Source: Polytrichum commune
Taxonomy: Eukaryota; Streptophyta; Polytrichopsida; Polytrichales; Polytrichaceae
Assembly (NCBI GenBank): GCA_950295325.1
Contig: OX485803.1
Span: 5,022,001 to 5,086,000 of the forward strand
Reading direction: 5' to 3'
DNA length: 64,000 nt
Every line of letters starts with the position of its first letter. The stretch's first letter is position 1. A program made the position numbers and the translations under genes. The notes beneath the pieces are model-generated. The model was not told the DNA's origin. It saw only the letters and a list, made by a program, of their open reading frames with translations, and made no database searches. Positions 1-64,000 of the stretch are shown one piece after another.

Positions 1-149
1 AACTCAGGGTGAGAAGATGCATAACTAAATCATTTTGGTTGCCAATTCTCCCGAATCCGCAAACAAAAACCTCTGGTTCATAACCGAATGATTTAGTTAT
101 GCAGTTTCTCGTTATGAGTTGTTGCAACATATGGTTGGAATGGACAAGT

Positions 150-370
150 TTTTTGTCTTAGTGTGTGTTCACAACACTTATCATAATTCAAAGAGGATGA
201 ATTGTTGATTACTATGTAGAACCCAGGTATCAATATTCTCATTGATAGCACCTAAATCAAGGTCTAAGACCTTAAATGAGTCTAGTGAGATTAATTTAAT
301 ATGAATCAACAATATATCTATAGGGACAAAGAATTTACTCCACCCCCAATGGTAGGTGTTAGGAAACGAA
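150..370. repeat. Dispersed repeat with GTTCACAACAC...GTGTTAGGAAAC, copy 1
   Basis: Shares GTTCACAACACTTA, AAGGTCTAAGACCTTA-like and GTGTTAGGAAACGAA blocks with 1,835-2,060, and its front part with 10,010-10,110. No gene. Confidence 0.45.
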
Positions 371-727
371 CTCCCCATTAGGATGCATCACTTATGGGCA
401 CATGGCATCAGTCTTACCACTACAATAGATAGTCCTGTAAGTGTGGGTGCACATTCAACATGGAAGTAATGAACTTGGGCCATAGTCACTCTCTAGTTAA
501 GGTGGAAATAATGTGGGTCTTATAAGACCTTGGGTCGTTCCTTACGTATTCATGGATACCTCTAACCAACACATATTACTTATAGGACAAAAGTCGCTTG
601 AAATGAACGGTAGCCCACTTCAATGTCTTAGAAAAACAATTAACACGGCCCATACTATCTAATAACTAAAGATTTGGCATGGGTTGAAAATCAATGTAGG
701 CTCTACATAATTAGTGTGGTCCTATTT

Positions 728-957
728 AGAACACAAAATATTGTATTTAGTGACACTTATTATTTGGAGTTACACAATGTTGCATTATTTGACTAGTAAT
801 GTACTTTCTTTCCAAGTAAAGATGTCAATGTTCTATAATGTCCAAACAACCAATATGACCTTTGTTGACAAAAAGAAATTGAGATAATTTACAATGAATA
901 GTTATAAAGCATTGCTTAGTTCCAAATATTAAGAAACACTATATATAATATTTAGTG
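728..957. mobile_element. TA-type MITE, diverged copy
   Basis: Left part TTGTATTTAGTGACACTTA then TTTGGAGTTACACAATG; right part inverted, TTCCAAATATTAAGAAACAC then AATATTTAGTGTAG. Same family as the 42.5 kb element; the left end is too diverged to fix to the base. Confidence 0.55.
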
Positions 958-1834
958 TAGTACCATGTAGTACAGTAGGACTATTTAGTGTGGTTCTCTT
1001 CCGCTAGATGGCTTCTATAATCTACAAAGATGATAGAATCCAAATCCACATGATTCTGTAGATTCTTATAGGGTTTAGGGTAGAGAAGCAACGCATGTAT
1101 TTACTATACAGATGCCATGATAATTTAGTCAGAGCATTTAGTATTCGCAATTTCTAGGGTTTTTTGTAATTTATACTAACATGTGCGCTATATGTGATTT
1201 ATGGTAACGTCCGTGTGCCTTCTTAACTGAACACCTAAATTTAAGTGGCGTATAACAAGGCCTATAGTTTTAAATTGACACTTAATTCTTCGTATTCCAA
1301 TGAAATTGGACTATGTGCTCAACTTATATTAGTCATTCTAGGTTTCAGGCTTAACACCGTTGGGAGGACTTATGTGATCACTTAATAAGAAAAATAAAAT
1401 TCTTCATATTGAATGCAGATTCTTTTTTTGCATTCTATTTCAAATGATGAACTGGAAACAACCATATTCGTTGTTCGCAATTGCTACATGGATGAGGCCA
1501 TTCTTACTCCAATTCAACGGTCCATATTGTCTATGCCAGTTCAGTGTGCCCACTATAGGCCCACATACCTAAACTCACCAAAGTTGATTAGAGGCTAAGC
1601 TGAAACACAAGTTATTACACCTCATGCTTCTAGAATGCAACTAAAAAATTGACATTGTTGTCAAGAAACTTGACATTGCACAATCCCGTTTGCCTTTTGG
1701 CTTCTCAAACTTTTAAATCGATTTCATTTCATTTCATTGTGGACTCGTCAAGCTCAGTGTTTGTGGTCACTTGATGAAGTTTTCCAAAACAATTGCAACC
1801 TTAGAAAGGAAATAATAATGAACGTGGAAAAAGG
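958..1834. other. No gene seen
   Basis: AT-rich DNA with short chance frames only (one of 61 codons at 1413-1598). No repeat partner found by eye. Confidence 0.4.
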
Positions 1835-2060
1835 GTGATTGTTCACAACACCTACCAAGGAGGAGTGCACACGGAGGAGAGGAGAGTGAAAACAATGATT
1901 ACTATTGTAGATCCCAAAAGTTGTTATTTTCATACAAGTCAAATCCTAAATCGGGTCAAAGACCGGAGTTAGTTAAGTGAACTTAATTTGGGATGAATTG
2001 CCAGTTAGCCCATTGGGGGGAGTTTTTACTATCCCTCAATATGTGTTAGGAAACCAAATG
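1835..2060. repeat. Dispersed repeat with GTTCACAACAC...GTGTTAGGAAAC, copy 2
   Basis: Same blocks in order as 150-370. The stretch before it, 957-1,835, shows nothing beyond AT-rich unique-looking DNA. Confidence 0.45.
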
Positions 2061-2129
2061 TTGGAAAATAGAGGGTTGTGAAATAACACCAAACACAGAG
2101 GTGAGAGGGGATTGGTACACGAGCAAACC

Positions 2130-2485
2130 AATGTTGGATTGGTATCATTTTGTTTAATACCATTTGGGTGTTCATAACTGAGGATCTCACTTTCCTTTTT
2201 AATACCAGAAGTGTATGGGTATTTCTCACTATTATTTTTTTAATACCATTCATGTTTATATATCATGCAAGAATCTCCATACCTAGGCAAAATCGCCCTA
2301 GTATCAATATGGCTAGAATGGTCTTGTCCAAATAATAAGATTGGGTATACAAGGATTCTCTCACCTTGACACATCCACCAAATATCAATATTTGACTACT
2401 ATTACAACTTTGATACCCACATGTAGGATCTTTAGTACTAATATTACTATTGATTACTGGTACCATGTATTCACCTACATAGCTA
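2130..2485. repeat. Dispersed repeat, copy 1 of two
   Basis: Collinear with 19,040-19,405: CATGCAAGAATCTC, CCTAGTATCAATATGG, AATAATAA-ATT, CACCAAATATCAATATTTGA and TTGATTACTGGTACCATGTA recur in order. Unnamed; no coding content. Confidence 0.55.
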
Positions 2486-3119
2486 ACCAACACTCGACCA
2501 CACCTATCATATTTGTCTAATAAAGTATGCATGTAGTATGTTGAAACTATATGTAGGTTGGAGTTACTTAATTTGGTTAAATTGACAAGTCTAGGATTAC
2601 CTTTAAGATCCTGAATTAGTTTAGTCGGAGTCATTTGAGATAAATCAACCACAAGCCAATAGATGTCAAGTTTAAATGTTGGATAAATGGGAGGCATCCT
2701 CACATGCGACCATTCCCTCTCGGCAAGACATAGAGAAGAATGCAGTCAATTTACTTATAGCCCACTCACACTTACCAGTTACCAGTGAATGATGAGTATT
2801 GGCACTAGTTACATCCAGTAGCTCTCACTAGCTAAACAAACTCTAAAAGTGGCCCATGTTGGTAGGAATCGTTCACTGGTGGCCCGCACCAGTAAGTTTG
2901 GGTGGATATTACTTACTCCACACCACCGCCCACATTTCACACCTAACTTACAACTTCCCCACTTCATTGTTCCCAATGACCTCCAATTTGAGAGCCAAGG
3001 TAGATGGCTCTTAAATGGTTACTTTTCCATGTTTGGTATGAAGCACAAGGTCGATATTTGTGAACTCTATATTTTTGTTGATCCACAAATGTGGATGGAG
3101 AAAATAAGATTCGATTGCC

Positions 3120-3360
3120 AAGAAATTGGAGCCCACGTTGGATTGCAAAGGAATTCCGAGGAGATTTTTGGGCATTACCAATCGAGATCCCATGTTCCAA
3201 GTCCAAACCAGTTACATGTTGTGATTGTTGGGTATTTCTTTGTTGATTTGAGGAATATTCCATATATTCCTCTAAAATGATTGGTAATTTTCCTGAAGTC
3301 TTGAACTCCAACTGGCTATTTTTCAAACTCAACCGGTTCATAGCGAACTAGATTGATGAT
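3120..3360. repeat. Dispersed repeat with GGAGATTTTTGGGCAT...CTCAACCGGTTCAT
   Basis: Other copies at 16,640-16,840, 20,995-21,140 and 21,280-21,560. All have TTTTGGGCAT or TTTTGAGCAT, CCAAGTCC, TTCCTCTAAAATGAT, then AACTCAACCGGTTCAT(A). A 143-codon frame (2849-3280) overlaps it and is discounted. Confidence 0.55.
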
Positions 3361-3937
3361 CCCAATCAATGAGGGTGATATCAATTCCCGAAGCACGTGC
3401 TATCTAGCCAAATCTCAAAATTACCGAGGGCTGAATATTTTCTCGAGTGACACTAGACTCATGAATAGATGCTCATTTACCATAAAGTTCCATAATATTA
3501 GTATGCGCTTGTGATTAATGCATGCCACATACTTGTCAATGAATGGTGCCAACAAGTGCCGATGCTTTCAGTGAATAGTGCCAAGTGCTAGTATTTTCAA
3601 GGAACAATGCTACTTTGAATTGCAGTTCAATGGATAGTGGTCGGCCAAAACATGCTTCCTAGATCTTTTGAAGGCACTAATTTCATAGTGTAAAGAAATT
3701 TAGTATCACCTTCACTAATTTCCCACACTCACTATTAGCTCACCCTCGCTAATTGGGATAATTAGTGTAGCGGTTACTTCTCCCCGTTCATTGCACTCCA
3801 GCCCCCAAGTCAAAAGGAGGGAAAACATGCACATAGTAGGGAGCCACAATGAACGGGGAGACCCAACCACTAGTTACCGATGGATCGGTTGAGTTTGAGC
3901 AATAACCGGTTGAAGTTCAAGACTTCAAGAAAAACTA

Positions 3938-4261
3938 CACTAAATTTCATATTTGGTGTCATATGGTATTTAATATCTCTATGGGTAACTTTTGGGTTGA
4001 CAATCCTTATCAAGTACTGAACAAATATTTGTCATGGATGATGGATGAGTTCATCCATTCACCAAAATCCTACCTTCTCTCGTCAGCAACTCGTGATGAA
4101 ATTTTGTCATGGATGATTGAAAATTGGATGAAAAAAAACTTTGTAAGTGACAGTACCTACAACACTGTAAACATATAATCCCAAAAAAAGTATACAAGGA
4201 ACGACGAATTAGTATTGAGCACGACAATTAGGATTGGTGACACTAAATATCATATTCAGTG
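3938..4261. mobile_element. TA-flanked MITE, longer subfamily (324 bp)
   Basis: CACTAAATTTCATATTTGGTG at the left and CACTAAATATCATATTCAGTG at the right, each followed or preceded by the GTGTCAT/GGTGACA block and flanked by TA. The interior has two GTCATGGATGATTGA-type copies and a 71-codon chance frame that is not taken as a gene. Confidence 0.65.
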
Positions 4262-4649
4262 TAGTGTTTATACTAGAGGAATTTGGGTCCATTCATGATT
4301 GGGGTACTACTTTTGGGACAAAGGAACCAAGGACTATGTTGTATTGAATCTTGACGTTTTATTATGATTTATTATTATTTAGTTAATAAATTTCAAATAG
4401 ATAAGTAGATAGGTCATAGGACTTATCAAGAAAGATATTATTTATTTCAAAATAATAACCAATAACTGATAAATCCTTTGTGAAATGAGTAGATAAGTCA
4501 TAGGACTTGTATGGGCCACATCAATAATAATTTCATTATTGAAGTGTACATCGGAGGTGAATTATTTCTTGTTTTCATCCTAGTACTTTGGTGTAACTGT
4601 CATGTGTTCATACATATATTTTATTATGTCCAATTATATTTCTAAACGT

Positions 4650-5560
4650 TATTTATTCATGTAGCCATGTCACGGGGAGGTCACTGGTCAAAATCGTAGA
4701 AACAACGTGCGATAAAAAAATAAGGTCTAATATATTCATTGTAGGTAAACTTTCCAAAAAAAACGTACATATAATATAGGGGGTTTTTAAATAGTGAAAC
4801 ATGTTTACATTTAAAATATCATCACATATAATGGCCTCTTTTATCTAGTCGGTACATGTAAAATAACATGGAAACAATTACTAGGGATAGTGGGTCTAGG
4901 GTAGGGTATGTGCTAGTGAATGAAAAAAGGCAAATTTTTGTCGAAACTGCTTGGATGGATGACTTCGCACGTTGGCTTGCTTGAACGTTATTGAACCAAC
5001 GGTTCCAATGTGGAGTTAATGGTCTCTACCCACGTGCCAGGAGGGTCGGCGCTTTGTTTGACTTTATTTCACAGTCTAAGACAATGCTTTAGTTGCATGC
5101 CTTAATTTGCCTTAGGTTTATTGTTTTGATTTAGTTCATGTGAGTTTAGCATTGTGGCTAAACTTCACAATTCATGGTTGTAAGAAGAGAAATGTCCTTC
5201 ATGAAAAAAAATGTCACTTACATAACCAAAAACAAAATGGGGTGTACAAAATAAAATGAGGTTTAAGAGAAAAATGGACAACAGTTGGGCTCCAAGAAAA
5301 ACAAATTGGGGTAAAGTCAAAAAAATTGGTGACTTGGAATATAAGAGAAAAATGAAATATAAATAAAATAGGGTATTTTTAAATGATTCAACCAAAAAAT
5401 TATAATGACTGATAGGGTGTATTAAAATACAAGCATTCACCTTTATTTTCAAAAATACCATACCTTATAATCTTTTCTGCAAGGTAAATAGCCTCCCGAT
5501 AAATAGGTCCTGAGTGCATGTGTATGCATCAATTAAAGAGAAAGTGACCTCCCTGTGAGC
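4650..5560. repeat. Dispersed repeat partner of 53.7-54.0 kb; otherwise no gene
   Basis: Ends of this stretch match 53.69-54.03 kb in reverse. Between them lies unique-looking AT-rich DNA with a 98-codon minus-strand frame (5165-5461) of low-complexity hydrophobic sequence that is not supported as a gene. Confidence 0.4.
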
Positions 5561-7020
5561 CATGTTATTGTGTAATGTGGCCCATGTTTGGTGTCATACG
5601 TAAAGCTATACAAATGATATGCAATTATACATCTTTAATTTTATTGCTACACAATTGAATGATAACTGTGAGGAAGAAAATTGGGATCACTTCAATTAAT
5701 TTTTGTTGTCCTTTTCATTCCTTAATCCTAAGGTCAACAGTGTTGACAACCACTATAGATAACAGTTAATGAATCAAAATGATTTCTTAGATAACCCTAA
5801 TCCTTGTGAATTAACTTTATTATTGTATTGATTATGAAATATTACATGTAGATATGATCGAAAATATGCTTCACAATACAAATCTAAGCACAATAACTAT
5901 GTAAAGTAATCTACTTTAGTCCATTTTCCGTTAGACACTCATTCTTGGCACCCCAATCGTGAATGGCTCCATCTACAGAATATATCTCAAGTCAGTGAAG
6001 AAAAACCAAAAGTTCACAACATGATGCAACCGTTGGACTTGGAAACATTATGGTTTCCACCGATTATGCCCCAAAAATGTCTCCCAGACACTGGGGGAGC
6101 CGCTTAGTATGAAACCGGAGGTGGCTTCTCACTAGTGTTCAAGATCAAAGCCCTCATATGAGTTTCATTTTGAAGGGCTCTCAAATTTCAACCCTTCAGT
6201 TGAACGGCTGGTTCAAAACCAAGACGTCGATCCAAGAATATACAAATGAAATACAAAACTTATATATTAAACTTGTACATGAATTATAGGGTACATGTTT
6301 CTAGTACAATGTGAAGAATTAAGAATCAACCATCTAACTCCACTTCCTGTAGTGACAATGCCCTACGCTTGTGGGTTCTTGCAGTGAACAGATCATATTG
6401 AGGACTTCAAGTGACGTCTTCATTTTCAATTTGGGGTTACGTTTTGGAAGGGCCGTTTTGAGAGAGGCATATTTTGAAAGGGCCAACTCGCATTTGAAGG
6501 GCAATGAAGACTTCGATCTTGGAACACTGCCCCTCGCCCTCTCATATCTGAAGCCAAATTAAGGCCCCCAAATCAAAGGCGACTGAACACGTCAGCAGTA
6601 TGGGCATGACGTGGACATAGGGTGTGCAGGAATAAGTACCCCCAATGGAGCTGAGCTGGCAGTGGTGGTGGGACCCACCGCTAGAAAGCCCAACTAGGCT
6701 CCAGCCTGTTCTTTTACAGGCTGGCAAGAGAATATATGAATGGGATGATCCTTCTAGCTTCTTTGCACGGCGACTGGATTTGTGGTTTTGGGATCCTAGA
6801 TTATTATTATTATTATTATTATTATTATAGTACTGTGACGCAATGAGCGTGCATGCACTGAAGTAGCTACCACTCGTGAATGTTGTTGTGTGGACAGAGG
6901 AAAATAACACATTGTAAAAGGAGCATACATTATTTTTGGTCTTGGGCTTTTGTCTTGTCGGAACCCAACTTCCCGTGACTTGGAATTGATTCGAGAGTCC
7001 AGGCTGCCAACAAACATGTG
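5561..7020. other. No gene seen; one microsatellite
   Basis: Contains chance frames of up to 122 codons, the longest created by the (ATT)n run. The part 6,100-6,560 has GAAGGGC-rich imperfect repeats (GAAGGGCTCTC, GGAAGGGCCG, GAAAGGGCCAAC) that may be another MITE without clear ends. Confidence 0.4.
6802..6829. repeat. (ATT)n microsatellite
   Basis: About nine ATT units; long asparagine or leucine runs in overlapping frames are artefacts of it. Confidence 0.9.
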
Positions 7021-7030
7021 GGACTAAAAA

Positions 7031-7949
7031 GCCCGCTTCACACTAATACTATGGCCGTCCAAGTCGAGAGGCTGTGGGATTGAATGGCCAAACTTTGTTG
7101 AGAGTCCAAAGAAATGGGCTGGAAATAGTTAGCCAATACAATATGAGAATTGGAGCCTTCAGCCGGGCATGGTGGGAAGCTTCTTAAGGCCAAGCCCAGA
7201 GTCCAAATGTTTGGGCATGAACTCCCTCAGCCTCTCGACGTGGACGGCCATAGTGCCAAGCCTCCAAAGGCCAAGCCCAAAGTCCAAATGTTGGGGCATG
7301 AACTCCCTCGGCCTCTCGACGTGGACGGCCATAGTGCCAAGCCTCCAAGAGCCAAGCCCAAAGTCCAAATGTTTGGGCATGAACTCCCTCGGCCTCTCGA
7401 CTTGGACGGTTATAGTGTGAAGCCTCCAAAGGCCAAGCCTAGAGTCCAAATGTTTGGGCATGAACTCCCTCGGCCTCTCTACGTGGACGGCCATAGTGCG
7501 AAGCCTCCAAAGGCCAAGCCTAGAGTCCAAATGTTTGGGCATGAACTCCCTTGGCCTCTCGACTTGGACGGTTATAGTGTGAAGCCTCCAAAGGCCAAGC
7601 CCAAAGTCCAGACCCATCCCGTGAAGAAGGAGCATCCGACTGTATTCCCTGCCCAAAACAACCCCTCCAATCGAATGGCCAAGATCTCATCAGTTTTTGA
7701 TTTTTTGATGAAAAACAAATGACGGCCTCTCAACCATAGTATGGGTTTCCAATCCTCTCTGACCCAAACTTCCTTCGAGAGTTTGTCGCCTTGGTCACAA
7801 AGTATTGCCATGTAGGCATTTTAAAAAGCGATGGCCTTTGGACTTTGGCCTCTAGTGTGAAGGGTCAAGAGGCTGAATTCTTGGTTTCTTGCAATCTGAT
7901 TCGTGGAAATCGACAGACTCTTGACCTTCGGCCATAGTGTGAAGGGCCC
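7031..7949. mobile_element. MITE of the same family (inverted) with an expanded 81-bp minisatellite
   Basis: It starts GCCCGCTTCACACTAATAC and ends GGCCATAGTGTGAAGGGCCC, and its interior is the reverse complement of the 26.3 kb element. By my coordinates it is about 324 bp longer, which is four extra 81-bp units. The TTA duplication is no longer clear on either side. Confidence 0.65.
7177..7600 (+). repeat. 81-bp tandem repeat, about five units
   Basis: Units begin at about 7,177, 7,258, 7,339, 7,420, 7,501 and (partial) 7,582, each with GCCAAGCC(C/T)A(A/G)AGTCCAAATG, GGGCATGAACTCCCT and a GACGTGGACGGCCATAGTG-type end. Because 81 is divisible by three, frames stay open on both strands; the longest runs 7150-7722 and reads as a 27-residue repeat (KPPKAKPKVQMFGHELPRPL). 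No promoter, splice sites or family match suggest a real gene. Confidence 0.8.
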
Positions 7950-7955
7950 CCAAAA

Positions 7956-8350
7956 GGGTCAATGCAAAACGGGTCCCAACTCTTAAGTCCCAAGTCACTT
8001 GAGATCAATCCATGCAATCTCAGCCATTGAGAGCTCAAAGTTGGGACTTGCCACTTCACATGGGTCCCAAGACCTAAGCCCCAAGTATGACATGGATGCC
8101 TACATGGCAAGACTTTTTCGAGGTGAGGTTTGGGCTTTGTGTTGAGAGTTGGGTCGAGAAAAAAACTAAACTCAACTCTCAACTTAAGTCCTGTGATTAT
8201 ATTTTTATAAAATGATCAAGATCAAACTTTAATGATAGTTAACAATTTATTAATGGTTTCTTGAGGTTCAAAAGTTGGGACTTTGCCTCCATGTTGGGAC
8301 TTGTTAACATGAGTGGGACTTGGGATTTGGAACCCCATGCGAACCGGCCC
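7956..8350. mobile_element. MITE, AAGTCCCAA family, inverted copy of the 60.6 kb element
   Basis: Shows GGGTCCCAACTCTTAAGTCC at the left and TTGGGACTTTGCCTCCATG then CGAACCGGCCC followed by TAA at the right; central blocks TTGTGTTGAGAGTTGGG and TTCTTGAGG match the 60.6 kb copy in reverse. It abuts the right end of the 7.0 kb MITE. Confidence 0.65.
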
Positions 8351-8354
8351 TAAG

Positions 8355-9562
8355 GTAGAAAACCGGAAAACAATGAAAATCAGTTGATTCAGCTAGAAAA
8401 AATGTCTTGAAACGCAATATATTTTCAAAGATGGAATAGAGGAAATGATGAGGAATGCAAGGTGTTTCGTGATTTCATTCCATGTAAATAAATAGTTACA
8501 TTTTCTCTTAGAGGCAAGAGAGTTAAACCACCTACTTGAACAGTAGAGTCTCCTTAAATTGAACATAAAAATGTCCTACTCTACATACGAATGCACACAA
8601 AACAATTAACTTGATCGTTTTTTTGTAGTCCTAGTCTAGTGCACCTATAGTGGGCATTCACCATTTTGCATTTGTCTACCTTAGAAGTACATCATGATGG
8701 AGTTAAAAAAAATTAATTCTATAGATCAACGAAATGCACACAACTTTGTGAAATAATGGTTGTATCAACCTAATGATCTTGCTTCTAGATGGATTTGACA
8801 TTACCTAGTACTGTAATACAAAAAAATGTTGCAATTGCAAGTCTATGATTTGAGGTGCGTTAGAATACAATCAATTTGATGAACTCGGCTGATGTAAATT
8901 GTCAATAGCCATGGATGCAAGTTATACTTCAACTTGTCAATTAGGGTAAGTGTACCTATCATGACCCGTGAATAGTAATGGGTTCTAACATACATGTAGG
9001 GTATCCATTTATGATATATAACTCATATGTGAAATTCATTTGAAGAATGCTTGAAACAGTAACCTTGATTGTAAAAACAACAACGCAACTCTCATGCTCC
9101 AATTTTGGATTTCCTAAGGTAGAAAAACCAGAAACGGTGAATGGCAACTACTAGTGCATTAGACCTAGGACTAGAATGATTCTTCTGTACCCCCAAAATG
9201 GTTAATTGTAAAAGTGGTGGCCTGAAAAGGATGCAGTATTAGATCGGGTGCAGGAATTGGCTCGATAGGTGTTGTTTCACACCACTTGGGATCACTTTGA
9301 GTGCCATCAAGTTAACCATTTTGTGTGCATTTGTATGCATAGTAGAATATTTTGATGCTCAGATCACAGAGGCTCTAGTGTACAAATAAAGATTTGACTT
9401 ACTTGCCTCTTTGAAAAAATGTAACTAATTACCTATATAGAATAAAATTACAAAACAACTTGCATTCCCCATCATTTCCTCTACTCCATCTCTGAAAAAA
9501 CATTGCACAAGTTTCAAGCCACTCTTTGTTGGCTGAATCAACTTATTTTCACCTTTTTCTGT
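8355..9562. mobile_element. Long foldback element with arms of about 300-440 bp
   Basis: The left arm (about 8,355-8,690) and the reverse complement of the right arm (about 9,120-9,562) share AGTTGATTCAGC, GAGGAAATGATG-GGAATGCAA, GAGGCAAG, GCACACAAAA-ggTTAACTTGAT and, near the loop, TAGTCCTAG-TCTA-TGCAC. The right arm carries about 100 bp missing from the left. The loop is about 430 bp with no gene. The superfamily is unassigned. Confidence 0.65.
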
Positions 9563-10415
9563 ATATGTACCTTAATGCATTCATGTAATTTTATTTTTGA
9601 TCAAATAAATAAATAAATACACCTGTTGAAATTCAACTATCATCCATAAATAGGGTGCATTAAAATTAGGCTGCTCGTGAACGAATTGATCAAGTCTCAA
9701 AAACCCGAGATGTAGGGTCGAGAAGATCACACAGTCATCCATTCTGACAGTCCTTGGGATTGCTCTAAGGAAGAGTCAAATTACAAGTGTGGCATTGCAC
9801 TTTACATACCCTAGAGGGCTCTCTACTTCATTTGTAGTTGTGTCGGAATGTAGTTTCCACGTGGGATGTAAGCAAAGTTAGTGAATCTGAGCATGACATG
9901 TGACAAAATATGAGACAAAAATAAATGTTTTGTGTCAAAATAAAGAGCCCTCTACGGTACCAAACATTACATCATCACAGTACACTTTGTGACTTTGACA
10001 GTTGAGTGAATGCTTACAACACCTACCGAGGGGAGGGTGAAAACATTTACATCTACTATAGAACCTGGATGTTTCTATCTTAAGCTAAGTTAACCCATGA
10101 ATCCAGATTAGAGACTCTAAGTTGTATTGTACCGCTTATGGCATCTAGTGTCACTTACCTTTTGAAATCACGCAATGCTATAACTTCTTACTATAAAATT
10201 TTATTTTTTGCCAGCAAGGATTCAATCAGGTTCAATATGCCTCGTTCAATATGGCTCCTTCAAATTGAAAGTGGGAATATCAAGGAATATTTCATGAAAT
10301 ATTGTTAGTCCCACAGAACACTGTTATGGATCTGAATAATGTTATGTGGCTCAATCGATGGAACTTATGAATAACTTTAAGATGATATTTAAACATGGTA
10401 TTTCCTAGGGGGTTA

Positions 10416-10905
10416 GGGCCACTTCACACACGAGACTGAGAGCCCGTGCCCACTACACTTCAAGCACTCTCATTGGTGGAAAAGGTGGAGCCGGTCGAAG
10501 TTCACTTCACACTACGCTTGAGGGACCAACTGAGTATGTGAATGCAAGACGGATGTAAAGTCTACATGGAATCCTACATGGCATCCAATGGATCATGTTT
10601 CATGGTCACTTGGATTATTTTCAAAAACCACCTCTTGGAGGTAGGCCTAACACAAAACCGGGAGACCATGGCACTCCAAGCGCTCACAACTGTTGATTTA
10701 TTCTACTTTATCATGTGTGAGGACCCGAGAAGAGTTGCTACCCGTGGTTCCTTAAAACGACAAACAAATCCTCACCTTGCAAGTTCCAACTACACTCGTA
10801 AGTGATTGGAAATCCGAGTACCAAGGTACGGGCGTTACTTTTTCTTTTCTTTCTTGTGAGGACCCACATGAATAGACATCCAGTGAAATAGCATTTGGTT
10901 GAGAT
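10416..10905. mobile_element. TTA-type MITE, truncated at the right end
   Basis: Starts GGGCCACTTCACACACGAG after TTA (10413-10415) and follows the 20.15 kb copy through CTCTTGGAGGTAGGCCTAAC to CATTTGGTTGAG, then stops about 150 bp before the expected right end. Confidence 0.7.
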
Positions 10906-10949
10906 ACCATGTTTAAATACCATGTTCATGGTTACTTTAGAAGATAGTC

Positions 10950-11110
10950 TTGTGTTTTAGTACGCAAGGGGAAGATATTTTTTAGCGTACTAATGGCAGG
11001 TGTCATGTGTTTACATATTGGTATGTAAGAGGAAGATATTCTGGAGCATACTAATGTCAAGTGTCATTTGTGTACACTTCGGTCAACTTGTAGACCATTG
11101 TGTTACATAA
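10950..11110 (+). repeat. Dispersed repeat, inverted copy at 23,060-23,220
   Basis: Reads GTACGCAAGGGGAAGATATT, then a near copy GTATGTAAGAGGAAGATATT, ending CAACTTGTAGACCATTGTGT. The reverse complement of this end (ACACAATGGT-TACAAGTTGA) opens the 23.06 kb copy. Confidence 0.55.
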
Positions 11111-11999
11111 ACATGCACCTCATAACACTATAGAACATACTCATGCCAAGATATTGGTGAAGTTTTGGACCATTAGTACTTAACCTAACATACGCCTCAA
11201 AATAAGATGAATGATACTATTGCGCATGTGACATAAATGCCCCCTTCCCACTTGACTTTAGCTACGTCTAAAAGTTGGTTCTAAAAATACAGCCTTCCCA
11301 CCATCGACATTATCTAGTCCCGAGCCTAGTTGGCAAATGATGTGGCATGGTTTAAAAGCGGAGGTTTCAAGCCTCAAGCACCGACCCTCCCATCGGTACC
11401 TAGACATGAGGCAGGAATGTAGGACCTTTAAAAGTGTTGCCTCCCGCCCTTGTGATTGGTTGCTTTTAGTCTTAGCTATGAGGGCACGAGGAGCTCCATT
11501 AACAAACAAACAAAAATGATGGTAAGATAGATGAGTAGTAATGCATTTGGGGATGGGACAAAAACTTTCCAACATGTCATTGTTTGGTAAATAAAACAAT
11601 GAACATGTGTCAAAACTACCCAACTAAAACCTACTCGAAAATCTCTGGAGCAAGTTCTTTTAGGTGCATTGAAATAGTCACATGCCTCCGCTATAGGCAA
11701 GAGAGCTTTACCTAGTTTTTAAGAAAGGCTTTGGTTATTTAGTAAAGTTAGGTGGAAAGGGGGTATAAATACCATTAACGGTGTACTGCCTTATAATTGT
11801 AACATGAAATGATGGTCCCATCCAATATATTTTTACCAACCCTTTTGTGGGTGGTCATGATATATAAGGAGATCCAACAACTCATTGGCAATGCTTGAGA
11901 TGTTGTTTGGACATGTACACTAACTTTATGATACACACAAGACAAAGTTGGTGCTCGATGCCCATGTGATGTAAAATGGCTTCAAACACCCGTTCAATG

Positions 12000-12297
12000 G
12001 GTGCCAATCACATCGAGTGCCTCTAAGGGTGCCACGTGGGATGTATACATATCGTATTTCACGTGCCTTAACTCTTCCTCATGATGTGATCACTAGAAGA
12101 AAACTTGTTCAATCCAATCATTCATTGCAACTCATGGTGAACACAAATCCATTTGGGTGCCAATCACATCTAGAGCCTCTAAGGGTGAGTGACATTTATA
12201 TACATACATATAGCATGTTTCATGTCTCTTAACTCTTCCTTTATGATGTTATCAATAAGAGACAATTCGTTCAGTCCAATCATTCATTGCAACTCTG
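12000..12297. repeat. Two-unit tandem repeat, about 157-bp period
   Basis: Units share GGGTGCCAATCACATC, GCCTCTAAGGGTG, CTTAACTCTTCCT, CAATCATTCATTGCAACTC in the same order. No coding signal. Confidence 0.6.
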
Positions 12298-13117
12298 GGG
12301 ATGCTATCATATGAGCAAAGTATAATCATGCGACAACACACACTCTAATATCCTATACCCATGTCATTATGGGAAAATGTTATCCAGTTGATTAGCGATA
12401 TGTGGAAATACAAGTTCTAAGCTTGTTAGGGTAGAATGGTACAAATATGAATATGGGTTTACGGCCCCCTAAACCTGGCACATTGGAAATTTCCAATACC
12501 AATGAAGTTTATAACAAGATATGTCTCAAATGCCATGATGTGGCGCCCGCTGCATGTGCATGCATGAATGGATGCACATGACGATGATAGTCAATAATTT
12601 ATCAGTTTATGTTCCAAATGTAACATAACTTAATCAAAATATTGCGTGGAATTCTAATGATGATTGTTATTACTTGTGGAGGCAAAGGCATCAAGGAATA
12701 TGGCCAAGTTTAGTTAATGCCTCGATTAAAATTTGCATGGGTATGGGGTCCTTTTCCCGTCCGCCTCTCCAAGGCACAATTTCGTTCATGAGTTGTGATG
12801 ATGACTCCGTAAGAGTAAAGAAGATGTCCAAAGTTTCTATGTCTACATCAAGATTACCATCACCACCCTTCTAAAAAGAAAATTGCCCAATGGATTTTTT
12901 TTTGGGCACTAGCAACAAAACTCGAAAATGTCGAGTCTAGCAAACCACAAAAAAGATTAGACTACATGAGTGGATATGGAACTAAAAGGTGTTTGCATTG
13001 CAATACCTAATTAATAAGGATTCACAAACAACAATGATGGCATCAATTATTATTAATTTATTTTACTTACCAATTTTGTGGTATTGACTCCTGAACACAA
13101 CGATAGTTCGTTGATGT

Positions 13118-15170
13118 CACATCAATCCTTTATAATTGTGAAGTCGTAGGTGTTGGCATATGTCCTCACGTTGTCCTTAACATTCTTGACCTCTGGTAGG
13201 AACAAGAGCATGCCACCAGTGTTAAGGTACGCATCGAGAAAAATCCAAATAGAACCCACATGATCATGCTTGTGGATATTCCAAGGAGAAATGACATTGG
13301 CAAGCATGGAGACATGAGGAACGAATAGCCCCTTTGGCATATCTACAATAACTAAATCAACCTCAGAAACCCCCCAAGACACCTTCAAGAGCAAAAAAAA
13401 TCAATATTATGAAATTGACCACATGTGTAACAAAAGAATGGTAGAAAAATCCCAATAATCAATCAATTTACCTTTTCTACAATCTCCATTGCCTCTACTA
13501 ACAGTGGGTAATCAATGGCCCCATTCTCCATAATCGTTGCTATTGATAGTTTTTCCCCACAATTGACACATTTGCCAATCATGCTTGCGATGATGACTCA
13601 CCCCTATCCCCTGTGACCCCCCCCCCCTTTGTGCTACCTCTTGTGAATGTTGATGGGAATGAGGAGTTGGAGTGGGAACAACCACTACTACATGATGAAG
13701 CGGTTGGGGCACAATTTGCACTCGAGTGGTAGAAGGAGGTTCCACCTAACTTGGTGGGTCTGTAGCTTTGGCACCGTGTTTGTGGTTCTCCACTTTCATG
13801 GTTGGGATATGTGGCAACTCTCTATCATCTTGCAACATGCATGCATCATCATTACCTTCAAAAGTAACGCTTGAGTAATCTCTTCCATCTCCTCTATTGG
13901 GTGAAAAATCATTGGGCAATCTTTAAACCAAGGACAATATTGCAAAGTAGATAGATCCCAAATTCTCAACCGGGATTATGTGAAAATGCACTTTTGTGGA
14001 TAGCACATGAGTATTAGCATACCTCCTATGAAGGTAGTTTTTATCAAGCGATGGGGAAGGGGGGGGGGGGCACAAAGGTCCCAAGATTCTAGCTTCCACC
14101 AAGTGCTATACCATGTTCATGCAAACAAATATGTTGGGAGGGCATTCATTGCAATCGCTTTGTAGGCCACAAGGTTCTTTTTGAGGTACCTAACAAGGAC
14201 AAACATATTTTTAATTAGTTGTGATTATTCAAAACACTAATTGCATTATTGAAGTCCCATTACATATCTAAAGAATGAAAAAGTTGTTTACTTGTAAATA
14301 ACACGTTTTATTGCAATGCCTCTATCGGATATTTTTGTAGCTTGGATGATTTTGAGAAACCCACATTTTCACGAAGTGGAGGAATTTTCACAAGTGAGGT
14401 GGTATCCTCAAGTGCATGATGGTATCCTCAAGTGAATCCTTCTCAAGTGAGTGGATACCATCATGCCAATCCACTTCGCCCAAATCTTTGCGAGTGCTTT
14501 CAAATTTGACAACGACAACCTCCTCCAACTATAAATTACAACAAAATTATTTAGAAAACTGTGACTTGCTTCAAATTTAATGAAGCATCAGAAACAATAA
14601 GAAAAAAAATGAAGGAGATCGCATGAGCCCAGAAAGAAGCCCGAAAAACCCATGTCTCAAGGTCCGTTTCTTTCACATCTCCTATGGGAAAACAAAGAGA
14701 GTGTTGGGATGTGTTGTTGGAGTTCCACCAATGTAACCACCTAGCCTTGTACTTTGGATCAACCAGAGTAGTTGCAATCATTTACAACTTCTCAAAAGTC
14801 ATCTCTAACATAGCATATACACCAAAGTAGTTGTTGATCTACACATCAAGGTTTCAATTGTATGAGAATTAAAAAATGAAATGAAATGGAGCAATCACCC
14901 TAAACCTGAAACAAGTATTGTCAATTACCTCTGCAAAGAACTCATCACCGTTTGTAGGGTTAGCCACAGTGACCAATTTCTCAAGTGCTTTATTCCATAG
15001 TGCCCCAAGAGCTTTCTTTGTTGCCAACTACATGGCAAGCTTCAAGCTTCAAGCAAATCTTGACTCAATTGGTGTTCTATCTTTATACTTACAAGCTCCT
15101 TCTTTTGTTGCCGTGACAATCTCTCTCTGCACAAGAATGCACAACACCAAAATTTAGAAAGGGATGTTGG
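13118..15170 (-). pseudogene. Decayed multi-exon coding region, family not recognised
   Basis: Pieces on the minus strand read like protein and are separated by GT/AG-type gaps: IGKCVNCGEKLSIATIMENG near 13,560, DYPLLVEAMEIVEK ending at a GTAAAT donor (13,471), then from 13,383 VSWGVSEVDLVIVDMPKGLF and GSIWIFLDAYLNTGGMLLFL to a stop near 13,125. Upstream pieces include YCPWFKDCPMIFHP (13,930), DPKYKARWLHWW (14,750) and KKALGALWNKALEKLV (15,020). Stops lie between them and no full frame survives. DLVIVDMPKG followed by a GGMLLFLP strand recalls a Rossmann or methyltransferase layout, but that is weak. Confidence 0.35.
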
Positions 15171-16639
15171 AGTTTAAGTATCATAGTCAATTAGTTCTTT
15201 GGTAAGATACATACCTTGTACAAAAATTGTGTAATGACATCCGTTGTTAAAGGATACCATTTGCTTTTTTGCTCATCTTTATCACATGTAGAATATTAAT
15301 CGGGTATCAAAAAATCAGATAATTCTTGGAGCTTCATCTTGCCAAACATCTTCACACAATCCAATTTGTGTACATTCGTCTTCACATGATCACTATTGAT
15401 TGACCTTCACATACAATGAAAGTCAATGTAATACATACAAATAACGCTTCAAAAATGATAATACATTGCACCAAAAACAATTTTTTTTTAAATGTTGATA
15501 TCGTGCATCACACCAAGTAATATCCTAATAGACCTGGAGGGATTTTTTTTTAAATAGTCAAACTATAATGCCAATCTAGATGGTCATAATGCATATTGTG
15601 TATATGACGCCACCATGCATTTGCCCTGTGGTTCTCTTCCCACATCCAAAACATTTTTTCCTTTCAAAACACTTAGATCACTATCAATGGACAATAATGA
15701 TTTAGACTAAATGTGGGGAATATCCGGGAATACTATGTGGAATATTGTCAGTCCCATAGAACACTGTTATGAATCTAAATTATGTTAAGTTCAATTTGTG
15801 ATGAATCTTCCTTTGTTTGGCATCATTCTCCCCTTGATAGATCATTTTAAAGATGACTTTACACTTGCTCAAGCTATTGATACCTTTCAAGAGGATTGGC
15901 AAAGTTGTCAATGGTTTGAGCTTTAGATGGAAGCTTGTCAATTTCAAGTACCAAGTGTTTGACAATTACAAATTTGTTTAACTCTTAATTCAAGCTCTAA
16001 AGTCCCTACCAAGATATGAGTTGTAAGCAACTCGTTTTGTATCGGCAAATTCTTATGCAAATTCATGGTCAACGGAATATAATTTTTAGTGATGAATGAC
16101 AATATTTGTTAACTAAGAATTCCCTACGACTCATATGCTTGTAAGAGTAAAGGGGGCCTAAGAGCACACCTAATTTATCATGTGGATGAAGACTACGAGC
16201 ATGCTCACACGAAGTGACCATGACCATTGCTTTCTAATTTCTCTCATTGGTTTAGAAATGACTTATAATTCCACTTTGTTTCGCACAAGGTGACAAGAAT
16301 ACAAAGTGACTCAAGCCAGAGAACATATGAGAAAGTGACATGACATCCTACGTGTCCATAAACGGGTAATGATTTATGGTCACACAATGTTTTTTTTTTT
16401 ATTGATTCTCCAATTTTTTGATTTTTAGAAGAACTAAAAACCCTATGTCGTGATCTAAGTTCACTTTACATTGTGTCCTATGACAAAAGCTTTTGAAATG
16501 TGATGTGGATTTCTCTTGGTCATGGTCATTGGACTACTGATCAAGACCACGACAAATCCTAAATCATCATTTCTCACGGCTTTTGGTCACACGTGTATAA
16601 CACCCCTAACCAAAGAAACAAATCTCCCCGCTACAATTT
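15171..16639. other. No gene seen; one short dispersed repeat
   Basis: At 15,715-15,790 there is a copy of a short repeat (GAATATTGTCAGTCCCATAG, AACACTGTTATG) also present at 10,275-10,355 and 18,185-18,300. The rest shows no coding or repeat signal by eye. Confidence 0.4.
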
Positions 16640-16840
16640 TGGGGGAGACTTTTGAGCATAAGCAGTCAAAATCTTAGTGTTTCCAAGTCCACGAGATCAC
16701 GTGTTGTGATCTTTCTTATTTCTTTTATTAATTTGAGGCATATTTCAAAGATTCCTCTAAAATGATGGGTAATTTTCATGAAGTCTTGAACTTGAATCGG
16801 TTATTTCTCAAACTCAACAAGTTCATATGTAACTATGTAG
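16640..16840. repeat. Dispersed repeat (same family as 3.12 kb)
   Basis: GAGACTTTTGAGCATAAGC, TTCCAAGTCCACGAG, GATTCCTCTAAAATGATGGG, CTCAAACTCAACAAGTTCAT in order. Confidence 0.55.
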
Positions 16841-17360
16841 CAGTACGTTCTCCTTGTTCTTTGCCCCACTACACACTACCTATTATCGTTGTGGCATCTA
16901 TAACCGATAAAATAAGAACAAATTCCAAGGAGAATGCATTTAAAAAATTCATGAATACTGAAATTTCTACAAGTTTTGAGGCGATAAAAATTCATTGAGA
17001 CACACAGTCGATCTCTAGATTAACCCATAACTACTCATCTAAATGCTTGATTTTTGGCTACAACAATTGTCAAAACTCCTATGAGGGTAATCAATCACAA
17101 GTCATCAGCACACCAAAGGTTAAGACATTCATGTGAGACCTCATCCATGTTGGCACTACAAGTACCCTAGTGAGCGGTTAAATGGACCTAGTCGACTATG
17201 GCTGCCTCGACCTTAATTTTGCAATGAGTTGTCCAGTTAAACTTTTCACAAACAAACATCAAATTTGAAATTTCTTCCACAACGCCAAGGCATATATGTC
17301 ATATACACTTCAATTGATTGGCTTCAATTATGGTATTGGTGTTCCATATGTCATAACTTG

Positions 17361-17847
17361 GGGCCACTTCACACATGGGCCAAGAGTTGTGACCATGAAA
17401 TTGTGAGAGCCCAAAAGAAAGCATCCAAAGGTTGTCCCAAGACCTTCAAATCATGTAGTGTGGTCACGGATCCTCAAGTGTTCGTATGTGGCCGGGCCCT
17501 CAACCAAATGCTATTTCAATGAGTTTCTATTCATGTGGGTCTTCACATAATAAAATAGAATAAATCAACGCTTATGAGCGTTCTAAGTGCCATGATCTTT
17601 CGGTTTTGTGTTCGGCCTGCCTCCGAGAGGCGGTTGTTGGGAAAATAGTCCAAGTGACCATGAAACATGATCCATTGGATGCCATGTAGGAATCCATGTA
17701 GACTTTACATCCATCTTGCATTCACATACTCCATTGGTCCCTCAAGGATAGTGTGAAGGGAACTTGAACCGGCTCCACCTTTTCCACCAATAAGAGTGCT
17801 TGAAGTGGTATGGTCACGGGCTCTCAGTCTCGTGTGTGAAGTGGCCC
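17361..17847. mobile_element. TTA-type MITE, 487 bp, inverted relative to the 10.4 and 20.15 kb copies
   Basis: Ends GGGCCACTTCACACATGGGCC and CGTGTGTGAAGTGGCCC, followed by TTA; the left flank is TTG, a one-base change. The interior is the reverse complement of the 20.15 kb copy (CCTCAACCAAATGCTATTTC, ATGCCATGTAGGAATCCATG). Confidence 0.75.
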
Positions 17848-18024
17848 TTAGAGAAGAAGAATTTCATCCGAGTGTGCTAAGGAATGAATTAAAGGCAGCT
17901 ATGTTTATAGTACCTCCCATCATGCAAAGTTGAATCAGAAGATCGTATTTAATATGTCAACTTATTATTAATCTCTGTCTGATTTCCTGAGGCGGCCCAC
18001 ACTCCAAATTGGATCCTACTACTG

Positions 18025-18559
18025 CACTAAATATTGTAGTTAGTGTCATATGGCATTCTATGTCATTGTGGTAACTTTTTTTAACGACACTTCTTACGAT
18101 TATGAGTTCCAAAAAGTACTGTCATGGATGATTGACATTTGGATGGAATTCATGCCGATTCATAACATTATACAGATCTAATAACACTGTTATGTGGGAC
18201 TGAGAATATTCTATGGAATATTCTCCAATTCTGGTTCGGAAGGTGGGAATATTCCACATAATATTGTTATGGATCTGATTAATGTCATGTTATTCAAACA
18301 ACGGTTTCTATATTCTGCATCCTAACATTTTGTAATGAAATATTGTTGTTATGGGAGACTGAAGTTTGGGTGAAAAATTGATTAGTAAGTGATATTAATT
18401 GAAACATTGTAGTTCTGTAATAATACCCTTTTTTTTTACTACAAGGAATGGCAAATAATGTTAGGTTTACATTTAGTGTTGGTGACATTGCATAGGCGGT
18501 TTACAATTAGTAATAAGCAACACACTTAAAATCGGTGACACTAGATATAGTGTTTAGTG
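18025..18559. mobile_element. TA-type MITE, longer subfamily with an inserted repeat
   Basis: Left CACTAAATATTGTAGTTAGT and GTCATATGGCATT, right GGTGACACTAGATATAGTG then TTTAGTGTA, matching the 3.9 kb copy. It is about 210 bp longer because the interior contains a short dispersed repeat (18,170-18,300) with GAATATTCCACATAATATTG and ACTGTTATG. Confidence 0.55.
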
Positions 18560-19039
18560 TACTTGCAAAAATTATTGTTCTCCTGCTTTATACTCTGTGA
18601 CATTGTTGAGTAGCTACATGATGGTCTATTTTCAAACAAAAGACCGCGAGTAAATGACTCTAATAATGTATAGTTGCTTTTCGAAAAGTTCATAGTACAC
18701 AATTTGAGTGCTCCCCATCAACATGGGATCCCGGAATTAAAGAGGATTATGCTCAGGAGATACCTAGTCTCAATGAACACAACCGAGGAGTTGTGTAATG
18801 TTATGTGAGTTGCAACACCTAAAAGTACATGGTTTGTTACTCTTTACACATTTTCAATCATGTAGTAGTATCATGGATGATTTATTTTCATTTGTGTATA
18901 GGGTTTCCAATTCCATTGTGCAATTTCCACGCATGATTTGACATGTTCCCAACCAATGTGGTGATGACATGTAAAAGAGAACTTCAAGTAATAGAGTATT
19001 TAAGTCAAACCAAAGAATTGGATACAATATATGAGAGTA

Positions 19040-19405
19040 TTGACCAATGTTGGACTAATATCATCTTTCTTTTCTAAAGCCATTCAAGTATGTATAACAA
19101 GGTTTTCACATTTTTTGATATTAGGAGGGTATATGTATCTTGTAATAGTTTTATTTTTGGGTATCATTCGGGTCTATATATGATGCAAGAAACTTTGTAG
19201 ATGGGTAGAATCTTCCTAGTATCAATATGATCTAGAATGATAGTGACCCAAATAATAACTCAACTATACAAAGATTCTCTCTCCTGAAAACATTCACCAA
19301 CTATCAATATTTGACCAATATCATACTTTTGATATTCACAAGTAGGTTTTTTGATAGCACTACTAATGTTGATTATTGATACCATACACTCACCTATATA
19401 TTGAT
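19040..19405. repeat. Dispersed repeat, copy 2 of two
   Basis: Same order of blocks as 2,130-2,485 (ATGCAAGAAACTTTG, CCTAGTATCAATATGA, CACCAACTATCAATATTTGA, GATACCATACACTCACCTA). Diverged by many substitutions and small indels. Confidence 0.55.
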
Positions 19406-20151
19406 CCGATATTGATAGCGACCTGAACAAATTGGGATGGAAATCAACATGATTTCAAGCATTCAATAAAAAGTATGTGAGCCTAAAACAACTATTATTT
19501 CTTAAATGGTCACCAATGATGTATGACCCTCTTAAATTGAAGAGACGTGCTACATTTTAGACGATCCCAACCACCCTCTATAAAACCGTATCCATTTCAG
19601 GCTCGCATAACTTAGGGTTGGTTTACACTGGGAGTCAAAGACCAAATGTTTTGTGTCATAAGGTTGGAGTTCATGCTTCTCGTTGGTGCGACTTTCCAAA
19701 TCGGTCCTAACCACATCACACTTGGGGGTGAGCCCAATTTTTCCAGAGGCGTTTCTTATTTGGGAAAAATACACCCTCTGACGTGGCCCGAACTCAAGCG
19801 AAGGAATGCAACATTCTTGGAAGGCCGATTTTTGACCTTGGGACCAATTTCAAATTTGATTTCTTGTTTTCATAAATAGAAAACTTTGGAAGAGTGTCAA
19901 GCAAGTATTTGATTCATTGGAAATCTAAACGGCTCCCTCTCTTCTTCTCCTCTTCCCTTCCAGGCCTTACGCAGGCGACCTTCGTTCTTTGACCAACTAT
20001 ATTTCTAGAGGCCATTAGACATGGGAAAACCGTCCCTTGTTATAGTCTTATTCTAAAGAGCATTTAGGACAGGCCGCACGGCTACTAAGGACGGAAACAT
20101 CATTACATCAGCCCCAAGAAAAAATCGGTCTCGACCCCACGTGTAAACCGA

Positions 20152-20656
20152 GGCCCCTTCACACACGAGATTGAGAGCCCGTGACCATACCACTTCAAGC
20201 ACTCTCATTGGTGGAAAAGGTGGAGCCGGTCCAAGTTCCCTTCCCACTACGCTTGAGGGACCAACGGACTATGTGAATGCAAGATGGATGTAAAGTCCAC
20301 ATGGATTCCTACATGGCACCAAATGGATCACGTTTCATGGTTCACTTGGACTATTTCCAAAAACCACCTCTTGGAGGTAGGCCTAACACAAAAACCGGGA
20401 GAACATGGCACTCCGAACGCTCACAACCGCTGTTGTATTCTATTTTACCATGTATGTAGACCCGCATGAATAGAAATTCATCGAAATAGCATTTGGTTGA
20501 GGGCCCGGTCACGTATGACTTCACACTACACTTGAGGCACCGTGACCACGCTACATGATTTCGGAGGTGTGTTGGGACGGCCTTTGGACACTCATTTTCT
20601 TTTGGGCTCTCACAATCTCATGGTCACGGCTCTTGGCTCGTGTGTGAAGTGGGCCC
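20152..20656. mobile_element. TTA-type MITE, about 505 bp, near full length
   Basis: Ends GGCCCCTTCACACACGAGAT and GGCTCGTGTGTGAAGTGGGCCC, followed by TTA. The sub-terminal GTGACC/GGTCAC blocks are also inverted. It is the most complete copy of this subfamily here and shows that the 10.4 kb copy is cut short. Confidence 0.75.
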
Positions 20657-20994
20657 TTAGTGACCGGCTGCTATGTACCTACTAATAAGCCCCAACTCAA
20701 TTAGGGTTCAAGTGATGCATCCCAAAGCCTGAACTCTTGAACGGACACAGGCAGGCTCCCACATGGTGCAAAGTGTGACCTGGGCTCTTTCAAAAGGTCA
20801 CTTGGGGCAGCATACTCTTTCTCTTCTGACACTTGACCTATTCTGCAACTAGTGGGAGCACATCTATACGCTTTTTACATGATGAAGCTGCCCGACTGAC
20901 CGACTGATAAAGTTCTTAAACGGCTCCAAGCATATCTACATTACCGCATTCAAATGACCACCATGGCCACTGGCCAGTCTCCGGGCAGGGCAGG

Positions 20995-21560
20995 GCAGGG
21001 CAGTGTCTGGGGAGGATTTTTGGGCATCGTCAGTCAAGATCCTAGTGGTTCCATGTCCAACCGGGCACATGTTTTTCCTTTGTTAAGTCGGGGTATATTC
21101 TAGAGATTCCTCTAAAAGGATCGGCAATTTCCATGTGTCCCATCCACACCAAACTATCCGTCGAGTTCCAACCGTGAAATTGCCAGGGACTATGTTGAGA
21201 CGTAGATGTTGGCCTGCCACTTTTCACACTATTGCAGCCGGAGATGTTGACAGATGGTGCCATAAGTGGCTGGTGTGTTCAGCCCCTCAAACTCAACCGG
21301 TTCATATGTAGCTAGTGGTTGGTGCTCCCCATCCGTTGGTCTGGGGAGATTTTTGGGCATCATCGGCCAAGATCTTACTGTTCCCAAGTCCAACCAATTC
21401 CATGTTGTGATCTTTCGGTTCTTCTTTATAACTTCAAGGTATATTCTATAGATTCCCTCTAAAATGGTTGGTAAATTTCCCAAAGTTTCGAAGTTCGATG
21501 AGTGATTTTCTAGAACTCGACTGGGTCATCTGTAACTAGCGGTCAATGCTCCCCATTCAT
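20995..21560. repeat. Two copies in tandem of the 3.12-kb repeat family
   Basis: First copy 20,995-21,140 (GATTTTTGGGCATCGTC, GATTCCTCTAAAAGGATCGG), second 21,280-21,560 (GATTTTTGGGCATCATC, GATTCCCTCTAAAATGGTTG) with CTCAAACTCAACCGGTTCAT between them. Confidence 0.55.
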
Positions 21561-21593
21561 TGACCATGACTAGGAGGAGGAGGCGCTAAATTA

Positions 21594-22060
21594 GGGCCGC
21601 TTTACGCATGGACCGAGAGCCGTGACCATGAAAATCATCCAAAGGCGGCACCTTTGGGAGTAGAAATCTCATGTTTTTTCAATTGATGGGCCCTCAAGCT
21701 CGATGCGATGTGAAAGTGGACCATGTTGAGGTTTTGATGTGTTCTAGTTTGGCCCATCATGTCCATGTAATATTGCTAAGAGCTAATGGCAATTCAATTG
21801 ATTACCAGGCCCCCCCTAATTATACGTTAGACCCACCTATTTACGATGGGCCTAACACAATATCCTAGACCATGAAACATTGTCTAGTTGTTGCTACGTA
21901 GGATGTCATATAGATGTTTCATCCATCCAAATTTGTTTGGTCTTTTTAGGTCTTCAAGGTCTAGTGTAAAATGAACTTGAACCGTCTCCGTCTTCTTGAT
22001 CAATCACATGAATTATATATCACAGGTCAAGGGCCTCAGAGTCTAGTGTAAAGTGGGCCC
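21594..22060. mobile_element. TTA-type MITE, diverged copy, 467 bp
   Basis: Starts GGGCCGCTTTACGCATGGAC after TTA and ends GTCTAGTGTAAAGTGGGCCC followed by AAA. The interior keeps the family's order of ATGTTTCATCCATCCAAA and AATGAACTTGAACCGTCTCC but is strongly diverged. Confidence 0.65.
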
Positions 22061-22894
22061 AAAGACAAAGATCATTCGCAACAACAAGTGCATGGATGCT
22101 CTAACAATACACTTAATCCTCTAGCAGCAGACCAAAGCTTCATCAACATTTTGAACTAAGATAACCAAAATCCAAATTATAAAAAATTCCACAACATCAC
22201 GGGCATTGCAATTCCTTACAAATTACCATTGGTTCTCTTTGACTGGATAATTTTTAAAGTTTCTACAGTCATAGATAATCAGTCCATATTTATAGATTTC
22301 AAAACCGTCTAGTGGAAGAGAACCAATGATTAGGAACCGCAATGCATATCCTACAAATCATGCGATTGAAATCCATGTCCATTGGAATTATTATCTAGTA
22401 CCCACAAGTCCACACCTCACACAAGTATGGATTAGAAAATGGTGAAGGTATCCTTTACCGACCTCATAGTTTAATATGAAAAAGTTATTGCATACTTCCT
22501 TGCAACCACCGTCAACTTTGGCTACACATTTGGCACTATCTACGTAAAACTCTTCCACTTGCAAAGGTGAAAAATGTAGTGAGATAATTTATAGCATGTA
22601 AGCGTTTAATTATAAAGAGCGTGACTTTGAAAACTAGCATAGCTACCCAAGTATAATTCAATAAAATTCGATTGGAATGAATCAAACCCTCAACCTACAA
22701 TTAGTAGCGGATGAGGTTTACATAGACGCCGCGGACCCCACATGCCACGTCATCCACTCACACTATTTAAAGTGTTAATGGGTGGGAGGATCAATTCATT
22801 TAAGGCATCAATGAGCCATGTCAAGTTTGCCTATGACAAATGCTTCATTGTGAGCAAATATCATTAATGGTGAGTTTCATACTACTATTACCCC

Positions 22895-23605
22895 CCCTCA
22901 TGGCATAATTTGAAGTAATCAAAGGCACCGTCCTCTTAGTGTGTATTGTGTGAGGGGTGTGGACTAGTGGGTACATTACTACCACTTACACTTAATGATA
23001 GGGTGAAGGCGAGATTCAAGACATTGCACGAATCGTCCAACAATTATGTTTTGTACATTACACAATGGTTTACAAGTTGACTGAAATGTCCACAAATGAC
23101 ATGTGGCATTAGTACGTTGAACAACATCTTTCCTCTTGCATACCAGAATCTAAAAAACATGACACTTGTCATTCGTAACCTCAACAATATCTTCCCCTTG
23201 CATACGAAAATTGCAAAACTATCATCTCAAGTAGCCCAGTCAAGTACTACACTAAACGTCACGATCCAAATATGTTCTTACCAAAAACATTGATTTACGA
23301 AAAGTATCACATTCGTGATTAGAAGATGTGACACTTAGAGACCTCTGGCATCTAGTTAAAGCCCTTCGCAAATAACGTGTGTGACACTAAACACCATAAA
23401 TAAACGGTGTTCTTCTTCTTCTTCTACTACTACTACTAGCCGTTGTTGCATAATTTGATGCAATGAACGGCACCGTCCTCCTCTCGTTGTATTACGTTTG
23501 AGAGGAGGCGTGAGCTAGTGGGTACATGACTACTTATAACAACACTTAATGCTCGGGTGGGAGGCGAGATTCGAGGCGTTGTCGGACGGTTTGTTTGGTT
23601 GTATC
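22895..23605. repeat. Direct repeat pair (22,895-23,040 and 23,445-23,605)
   Basis: Both copies have GCATAATTTGA, GGCACCGTCCTC, GTGGGTACAT-ACTAC, and GGCGAGATTC. Copy 2 keeps GAGGCGTTGTCGGACGG where copy 1 has AAGACATTGCACGAATCG, a C-to-T and G-to-A rich difference. The inverted 10.95-kb-family repeat and a (TTC)/(TAC) microsatellite (23,411-23,438) lie between them. Confidence 0.5.
23060..23220 (-). repeat. Dispersed repeat, inverted copy of 10,950-11,110
   Basis: ACACAATGGTTTACAAGTTG, GGCATTAGTACGTTGAACAA, ATCTTTCCTCTTGCATACC and a second ATCTTCCCCTTGCATACG match the other copy in reverse. Confidence 0.55.
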
Positions 23606-24144
23606 TTACATGTATCTTATGCATCATCATAGGTGGGGTGGACGGTAGGTGGGGTAAGGGCGGGTAGTGGGGCCTTCAATCGTCTTTGAATGATCATCGT
23701 AAAACATTGATGATGATGATGATGATGATGTTGTGACTATCATGGACCCGGGAGTCTAGAGTACTTCCAAATTTGGAGTCTCGTGGATTAGTTATTCCAC
23801 CACCGAGACCCCAATACGGGTGTTGGGAGCGGGAAGTATTTGTTAAGAGCATCTCCACTCATAGATCGGCAAACGGGCCTTGCATAAGACCCCCCCCCCT
23901 CCCCTCCCCTTTATCTCCTCATTTAAAGCAAGACCTTCGCATGCTATGTCCCGTTTCCGAAGTTCATACATATCCAATTTGTTTGTATTGTTTGTCGATT
24001 ATGTCATAGAGGTCTTAACTTAAGGGTCTGCTTCATGCGGGTGAGGCAAGACGCCGTTGACACGACAACCATTTCACACATATGGAAATCGTTTAACTAG
24101 GAAATGCACCCATAATCCAATTTTATTTCCATTAAAGTGCCGCT

Positions 24145-24367
24145 AGAATGGTGAAAGCTAAAAAAACGTTGTTTGATGAGCCCCACGTAATATTAGGTAG
24201 TCAGTTAGGTAAAAGTTGACCAAGCCTACGATTCTTAGCTGGTCTTTTCAGATGATTAGCCACATTGGGACTAAGACACGGCCCAAACTCCTACGGGAGG
24301 TAGCAATGGGGAATCTTGGACAATGGGTGAAAGCTTGATTCGACAGTATGGCATGAGTGAAGAAGGG
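24145..24367 (+). pseudogene. rrn18: Nuclear fragment of mitochondrial small-subunit rRNA (rrn18)
   Basis: About 220 bp follow the 16S-type rRNA region around the universal ACTCCTACGGGAGG string: GTTTGATGAGCCCCACG, ATATTAGGTAGTCAG, TTAGCTGGTCTTTTCAGATG, GACACGGCCCAAACTCCTAC, AATCTTGGACAATGGG and GAGTGAAGAAGGGG. AATCTTGGACAATGGG is the plant mitochondrial form; plastid 16S has a different string there. Many changes are C to T or G to A, as expected of methylated nuclear DNA, and the match stops abruptly at both ends. It is a transferred fossil, not a working rRNA gene. Confidence 0.85.
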
Positions 24368-26335
24368 GAAAATTGGTAGTTATACACGCACAATATCAAT
24401 TGGTTGTGGGTCGATTTGATAAGGCCGATATACGTGGTCAAAATTCAGACCTCAAAGTCCCCAACACAAAGGCTGAAAGATTCAGTTATCTCTTGGGAGC
24501 AAGCACACTCAAATATATAGAGAAGTGCTTTGGTATACTAAAACCATAATTGTCTTGGTCAGTCGAGTAGAAGTAGTAGCAAAGTGTTGGATTTTTTTTC
24601 CATGGCGTGGTCTATTGTTGTGCCAGGTACTCAAATATAGAATATTAAGATGAGATATTCGAAACTTATCATTAAAAGTATTGCTCAAAAGGTAATGGCT
24701 AATTATGGTTTTGGATGTAGATTTCATGACCTTAAATATTTCGAAGTTGGATTTTTTCCCCCTCTTCATATTCCTTGAATTCATTATGAACTTGAGGGCA
24801 TCATTACAAAAAACTATAGAAAACAAATAAAAAATAATGTAATTTTATGATGTTTAAAAAAAATTTAATCCAATATGTGTTCAATATATCTACTTGCACA
24901 CTACTTGCACCGACTTCTAAAAATGTAGACTTTCCTTGAAATTATTTTTGGCAACATAAATTGCTTGACTTTGTAAATCATGTGTATTTCAAATGTTTAT
25001 GATTTTTTTTCCTTCACAAAATTCAAAGCTAGTATATATCATTTGAATCACTTTCACTTAAACCTATCCAAGGTAATGGAATTGTGTGCTTGACCACGGC
25101 TGCGCCCTCTTATTGTGAGCCATCCATGGCCTATTGGATTGATTACCCTTTCAGAAATCCCTAAACGGGTCAAACCATATCATTGTGACTGCATAAAAAT
25201 GAAACTAAATTTCTACCTTGCTTAAATACTTGGTTCCCAAGAGCCCACAATGCGCCAAGCTCATACCATTAATCATTGTTTCTTTGCTGCACCAATTTTC
25301 CTAAACAAGAGCTTCAATTAAGATAAATTAAATTATGCCAACACTCTAGCTTTACCTTGAAGTTGGGGTCCAATTCACCCTTGAATCTAGGATATAGTAG
25401 TTGGTCATTGCTAGCCTAATTCAGCATGTGTGCATGACCTAGGCCAACACAAAATGTATGCTAAGATGTTGCTAGGCCCAAACTAAAAGAGTCGGTAGGT
25501 CTAAACACCCGAGAGTACAATTGGTGATGTGAGTCACATATCAAACGCTACAACAATTAGGCTAAGTGATGTGTAAACCTTGACACACCCAAAATATTGG
25601 CAAAACTTTATTGAACTTAATACTAGCCCCATATAGTACCACGACTACCATCTGAGTAACGTAATGCTTGATGGGACAAGAGAGAGCCATTCTAGTGTAA
25701 TTGGTGGACACCATAAGAGATAAAATCACATCGACTAGTTGATGGGTAATTATCTCATATTGAGTTTGAATGCCATCTTTGGAAACATGTTTCGTTCAAA
25801 TTTTGCTTAAATTACCAAAGAGAATGGATGTGTACAATGGGTAGAAAAATGCATAGAAAAACTTGCCTCCTCTTCACATGCACTTTAGCAAACAACTTTC
25901 CTTCGGATTACGTTATTGATTCGACGTCACGATCTAAGTACCTTATGCCAAGAGTTAAAACCCTTGAGAAAGAAAGGGGTTAAGAGCCTACATGCTCACT
26001 AAATCTTGAGTCATATTCTAACAAAGTAGATTCGAGTGAGAATCATATAACATAAAACGAAACCACTTGATGGGATTTTCTTTTCGGGGTCGTTAGAAGA
26101 TGATTTATAACCCCTAATAAATAAGATACTACGCATACTAGGCTTTGCGTGTTAGATTGGTTGTGGTATTCATATCTTAGAGTACCAAGGGGAATATGAG
26201 AACGGGTAACCTAATTTGGTAATGTGCACACAATGAGTATGTCAATAACATTAACCAATAATGTTTAAACATTGTATCCATCTCCAAATTGGGTGTTTGA
26301 ATAAACATATGCAAGCATCATGCGGCACTAACTTC
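24368..26335. other. No gene seen; part of a dispersed repeat
   Basis: 24,560-24,810 resembles 35,690-35,870 (AAGTAGTAGCAAAGTGTT, CTCTATTGTTGTGC-type, ATTACTCAAAAGGTAATG). A 105-codon minus-strand frame at 24509-24826 lies within that repeat and is not supported. No other signal. Confidence 0.4.
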
Positions 26336-26338
26336 TTA

Positions 26339-26933
26339 GGGCCGCTTCACACTATGGCCAAAGGTCGAGAGGCTGTTGATTTCCACCAATCGGATTGCAA
26401 GAAACCAAGAATTTGGCCTCTGGATCCTTCACACTAGAGGTCAAAGTCCAAAGGCCGTCATAATTTAAACTACCTACATGACAATACTTTTTTACCAAGG
26501 CGACGAACTCTCAAAGGAAGTTTGGGTTACAGTGTAATGGAAACCCAAACTATGGTCGAGAGGCCGTCGATTTTTTTTTTCATAAAAATAAAATAAAAAA
26601 TTGACAAGATCTTGGTCGTTAGATTGGAGGGGTTATTTTGGACAAGGAATAAAGTGGGATGCTCCTTCTTCCTTTGGACTTTAGGCTTGGCCTTTGGAGG
26701 CTTCACACTATGGCTGTCCAAGTCGAGAGGCCATGGGAGTTCATGACCAAAGGCTCTTGGCTTGGACTCTGGGCTTGACCTTTCAGAAGCTTCACACTAT
26801 GCCTGGCTGAAGACTCCAATTCCTATTATCTTATTGGCTATGTATTTTCAGCCCATTGCGTTTGGACTCAACAACGTTTGGCCATTCAATCCTAGAACCT
26901 CTCAACTTGGACGGCCATAGTGTGAAGTGGCCC
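26339..26933. mobile_element. TTA-flanked MITE, GGGCC(A/G)CTTCACAC family, 595 bp
   Basis: Ends GGGCCGCTTCACACTATGGCC and GGCCATAGTGTGAAGTGGCCC (inverted), with TTA at 26336-26338 and 26934-26936: a PIF/Harbinger (Tourist-like) non-autonomous element. The interior contains AGGCTTCACACTATGG and similar sub-terminal copies, and about one and a half copies of the 81-bp unit that is expanded in the related 7.0-7.9 kb element. Confidence 0.8.
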
Positions 26934-26937
26934 TTAT

Positions 26938-27270
26938 GTGGAGGATACTAGGCCAAACATGTGGGATCCTTGGGGCAATTGGGCCAAGCCGGTTCTTGTG
27001 GCAATTGCATCAATGATTCTACAAGTCAAGTATCTCAAGGTGTGTCACGTGGCGCATGAGGTAGATAAGCATAAGCCAATATTGCTCTCTCCTTTTGAGC
27101 TTGCAAGGAGGTTGATGTCCAAAGCCCCAACCGATGGACGGGGCATGGTACCTACCAAATCAAACATCCCACAATGGCCGTTCCCTAGCATTGGAGTGAA
27201 ACCCAAATTTGGGGTGAATCCGAGTGCAAAGGTATCCTTGGGACATCCCTCTAAGAACGGTTCTAAGTAG
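26938..27270 (+). other. Orphan 110-codon open frame, unsupported
   Basis: Starts just after the 26.3-kb MITE (TTATGTGG). The translation has plausible composition (WGNWAKPVLVAIASMILQV, FELARRLMSKAPTDG, KPKFGVNPSAKVSLGHP) but I recognise no family, and no promoter or splice sites were found. The minus strand is also open here, which argues for chance. Confidence 0.2.
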
Positions 27271-27356
27271 ATATTTGGACCCACAAATGATACATGACCT
27301 CACAATGATATCGTTTGGTAAGCCCATGAAATCAATATTAGATTGCTAAGCTCGTG

Positions 27357-28645
27357 TACATGTGAAGGGGGGGGGGGGGATTTACACCTCCCCCTACGAG
27401 CTTTTCGAAGGAGGTAGATACGGGCAGGGGTAGTCCCCAGAAAGAAATTATCGAGATTTTTTGGACCCGACCGAAAACTTCTGTCCGTCCTGCTCGACAT
27501 CAAAAGAACCATTGCCCTTGCATTTTTGAAGGCCACTTATCCACAAATCCCATGTTGAGTGCACTTAACCTTCAAGGTCCAAAATCCTATTCCTATATAT
27601 ATATATATATATATATGTGCACTTCGACTTAGTAAAGAAGCAATTGAGTGGGATTCTATTCCGGAAAGTGTCAATAAAGCATGTAATTAAGTCGGAAGCC
27701 AAAAATATTACAAAAACCTCATTAGCATTGATGTTATAACTTTTTTGACTTACCATTTGAAAGGGTCTTTGTCATTCTAGAATGAAACTTAAATTAGTGT
27801 GCTGATTTAAGTATGTACATTTTATAGTAGTTTAGGTAATGCCTTCTACTTTCACAAGTATTCATACGCATTCAAACTAATTAAGCATGATTAAATGTAA
27901 TCAAGCCTAATTAGTATAATATGTAACCTGACTTGACTTAACCATGATATAAATTCAGAGATGAGAATGAGTTTGCTTAATTATACTCGTTTAGGCTTCA
28001 TTAAGATTAATTAGGTTTACTGTGCTTGCTTGCACTTAATCAGGCTAATTTAGCTCAAATGTGTATGAATACCTGTAGAAACTTAGGCCTTGCGCTCATT
28101 GACAGTTCATTAAGCTTGGTTACATTTAATCATGCTTAATTAGTTTGAAATGCGTATAAATACTTGTGAAGGTAGAAGGCATTACCTAAACTACTGTAAA
28201 ATATACAACACACTAAATAAGTTTCAATTTAGAATGACAAAGACCCCTTCAAATGGTAAGTCACAAAAGCTATAACATCAAGCTAATGAGGATTTTGTAA
28301 TGTTTTTGACTTCCTAGTTAACTACATGTTTTATTGACACTGTCACTTCCGGAATGAAATCCTAGTTGATTGTTTCTTTACTAAGTGGAAGTGCACATAC
28401 ATACATAGGATTGTGGACCTTGAAGGTGAAGTGCACTCAATATGGGATTTGTGGGATTTGTGGATACATGATATTCAAAAATGCAAGGGTAATGGTACTT
28501 TCGAAGTCGGGTGGGGTGGGCAGAAGTTTTCGATCTGGTCCCAAAAAATCTCGATTTCTTTACGGGGGCTGCCCTTGCACGTATCTACCTCCTGCGAAAA
28601 GCTCGTAGGGGGAGGATTAGCATCCCCCATGTGAAAGTGATAAGA
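27357..28645. mobile_element. Long foldback element, arms about 550 bp, loop about 190 bp
   Basis: Left arm 27,357-27,905 and right arm 28,097-28,645 are reverse complements at roughly 80-85 percent by eye. Paired anchors: CCTCCCCCTACGAGCTTTTC, CCCTTGCATTTTTGAA, GAGTGCACTT, ACCTTCAAGGTCCA, GGTAATGCCTTCTAC and AACTAATTAAGCATGATTAA. The loop has a smaller inner hairpin of the same AT-rich motif. A (TA)n tract (27,594-27,617) is in the left arm only. No coding content is seen. Confidence 0.75.
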
Positions 28646-29039
28646 GGTGTAGAATAATATAAAAATAGATTTCAACATGTATATCATAAATTTAATTAAA
28701 AATATCTTAAATGAAAAGAAGACTAAAATTCTAATATATAGCACAATCCAAGCATTTCAAAGTCAACAAAATTTAGTTCTGCAATGTGGACTTTTCATCC
28801 CCTTTAACTTAATCGGGATGCACTAACTTGGGTGTAGGGCAAGCCATAGTTGAATGTACCATACATTCAAATTTGGTTGGGCACATCCTCGTCTAGGTTC
28901 AAGTTCCATGTCAGCCATCTTAGAGGGGGTTCAACCAACAACACGATGACACGTGGCGCATTTATTTAAAAAAAGTTTTAAATATATAGAATTAACCCGC
29001 ACGTAGGTATTATGTACTGCCTGTGTAAAAACAGACCCA

Positions 29040-29320
29040 GCACACCTAGGTGGACGATCCACTGACTGTGCAACAAAAGCCCCGCGCAGCGTCCACGGGC
29101 CCGGGCGTCGGCCGCGGGTCACCCGGGATTTCCTCTGTCTCTGGCGTCTCCGGTTTTCCTTCTAACTTCCTCTTTATTCCTTTCACGCTTTGGTTGTCGC
29201 TTGGCGTGTCCTCAAAGCTCCGGTTTACTCCCTCCATAGCTTCAACGAAACTCTTCTCGCCCCTGCATATCTCGCTTGCTAAGCTCCAGGACATCGTCAT
29301 CAGAAATTCACCCTCGAGCT
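29040..29320 (+). promoter_or_regulatory. Probable promoter and leader start of the START-domain gene
   Basis: A sharp change from AT-rich DNA (TTAAATATATAGAATTAA near 28,976) to a GC- and CpG-rich stretch at 29,075-29,130, followed by a pyrimidine-rich tract (CTCTGTCTCTGGCGTCTCC, then TTCCTCTTTATTCC). This is the usual look of a plant core promoter and 5' leader pointing right. No gene lies between here and the START exons, so it is assigned to that gene. The transcription start is not defined. Confidence 0.45.
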
Positions 29321-29325
29321 TGCGT

Positions 29326-30370
29326 TTCTGTGAAGAAATTGAGCTCTGTGACAGCGGCTGGCGGGCGAGTGTTTGAGGGCTTTGATGGAGTTCGTCACGT
29401 GAGCAGCAGTGGTCGGTGGTCCCACAATCGTAACCAACTGACTGGATCAGGTATTGTTTCTAAGACAATTCGGGTTGGATTCTGTTGCGCCGGCCGGTCC
29501 GGTAGAACTGCAATGCTTGGAGCGAGCGATCCTGTTTGTATGTGCGACTTTATGAGGAGGCGGAGTGTGAGTAGGACTTAGCTGTTATTATATAGATTTT
29601 TTAAGGTTCGATAGAAATCTGCGTTTCTGTGAAGAAATTGAGCCCTGAGGGAGCGGCTATCGAGTGTTTGAGGCTTTGATGGAGCTCCTCACGTAAGCAG
29701 CTTGTGGTCGGTGGTCTCACAGTCGCAGCTGGATCAGGTGGTGTTCTTGAGACAATTCGGGGTCTGGAGTGTGTTGGGCGAAGAATTTCTTTCGCTTAGG
29801 TGTTCCGATAGACTCGCAAATAATTACAGCGAGCGATCCCGTATGGAAGTGCGAGTTTATGAGGAGGCAGAGTTTGTAGGACTAGCTCTTTTTGTGATGT
29901 TCAGTAGAAATCCGTGGTGGAGTGGTTGAAACTTCTTGCTGCGGCAGCAGTTTGGATTGCTGCAGTGGTCACGATGAAGTGAATGATTCTCATGGTGAAG
30001 TATTGGAGTGCATTTCAAGAACTGAGATGTCTGTTCGTTACGAAGTTCCTAGTAGCTGGATCAGGTAGTATTCTTGAGGCAATTCGGGGTGGATTTTCTT
30101 GGACGAGGAATGTCTGTTGCGTAGGTGTTCCGACAGACTTGCAACGCGAAGAGCGAGCGATTTTGTATGGAAGTGCGAGTTTATGGGCAAGCAGAGTTTG
30201 AGTAGGACTAGCTGCTTTCTTGATGTTCAGTACAATTCTGTAGTGGAGTGGTTGAGACTTCTAGTTGTGACAGGAGTTTGGATTGTCGCAGTGTTCACGA
30301 TGAAGTGAACGATTCTCATTGTGGAGTTTTGGAATGCATTTCGAGAAACGAGACAGTTGTTTGCAACGAA
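29326..30370 (+). repeat. Imperfect tandem triplication in the START-gene leader
   Basis: Three related units start near 29,326, 29,611 and 30,046. Units 1 and 2 share GCGTTTCTGTGAAGAAATTG and the GTTTGAGG-TTTGATGGAG block. All three share CTGGATCAGGT, ACAATTCGGG (or GCAATTCGGG) and GAGCGAGCGAT. Units 2 and 3 also share the long GTGGAGTGGTTGA...CACGATGAAGTGAA segment. Each unit carries CTGGATCAG before GT, a plausible splice donor. Reading frames here are short and not conserved between units, so it is read as non-coding leader or intron. Confidence 0.6.
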
Positions 30371-31349
30371 GTCCCTGACTTTTCTGTACTCCACTCCTGC
30401 ACAATGCTGCAGTAGAGCTTGAGATTGTGGTACAATCGCTTATTTGAGCACGTGAAGAGGACTTGCTAGACTGGTCCTGCTATAGAGCGAGGTGAAGAGC
30501 ACGGTGAATGGCACGGGGAATGGCTTGTGAAATGTTGAATTGAAGTGGTCACTAGAGTGTTCAAGCGGCCACTGTAATATTAGTCCTGTCTCGCGCACCT
30601 TTTTCGTTGTCTTACGATCATTTGGCTAGTTCGTTAGTTTCTGATTGCTAGCCAAGACGAAATTGAAAGTACTTCAAAGCTCGACACATAGAAAATCTGT
30701 AAACACTTGATCGAATGTCGCAATTCCGAGATAGGTCTCACGCCATTGTTTTTGTAGTTCTGAGTCTTCGTGCGATAAGAACAAGAGGTGTGATAACCTG
30801 AGCGAGTGCTGAAAAGTTGATTGAGTGCTTTTAGCAAACTGCTCAAAATAAACCTGCTATCAACACTTCACTAACTGTTACTGCTGCTTTAACACTGATC
30901 TGCTCGATGTTCAGGCTAGCACCTCAATTGAGGTAATTTGGCAAACATTCACAGGACCTCAAGTAGTTGTTGGAGGATAGAATGCCTTTGAATGAAGTGC
31001 AGGGGTTGAATGCCATTTCTTAGCTACAAGACACCGTTCCTACTGTGAATGTGCAATGTAGTGTGTAATTAGATACGAAAAGTGGACTTTATAGTAATTC
31101 TATTAGAGTTGTTCGTTTGGAGCAAGAAAGTCTTAATGCAAAGTGGTTTGTTGCATTGCAGGAGTAAATAGCAATACTCGGCTTCTACACGCCAATCGCA
31201 TGACAAGTTTGGGCGCATTTCCTTTAGTCACTTACGGTTTTAGGAAAATTATCACCACTAGTTAGTCCTTCAAACTTGAGAAAACTGAAACTGAGCAGGA
31301 CTGTCACAAAAGGGATTATTACAGATTGAAACTGTTCAACGCTCTCTAG

Positions 31350-33586
31350 ATGGAGTATAAGTTGGTCGGAGAAGGAGAGTCGTTGCGGAGGTATGTTACT
31401 CACGCCAGCGAGACAGCCATTCAAGATCTGCTTGCGGCATCTCGACCGGAGCTCCAAGATGGTTGGAGACTGCATAGAATAAAACGAGGAGTAGAAATAT
31501 GCCGGAAGAAGCACGGCAAGGTGAAAGTAGTGCGAGGGCAATGTTATGTTGATGTTTCTGCATCGGATTTCCAATCACTTACGAGTGTAGTTGGAACTTG
31601 CAAGGTGAGGATTCGTTTGTCGTTTTAAGGAACCACGGGTAGCAACTCTTCTTTCTGAAACAGTTCCTAATATGCCCTTGTAGTGCATCTAAGAAATTTT
31701 GATTTGTTAGGGCGTCCCCAGCAGCCTCGCCATAGGGCATGCCAACGCCAAAAATGGGGCATCCCGGGTTCTTAGGTGGCGGTACCGGCATAAATTGATC
31801 CCCACCAATGTCCGGTCCGGCATAATTTAGAAGCGGCCCGGGTATAGTAAAGGCCTTCCAACGCCATAAATGGTTCATATGGCGGCCCTCCTCCGGCCCG
31901 CCAAGAGATTACTTTAATATCAGATACTCCGATATCCTACTTTATCCCATGTCAGATAATAGGTGTCGTTGTCTTATTGATTGCTTCCTAATTATACCGG
32001 GGGTATGCCTAGGCTTTGGTGGGCTCTGACTCAAGATGAGCGGCCCCGCCCAAGATGGAGGGCTCCCCAAACACCCTAAACACCATATAATATATTATTT
32101 TTGGCGGGTTGCTTACTATCTCTCCTGGGGATGCCCTTAGTATGTAAAGACTTGCAACTTATTTAGAAAGTGGACACTCAGAGGAATCTAATGACTTCAG
32201 AAGTGTCTAAATTAGAAAAGATTGGACCTCCAAAATTTATTTGAGAACCTATAATAAGCAAAATTTCTTGTACAGGGGTTACCGTCAAGACTCTAGACCC
32301 TTTCCAGAAAATTTATCATGAGAAAGTTCGTTATAATATCTTATAATACGAGAATATTCTTCTTTCCATATTCTTCTTTTGAGATTACGAATAATTCTGT
32401 CATATGGATTACTTCTTAATAGTAGACATACTGTAATTCAATATGTGAGTGATTATGAAAATGATTATATGAGGATCTGAAGACTCTCTGAACGAATCCC
32501 CTGTTGTTTGCAGCGATGGGATCCACACTTTGTGGAGGGACACTATCTTCTGAGTATTAACGACAACCTAGACATCTTGAGACTTGTATTCAGTGGTGGA
32601 GCAGGGCCACTATTCAGAAACAGGGAGTTCATTGTCTATGAAAGACGAGAGACTATGGATGATGGAACTCAGGTAGGTTGGTTTCTACTTCTCCAGGATA
32701 ACACATTCTCTTCCTGGACCTATTCTTGTGCCTTGTTAGCTTCCGCAGGCATTAATTTGTGAGATATAAACAGGCTGTGAAGTGGGGTATACGAAAAGAC
32801 TGACCCCCCCCCCCCCACAATAATTTAATACAATGCCTTCACGAGTAGTGTTTAAGATGTTGGCGTGGCATGTATGTTAATGACCCTCGTTGGTAGAGAA
32901 TGGCAGGGAGTTTAAAAGCTACCTGTTAATGACATTCATAGTTAATAGTCATGACATTATTGGAGTCGATTCCGCCTACTGAAGAATGCACCTACTTATT
33001 CTCATCAACCAGCTGGTGGTGTTCTTTTGTGGTCACCTGCAGGTAGTAGTTGTGGCATCGCTACCTAAGGAATTGGCTGACATTGTTCATCCTGAAGAGG
33101 GAAGGCACGTGCGCGGCTATCTGTTGCAGTCAGGATGGGTGATTGAGCAAGTTGAAGACGATTCCGATTCTTGTTTGGTAACTTATGTCTCACAGGTACT
33201 TGCTTTCTGCACTGTGAAATGCAGTTTATTGTTAAAACCTAATTATGGACCACTGAATGAGATTTTACATTTTACATTTTAAAATCAGTTTGAATCACCC
33301 TGTATTCCACCATCTTAATGAACGAACAGAGGACTGCTCTACAACTGTTTCTGTAAGGGTGTACTAGGGGTTGATAACAGGACATCCAAATGGAAAATGT
33401 CAAAGTCATGTACTGCTCTTTCATCCGCAGTTCGGTCAGTAACAACAGCTTTTACTCAGCTCGTGTTCATTCTTTATGCAGGTTGACCCTGGTGGGTGGA
33501 TACCTAAATGGTTGGTAAACATTCTCAGCGTGAGGCTAGTGCTGGTAATTGATGATTTGTACAAGATTGCTCAAAGTCTTCGATGA
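31350..33586 (+). CDS. START-domain lipid-binding protein, four coding exons (5' end uncertain)
   Basis: START domains are hydrophobic-cavity folds that bind or move a lipid or sterol; the ligand here is unknown. Exons 31350-31604, 32514-32672, 33043-33195 and 33482-33586 all join in phase 0 at GT/AG sites and give 223 residues, the size of a bare START domain. Visible family marks are a GWRLHRIKRGVEI start, a KRWDPHF block across the exon 1/2 join, NREFIVYERR, the VVVVASLP strand, HVRGYLLQSGW, and a closing YVSQVDPGGWIPKW helix. There is no signal peptide or clear membrane span. The ATG at 31350 sits directly after a CTCTCTAG acceptor-like string, so a coding or leader exon may lie upstream in the repeated 29.2-31.2 kb leader. 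Intron 1 holds a TTA-flanked MITE and intron 2 a 13-C run. The START call is firm; the N-terminus is not. Confidence 0.85.
31710..32136. mobile_element. TTA-flanked MITE (PIF/Harbinger, Tourist type) in START intron 1
   Basis: Terminal inverted repeats GGGCGTCCCCAG and CTGGGGATGCCC, flanked by TTA on both sides (31707-31709 and 32137-32139). TTA duplications and G-rich ends are the PIF/Harbinger signature. The interior is GC-rich (CGGCCC/GGGCCG blocks), unlike the surrounding intron, and has no transposase. It differs in sequence from the GGGCCACTTCACAC family elsewhere in the window. Confidence 0.75.
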
Positions 33587-36500
33587 TGCCACCAGGATGT
33601 CACTTCCTTCCAATCCTCTGTATATGTACTCACAACACACTTACCTACCAGAGTTGTACAGTCCTATTGACAGGCTCCACAACCGACAGGATCACGTTCT
33701 CTGACATTAGAGACGAGTATAGGAAGCTGAATCAGCAGCTTGTAGAGTGCTCGTTGGAAGGGCCATGGGCAAACGACATGCAATGTATCTCGTACTCGAG
33801 AATTTTCAGCCTCACTCCTTGTGATCAGATGCTGAGATTGTCCATCTGTATATATATTAAATCAAAGACTTGTACAACAATTCGCAGTCCTTTATTGTGA
33901 CTTCAACAGACTCTAACTCGCATCTCTCTGGCCGGCTTCAAACAGGTGCATGCATACATGGCTCTTATTGATCTCAAGAAGATCCTCATTTGCAAGCATT
34001 ACATGTTCGATCTCATATATGATTCGGGGTCTTGTAAATCCAAATTTTACCTCTTCACCTTTAAAATCAGATCGATAAGAAGCTAGCTAGCTATTTACAG
34101 CATGTAAAAATGCTGGAAATCTGCCCATTTTTGTTATCATCGTATTAGGGTTCTTGCAAAATCATGTCACCTCTTGCTACACTGATTATCCGAATCTGTG
34201 AGGGAGGGCTAACAATGAGTGCAGGAAATTATTGAAGGTGGTACTTAATCTCTGTACGCTATGTAATTAGTGCCACCAAAAGATCTATTGAACATATCTA
34301 TTGAACATACTATTCATAGTAGCACTATTCACTAAAAGTTTCAGAACTATTCATTTTGGCACTATTCATTGACAAGCATTAAGTGAAATTTTTGTACTTT
34401 CACTAAGACCCCATTACATAGTGATTCAAAACATGTTAAATTCCAATATAAGGGTCTTTCAAATAGGATAATTACATAACATTATAGTTTCTTTCCTCAT
34501 GAAGTGAGAATATTTTCTATTCTAACTATAACACCTAAGAGGTGATTAATGAAGACATATTTAGATAATGCGACATACATGATTTTACTCAGAAGAGTGA
34601 TCTCTCACTAATAACTTGTTTTAAATAATTGTATATTTAATAGATTGATTATGAAAATAAAGAGAACACTAATATAGGATCCATTATGCACATCATCAAA
34701 GTAAGGTGCTAGACCTAAAACGTAAAGAACTTAAGAGTGGTCAAACATTATTGCTTGTAAATTGAAATTTATAAAAGAATTGTAAATGAAATTATGAATC
34801 AGAAAAGTAGCCCAAAATGTTTTTTGATGAATTTTTATTTGATTTGAGTTGCACATTATTATACGTTTTCTAGCTAGTAAATCTTATTTATTAACAAAAT
34901 TTACTCTTAAATGTTATTTAGAATAAAATTGTGGTAATCTGTGCATTTATCTGCCGATTGATGGATTGAAAGTCAGTAAATTGGAAGTGTGATTATTGAG
35001 ACTCATAATTATTCCAACTGAATCCATTATCTAGTTCTTAATCAAATATAAACTGCACTAAATAGGATATTTAGTGTTTGATTATATTTAATGTTGTTAC
35101 CACCCTACCTGCTCAACACTAATTTTCAATTCTTTCATAATTAGTGTTAGAAGATTTGCTAGAAGAGATGTTGGAATTCTCCTTTTATCATTGTTATTAT
35201 TTTTCATATCCTTACTAACATTGAATTCAAACATGTAACTTCCACATATTACCGTAGTTGATGTTTGGTGTATGTGTTCGTATTTAGTGTATCAAACACG
35301 AAATATCCTATTTAGTGTAGTTGGATAAGAAAAATAAAACATACTAATTTGTGTTACAAAAAGTTTTTGCCAATTGAATTCGTTATTGTAACAATTTTTT
35401 TTTCCAATAATACAAAACATGGTGATGATGTAGAAAATAACTTACAAGAAATTTTTAGCTATTTTCATATAAGATTTAATGTATTAAATTATTTGACCAA
35501 TAATGGTTTAATGTATGTATTATAGAGAAGGTTTACAATGCAATTCATCCAACATTCTTTTTGCATTAGGGGAGAATGCTCTAAATAAATAAATAAAATG
35601 CTCAAATAATACTCAAATAAAATGCTCAAATAAAATGTTCAAAAATGCTCTAGTATATTAGAATCATGATATTTTTGGTCAAAGGCCTAAAAGTAGTAGC
35701 AAAGTGTTATTTAAATTGGAGTTTTTCCCACGGCGCCCTCTATTGTTGTGCTAGTACTCAAATGTAGAATTTCAAGTTGAGATCTTCAAAATTTATCATT
35801 AAAAATATTACTCAAAAGGTAATGAACTTGGTTTTTCATTATAAACTTAAGGGCACCATTAAATCTTTTTGTGGAGGTGTGTTGCATGCATGGATGTCAA
35901 GTAAAGCCTGGTTCCTTGTCCAAACGAGCACCTGGACAAAAGCTTATCAAAGATCATTGGCTGAAATAACAACTTTAACCAATGCATTGTTCAGATGTAG
36001 GGTTTTGTCCACTTTGTCAACTTGCCATGTCACCAACCAATGTGGCCACCTCATTGGACAAGATGGAAAAGTGTTGGGTCTTGCATGGGAGGGGGGGGGG
36101 GGGGGTTCGAAACTTCTCTGGTGGACGAACACTCGTGCTTGTTCGATTAGGGTTGGTAGGGTTTCCAACAGGTTTGAAGCTGAATATGATGAATTGCATG
36201 ACACACACGATGGCATGATGATGTGGAAGCATTTTGGAGGATAAAAGATTGTCTAGGGTGTCACTATTCACACTTGGTCCGGGCACTTGTCTAAACCGGG
36301 CCTAAGTGTCCACTTTATTGTGGAGGTCCCATGTCTTTTGTGTCCCTAGGGGGTGCACCTTTCATACCATGTATGAGTGTATGTGAGTGCACAAAAGGGG
36401 TATTAATTTGAACTTTGCTGTACTACGTATACATATGCTACACATATTGTGACTCATAATTATGTACATGTATGAAGGACCTCTAGAAAATCTACAACAT

Positions 36501-37654
36501 TTGTATTTGTATGGTAGCGTCACTAGACTTTACGAAATAAGAATTAATATCAGATGAGACTAGGATGAATAATTTTCTCATTCCCATATGTCATCCATGC
36601 ATGTATGGAAGATGTAGTACTAGGGTTTTGGAAGAGGTCATTGAACTGAGAACGAGGCCACTTCTTGCTTAGGGTTGCAAGAGGAACGGGTCGCATTTCT
36701 TTGTGAAGGTTGATCAAAGGGGATGCGGATGGTAATTATAGGTGGTTATACATATGATAGAGGTTGATTGTTATTCAAAAGTATACTTGTATACTTATGT
36801 TAATGACTATATGTGAATGTAGTTTTATATTTTCTTCTGCATACATCATGTTGTCACTTGTATTCTTATCATAAAGATTGTACATATATTGCAACATATC
36901 CCCCATGTTCTTAAGGATAATATGTTATGGTTGGGAAGGGAAATTTTGTGGTCCTAAGCCCTTCATGGACCTAGACCATGAATTGTGAGTAACATTGGTG
37001 TTGTTGGGCCCTTTGAAATTGTGCAGAATGTCCCTCCACATCATAATCATACTACAAATTTTGTTGGTTCCAAGTGAGCCTCAATATGAAACTTGCTCTT
37101 TGCCGGTCACATCGGCAACTATGTTGGTTTATAATGGCCCTAAGGTCAGCATACGTCGGTAACATTGACATGCAACTACAAAATCATTGCATTAGGTTCA
37201 AGAATGACAACATAATTTTGGGTGTCTAGGTTGCCTTTCAATTGCTTGGAAAGTGAACTTGATGACACCCAAGAACAATAATGTAATAGTTGCCGTTGGG
37301 AGCAACCCCAAAGAGACCAAGGCATGGAAGGGGGGCTTGGATCCATCACATGACATCAATGTGCGACCCATTAACATACATACAAATGGCATACAAGCAC
37401 ATGTGTCCATACCATAGTACCATTGGAACAAGAATGGCTTCATTCGTATAGATTACAACACCATGTTCTAGAAAGCCCCAGAGTTGGGTATTACATGACC
37501 ACTTTATCCTCCTGGCTTAACATTACTCAGCACTTGGCGCACTTGTTATGTGGGCCCTTAGAATATAATAGTGGGATGCTCGAAAAGTTGTGCAAGGAGA
37601 CTCAGATTCAGATTGAGCTGCCAACATCCCATTGATGAATTTTTTGAGGGCCCA
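33587..37654. other. Intergenic region between START gene and MRL1, without a supported gene
   Basis: Holds the START 3' UTR (to about 33,950), an AT-rich stretch, a TA-type MITE, a repeat shared with 24.56 kb, a 15-G run at 36,091, and chance frames of up to 155 codons whose translations show no domain. Confidence 0.4.
35056..35317. mobile_element. TA-type MITE, diverged copy
   Basis: Left CACTAAATAGGATATTTAGT then GTTTGATTATATTTAATG; right CGTATTTAGTGTATCAAACA then CGAAATATCCTATTTAGTG followed by TA. The inverted arms pair over about 40 bp. No coding content. Confidence 0.6.
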
Positions 37655-37858
37655 TGTTGCTGAGTAATGTTATGAAACTCGAAGGATATGTGACACTCAT
37701 GGCTACATTTTCTTCAATTCTAAGTTACTCCAAATATAACTGCACCGTCCTACATTCAGAATGCGGAAGCTCACTCACAAACGTTATTGGGCTGTGTCAA
37801 TCTTTAGAGGTGTAGGAGATCAATGCTTGGTAGGTGATCACAACATGGTATCAGAGTC
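37655..37858 (+). mobile_element. Putative short LTR plus primer-binding site (LTR retrotransposon fragment)
   Basis: A 191-bp segment starts TGTTG and ends CAACA (inverted ends typical of LTRs) and is followed at once by TGGTATCAGAGTC, close to the initiator-tRNA-Met primer-binding site TGGTATCAGAGC. I see no coding domain and no second LTR nearby, so it is a remnant. Copia or a small non-autonomous type is possible; it lacks the 5S block of Cassandra. Confidence 0.35.
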
Positions 37859-38397
37859 TGAAACCATCAAGTGTTTCGACCCAATTTTTTTTGCATGAAT
37901 CTAATAACGCGTTGCAGTTCGCTGTAGGAATTCCGTGACTTATGTCCAGAGCAGTTATGTACAGTATTGCAAAGATTTCAAGCATTCTAGCAACGACACA
38001 GTGAGCTGCGAAGAAGTGGCGAATTTCGGCTGACATAACAACAGAGCCAAAGTGAGTGGTTGAGTGCGATGAATGATACAAATGACAAGTATCTTGTAAA
38101 ACAAAGAAGCACTTATTATTTTGGGCTCATTGATTTCCGAAATTCACCCAAGACATGAAATATTGGGATGGGAAAGAATCGAATCGGGAGACTTCCTCTA
38201 CTAGGCTACGTTGAATTGATCACTGAATGATTTCCCTTCATAGTTTACTAGTACAAATTGATCTGAGCTTGGCAAGTAGTCGCTAAGGGACATAATCTGG
38301 CCCTCTAAGAGTTCGTGACTGATGCATACCTATGTGGCTTTGCAAAGCGAGCAGATCGTGTGGCTACAAAAATTACACTATCTATGACTATGAACCT

Positions 38398-38446
38398 GCA
38401 TCATCATCTTCATCATCATCATCATCACCACCACCACCACCATCAT
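38398..38446. repeat. (CAT)/(CAC) microsatellite downstream of MRL1
   Basis: A run of CAT units changing to CAC units and back, 118 bp beyond the MRL1 stop, probably in its 3' UTR or just past it. Confidence 0.85.
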
Positions 38447-38563
38447 GCTGGTGCTTCAACATAGAACTCACATGCTAAACCTCCAAATGGGTTTCGACAT
38501 TTTGAATCGTAAAATGTGCATCGGCAGTCGTACCTGATCCTCCAAGGTCAAAATTGAGCAGAT

Positions 38564-41500
38564 TTAGAAACTATTCCTTCTTTGAAAGTTACTCGAGCGG
38601 CCAGCTGACCTCGAAGCTCCCCTTCCCCTTCGCGTTGTCGGGCTGTAGACATTCGCGTCTTCGAGCTCGTAATGACTCAAATCGGTTACGAAGTCAAAGT
38701 CATCATGATATTGAGGAGGAATGTCACCCATCCGAATCGCACGCTGTTGGTCAGCTATGCTTCTTGCAAGGAGTGAGTAGGCCGAATGGCCTCCATCTGC
38801 AAGGGAGAGAGCAGGCTTTAAGGCGTTGTTCGCAGTCGACTTGGGTTGCAGCCAATTCGAGATTCCAATCACTGTAAGCAGCAGTTGGCCGGAGCTCTCG
38901 TGACCTTGGAACTTGAGCCGTAATCGCCTCAGAAGAGCTGCAACTGCTTGACCGGTCCTGTAGAGGGGACACTTGAGTACCGCATCGCTTAAAACATTAA
39001 GGTCACGAGAGAAACGAAAGAAACTCTAATATTAAGCGATACTGTTGGTCGAGAGCAAGATTTTGGACCCAGGGAGTTTACATGAGCGTCCGGATCTAAA
39101 GTATAACAAATCATATTCCCGCCGAATCTTGGCAGCCCTTACTCAAGAAAATACGCCTCCCTAATTTGAGAAACGACTTCTTGCGTGGGTCCAATCTAGA
39201 GTTCACAAGTGAAGTTCAGAAATAATCATTTGGGCAGCCTCCCCTCTGGGCCATCCGACCATAGAGATCGATGGCCAACATTGACGATGAGATAAGCCAA
39301 GGGTTATGGCTGCAAATAAAGTCATCCTCTTCCCCAATAAGGTAGACGAGCCTATTACAATTACCTCCAGCATGTTTGGCCTCTTTTAAAATGCAATAAA
39401 CTCAGGGAAAATTTTGTACCTGCCGGCTATGGAGACAGATACTTGACCCTCACGTGCAGTATAATGCTCCTTCTTCTCCACCTGATACTTGATGGTCACT
39501 GCAGGTACACGTGCACCTGTAATCCAAATGCTCTAGATCAGCATCAAAAATTGAAGTGGAGAGTCATAGCCTTGCCGCTTCACAGTTAACTTTGCCTGAT
39601 TTTACATTTCTTTTGAACCTGGACACATGACTTAGGCACCGCTTTTAGAGTGTTCTAAATTATGAATTCCTGGACGTGGCATTTTTTGCGTACTTCCAAA
39701 ACTTTAGACATTCTTTGAAGACGTTGAAATCTTGGACATAATGAACATGTGCATTGAAAGTTGGTGTTGTCAGCTAGTCATATCCATGTACTTCCATGCC
39801 AGGTACTGTTTTTTCTATGGGAACTTGTTCTTTTACAACATTCTCTCAAAATGAGGCAACCTTGTTCTACAATTTCATCACGTTTTCAGTTTTTGAGAAA
39901 TTTATGAAAAAATTGCCAATCGTTAAAAGGATTGGTTTACATGTAATCTGGCCAGCACATAGGGTATACATTGGAATTGCTTTCACTTACCCGCAGCGTG
40001 CCGTTGTTGAAGACTCTTCAGCACAGTAAGTAAACATACCTGTGTGAACAGAAGAAATATTTCATCAAACCAATGATACAAACTCCAGTCACGCTTGTAT
40101 GGTAGAATTTCATGTCTTTCTTAAAGCACAGCATGCGGTATCTATAGTTACTGAAGGTTACATAGCGCAGATGGATTCTAAGCTTCAGAGAAAGAGGCCA
40201 ACGCTTTGCAGCTTGGAAAATTACTAAAAGACATGTGCAGACATGGTTGGTGAACAAAATCTGAAAACAAGTGTTAACAAGAACAAATGGAGGAAATCAC
40301 ACACCTCGGCTGCAAATACTGGCATGGTCTCCGCACTGATGGTGATTGGACGAAAACTTGTGTAGTCAAATGATGGCATGATTTTGAGTGAGGCTGCCTC
40401 CTGCAACACCATAGCAGCACAAGTGGTGGATACGTCAACACTGTCAGAACACCGGGATTTTAGGTTTTAAAAAAAACATTAAGATTGAAAAACATACATA
40501 CATGGCCACCAGGTCCCAAAACAGAGGACCAGCTCTCCAGGGTGCACACAGTGGAACCAGACAACCCCAAGAAGGGTATGACGACCCATAAGCATGATCA
40601 AGTAAGCCTTCGAGAAGTTGACTCGATGCTCCAAGAAATTTAGGAGTTGGAGTGAACTCCTTCATACATACACCAGCATATTCCTCCTTATATTCACAAG
40701 ACCCAAATATCCTGCTCTGAAATTAGTCAGCCATACTGACAGATGGTGGTCCTCCAACATCCACTACAAACAGGGGGGACTATAAGCTACAGACAGGTCA
40801 CAATTGATGTTGCAAATGTAGGAAGTAGCATGTGGAGAGAAAAGGTCCTAAAACCTATCCCCTAAAGACAATACTCTGAGGACAAATAAATTAGGTCTTA
40901 GTCAACCCAGCAGAAAACCAAAGCTACAATCTTATGAATCTTATAAAAACTGAGCCAGAATGGTGAATGGAGAATCTTCTCCATTTTAAATATGAACTCA
41001 AAAATCAGCAATATCGTGGTGTAGGGGATTGGTGAAAATAAAATAGATTATTATCGTCAGCAAACACATCAAAAACAAATAAAGCATACTGTGAAGACAA
41101 ATTAAGGAGCCTCAAGGGTGCACACCTCAACGAGAGCAAGCGCTCGAGGATCGTAAATACCAAACCCATCGAAGCCAGATGCTGGGGTCACTTGTTGCGG
41201 TTGTCCAAGGAATGCAAGGCTTCGATCATCAAAAGTGGGATTTTGTGCTGATTTTTCTGGCTTCCGCAAACAGCCTAGCAGCAGTGATAGAGATTCAACT
41301 GTTGGACGTGCTCCTGCTTCAACTGTTTGACGATAAATGGCCAAAGCCCATGTTGCCCTGTACAAAAAGAAGATTGATGTTTTTTGTAAGTACTCAACCC
41401 AGATATCGGGGTGGCTACAACAGTAAGGAAGTTCCCCCAAATTCTACATTGAATGTGTACAAGTGTGCATGTATAAGTTAACCCCGGCACAACTGGGTTT

Positions 41501-44500
41501 AATAAATCCAACAGCACCATCCTGTAAGTAGTTGATATAGCCCAAGTTCCTTTAGAAAATTAGAAAACATCCATATAAAGCTCATAAACATAATCCCCAG
41601 CAGCTACCCTCCAAATAGAATTTGGTCATTTTCTTTGTTGAAAAACATGGCACAAAACATCCAAAATGTTTGGTTCTAAATAGGCTCAAAAGGAATCCGG
41701 TACTCGAGAGCTAACATCGACAGCGATTCATGACATATCTGCACCTTTAGGGAGGAGTTGCGCTTAATATAAACCTCTCATGTAACCAGTTTTTATTTTA
41801 AAAAGACCAAGAGAAACTCAACGACCTGAAAGCCATGTCTAATATCCTGTGTGATGGAAATTGTTAAAGAAAGTAACCATTGCTCGTGTGGAGGAGTCCT
41901 TCGATTGTCTGCAGGCACTGGAAGGATGGAGCATGCAATTTCAGGAGCTCCAGCAGATTTTTGAATCTGTCGTAGACACAGACCTGTAAAAACCCAAGGC
42001 CACTGAAATTTGTCCATCACACTTATCTCAGCAGTTTGTCTTTTAACTCAGCACAGAGAGATCCGCACCCCAATCCACATGACAAATGTCTTTCAGTAAC
42101 CAAAGACTAGCTGTGCCACCTGGACAAAGACATCCTAGTGTCTAAAGGTGGCTTAAACCCGAGGTTCAGCCACCTTATGCCAGAGTTGCACTAAGATGGG
42201 TGACCTTCATAGCCCTTATTTCTGGTGCACCCTACCACCTATGGTCCACCCATTCATACTGAGGGCATCCAGGTGAACCGGATATTTTCAACCAACCATA
42301 TGGGAACCCAGGGGCTTGCCCTTGGAGGAGATAGGTGCAGGCTGGCTTGTCCACCACTTCTCTAAATCTTGTGAACTCGAAATTGAGGAATTCATGCCAG
42401 TGGCAATTTGGAGTCATCTATCTTTCTTTCTCCTAGTGCCTTTCTAAGAAACTGGATAAAAATCAGGTCCGATGCATGACCGACCTTTTGTGGACCTACA
42501 AACACTGAAAGACGCAACTACACTTATTATGATATTTAGTGTCACTTACTACTTGGAATTACATAATGCTATATCTATTAGCTATGTATCTCAGATTTTA
42601 CCAACAAATATTAAATTGGTTGTTTGGACATTATCGAACATCAACAACTTTACTTGGTAAAAAGTTACTTCGAATATAGAAAGATATAGCACCATGTATT
42701 TCCAAATAGTAAGTGACACTAAATATCATATTTAGTGTACTTTTCTTCTTGGAGATGATCTCTTGTTCCAGAACACGTCACATCCATGGATGTTGGGCCT
42801 ACTAGGTTACTGGCACCTTCCCACTAATGAGTGCCATATGATTGAAAAAAAGATTATTGCAACAGGCACCTGTGATGCTGTCACACATGATCAGGTTAGG
42901 CTTGATGCCTTCTCCCCATGCAGTTGTGTAAAGTTCAAGAGCCATATTTGCCTCACCCAACCTGCATATCCAATTCCAATTCTGATTGAGTCTTTGCAAC
43001 ATTACCAATGACCAAGAACACATGTAACAACTTTCGACACTCTGTATTTACCTTCACGCGATTCAGGTTATAGGCCATTGGCAAGAACAGGCCCCAGGGT
43101 GGCTTACACCAAGGCCTTAACCCGGATCCCGTGGAAACTCTGATGTTAAGCCACCTAAAGCCGGAATAGGGCTATGATGGGTGACCTTCTTAACTCTTGA
43201 ATTTCCAGAGCACCTACTAATATGGTCCACCCAATCGTAGTGGGAGAATCCGGGTGAACTGGATGTTTTCAACCGACCCTGTGGGGATGTAGGAGCTTTG
43301 CCCATGCGGGAGATGGGTGCAGGCCAGATTGTCCATGCCCATTGAAAGTGTTGACCTTTAAAAGGAGAAAGTAGTCTTCAAGGACTAATTCTCGTAATAC
43401 CCGTTTTGAGATTCATCAAGAGATAGACCAACGCAAAGATGAGGCAACAACATAATTCATGTCTATGGCAACATCAGAGTCACCTATACTTCTCTCGTTT
43501 TCATTGGCAGGAACCTCTGAATATTGTCACCCAAATGCCTGGCCTATACCAATCAAATAAAACTGAAGAACAATGAACTCACCTAGACAGAGATCGACAT
43601 AGATTGAGATGAGCAGAAGAGACTTACTTTTCACAAGCTTTCAGTAAAATGTTGTAAGAAATATCGTTGGGCATCATCCCTCTGTTTCTCAAATCTCTGA
43701 GAACAGTAAGTGCATTGGGAAGCTGCTTTGCTTCACCTGAGAAGAAACAAAGGTTGGTTGCATATATTCTGCATCAGTACAAGAAACTCTGTACCACAGG
43801 CCCTACTGGACGACTTATACCTAAAGCATATAGCAATGCTTTCTACATTTCAACAAACAAGAAAGGCATGTGCTTGGTGGGTTTCAAGAACCTACAAAGA
43901 GCTGTCATAAGTGCATTAAATGTTGAGACAGTAGGCTGCAACCCAGCTGAGCAAATCCCTTTGTACACTTCCAGAGCTTTCTCCCATTCTCCCAGCTGCA
44001 GAACATAGGACAGAAACAATGAAGGAGAATCTTTACTTGTAATTATTAGACAGTCTCCAAACCATCAGAGAAATTTCACACAAACTATGAGAAGCTTAAA
44101 CAGAAAATGTTGCTGGTGACATGTTATTACGAAATTGGTCCAACCATTGTATCGGCCAGTGCCTATCAAAAAAGAGCTTGATGTTGTTGACTCAGTTTTC
44201 TGATAATTCAAAACTTCCTCAATTAGATATTTTCAAAAAAGAATCATTTAAAGCTGTACAAACTATTCGGTGCTTTGGTTACCCACATTGCTGCAGACTC
44301 CCATTAGAGCACTGTATACAATTGCTCCAGGTTTCACTCGAGCTTCCTTCATCTCTTGAAGAATGCTGAAAGCCTTTTCGATTTGCCCAGAATGGCCCGC
44401 GACATCGATCAATGAACTGAAGAAAATCTACACACATAAAATAATACCCATCTTGAGTCCAGTCTCATTCTCCTCGCACCAAAATAATCACTCCAGATCT

Positions 44501-47500
44501 GATTCTAGTGTTCCCAATTTCAAATCATTGGCAAAAAAAGAGTTAACCCTAAATTGATACCTCATCTGGTTTCACACCATCTTTTTTGAGGTCCTCCAAG
44601 ATGGTAAGAGCGCATTCTAAATCGCCCTTTTGACTGCATGCATGCACAGCAGCAGTATAGCACTCAGGAGATCCTATAATGCTGCTCGCACGCATGTCCC
44701 GGTACACTGAAAGGGCTCTGTCGGCCTGCAATAAAAATGATATTGAATCAGAATTAGATGTTTTACACATATAAGAGAACTTGATAGGATCAGCCTATAA
44801 TTACCAAACTATTAAGCGATCCATTGATACTCTGATTTACTGCAGGAATGTCAAGCATGAGTTGAAAATACCTCCCGACCGCGAGCACAAGCAGAAATAA
44901 GCGCGCCATATGTGACATGATCTGGCTTCACAGGGGTTGCTTCTGCTTTCATATCTGCCAACACATCAAAAGCTCTTTGCACAGCTCCAGCACGACCGCA
45001 TGCATGTATAAGTGTGTTGAATATCACTCGATCAGGCTTCACATTCTGAACCAGGAGCACAAGGAACACAAGAGCAAGTAAGTTGGGAAAGTCCTAGTCA
45101 CAAATCCGAAATGACTATATATTCTATATCATCTGTATGCTTTTACCTTACGTACAGGTCGCTTTCTCAAATAATAAAGCAAAACTTGACACATGTCCGA
45201 ATGTTGATAAATTTGGAGACTGCTGTTCAAGAAACAAAGGAAATTTGATCTGCATACTTTTAGCTTTTTGTGGTCTATGGAACTCCACAATTAGTCATTT
45301 TTGCAAAGAATGATCCAGTAAACTTTAGAAAATTACACTTACCTTTGATATCATGATACCATAGGCTCCAAAAGCTTTAGGTAATTCTCCAGCTCGAGCA
45401 CACCCATCTATCATGGCTCCAAAAGTATGGGCGTTCGCCTCGATTCCTGCCATCTCCATCTCATGGAATATCTGTTGAGAAAACATGCCTTATTTTTTGA
45501 GACATTGGATTCTCCACAGGAGAGTAACTCTGAGAAGTCAATGTCCACACCCTGAATTCTATGCAAACCTTTTGATGGAGTTCAACAACGGTGTTCAAAT
45601 GCTGCAATCTGCAGACTGAATTGCAATTCCATAGCAGTGATATGAAGCGTCAAGAATTTAAGAAGGGAAAGTCTTCTCTCTACAAGCAATTTTCAAAGGC
45701 TATAAGTTTGTCTTAACCATACCTGGAAGACGAGGTCCACTTTCCCAGCTTTAGCACATGCACAAATAAGTGTGGTATAGAACATGCAATCTGCCCTGAG
45801 ACTCACGCTCTCCAGCATAGCAAGCACCCGCAATGCCCCTGACAAGTTGTTATCAAGCCGATTGCGAGCCATGAGATGATGAATGTAGGAGACGATAGAG
45901 CTATCCTTTAATTCAATGGGACTTGTCATCGAGTGTTGGTCCCCTATGAATCTTTATGGGCTGTTTTGCATACAATGTCATTAATTTCTTTCCAATTGTG
46001 GTGCATGCTTGGAGGTACTGTTAAAATATGAATGAACAGCAACCTATTTCAGTTCATTGACTCATTTTAGCACCTCTTGGCATGCCAAAATAATTTTGAC
46101 CCTCAATTATCCAATATAAAAAAATTAGTCCAAACCTTCACAGTACCTCCAAGCATGCGACCATAACTTACTGAACATGGAAGGTGTTGTATGCAAAACA
46201 ACCAACTCCTGACGAGACTCCCCTTCCAATTAAAGGATAACGATAATAAGTTGTGAAAGAGCAGTGAACCCAAACTACCTACAGCAGACTTTGCTTAGTT
46301 TCTGGTCCAATCGGCAGCCTCAGCAGAGTGCTCACCATCAATATCTTGAGCATGACAGCAAACTGAGAGTAGCATAGTGTAATTCCTCAAAGTTGACTCG
46401 CTCCGTAGGAGTTTGAGGAATGTGAAAGCTTCTTTTACAGCTCTTTTTCGTTTACAAGCTTCGTAGAACCTGAAGTGATTCACCTGCGAGTCCAACAATC
46501 CTGGGGATCTCAGCAGCTCAGTCACATCCTCAAGACAATGATCGTCTAATATTGATTAAAAATCTGATTTAACCCAGTCCATGAAGAATACTGTACAAGA
46601 AGATAATATGTGGGAGATGGCTGTTACCTTCATCAAACTCAATTTTCCTGCTTTGTCCACTTCTGTCAACAATACTAGACAGTCTTGGATTCTGCCAAGT
46701 CAACAGTACTCACTTTAACACTCATTCGACACACAAGTAAATATTATACATAAACACATTCCTCGCCATTATAACCTCCAACACCACAGAAAACTACTCA
46801 CGACCATATATGACTCTTTTTATGGTTCTTTACCTTGAAAGAGACAGTGAAATAGATAGATGGTAAGATATAGGTACTAGTGACTGTTTCAGCATTAGTC
46901 AGGTTGAATGCATAAAACAGTACTCAATTTTCTGAAACCTGACTGCCAAATGATACAATCGCACTGATTGATATGTCAATGCTCACCTTAAAATACATCC
47001 GACCAACATGAGGATGTCAGAAAAACATGCTGTTCATGGGATTTCACTTCAACGTGAGGAGAAACAGCCTGACAAGAACCAATGGATTGGAGAGAATGGA
47101 AACCATGAGAAGTAATTACCTGCCCGCTCTCAACATTCTCTCGTACACGTCTCTATAATATTGTGGACTTTCGTCTGGCTTCAGGGGAAGCACGTCACTA
47201 ATTGTGGTGGGAAAACGCTTGGCAGCCTTTCTCTTGTGTGCCACTTCACCCTTGTCTGCTACCCATTTCTTCTTATCATTCGAGCTGAGCTTCTTGACAA
47301 CAGCTTCTTCTTTGCCAACTTTAAGAGGGCTACTTACACTATCTATATTGCCTTGCCTCGAGTACATTTCCTCCGCAATTTGCCTATCCCTATCAGTAGT
47401 CTCTGCCCTTTCTGACTCAGGTATGTGGACCACTTCTGCTTCCGCTTCCCTCAATGTGGCTGCACCATTCACTTCTCCGTAGATGCGTCCATTGGCAGGA

Positions 47501-50500
47501 GGAATCGATTCATCTGAACTCTCTCCTCCATTGGCAGAAGTATTTGGAAGTTCCAGGTTTTTAGAGGCCTCTTCAACATAAGCCCTAAGAGCACCATTTG
47601 TTAACATAGATTGAGAGCTATTTTCTACTGGTTGTTGTTCATTTTCCAACATTCCAGACTCCCGTAGTCTTTCATGAGGCTTTGTATTAACATTGACAAC
47701 AAAGTTGTTGGTGATGTTTTCTTTTGGCCCACTTTCTTGAAGAAGGGTGCCATTAACCCCAGAGGCCTGGAAATCTGCCACAGTTAAGGTGGATGTCGGT
47801 GCGCTACTCCTAAGTACAATATTCTCCATCCACTCGGCTTCTAAGTCTGCCGCTCCGGACGTCGTAGTGGTGCAGGAAGCTATCCTGTGCACCAGATTCT
47901 CAGCTTCCAAAGTTGTGTGCTCCCCTCCTGATTCATGTCCTGTAGTTTTAAGTTGGCTGCCATTATTTCCTACTTTATCACTGCCAGTAGAAGTTCGGGT
48001 TTGAAGAACCGCATCCGTCACAAGCCCTGCGAGCTGGACACCATCAAACCCCGAACATGTTAATAAATGCAAAGGAAAATAAACTGTTGATTTCTTATCA
48101 GCAGAGACAGAGTGATCAGGAAAAATAATTCACTGGGTAACTTGAAAACTAACCCCATCCCCAATGCTACACAAAATGCTTATAGCCTTCTCCCATTTAT
48201 CAAGACTTTATCAAGAACAAATTTCACCGAGTGTGTAATCTCCATGATGCTTATACTACACCACTTAAGTATGCTATGAAGATTGCCTTGTGCATTAGCT
48301 GCAACATTTGCAGATACTTAACTGCCATGATTTGACAATATTGGCAACATAATGAAAGGCCGACCACCCTTGAACCAACTGGCTTGCATGCCTAGTTCGG
48401 ACTGCTGATAACATGCAAGCACTTGGTCATTTGGAATCTATAGTTCCCTTCATCAGGTTCAGGTGTGTTCAGTTTGAGAAAGATTTATAGATTCCTGATA
48501 GACTGGACAACATCCACAAAGTTCCCTACAATATAGTACCTGTGCAAAAAGGCGTATGGCAGAGACTGCAACCCTTTGTGCGAAGTGGAGCTCCTGGTTC
48601 TTATCCTGCTTCCCCTCCTTGAATTCACTGCATAACAGAGAGCTAAGCTTTAGATTGTTGTTATCTACCACTCTTTCGATCAACTTGAGCTCCAAGACAG
48701 GTAGGTATGTAGGTATTCGAACATGAAAAATCAGAGGCCACCCACCTGTTTAGTGACATGAGTGCTAAAGGGACGACAACCAAAATTGCTGATGGAATCA
48801 ATAAATCCTGCAAAAGCCACAACAATCCGCTGCATCAAGACGGAACTTATGAACCACTTTCAACTGTTAATGAATTACTTGGCCACAGTCTGTGGGCAAG
48901 GATCCACAGCCATGTTCTTCCAATCAGTTTCAGGCTGAAGCCAAATGACCACTACTCCAAACCTAAATCTCTACACTAATAAACTAATGGATATGCTTCC
49001 GTGTAATCTGCCAAAAGATGCAGCCCTTCGCCATCGAGTTCCCAAATGCCAAGGACCAAAACATTAACAGCTACTGAAAACCTGAACACAAGCTGAAAAA
49101 CCATACAAAGATTCTATTCTTCACTACAAGATGGTTATTCATCAAAGAGATACTGGACGTGGCCAGCAAACTTATGATGTCTTTCGACATTGCAATACAA
49201 TCACTTTCGTTGAGATTTGAGAAATTAAAGAGCCCACGTGAGTCGCCTGTGGAGAGCTCTGAGTAGAATGGATTGGAGAAAGTAGCCATTCGAATGGTGT
49301 ATGTGAAAACCAATCATCGCACAGACTGATGTTCACTCCAATTATTATTATTACTGTTGTTGTTGTTGTTGTTGTTGGAACCAGTGCTAAGTGAAAAGGC
49401 CCTGATTTCCAACCGCCAAGCCTCCTACTAAAAACTTCAAAGCAGCGATGATGTTTAAAAACATTAAAAAGCTGACCCTCCAAGGCAAGAACCTTTCGTG
49501 TTTCTAGTCCACTGTTGGCTGCAGCCTTGCAGTGACAAGGAACCACTGGAGCTCACAGGGAGGAGATTATTATGATCAAATTGGTGATTCAGCCAGCCAG
49601 CCAGCCAGCCAGGCAAAATTGACCGCCATGAAGCATTGTTCTCATTTCTCCAGGAATACGACTTTAAGGTAGTGCACCGAACGGAACCCGCCAACTAACT
49701 TGATGTGGATGGACTTTCCACAATCTTCAATCATTCGGAAAAGTATGAAAACTACTTGACTTGCGATAGAGGTCCTACGATGCGATTGTCTCTTAAAAAG
49801 GTGGATGAAAAGCCCAGGTTCCGACAACCACCCTCCCGCTTGGATCCATGTCCACCCACATAACATTATCATCATTATTAAGCTCCATAAGAGTGCTCCT
49901 CCTCCGGCACTGTGATGCAAGCATCATAATCCATGTAAGGGACTACTGTGCAATTTCATCGGACCTTACTCTGCGTGCTATCGTCCGTCTCGAGATAGCC
50001 TTCTCATAGGTGGATAACACCCCAATTCTTGGAGATTGGTGGCTTGAGTCTAATTTCTACATATCCCAAAGGGAACGAGCTCACAAGGTTTAATAATAAT
50101 GTCAAAATCAAAGAGGCACACCTTTGTGGATGAGAAGCCCACATTCCGACAACAACCCTCTCGGGTCCATGTCCACCCACATAAGAGAGCTCTCCGGGAC
50201 TAGGATTCAAATGCACTTTGATGCGAGCATCAAAATCCATGCAAGGGACTATTGTGCAGTTTCATCGAGCCGTAATCTGCGTACTATGAAGTCTTTCCGT
50301 CCGTCTTAAGATGGCCTTCTCATAGGTGGATAGAACCCCGATTCTTGTAGATTGATTACTTGAGTCTAGATCTCCTAACCGGAACTCGGAACTCACAAGG
50401 CTAACTCTTACAATGTTATGCGCTTTGGTGATCCTCTCCTCCTCTCCTCTCAATCCACCACAATTATCCTCTCAAACACGAAGCTCCCTCCCATTGCCTC

Positions 50501-51422
50501 CTCACTCCGCTAAGGTATGCGGGCCTTACTCGGTAACTGTTTTTCCTTCATCAGACAACTACAGTTCAGTTTAGGTGTGGATCTAAGAACGGTCACCAAA
50601 AAGACATAATGTATTAAAAGGAGATTGGACCAAAACTACGTGCTCAAAACTTGTTAAACCATTTTAGGCTCAATAATCATTAACAACAATAATTGAGAGT
50701 CGGGCCTATGTGCCATTTGATGAGCTCGAAAATCTCTACTTTGATGACGAACGAACGCGTTATTTCATGTGGGCTCCAAGAATTATGAAGAAAATCGCTA
50801 CGGACACGGTTTTAAATTACCAATCACCTCGCACCGATTACGTGTTGTTTCTTTCGCAACCTACGAGGAGAAGCGGTTGCAGAGCTAAAAGTGTCCAAGC
50901 GTACAAGCGAAATTCATCACCATCACCATCACTAATGTCACCTCAATTCATATTCACTTCACATGCCCGTCCACATGTGCGTGTCCACATGTGTCAATGC
51001 ATAATTTGCTTGCCACTTACAGGCAGGAAGACGAACTGCCCCACGAACAGCACCGCCCCCGAGCTCAGAGGCTCCACCACCGCACAAGTGGTCCGCGCAG
51101 CGCAATTCACAACCGCCATCTGCCCCGCGAATGTGGAGCAAGGCCCCCTGCTGACGCTCAAGCCATCCACCTCGTTGTTCCCCACAGACCGCAGGCCCGC
51201 GAAGCAAGCCGCATTCACATTCCTAACATTCGCATTCGCGTAACTCCCGCTCCCATTCCCACTCCCACTCCCACTCCCACCCCCACTCCTATTCCCACTC
51301 CTGTTCCTATTCGTCACCTTCCTGCTGCTGTTGCTCACCGTATGCGCATTGTGCTGATGCAAGCTGGGAAGACCCCCGGCCGCCACCGCCGCAACCCGCG
51401 CAGGCGCAGCACATGCGGCCAT
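38564..51422 (-). CDS. MRL1: MRL1-like chloroplast PPR protein, 20 exons, about 1,237 residues
   Basis: MRL1 is a plastid PPR protein that protects the 5' end of rbcL mRNA (known in Arabidopsis and Chlamydomonas). Coding exons, in transcript order: 51422-51021, 48807-48746, 48627-48540, 48033-47120, 46691-46628, 46483-46336, 45838-45723, 45471-45343, 45045-44872, 44725-44561, 44427-44287, 43995-43892, 43768-43628, 42961-42870, 41983-41878, 41357-41126, 40400-40305, 40039-39991, 39516-39420, 38957-38564. They sum to 3,714 nt in one frame. Residues 1-134 look like a transit peptide plus a Ser/Gly-rich linker; about 185-480 are low-complexity; 480-900 hold roughly ten PPR motifs (for example NVKPDRVIFNTLIHACGRAG); the rest is the MRL1 C-terminal domain (VDGFGEYDPRA-like block, ALLRRL, NWLQPK, QQRAIRMG). 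The protein is somewhat longer than I recall for Arabidopsis. The exon 12/13 join is unsure. Several introns hold SINEs and MITEs. Confidence 0.92.
42147..42431 (+). mobile_element. 5S rRNA-derived SINE, copy 2 (MRL1 intron 14, internally deleted)
   Basis: Starts GGTGGCTTAAACCCGAGG, keeps the box C string GATGGGTGACC at 42,195-42,205, and shares the body block TCCACCCA...GATATTTTCAACCAACC with copies 1 and 4. It lacks about 120 bp in the 5S front part and the 3' body. CCTAGTG occurs on both flanks (42,134 and 42,432), consistent with target-site duplication. It ends in CTTTCTTTCT. Confidence 0.7.
42521..42737. mobile_element. TA-flanked MITE with palindromic ends (217 bp), MRL1 intron 14
   Basis: Flanked by TA on both sides. 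The inverted ends run about 55 bp and begin CACTAAATATGATATTTAG (right end, read inward), which is itself a palindrome, then TGTCACTTACTA-TTGGAA. TA duplication fits Tc1/mariner (Stowaway-like), but the end sequence is not the Stowaway consensus. No coding content. Confidence 0.7.
43097..43501 (+). mobile_element. 5S rRNA-derived SINE, copy 1 (MRL1 intron 13, antisense to the gene)
   Basis: The first about 95 bp follow plant 5S rRNA from its 5' end: CCGGATCCC-GTGGAAACTC in the front part, GATGTTAAGCC over box A, and GATGGGTGACC at 43,176-43,186 over box C of the internal pol III promoter. The body of about 300 bp is shared with three other copies and ends in a pyrimidine-rich tail. CATTGGCAAGAAC occurs shortly before the element and CATTGGCAGGAAC right after it, a probable target-site duplication. 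A Cassandra-type LTR (which also carries 5S) is the alternative, but the 5S part starts at the element's end and no TG...CA ends are seen. Confidence 0.75.
43628..43892 (-). other. MRL1: Ambiguous exon 12/13 splice junction of MRL1
   Basis: Exon 12 ends at TGTAG followed by GTTCTT. The best-looking acceptor for exon 13 (CTTCTCAG at 43737) would give a frame mismatch of one base and a stop. The next AG upstream (GATGCAG, exon start 43768) restores the frame but inserts about 11 residues (RIYATNLCFFS) that the family does not need. Either this acceptor is used, or one base is wrong in the assembly, or this allele is impaired. All other 18 junctions are clean. Confidence 0.55.
45963..46199. mobile_element. 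Foldback MITE in MRL1 intron 6
   Basis: Ends GTTTTGCATACAA and TTGTATGCAAAAC are perfect inverted repeats. A second paired block lies just inside (TGCTTGGAGGTACTG near 46,007 and CAGTACCTCCAAGCA near 46,141), so the arms reach about 60 bp. No coding capacity. Flanks show no obvious TA or TTA duplication, so the superfamily is not assigned. Confidence 0.6.
48746..48807 (-). CDS. MRL1: MRL1 exon 2: short hydrophobic, possibly membrane-spanning segment
   Basis: This 62-nt exon encodes DLLIPSAILVVVPLALMSLN plus a split codon. Together with the end of exon 1 (VLFVGQFVFLP) it makes more than 25 mainly hydrophobic residues ahead of the charged exon 3 (FKEGKQDKNQE). Only one reading frame stays open through the splice. 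The segment could be a membrane anchor or the thylakoid-like tail of the transit region; the sequence alone cannot decide. Confidence 0.7.
49597..49613. repeat. (AGCC)n microsatellite in MRL1 intron 1
   Basis: Four to five AGCC units. A (TTG)n run of about eight units lies nearby at 49,352-49,377. Confidence 0.8.
49790..50380. repeat. Two-unit direct repeat (about 325-bp period) in MRL1 intron 1
   Basis: Units at about 49,797-50,060 and 50,118-50,380 share GTGGATGA(A/G)AAGCCCA, TCCATGTCCACCCACATAA, AAGGGACTA(C/T)TGTGCA and CCTTCTCATAGGTGGATA in the same order and orientation. No coding frame is conserved. It is a segmental duplication or two adjacent copies of one dispersed element. Confidence 0.6.
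51021..51422 (-). CDS. MRL1: MRL1 exon 1: start codon, transit peptide and Ser/Gly/Asn-rich linker
   Basis: ATG at 51422 is chosen because it sits in GGGGAGATGGCC, a good plant start context, and opens an Ala/Ser/Arg-rich, acid-poor N-terminus (MAACAAPARVAAVAAGG) as expected of a chloroplast transit peptide. An in-frame ATG 17 codons upstream gives a Trp/Pro/Arg start that looks less like one. A hexanucleotide-like repeat (CCCACT on the plus strand, 51,248-51,300) encodes alternating Ser/Gly/Asn. The exon ends at a strong GTAAGT donor and joins the hydrophobic exon 2 in phase 0. Upstream, 51,527-51,560 reads as a GA-rich leader on the coding strand. Confidence 0.75.
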
Positions 51423-51429
51423 CTCCCCA

Positions 51430-51900
51430 ACCCCACAACCCAATCCCCAAACCGGTCGTCGGGGACACCACAATTCCCCCTACCAATTTGCTTCCCCAAT
51501 GCAGGGGCCGCAATTGAATCAACCAATCTCTCCCTCTCCCTCCCTCCCTCTCCTTCCCTCTAATTCCCGAGAGTGTGTGTGTTGGGTGTTGTGCGTTGTG
51601 CGTTGTGTGTGTTTGTGTGTTTTCCGTTTTGGGATTCGGTGCGAGTTATGGGTTGGGATTGTGCGGCGATGGAGAGGTCGACATGATGGGAGGGGATTGG
51701 GGATGGGGAGCTCGGTGGGTGCAAGCATACAGCAGCGGTAGAAATGGGGTCCTGCGAAGGCTTGTGTGAAGCTCCTAAACCCCCTTTCAACCTTATCCAC
51801 CCCATTCCACCCCTTCCGCCCTCCCGGGAACGCCCTGGGAACGCTGGGGAGCTTCTGGGGAGCGGCGCTCGCCGGATTGGGAACTCACGCTCCGGATGTG
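51430..51900 (-). promoter_or_regulatory. Probable MRL1 promoter and leader
   Basis: On the minus strand, 51,560-51,527 is purine-rich (GGGAGGGAGAGGGAGAGAT), a common 5' leader feature. Further up, a CACAC/ACACA-rich stretch (51,570-51,625) and a CpG-rich block (51,830-51,900) lie between the gene and the tandem repeat. No clear TATA box was found. Confidence 0.4.
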
Positions 51901-52715
51901 GGGAACGAACCAGGAAAACTATGTAGCCCACATTCACTGCGGTGGGGATGCAATAATTTGGGAGGGGGGTGTTCCCACTCGTGGGTAAAAACAAAATACT
52001 TAAATTTTATCTAACCGTAGTTAGCTTAACTACACTAATTATTGTGTTTAAGCTTAGTTTCCATGTAGGTCGCTCACCCACCATATTTCAGTGAAAATGT
52101 TGGGGATTGGGAACTGTGGGGAACAAACCAAGAAACTATGTAGATCACATTCAAGAAAGGGGGGGTTTGTTCACACTCGTGGGTAAAAACTTAAATTTAA
52201 ATCATATCTGACCACAGTTAGCTTACCTACGCTAATTATTGTGTTTAAGCTTAGTTTCCATGTAGGTTGCTTGCCCACCATATTTCAGTGAACATGTTGG
52301 GGATTGGGAACTGTGGGGAACAAACCAAGAAACTATGTAGATCACATTCAAGAGAGGGGGGGGGGGTGTTCACACTCATGGGTAAAAATTTAAATTTAAA
52401 TCTTATCAGACCATAGTTAGCTTACCTACGCAAATTATTGTGTTAAAGCTTAGTTTCCATGTAGGTTGCTCACCCACCATATTTCAGTGAAAATGTTGGG
52501 GATTGGGAACCGACACTCTTGATGTGGGGAACAAACCAAGAAACTATGCAGATCACATTCAAGAGAAATGGGAGGGTCACACTTGTGGGTAAAAACTTAA
52601 ACTTAGTCATGGATTTTTTTTTATCTGACGGTGGTTAACTTAACTAAGCTAATTGTTGTGTTTAGGGTTAGTTTCCATGTAGGTTGCTCGCCCACCATAT
52701 TCTAGCGGGAGATGT
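51900..52715. repeat. Four-unit tandem repeat (about 195-205 bp) upstream of MRL1
   Basis: Units begin near 51,900, 52,102, 52,297 and 52,498. Each has GGGGAACAAACC-AGAAACTATG, CACATTCA, a G-rich run, CTC(G/A)TGGGTAAAAAC, TAGTTAGCTTA-CTACGCTAA, TTATTGTGTTTAAGC and CCACCATATTTCAGTG. It starts about 480 bp upstream of the MRL1 ATG, so it may overlap the promoter. No coding frame is conserved. Confidence 0.8.
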
Positions 52716-52830
52716 TGATTCCACCTAGTGGCATCTACATTTCCACTAGAATCTAGTGAACGAGCGACCTACATGAAAACTAACCCTTAATGTCACCAAT
52801 TTTATTTGTCTTGCTCAAATGTTTAAGCTA

Positions 52831-53046
52831 CACCGTTTATGGTGTTTAGTGTCGCTTACTACTCGGAGTTACACATTGCTATAAATTTCCTAAGAACATA
52901 AGGTTTTTTTCAAGTAAAGTCATGTATATTGTGTATTGTCCATACAACCTATTTAATTTTTGTTGGTAAATAATAAAATATATGGTAAGAAGTTTTTGCC
53001 TTGTGTAATTCCAATAAGTGAGTGGCACTAAAGACCATTAACGGTG
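52831..53046. mobile_element. TA-flanked MITE with palindromic ends (216 bp)
   Basis: Same family and same length as the 42.5 kb copy: CACCGTTTATGGTGTTTAGT on the left and ACTAAAGACCATTAACGGTG on the right, both with the TTACTACTCGGAGTTACACA-type inner block, flanked by TA at 52829-52830 and 53047-53048. Confidence 0.7.
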
Positions 53047-53049
53047 TAA

Positions 53050-53330
53050 TTGTAAAGGGACGTCCATGTCGAGTCACTGTCACTAAATGTAAACATAACA
53101 TTATTTGTCACTCCTTGTAAAAGTAGATTGGCACATTATGGATTTGCAATGTTGGAATAATTGTCACTTACTAAGTGACTTTTGACATTTGGATGAACTA
53201 GAAGTTGGAATGACAATTCTTGTAAACTTCATTCATAAGAAGTGTCATCTAAAAGTTACCATAGTGACGTAAAATATCATGTGACAATAAATTCATTATC
53301 TAGTGTATGTCTCTTAATTGACGTCTATTC
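53050..53330. repeat. Degraded TA-type MITE (longer subfamily, inverted)
   Basis: TGTCACTAAATGTAAACATA, CATTTGGATGAA, GTTACCATAGTGACGTAAA and GTGACA-ATTATCTAGTGTA follow the 3.94 and 18.03 kb elements in reverse order. It directly abuts the 52.83 kb MITE. Confidence 0.45.
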
Positions 53331-53689
53331 ACACTTGTAGGTAAGAAATTAAAGTACATTTAAAGAACATTGAGTTAGTTGGGTTGACATATGGAACTTA
53401 AGGTATGCGGTCCTTAAAGCAACACCCTTATGGGTTTTGGTGGAATTAGATTAATTACTATTTTTAAATCAAGATAATTATCTTAATTTACCAAATAGTT
53501 TAGCAACATGCCTATCAAAAAGTGTTTGAAAAGAATAATAATAATTGTGACTCCTATAAATCATCCAAGTGCACTGTAGCATTGTGTTTTATGGTGTCAC
53601 ATAGGAGGGTCACTAATGTTGGATTGTTGGATGGAAAACCACCCTCAACATCAACCTTATAGCATAAAAGAATTTTTTTATTGAATATT

Positions 53690-54035
53690 GGTGTTGTTCA
53701 CCTTTTGTCTCGGGGGGTTCACTCCCTCTTATTTTTGCATACACGTGCGTTCGGGACCTATTTATTGGGGGGGGGGGTATTTACCTCGCATAAAATATTA
53801 TAAGGTGATGGTATTTTACATGTAAAAAGCCTAAAAATATTATATGTGATGGTATTTTACATGTAAAAAGCCTAAAAATATTATATGTGATGGTATTTTA
53901 CATGTAAACATGTTTCATTATTTTAAAATCCCTTATTTTACATGTACATTTTTTACAAAATTTATCTACAATGAATATATTGGACCCTATTTTTTATCGC
54001 ACGTTGTTCTACGATTTTCACCAGTGAACCCCCCG
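53690..54035. repeat. Dispersed repeat, inverted relative to 4,650-5,560
   Basis: The block from ACCTATTTATTGG through TTACCTCGCATAA to ACAACGTTGTTCTACGATTTTC-like DNA is the reverse complement of pieces at 4,675-4,860 (AATCGTAGAAACAACGTGCG, TATATTCATTGTAG) and 5,480-5,560 (AATAGGTCC, GTGTATGCATCAA, GTGACCTCCC). Two ends of one larger element are likely. Confidence 0.5.
53795..53915. repeat. 46-bp tandem repeat, about 2.6 units
   Basis: GTGATGGTATTTTACATGTA and AAAAGCCTAAAAATATTATA alternate. A single-unit relative in reverse orientation is at 4,740-4,860, where TTACATTTAAAATATCATCA matches, along with the flanking GTGCGATAAAAAA and TATATTCATTGTAG strings. Confidence 0.65.
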
Positions 54036-55488
54036 AGCCTTTTGTGCGACACTCCTTACATCTCCTCAATATGCAGCTAGATCCTAGATTAGCTACTGTG
54101 GTTATGCAAAGTTGGTGCTCTTCTTAAACCATCTTTACATCCATTGTACACGGCCACTACGATTGGCCAAAGTGGTGCTATTTTGTACTTTGCATATGAT
54201 TAGTGGCTTTTATTTTTGGCTAACTTAATGCACCACCCCACTCATTTGTGGACACCTCAAGGATGAACTACAGGTTTTGCTTTTGAGTTGGTGGTACTTT
54301 AAACATGCACACATACCTCAGTGTGTAAGTTGGTAGAGGACCCGAGGTGTACACTCTACATTGGAGTGCCTACCTAAATGGGCCCATACAAGGGTATTAT
54401 TGGATAGGCCCCCTTACACATAGGAGGGATATTGTTGAAGGTGAGGTTTATAGGTATGTTTTGGGTTATTATGTGACATTTTAATTTGTCGACAAACTAT
54501 CTTCAGCCCATCATCTAACAAGAAATGGAAATTTAAAGCCAATGTTGTGTTGCATTGATAAGTGAAGGGTGTGTAGTCATGATTGGAGAAGGAAGTAATA
54601 ATACCCTCCTCAAGAATACTTCATGGTTTGATTTCAATTGCTACTTACTTCATCCTTGCTACGAATATTGGACCACCCTTGAGCAATATCCCATAAGTAT
54701 TTGGAGAGAGAAACTTTTGGATGTGCCATATCATTGGAGAAATAACTACATTTGGTCAAAACAAATGCAAGTGAATAACACTTTCCGTTCCCCCCCCCCC
54801 CCCCCCACAAATCTTTCCTTCCTTCATCGTCTTAAACATTCCTTAGGCATTCCATTGTCCTCGTAATCATTGTATTTAAGTTATCGATAGTAACTTAAAA
54901 TCTAGTATTATGAGATTGTATTCAAGGAAAAACAAAAGCATGTAAGAAGCAATGAAATAACCAAGGAGAAGGAAAAAACATGCAACTAATACTTAACACA
55001 TGAAATACTATATTTGAAACATTGATTGTCCAATGAGTACCTAGTGTCTCCCAACCCCCCAGCTAGATTATAATTTTGGACCGATTCAATTGTCTACATT
55101 TCAACAAATTGGTTTGAAATTTGATATGCATTCATAAGTTTCTATAGACGATATTATAATATTATAAGCATATTCAAATGGAGGTTCAATGTGGTATTGC
55201 ACATGCTTGCACTTCTACCATTCGTTAGTAACACACCAAGAATGATAGGGTGAAGCAACATGAATGGGCTAAAAAAAACCCCTCTGCTTTCTCCTTCAAG
55301 TTGTGTGATTTGAGCACAATTGATAAATGCAAAAGAAAGTTGGTGATTGGAATCTCTATCAATTTAGGCCCCCTTCAAAAGCACTTTTACACAAACTCCC
55401 AAGAGAAAATTCAAGCAATTTCGTTGGTCATGTGTGCTCCCAAGGACTTCTCAATAGGGGCAAGGCATGAGAGGCCATTCTCTACTTA

Positions 55489-56078
55489 GGGCCACTTCAC
55501 ACACAAGGCTGAAGGCCCTTAACCATGGCGATGTAACAGCTCTCATTGGTCGAAAAGGCGGAGACCGTCCAAGTTCACTTCACACTAGGAGGTGAAGGCC
55601 TAAAGGCCCAAAGAAAAGTTCATGGATGAAAAGTCTACATGGAGTCCTACATGGCTGGTTGTGGATAAGGGTGCATGGTCTACCGGAATTTGCGTCAGAC
55701 CCACCTCCAAGAGGTGGGCTTGACCCAAATTCCAGGGGACCATGACTTTTTAATTATTTTTTCCAACAGGACAGATTTCAGGACAGACTGCATGGCAGAT
55801 TCCAAAACAGATTCCAGGACAGACAAACACTACCAAGTAATTATCTTAAATTGATAAACTTGGAGAAATATTATATTAAACCAAATCCTCCCCTCTTTTT
55901 CCGCCAACAAAATATGCAATGGTCCCACAACATGGTTCATTCTCACTTCACACTGTGCTTGAGGACCCAAGACTACATAAAATGGCTTTCCCAACACCCA
56001 TGATACGGACTTTGGTTGAGAGTCAAGGGTCCTCACCATTACAAGGTCACGACTCTTGGCTCATGTGTGAAGTGGCCC
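55489..56078. mobile_element. TTA-flanked MITE, 590 bp
   Basis: Ends GGGCCACTTCACACACAAGG and GGCTCATGTGTGAAGTGGCCC with TTA on both sides (55486-55488 and 56079-56081). The interior has the family blocks GTCCAAGTTCACTTCACAC and CTACATGGAGTCCTACATGG, plus a short local repeat of ACAGATTCCAGGACAGA (55,770-55,825). Confidence 0.8.
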
Positions 56079-56357
56079 TTACTTACATGACATTTTTAGT
56101 ATGACCATCAGTCTCTGGAGAACAAGATGTGCTATGCTTCAATAAATTCCCTTCCAACCTAAGGTAGATGAGAAGAAGAAGAACTCCAGTCCCTCTCAGG
56201 GGCCGGAGTGAATAAAGTGTCTGTTCGTAGGACATCCGTGGCCAAACCCCAAGGCATTGGCGTTGGATGTAATACTACTTCACCCGTTAAGGGAGTAGAC
56301 ACTATTTTAGTAACTGGTGATGTTACCAGTAAACCAAAAGGCGGGGTGTGCAGTAAT

Positions 56358-57250
56358 TTAGGTGGGATTTTGTAAACCGGTGATGGATTGTCTGTTTTCT
56401 ATCCGTCGTTTATGGATCAATATGGTGTGGGCGTATTGTATGGCGATAATATTTATTTGTTTGAATGTACTTCTTATTTGTGATGTGGGAAGTTTAAGCT
56501 TCGTGGCTAGTTCATTCATCGAGGGGATGTGAGTGGTAGCTCTGGCACCTGATGCTAATACAATAAGTGGGGCTACGTTCCAACCGCGTGCAATTATATC
56601 GTTGATGAGTGGTTGATATTTTGTTATTTTCCTGGCCGTTGTTTCAGTAGAGAATCGATCATTACAGTATGTGAATTCAATGAATTGTATAGTAGTTACC
56701 GGTGTAGGTGCGTCTGGTGGAGGGGAGTTGTATGGGTGGCCTAAGATGCATAGTATATCTGGTTTGAGCCTAGCATTGCAATGGCAGCGCGGGGTGTGAC
56801 ATGTGCATGGTAGTAACCATGTTGGTACAGTATTTTCGGGGGGTAAGTCATTGTATATGCCTGCGTTCATAAGTATGTAATGTCTTGTTACGTGGTTGGA
56901 GACTAAAAGTTTGCGTATTTCCCAAACCGCTTTATTATGTCTATTGGTTATGAGCGCGTGGATGTGTTGTTGTTTGCATTTTAGGAGTACATGTAGCCAA
57001 GTGTCTGCTTCTAACGAATTACAAATAGGACATGTGTGGGATGGGTAGGCAGTGCTTCCAAAGAAGAGTTGTTTCCGAGCATGCCCCATGTATTGTCCGG
57101 TGCGGAATTTGATTAAGCATGTTTTTTGTTTGTCTGTGATAATTGGGTTGTTCCAAAAGTCATTGGTAAGGTAGATGAGACTAATGTGGACACCTCTAGC
57201 TCTGGGATCATTCAGCCAATGGATCGAGCATTAAAAGCTTGAGCATGTTA
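56358..57250 (-). mobile_element. LINE, 5'-truncated copy: C-terminal end of the reverse transcriptase ORF
   Basis: An open frame from about 57,250 to the stop at 56,358 reads through TDKQKTCLIKFRTGQYMGHA and HTCPICNSLEADTWLHVLLK, then C-x-Q-Q-H, giving the Cys-Cys-His-Cys zinc-knuckle of LINE proteins (zf-RVT). RHNKAVWEIRKLL follows, then a domain of about 150 residues. Polymerase motifs are absent because the copy starts downstream of them. The frame is intact over about 290 codons, which suggests recent insertion. No gene is near on this strand. Confidence 0.75.
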
Positions 57251-58170
57251 GCAATTGCAAATCAGGACTAAAGACTTTGAAATCGCTGAAATTGAAGTTG
57301 AGGGAGGTGTCGATCTAGGCTCTGGATCCAAAGATTCTCTACTTCCCAATGTGATGTTATATGAGGAAACTTTTTTATCATTCAATGTTACGTAAGTGGA
57401 CATCATCAACAGATTCTACATGGGTCATTTGCCAATGAAAACCAAGTTGAATGCCAAGTTAAATGCTAAATCACCATGTATTACTCACCCACCTAATTTA
57501 AAGCGACCATACCACTGATTAAGAGCCAAAAATAGGTGTCCGATTAAAGAAGCTAACCAAATTACCCTCATTTACCTTATTCAAAGAGTTGATAATGCAC
57601 TAAACATGATAATAAATGTATATTAAACTTGGATACTACAGGTTTGGCAATCTTTAATAACAATGACTGAATAGTGGGTACTAGGACACAGAAGGAAACC
57701 CATACCTGTATGAAACACAGCAAGCCATTACAACATTTGGAGCACTAAGCACCGGAGTCTGAATCTGTTTGACATCGATTGACACACCCTCTAGAGATCC
57801 ACGTACACCTTCTGTGAAACTTTAGCTACAGATGAGCTATTTACATTATATTAATTTTATGTATTGATATTCTTTATTATATTCACAATATATGTCGTGA
57901 AACCAGTTATCAAATTGATGGGGCAGGTGTAGCCCTTGTAACTCAATATTAATGCTAAGCCAAAGCATATATTATTAAAAGAAAAAAAAACAAAGTCTCA
58001 CCAGTGGCATCAAGCTAATCATGCCAACAAAAAAGGCACAATCAAGCACAGCTGATATTCCCAGATTGAAAGTGACCAAAATTTATTCAGTTTTCAATAT
58101 TTCATCTCCATATGGACAGCAACCAATTGTTGTATTCCTAACAAATGAATCCAGAACTCGTCACTTAGGC
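57251..58170. other. No gene seen
   Basis: Lies between the LINE fragment and the COX7a stop; the right part is probably the COX7a 3' UTR. No repeat or coding signal recognised. Confidence 0.4.
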
Positions 58171-58664
58171 TCATTCCTTCATTCCAGTTCCTGTGGCCAG
58201 ATGGTAAACTCCTCGGCCCTACACATAGAGATGGCAACACAAAGAAAAGTTACGTCAACATAAACCTCTGGATATACATCAACACAACCAAAGTGAATTC
58301 TCAATCTAGGGAGCAAGCACAATCAGTTAGAGGGAGAAGGGATAGTGAATCAAACAGCATAAGTTTGCAACCTTCCTGATGTAACCATGAACAAATGCGC
58401 AGTAAAGATGGACAATACAGGAAAAGACTCAGGCTGATGATTTCATCAGGTGCAAGGATATCATTGTAAATAGACAAGACCTTAAGCACATTATGAGTTA
58501 AGAATGTGTACCACAAGTGTAAAGCAGGCAGCAAGCAAAACTCCGGGAATGACAACAGATGTTACTTTGTCACGGGGACCCTTCAAGTGGGTCAACTTAT
58601 GAACAGCTTGTAGCTGCTTCTGCATGTCGAAAACCCTGTCAGGGGCTCCAAAATCTTGAGCCAT
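58171..58664 (-). CDS. COX7A: Cytochrome c oxidase subunit 7a-like protein, 66 residues, two coding exons
   Basis: A small single-span subunit of mitochondrial complex IV in the inner membrane. Coding exons are 58664-58512 and 58218-58171. The first carries the plant family block VHKLTHLKGPRDKVTSVVIP followed by a hydrophobic segment (GVLLAACFTLV). The second supplies GRGVYHLATGTGMKE and the stop, where Arabidopsis homologues have GRGIYNMSHGIGKKE as I recall them. Length matches the plant family (about 68). The ATG at 58664 is the first in frame after a probable leader splice acceptor (GGACAG at 58,688). The true 5' leader exon appears to lie at 60,418-60,520, so the gene has a leader intron of about 1.7 kb containing a 5S-derived SINE. 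Confidence 0.88.
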
Positions 58665-58939
58665 TTGAAAATCTTGGAAGTGAACTGCTGTCCAAGCCAA
58701 ACAACCGATCAATGCAACGCTAACAAAGCCCTTCTTATCAATGTACTATAAAGGAGACTTCAAAATATACTGCAGGTTGTCAAGGCTGTTCGTGATAAAA
58801 GAGCAACCAGGTCCTAATGCTGAACTCTGCATCGGAAAGTATGTACAGAATGGGCTAAGAAGAGAAGAGATGAATCCTATACTGCCACCTGCGTGAATTA
58901 TGGTGTTGCTTCATCTTTGTGTCAGTCTAGCTTTATATG

Positions 58940-59232
58940 CCATCCCAAATTGGGCATCAAAAGAATTAGAGGGCCCTGAAAGACTACTTACAACCTATCT
59001 CCCCCCAATACCTTGAATGGGCGCGGAAGAGCCGGCCTGTACTATCTTCCCAGAGAGCAAGCCCCTGGGCTGAAAATGATACCCCACTATGGTTGGGTGG
59101 GCCATAGTGATCGAGGGCAATTGAATATCAAGTGTTACAAGGATTGTCAATTGAGCACTATTACAGCCTTAAGACGGCTTAACCTCGAAGTTCCCAAGGG
59201 ATCAAGTTAAGGGGTTGGGTTTAAGCCACCCT
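58940..59232 (-). mobile_element. 5S rRNA-derived SINE, copy 3 (COX7a leader intron)
   Basis: On the minus strand it starts GGGTGGCTTAAACCC, followed by TTGATCCC-TTGGGAACTTC and GAGGTTAAGCC, the same 5S head as the other copies. The box C part is replaced by unrelated sequence, so the internal promoter is probably dead. The body is recognisable through GGGGCTTGC, GCCCATTCAAGG and GGGCCCTCTAATTCT. The 3' end is set only approximately. Confidence 0.65.
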
Positions 59233-60417
59233 CGGAAGGCACTAACAACTACGCTAGACACCAGAATAGCCTATATTGATTGGTCACCAGTATAAACATG
59301 TTCTCATTCACTTCTAACAGAGCCAGGAAAGTACACATGTAGTCTGGAAAAGTGCATACCTACACAGCATTCTGGATGGAATCCACCTATTTCCTAATTA
59401 CAAGAAAAGATTTTCAAGGTAATAAGATTCCGAACAATCCTAGAAGGCTACTTCAAATCCTTCACACAATATCTGGTAGATTTCGATGAATTCCACCTCA
59501 TTGCCTCTTTAATTCAGGTTATTCTGGTCCACATTCCATAAATTCTTTGAAAGATTCGAATTGTTGGAACCAGAGAATGAGGTCGGATACACTGTGCATG
59601 CATGCCTCTTAATTACACAGAAAGTGGTTACCAATGTGTTCAGATTCCAGATATTCTTCCACTGATAGCCGAATGTAGAGGAAAAGTAGCGTACAAGCGC
59701 AGTAGCAAATTCAGAATGTGAACCATCCTCCTACACTGAGAAAGATCTGCCGACTTGGGCATATTTATGCCTAGATTCAATTTGCACATCATCTTTTATG
59801 AGGTGTCAACAAATCAAATGATGACACTTCAGGACAGGAAATAATTATTTTATGCCTAATCTGACCCGCAAGTAGGGTCATTGACAAATTTCCCAGGGGA
59901 ACTATGTGCACAGCCAATTTCAAACTAAACGCAGCAATTGAGCCTGATATTCTAGAAACCCTTCACAACGCTAAAAACCAACCAGGTCTCAAAAATCCTC
60001 CGAGCTCGTAAGCAAATGCCAAACAGCGATCTGAATTTTCCACTTGCTTCAAGAAAGACAAACTCGATCTGGAAATGATCACTTTTCGTAAACACATACA
60101 CAATCCGGTGAAAACAAAGCAAAACAAACCGACAAAAGAACTGAGGTCCGAGCTCCAAAGGCAGCGCGGGAGAGGGGCAGCAAGCCAGAGATGCAAATCC
60201 TAGATCATTAAGAAAATACGTAGATCAGACAAAGAAAAATGTTCGCAAGTAGACTGAGAAAGGTGACCAAGAACTTCCAACCTCGAAAGAGAACTCCGCA
60301 GGCTCCCTTATCTCTCTCAGCGACTGATATAATTTGGTGCGCAGGCTCTAAAAAATCCAAAAGAAATTTCAGAAAGACGATGGAAAACCGAACGAGAAGA
60401 GAATAGAGTAGGCGTAC

Positions 60418-60640
60418 CAGGGAGCGCTGGTGGTGCAAGAAGAGCAAGCGGCGATTGCGATGGCGATGGGAAGAGGTCAGCTTGAAACCCTACCTTCTTG
60501 CATCGTCCGCTTCAGAGGAGAGAGAGCATAATGGATGAATAATATGGGGATGGATGAACTATTACGGATGAAGGAATGAGCTGATAGTTAGGGAGGGCTA
60601 TGTAGACTACATGAGTGCTGTGAATAACTTCGTTGTTAAG
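60418..60640 (-). promoter_or_regulatory. Probable leader exon and promoter of the COX7a gene
   Basis: On the minus strand, 60,520-60,418 reads CTCTCTCTCCTCTGAAG, then AGGTAGGGTTTC, a common plant leader motif, then TCCCTG before GTACGC, a plausible donor. This fits a non-coding first exon spliced to 58,687. Upstream sequence to 60,640 is the likely core promoter and ends at a MITE. Confidence 0.45.
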
Positions 60641-60643
60641 TTA

Positions 60644-61020
60644 GGGTCAGTTCACATGGAGTCCCAAGTCCCAACATGAAGGCAAAGTCCCAACTTTTGA
60701 GCCTCAAGAATCCTTCAAATATAGTTAATTATCATCAAAGTTGGATCTTGATTATTGCATGCAAAAATACTTGCGGGATTCGTGTTGAGATTTGGGTTTA
60801 ACTTCATTTTTTTGTTCAACCCAACTCTCAACACAAGTTCCAAGCCTCACTTCCGAAAAATGTTACAAGCCATATAGGATCATGTCATACTTGGGACTTA
60901 GGACTTGGGACCGTGTGAAGTGCTTAAGTCCCAACTTCCATGCTCTGAACGGCTGAGATTGCACGGATTGACCTCCTGTGACTTGGGACTTGTGACTTGG
61001 GACCCCGCGTGAAGCGGCCC
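60644..61020. mobile_element. TTA-flanked MITE, AAGTCCCAA family, 377 bp, between COX7a and the next gene
   Basis: Ends GGGTCAGTTCACATGGAGTC and GACCCCGCGTGAAGCGGCCC, TTA at 60641-60643 and 61021-61023. Sub-terminal repeats of AAGTCCCAA/TTGGGACTT mark the family. It fills most of the space between two divergently arranged genes, so it may lie in a shared promoter region. Confidence 0.75.
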
Positions 61021-61023
61021 TTA

Positions 61024-61362
61024 GGGTGAAGTAACTTTTGCAGAGAGAGAAGCGAGAACTATTCCCCATAGCCATAAGGTTAGCCTTCCTTCGCAAACCC
61101 CCGTGCTCCTCTTCCTCCTACTGCGATTGCCAATGCAATGCGGGCCATGGCGGTTCTCCCATACAACTTCCCAGTAGTTTCAATCGCCACAGAGGTTTAG
61201 TTTAGCAAGCTTCAAGCGGTGTCTGGGCCATGTGAGGAGCAAAGGGGGAGAAGGGCTTTTATTCATTTTGTGTCAAATTTTTAAATCAATTGTCTACCTC
61301 ATGATGATGCAATTTGTTCAAGGTTTATAGAGAGCCAGGGAGGGACTTCATCAGTATTCAAA
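61024..61362 (+). promoter_or_regulatory. Probable promoter and leader of the coiled-coil gene
   Basis: Starts right after the 60.6 kb MITE. Contains GCAGAGAGAGAAGCGAGAAC and a pyrimidine tract CTCCTCTTCCTCCTAC before the ATG at 61,363. Divergent to the COX7a promoter across the MITE. No TATA box assigned. Confidence 0.3.
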
Positions 61363-61515
61363 ATGCAGCAGTCGGTAGAAATGGATTTGATCGAGAAGGA
61401 GAAGGCGGAGAAGGCTGCCTTGCGGAGAAGAAGGCAACAGGGCGTGGCAGCTGGGACATCGAGGTTTGCCGAATTGGAGCAAGCGGTGCAGGAGATTCGG
61501 ATCAACACGTTACAG
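61363..61515 (+). CDS. First coding exon of an unidentified basic coiled-coil protein
   Basis: The exon gives 51 residues: MQQSVEMDLIEKEKAEKAAL, an arginine run, then RFAELEQAVQEIRINTLQ, and stops at a clean CAG/GTTGGT donor. Charged residues with spaced hydrophobics suggest a coiled coil. I do not recognise the family. The next plausible exon is at 61,991-62,045, but its frame does not fit phase 0 in a way that yields a long protein. Downstream pieces at 62.16, 62.49 and 63.4 kb may belong to the same gene. Confidence 0.45.
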
Positions 61516-61610
61516 GTTGGTATATGATTGCTTCTCTTCAGGTGTTTTGTGATGCTCCCATTGTTTTTGGAGCGGTCTGCCGGTCGATTGAGCTGCCACG
61601 GAGCTTTTCG

Positions 61611-61990
61611 CAGGGAAGGAATTGCTTGCTGTTGCGGTTTAGAGAAGGGACGGGATGCTGGATTTTTGGTTTTTTTTTCTGTCTACCTTGTTTGTGTTGG
61701 TTTTGTTTCACAATGTGTCTGTCTGTCTTGTGGATGTTGTGTCGACGGGACTCTCACATCTTTGGTCATGGCTCATCATCAACTGAAGTTCTTTGGCAGG
61801 GAAGAAATTACTTCTTGGTGGGGTTAGGGGAGGTAGTACTGGATGTTTGGTGTTTGGTGTTTGGTGTATGTCTTTGTCTACCTTTTTTGTGATGGTTTTG
61901 TCTCAGTGTGTGTTTGTTTATGTCTCTCTCTCTTGTGGATGTTGTATGGGTGGGGCTCTTACATCTTTGGTCATTTGTCATCATCAACAG
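61611..61990 (+). repeat. Two-unit tandem duplication (about 185-bp period) in an intron
   Basis: Units at 61,611-61,795 and 61,796-61,990 both run from GCAGGGAAG(G/A)AATT through TTGTGGATGTTGT and CACATCTTTGGTCAT (TACATC in unit 2) to CATCATCAAC. Only unit 2 ends in a usable acceptor (CATCAACAG), so duplication may have moved or copied the splice site. Confidence 0.6.
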
Positions 61991-62161
61991 GTACTGAAGA
62001 CGCCCTACTACCGAAATTGCAAGTCTGCACGCAACATTCGCCGAGGTATGTTTTTTGAGAAAGAACCAAGTGAGGCCGTTAGGGCTACAGAAGGACCAGG
62101 ACACTGCATTCACTTGTGCTTCATCTCTTACTGTTTTTCCTCTGCCTAACTGACTGCCCAG

Positions 62162-62372
62162 CTTGAAGAGGCTTATGTGTAGTTTAAAATCGAGTCAAAC
62201 GCTCGAGGAAACTTATTCGGTGGCCATGGCCGAGCAGTGGGTGGCTGCGAGCCGTGTGGACCCAACGGTTGGGTCTATATTATCCAACACAATTAGTATT
62301 GGGGAGAGATTATGCACATCGTTGAATAACTTTGTATCTAATCAGTTGCACAATACGGCATTTTCTGAATGA
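62162..62372 (+). pseudogene. Coding-like exon, copy A of a tandem pair
   Basis: After an acceptor-like CCCAG it reads LEEAYV and a stop; shifted by one base it continues open as SSQTLEETYSVAMAEQWVAA and later ERLCTSLNNFV, ending at 62,372. Copy B 325 bp downstream keeps the same late residues (VAATQIDP, NRLCTSLKDFV, then a stop at the same place). A frame shared by both copies suggests an ancestral coding exon now broken, or an exon used in two frames. Function unknown. Confidence 0.45.
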
Positions 62373-62486
62373 ATGAGGTGGATGTGTTTGAATGTCTTGT
62401 TCACCCTAACTTTGGGTAGAGGGCATTAAAGTCTCTTCCTCATGGAAATTACACCTAGGATGTCAAGCATCATACTTGCTGCTCAG

Positions 62487-62690
62487 CTTGAAGAGGCCTA
62501 TGTGTAGCATCGTAATTGAAGCAATGTATTTCATAATGGCCATTGGGTGGACCTAGTGGAGCAATCAGTGGCTGCAACCCAGATCGACCCAGCAGCCTAA
62601 TTCAATGCAATTTCGCACCGGAACAGGTTGTGCACATCATTGAAGGACTTTGTACAAAGTCTGCTGGACAGTATGATATTTTCTGATTAA
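62487..62690 (+). pseudogene. Coding-like exon, copy B of the tandem pair, decayed
   Basis: Begins CTTGAAGAGGCCTATGTGTAG like copy A (the in-frame stop after LEEAYV is conserved) and matches it to TTTTCTGA. In the longer frame it has at least one extra internal stop that copy A lacks. The flanking 3' sequence (GTGTTTGAATG, TCTCTTCC, GGATGTCAAG) is duplicated too, so the repeat unit is about 325 bp. Confidence 0.5.
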
Positions 62691-62938
62691 GGTGAATGTG
62701 TTTGAATGCCTGGGTCCATCCTAAGAAACGTTGGGTGAAGAGTACCATAATCTCTTCCCAATGGGAATCACACTAGGATGTCAAGAATCAGACAGAATGT
62801 GTCAAAAACTGATGTTCTGGTCAAGAAAGGGCCAAGTTAAGAAGTAGCTTTTGCAGTCATGAATATGACTGCCTAGGTTGCTACTTTAATGGTACTGGGT
62901 GATGTTTTGACCTAATGAGCAATTGTTATCTGACCAGA

Positions 62939-63345
62939 GGGTTGCTTAAACTCAAAGCCTTAATCTGGATCTCATGGGAACTCCAAGGTTAAGCCACCCT
63001 AAGGCTGGAACAACACTTGGATGGGTGACCTTCCTCACACTCGATTTCCAGTGCACCCTACCATCTGTGGTCCATGCAATCATGGTGGGGGTATTTGGGA
63101 GAGCCAGATATTTTCAACCAACCATCTGGGAACCTCGGGACTAGACCTTGGGGGATATAAGTGGAGGTCGACTTGTCTAAGACTGTTCAAGGTGTTCACC
63201 TTTTAAAAGAGGCAGTAGTCTTTGGGGGCCCTCTAATTCTCATGCATGTTTCCAGATTATATCTAAACTTAGACCAACTCAAAGATGAAGCAACACTATA
63301 ATTCACGTCGGTGGCAACATCGGAGTCATCTCTTCTTTTCTTCTC
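62939..63345 (+). mobile_element. 5S rRNA-derived SINE, copy 4
   Basis: Nearly the same length as copy 1 and collinear with it. The 5S head has CTGGATCTC-ATGGGAACTC, AAGGTTAAGCC and GGATGGGTGACC (63,019-63,030). The body keeps TCAACCAACC, TTTTAAAAGAGGCAGTAGTC and GGCAACATCGGAGTCATC, then the tail CTTCTTTTCTTCTC. ATCTGACCAGA before and ATCTGCCCAAA after look like a slightly decayed target-site duplication. It lies between exons of the 61.3-63.7 kb gene. Confidence 0.75.
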
Positions 63346-63400
63346 ATCTGCCCAAACATGAGTGCTTATGTTGTCCTTGAGCCTTTGAAATGCAGTAGGC

Positions 63401-63667
63401 ATGCGGGTTATACGAGAGCTGTGCAAGCAAATGCGATCGGAGACGGTGACAATTGGCAAGGAGCGACGAGAGAGAGGAGATGGAAGTGCTGCCAAACGCA
63501 GGAAAGCTGCTGCTGCTCAGGAGCAGGCCGGATTGCTTGGGATGCCAAGCACACCCGCTTCACAACCTATTGACAACATGGTGGGAGGATCCCCAGCCGG
63601 GGTCAACTTTGTTTTATTGCCTCAGAACAACCCTCCAGTTATCACTGAATTGAGTGATTCACCATAG
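63401..63667 (+). CDS. Possible last exon: basic, Ala-rich C-terminus of an unidentified protein
   Basis: Eighty-eight codons ending in TAG at 63,667: RVIRELCKQMRSETVTIG, then a basic block (KERRERGDGSAAKRRKAAAA) that could be a nuclear localisation signal, then PSTPASQPIDN and a Pro/Val/Leu-rich end. An acceptor-like AAATGCAG lies at 63,388-63,395, so the exon may start at 63,396 and belong to the coiled-coil gene that begins at 61,363. The link is inferred from position and strand only. Confidence 0.4.
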   Translation: MRVIRELCKQMRSETVTIGKERRERGDGSAAKRRKAAAAQEQAGLLGMPSTPASQPIDNMVGGSPAGVNFVLLPQNNPPVITELSDSP

Positions 63668-64000
63668 CATCATCATACGCCATGGAAATGATGACTCAGT
63701 GGCTAAGTCTGGGTTTAGGAAGGCTATGTTAGACCTGAGTATTTCTAACTACACATGGGTACATGAACATGAAGTGGACCTAACCAACTCAGGATTTCTC
63801 CATTTGTAAGATTTATGTCTAAGCACAAACAGCTTCCTGTGAAGTTAATGCTCCGTCGACAGCACACCTCATGTCCTACCTCAGGGCTGGAAAGTAAAAT
63901 GGAATTCGAAACACTTAGGCCTAGCCAGAATACTGATGTAATCCTGATTAGTAGAAGCAGCTACATTTGTGATTCAACATTAGGGACAGTGATTCAAATT
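63668..64000. other. No gene seen (possible 3' UTR)
   Basis: Follows the TAG at 63,667; likely 3' UTR and downstream DNA of the preceding exon. The window ends here. Confidence 0.35.

Follow-up and report, generated by a model that had tools for sequence, protein, structure and literature searches.

The genome of the moss Polytrichum commune contains an interspersed family of short elements, each about 400 bp long, which is very probably a 5S rRNA-derived (SINE3-type) SINE; this reading includes an RNA polymerase III start, copying driven by a LINE, and an origin by template jumping of a LINE enzyme. It appears to be a SINE3-type element in plants, previously unreported there. Here, the window refers to the whole stretch of DNA that was analysed, 64,000 nucleotides in length (contig C1, 5,022,001–5,086,000), and the genome refers to the 407.8-Mb assembly (64 contigs, seven of them of 42–78 Mb) that was searched with it.

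Read from 5' to 3', the element can be sub-divided into a 5S head, a body of about 250–300 bp, a hairpin, the motif GGAGT, and a (TTTC)n tail. The window holds four copies, and all four were found again by the family profile HMM (nhmmer) where an original prediction, made from the sequence alone, had placed them (Table 1). The location of copy 3 was right, but one of its ends lies about 80 bp farther out than had been proposed, at 58,860. The profile HMM was built from 35 genomic loci, including window copies 1 and 4, and when the shuffled and the reversed window were searched with it there was nothing at E<=1. The motif GATGGGTGACC, read here as box C in the internal promoter of 5S genes, is present in copies 1, 2, and 4, as predicted, and has been lost from copy 3; it is also included in the family consensus, where the box C region is kept. 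The tail is indeed pyrimidine-rich, and probable target-site duplications flank the copies, that of copy 3 consisting of 6 bases only. The space between copies 2 and 1 contains a separate feature, a foldback of about 225 bp (42,517–42,741), which is probably a MITE-like inverted repeat and which scored far under the cut-off against the Rfam plant miRNA models.

Table 1. Features of the 5S-headed element and of the candidate partner LINE, with positions in the window.
Feature	Position	Strand	Evidence and remarks
SINE copy 4	62939..63339	+	nhmmer E 2.8e-124, model 1-401 of 402; near full length, best kept in window
SINE copy 1	43097..43492	+	nhmmer E 9.8e-108, model 1-401 of 402; near full length
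SINE copy 3	58860..59231	-	nhmmer E 3e-70, model 1-400 of 402; near full length, most decayed
SINE copy 2	42147..42426	+	nhmmer E 4.2e-57 and 5.8e-05 for two pieces; head and body both internally deleted
Copy 4, 5S-derived head	62939..63034 (end approximate)	+	consensus nt 1-95 against the genome's 5S gene
Copy 4, GATGGGTGACC (presumed box C)	63020..63030	+	read in the sequence; inside the 5S alignment
Copy 1, GATGGGTGACC (presumed box C)	43176..43186	+	read in the sequence
Copy 2, GATGGGTGACC (presumed box C)	42195..42205	+	read in the sequence
Copy 4, 5' target-site duplication	62923..62936	+	weak, 11/14
Copy 4, 3' target-site duplication	63341..63354	+	weak, 11/14
Copy 1, 5' target-site duplication	43076..43088	+	12/13
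Copy 1, 3' target-site duplication	43502..43514	+	12/13
Copy 2, 5' target-site duplication	42134..42143	+	9/10, read from the flanks
Copy 2, 3' target-site duplication	42432..42441	+	9/10, read from the flanks
TTC-tailed LINE-like element, 3' part, candidate SINE mobiliser	56171..57230	-	3' end at 56,171
3' end of the LINE (hairpin, GGAGT, (TTC)n), similar to that of the SINE	56171..56210	-	sequence and tail alignments

The head was assessed against the genome's own 5S gene. The family consensus aligns with this gene with a local score of 83 over 85 columns (SINE nt 14–95, 5S approximately nt 15–97), whereas 1000 shuffles gave 16.4 +/- 2.0 with a maximum of 26, and the reverse complement gave 18. 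Judged by this alignment, the head is derived from 5S rRNA and the likeness is beyond chance. The SINE and the 5S gene have GGCCGGAATAGTACT in common, and the SINE profile, when run over 361 kb of genomic DNA, also picks up 5S genes (E 5.6e-15 to 6.4e-13). The original prediction put the 5S part at the extreme 5' end, and the start of the element does coincide with the 5' end of 5S to within one nucleotide, the upstream flanks diverging at that point; this claim should now be amended in that the head corresponds to a diverged 5S nt 1–97, the first 14 nt or so of which have been rewritten. The Rfam 5S model calls no window copy at its curated cut-off, and finds none in 42,000–43,600 even at E<=10; among the 42 places scored genome-wide with this model, at least six are SINE copies, with 24–35 bits, below the cut-off of 38. 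ARAGORN found no tRNA in the window.

The 5S genes themselves deserve a comment. In this assembly they occur as dispersed single genes, with the 5S core pattern matched at 16 places. According to PMC6739443, every bryophyte investigated up to then has its 5S linked to 35S. Seven of 10 5S loci examined (among L009–L018) have an upstream TATA-like box, AATATAA[ACG]TA, which is absent from L011, L017, and L018. There are also paired 5S-like units in the same direction, about 183 bp apart and scoring 42.8–51.9 bits, on contigs C2 (59,433,593–59,433,888) and C7 (14,288,127–14,288,425); these are perhaps another 5S-derived repeat.

Copies of the element are found on all seven large contigs. A first look across the genome gave 1176 candidates with copy 1 as the query and 2134 with copy 4, and the 40 of each that were scored have (self excluded) 73–76% and 76–79% identity, respectively, to nearly the whole query. 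After three locus repeats were dropped, the aligned set comprised 35 distinct loci, 33 of them outside the window; these are the loci scoring highest to window copies 1 and 4, and hence a selected sample. They have a common 5' start and a common 3' end, beyond which similarity stops, and the limits are the same genome-wide, with the 5' limit at the 5S 5' end, as anticipated. The predicted shared body of about 300 bp holds as well, at about 250–300 bp beyond the head. The consensus is 402 bp long, short and non-coding, and begins with GGGTG and ends with CTTTC.

The mean distance of the aligned copies to the consensus is 12.9%, or 9.8% without CpG-like sites, and 71% of the changes are transitions. 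Without CpG-like sites the divergence is 8.7% in the head, 10.1% in the body, and 10.3% in the tail, a difference that is too small to interpret. Given these distances and the pairwise identity among copies (mean 79%, maximum 86%), the family is old, and the copies examined show no sign of a recent burst.

One way of estimating the copy number is an unbiased sample, and 20 evenly spaced 5-kb stretches contained one copy, which scales to about 4,000 copies in the genome (95% interval 103–22,721). Strict 35-base patterns, allowing three mismatches or fewer, matched genome-wide at 328 (head), 315 (body), and 845 (tail) places, with none in the reversed controls; of the 35 aligned loci, 15, 20, and 27 pass the respective patterns. 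Taken together, these counts and pass rates put the number of well-preserved copies at some 550–1,100, with decayed ones extra. The family is therefore one of hundreds to thousands of interspersed copies. The excess of tail matches was considered as a sign of LINE copies, but it is not decisive, since among the aligned loci, too, more pass the tail pattern than either of the others. Pieces of the element may also stand alone: at L010 (112–250, minus strand), close to a 5S gene, there is a partly doubled, SINE-tail-like sequence with no head or body, which could be a truncated SINE, and L042 has a body match on its own (E 0.013 with the SINE profile).

The insertion signature was examined in 36 near-full-length copies (the 33 loci outside the window and three inside) by comparing two stretches per copy, namely 22 nt of upstream flank together with the first base, and 46 nt starting at the 3' end. 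Of the 36 copies, 21 had a duplication score of 7 or more, 16 had 8 or more, and seven had 10 or more; for mismatched pairs (n=720) the corresponding values are 6.25%, 2.5%, and 0%. The remaining 15 copies are without a duplication scoring 7 or more. Duplications are 7–13 bp long, the best being the exact 13-bp repeats at L024 and L040, and their occurrence at copy ends across the genome is what the original prediction led one to expect. The upstream flanks are unrelated (mean identity of 0.29 over 22 nt), and a second direct copy within 1.5 kb is present at none of the 33 loci outside the window, though L038 does have an inverted partial one. The duplications, the unrelated flanks, and the lack of paired direct copies give these insertions the anatomy of target-primed reverse transcription, which an LTR element would not have.

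Two other readings of the copies were weighed and set aside. LTR elements, Cassandra included, are expected to make 5-bp duplications, and the longer ones seen here speak against the view that the copies are solo LTRs of Cassandra or of some other LTR-based element (TRIM) whose LTRs contain 5S. So do the ends, which as predicted are not TG...CA, the position of the 5S part at the very 5' end, and the absence of LTR pairs at the 33 loci outside the window. Cassandra is, to be sure, the described 5S carrier of plants (PMC10853983), and window copies 2 and 1, direct neighbours separated by about 670 bp, could resemble an LTR pair; however, each of the two is bounded by its own separate duplication. 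For the copies examined, the Cassandra reading is refuted by the ends, the duplication length, and the want of LTR pairs and shared flanks; we regard it as highly improbable, and the prediction that a SINE would fit better was sound. The other reading, ordinary 5S rRNA pseudogenes with flanks that are similar by chance and no mobile family, is barely credible. Dispersed 5S genes and fragments do exist in this genome, but all 35 aligned loci have about 300 bp in common past the 5S part, together with common ends and duplications, and it is this shared body that refutes it.

If the element is a SINE, a LINE must be sought whose enzyme would copy it, and the likely partner, on the evidence of its 3' end, is the TTC-tailed LINE in the same window. 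The 3' end of this LINE was placed by its matches: 37 of 55 non-self matched pieces stop at query positions 576–587, and 30 stop exactly at 580, which is window position 56,171. Its open frame (56,358–57,230) has no Pfam match. The LINE ends in TTATTCACTCCGG-hairpin-GGAGT(TTC)n and the SINE in AATTCACGCCGG-hairpin-GGAGTCATC(TTTC)n, and common to both, in order and spacing, are GAA..CA.ACAC..TATTCAC.CCGG, the hairpin, GGAGT, and a pyrimidine repeat. In a 3'-anchored alignment, 11 LINE tails gave p values of 0.004–0.10 against 4000 genomic decoys given GGAGT and of at most 0.0035 against plain decoys, and a shuffle test of the tail alignment with nine LINE tails gave 0–0.084, values which are not independent tests because the tails are related. 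A profile HMM of seven LINE tails did not find the SINE tail, and in an unanchored comparison with the SINE tail, 167 of 3366 window pieces do no worse than the window's LINE; for these two reasons, the link is to be read as positional and the evidence for it as moderate. The suggestion that the SINE tail might match that of the window's LINE has moderate support from the anchored alignment; a hairpin is present in both tails, and the profile search speaks against the match. The SINE body has no match in the LINE part seen and so does not come from it.

One might argue instead that the 5S-derived SINE is moved by a different LINE (e.g., of the L1 clade) and that the tails have converged on a hairpin and a pyrimidine repeat. 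The negative LINE-tail profile would agree with this, as would the use of TTTC in one repeat and TTC in the other and the limitation of the likeness to about 40 nt, and the comparison covered one LINE family. Convergence would not, however, be expected from the order and spacing of the tail parts shared with the TTC-tailed LINE, nor from the fact that this LINE's tail has already been fused to 5S three times, and we consider a different LINE unlikely. A short repeat just outside the LINE 3' end (56,032–56,093) is a separate observation; it occurs again at 17,348–17,407 and 20,609–20,659 and at L056, L058, and L059.

The fusions in question are 5S/LINE-tail chimeras, found at four loci that represent three independent events, a lower bound since they were seen among 40 scored candidates. 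L017 and L018 (contig C1, 69.78 and 69.76 Mb) consist of a complete 5S to which about 60 nt of LINE tail are attached, and an exact 11-bp repeat lies immediately against either end; they share flanks and therefore descend from one insertion. In L094 (contig C2, 27.05 Mb), exact 12-bp repeats enclose the initial 57 nt of 5S, which a linker of about 20 nt connects to the LINE tail. In L095 (contig C4, 16.82 Mb), which is 5'-truncated, 5S from approximately nt 68 to 113 is joined to the LINE tail. The simplest reading of these junctions would be a switch of the LINE enzyme from its own tail onto 5S RNA, which makes the chimeras a candidate for the expected first step toward the birth of a 5S-headed SINE.

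In the life cycle that we infer for the SINE, RNA polymerase III would start at nucleotide 1 of the element by means of the internal promoter that the head retains from 5S. A single TTTT inside the consensus, at nt 172, might stop this polymerase early. A LINE reverse transcriptase, with the TTC-tailed family as its most likely source, would then engage the 3' end of the SINE RNA and copy it where the target is nicked, and this target-primed reverse transcription would give rise to the duplications. The birth of such a SINE would plausibly be similar: the LINE reverse transcriptase would begin on its own 3' end and then jump to 5S RNA. A more tentative proposal, to which we give slightly less than even odds, is that in this bryophyte lineage one TTC-tailed LINE repeatedly makes 5S-derived SINEs, its enzyme beginning at its own 3' hairpin and jumping in the sense direction to 5S RNA to yield minimal 5S/LINE-tail elements; the family of about 400 bp would then be an older, successful product that acquired a body and amplified, and SINE3, if present early in land plants, could have given Cassandra its promoter.

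Several further observations concern the window or the genome as a whole. A fragment at 23,964–24,342 of the window matches bacterial-type 16S rRNA (Rfam, 100.3 bits) and is presumably organelle DNA in the nucleus. Of nine chromosome-end stretches, five are TTTAGGG/CCCTAAA arrays, three are N, and one is neither. LEAFY is represented by six matching pieces at three loci, two of which were translated (L069 and L071); at the two positions that separate type I from type II, the residues are H and R in one of them and D and C in the other. Type I and type II LEAFY are described together in Polytrichum commune, other non-Bryopsida mosses, and liverworts (PMC6588583), and finding a type I-like and a type II-like gene in one genome is relevant to the LEAFY duplication debate as presented there. 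A count of seven chromosomes agrees with Polytrichaceae, and on these features the host would be a bryophyte, probably a moss outside Bryopsida and less probably a liverwort.

Among known systems, the closest are the 5S-derived SINEs of animals, such as zebrafish SINE3, HaSE3, and PxSE4/5, which as described in PMC3272025 and PMC8010984 have A, IE, and C boxes in a head derived from 5S, an unrelated body, a LINE-like tail, and target-site duplications. The moss element has a similar layout, the likeness of its tail to that of a LINE being moderate, and differs in its bryophyte host and in its pyrimidine (TTTC)n tail. Because its head goes with this genome's own 5S, an origin independent of animal SINE3 is likely. 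The original prediction named animals as the home of 5S-derived SINEs, which is correct, and fungi should be added: SINE3-1_AO and AfuSINE3 also have a 5S-derived 5' region (PMC5063351). AfuSINE3 is described in that source as having five copies and poorly conserved promoter boxes, whereas the moss family has hundreds of copies that pass a strict pattern. In the open-access literature covered by our searches, we recognised animal and fungal families only and no 5S-derived SINE of a plant.

Plants do have tRNA-derived SINEs such as Au and p-SINE, some with T-rich ends and LINE partners that are called unidentified (PMC3747384); the moss element shares their plant host and differs in having a head from 5S and not from tRNA. 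The TTC-tailed LINE bears on the question, raised by that source, of which LINEs recognise pyrimidine-tailed plant SINEs. The mammalian 5S/LINE-1 and U6/LINE-1 chimeras resemble those described here in that a small RNA is fused to a LINE, there with 7–17-bp duplications, and their 5S is typically antisense and truncated (PMC13174262). In the moss, by contrast, the 5S is in the sense orientation, its own 5' end is kept in L017/L018 and L094, and the LINE part is just about 60 nt long. Sense-orientation chimeras with exact duplications make the template-jump model directly testable in a plant genome.

Cassandra, a TRIM, is like the moss element in being a plant retroelement that carries a 5S promoter (PMC10853983), and unlike it in that the moss element is without LTRs, has 5S at its extreme 5' end, and makes longer target duplications. 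According to one proposal, Cassandra originated through the insertion of a SINE3 into an LTR (PMC10886601), and a plant SINE3 would be the missing ingredient for such an origin. If SINE3 was present early in land plants, it could have supplied the 5S promoter of Cassandra.
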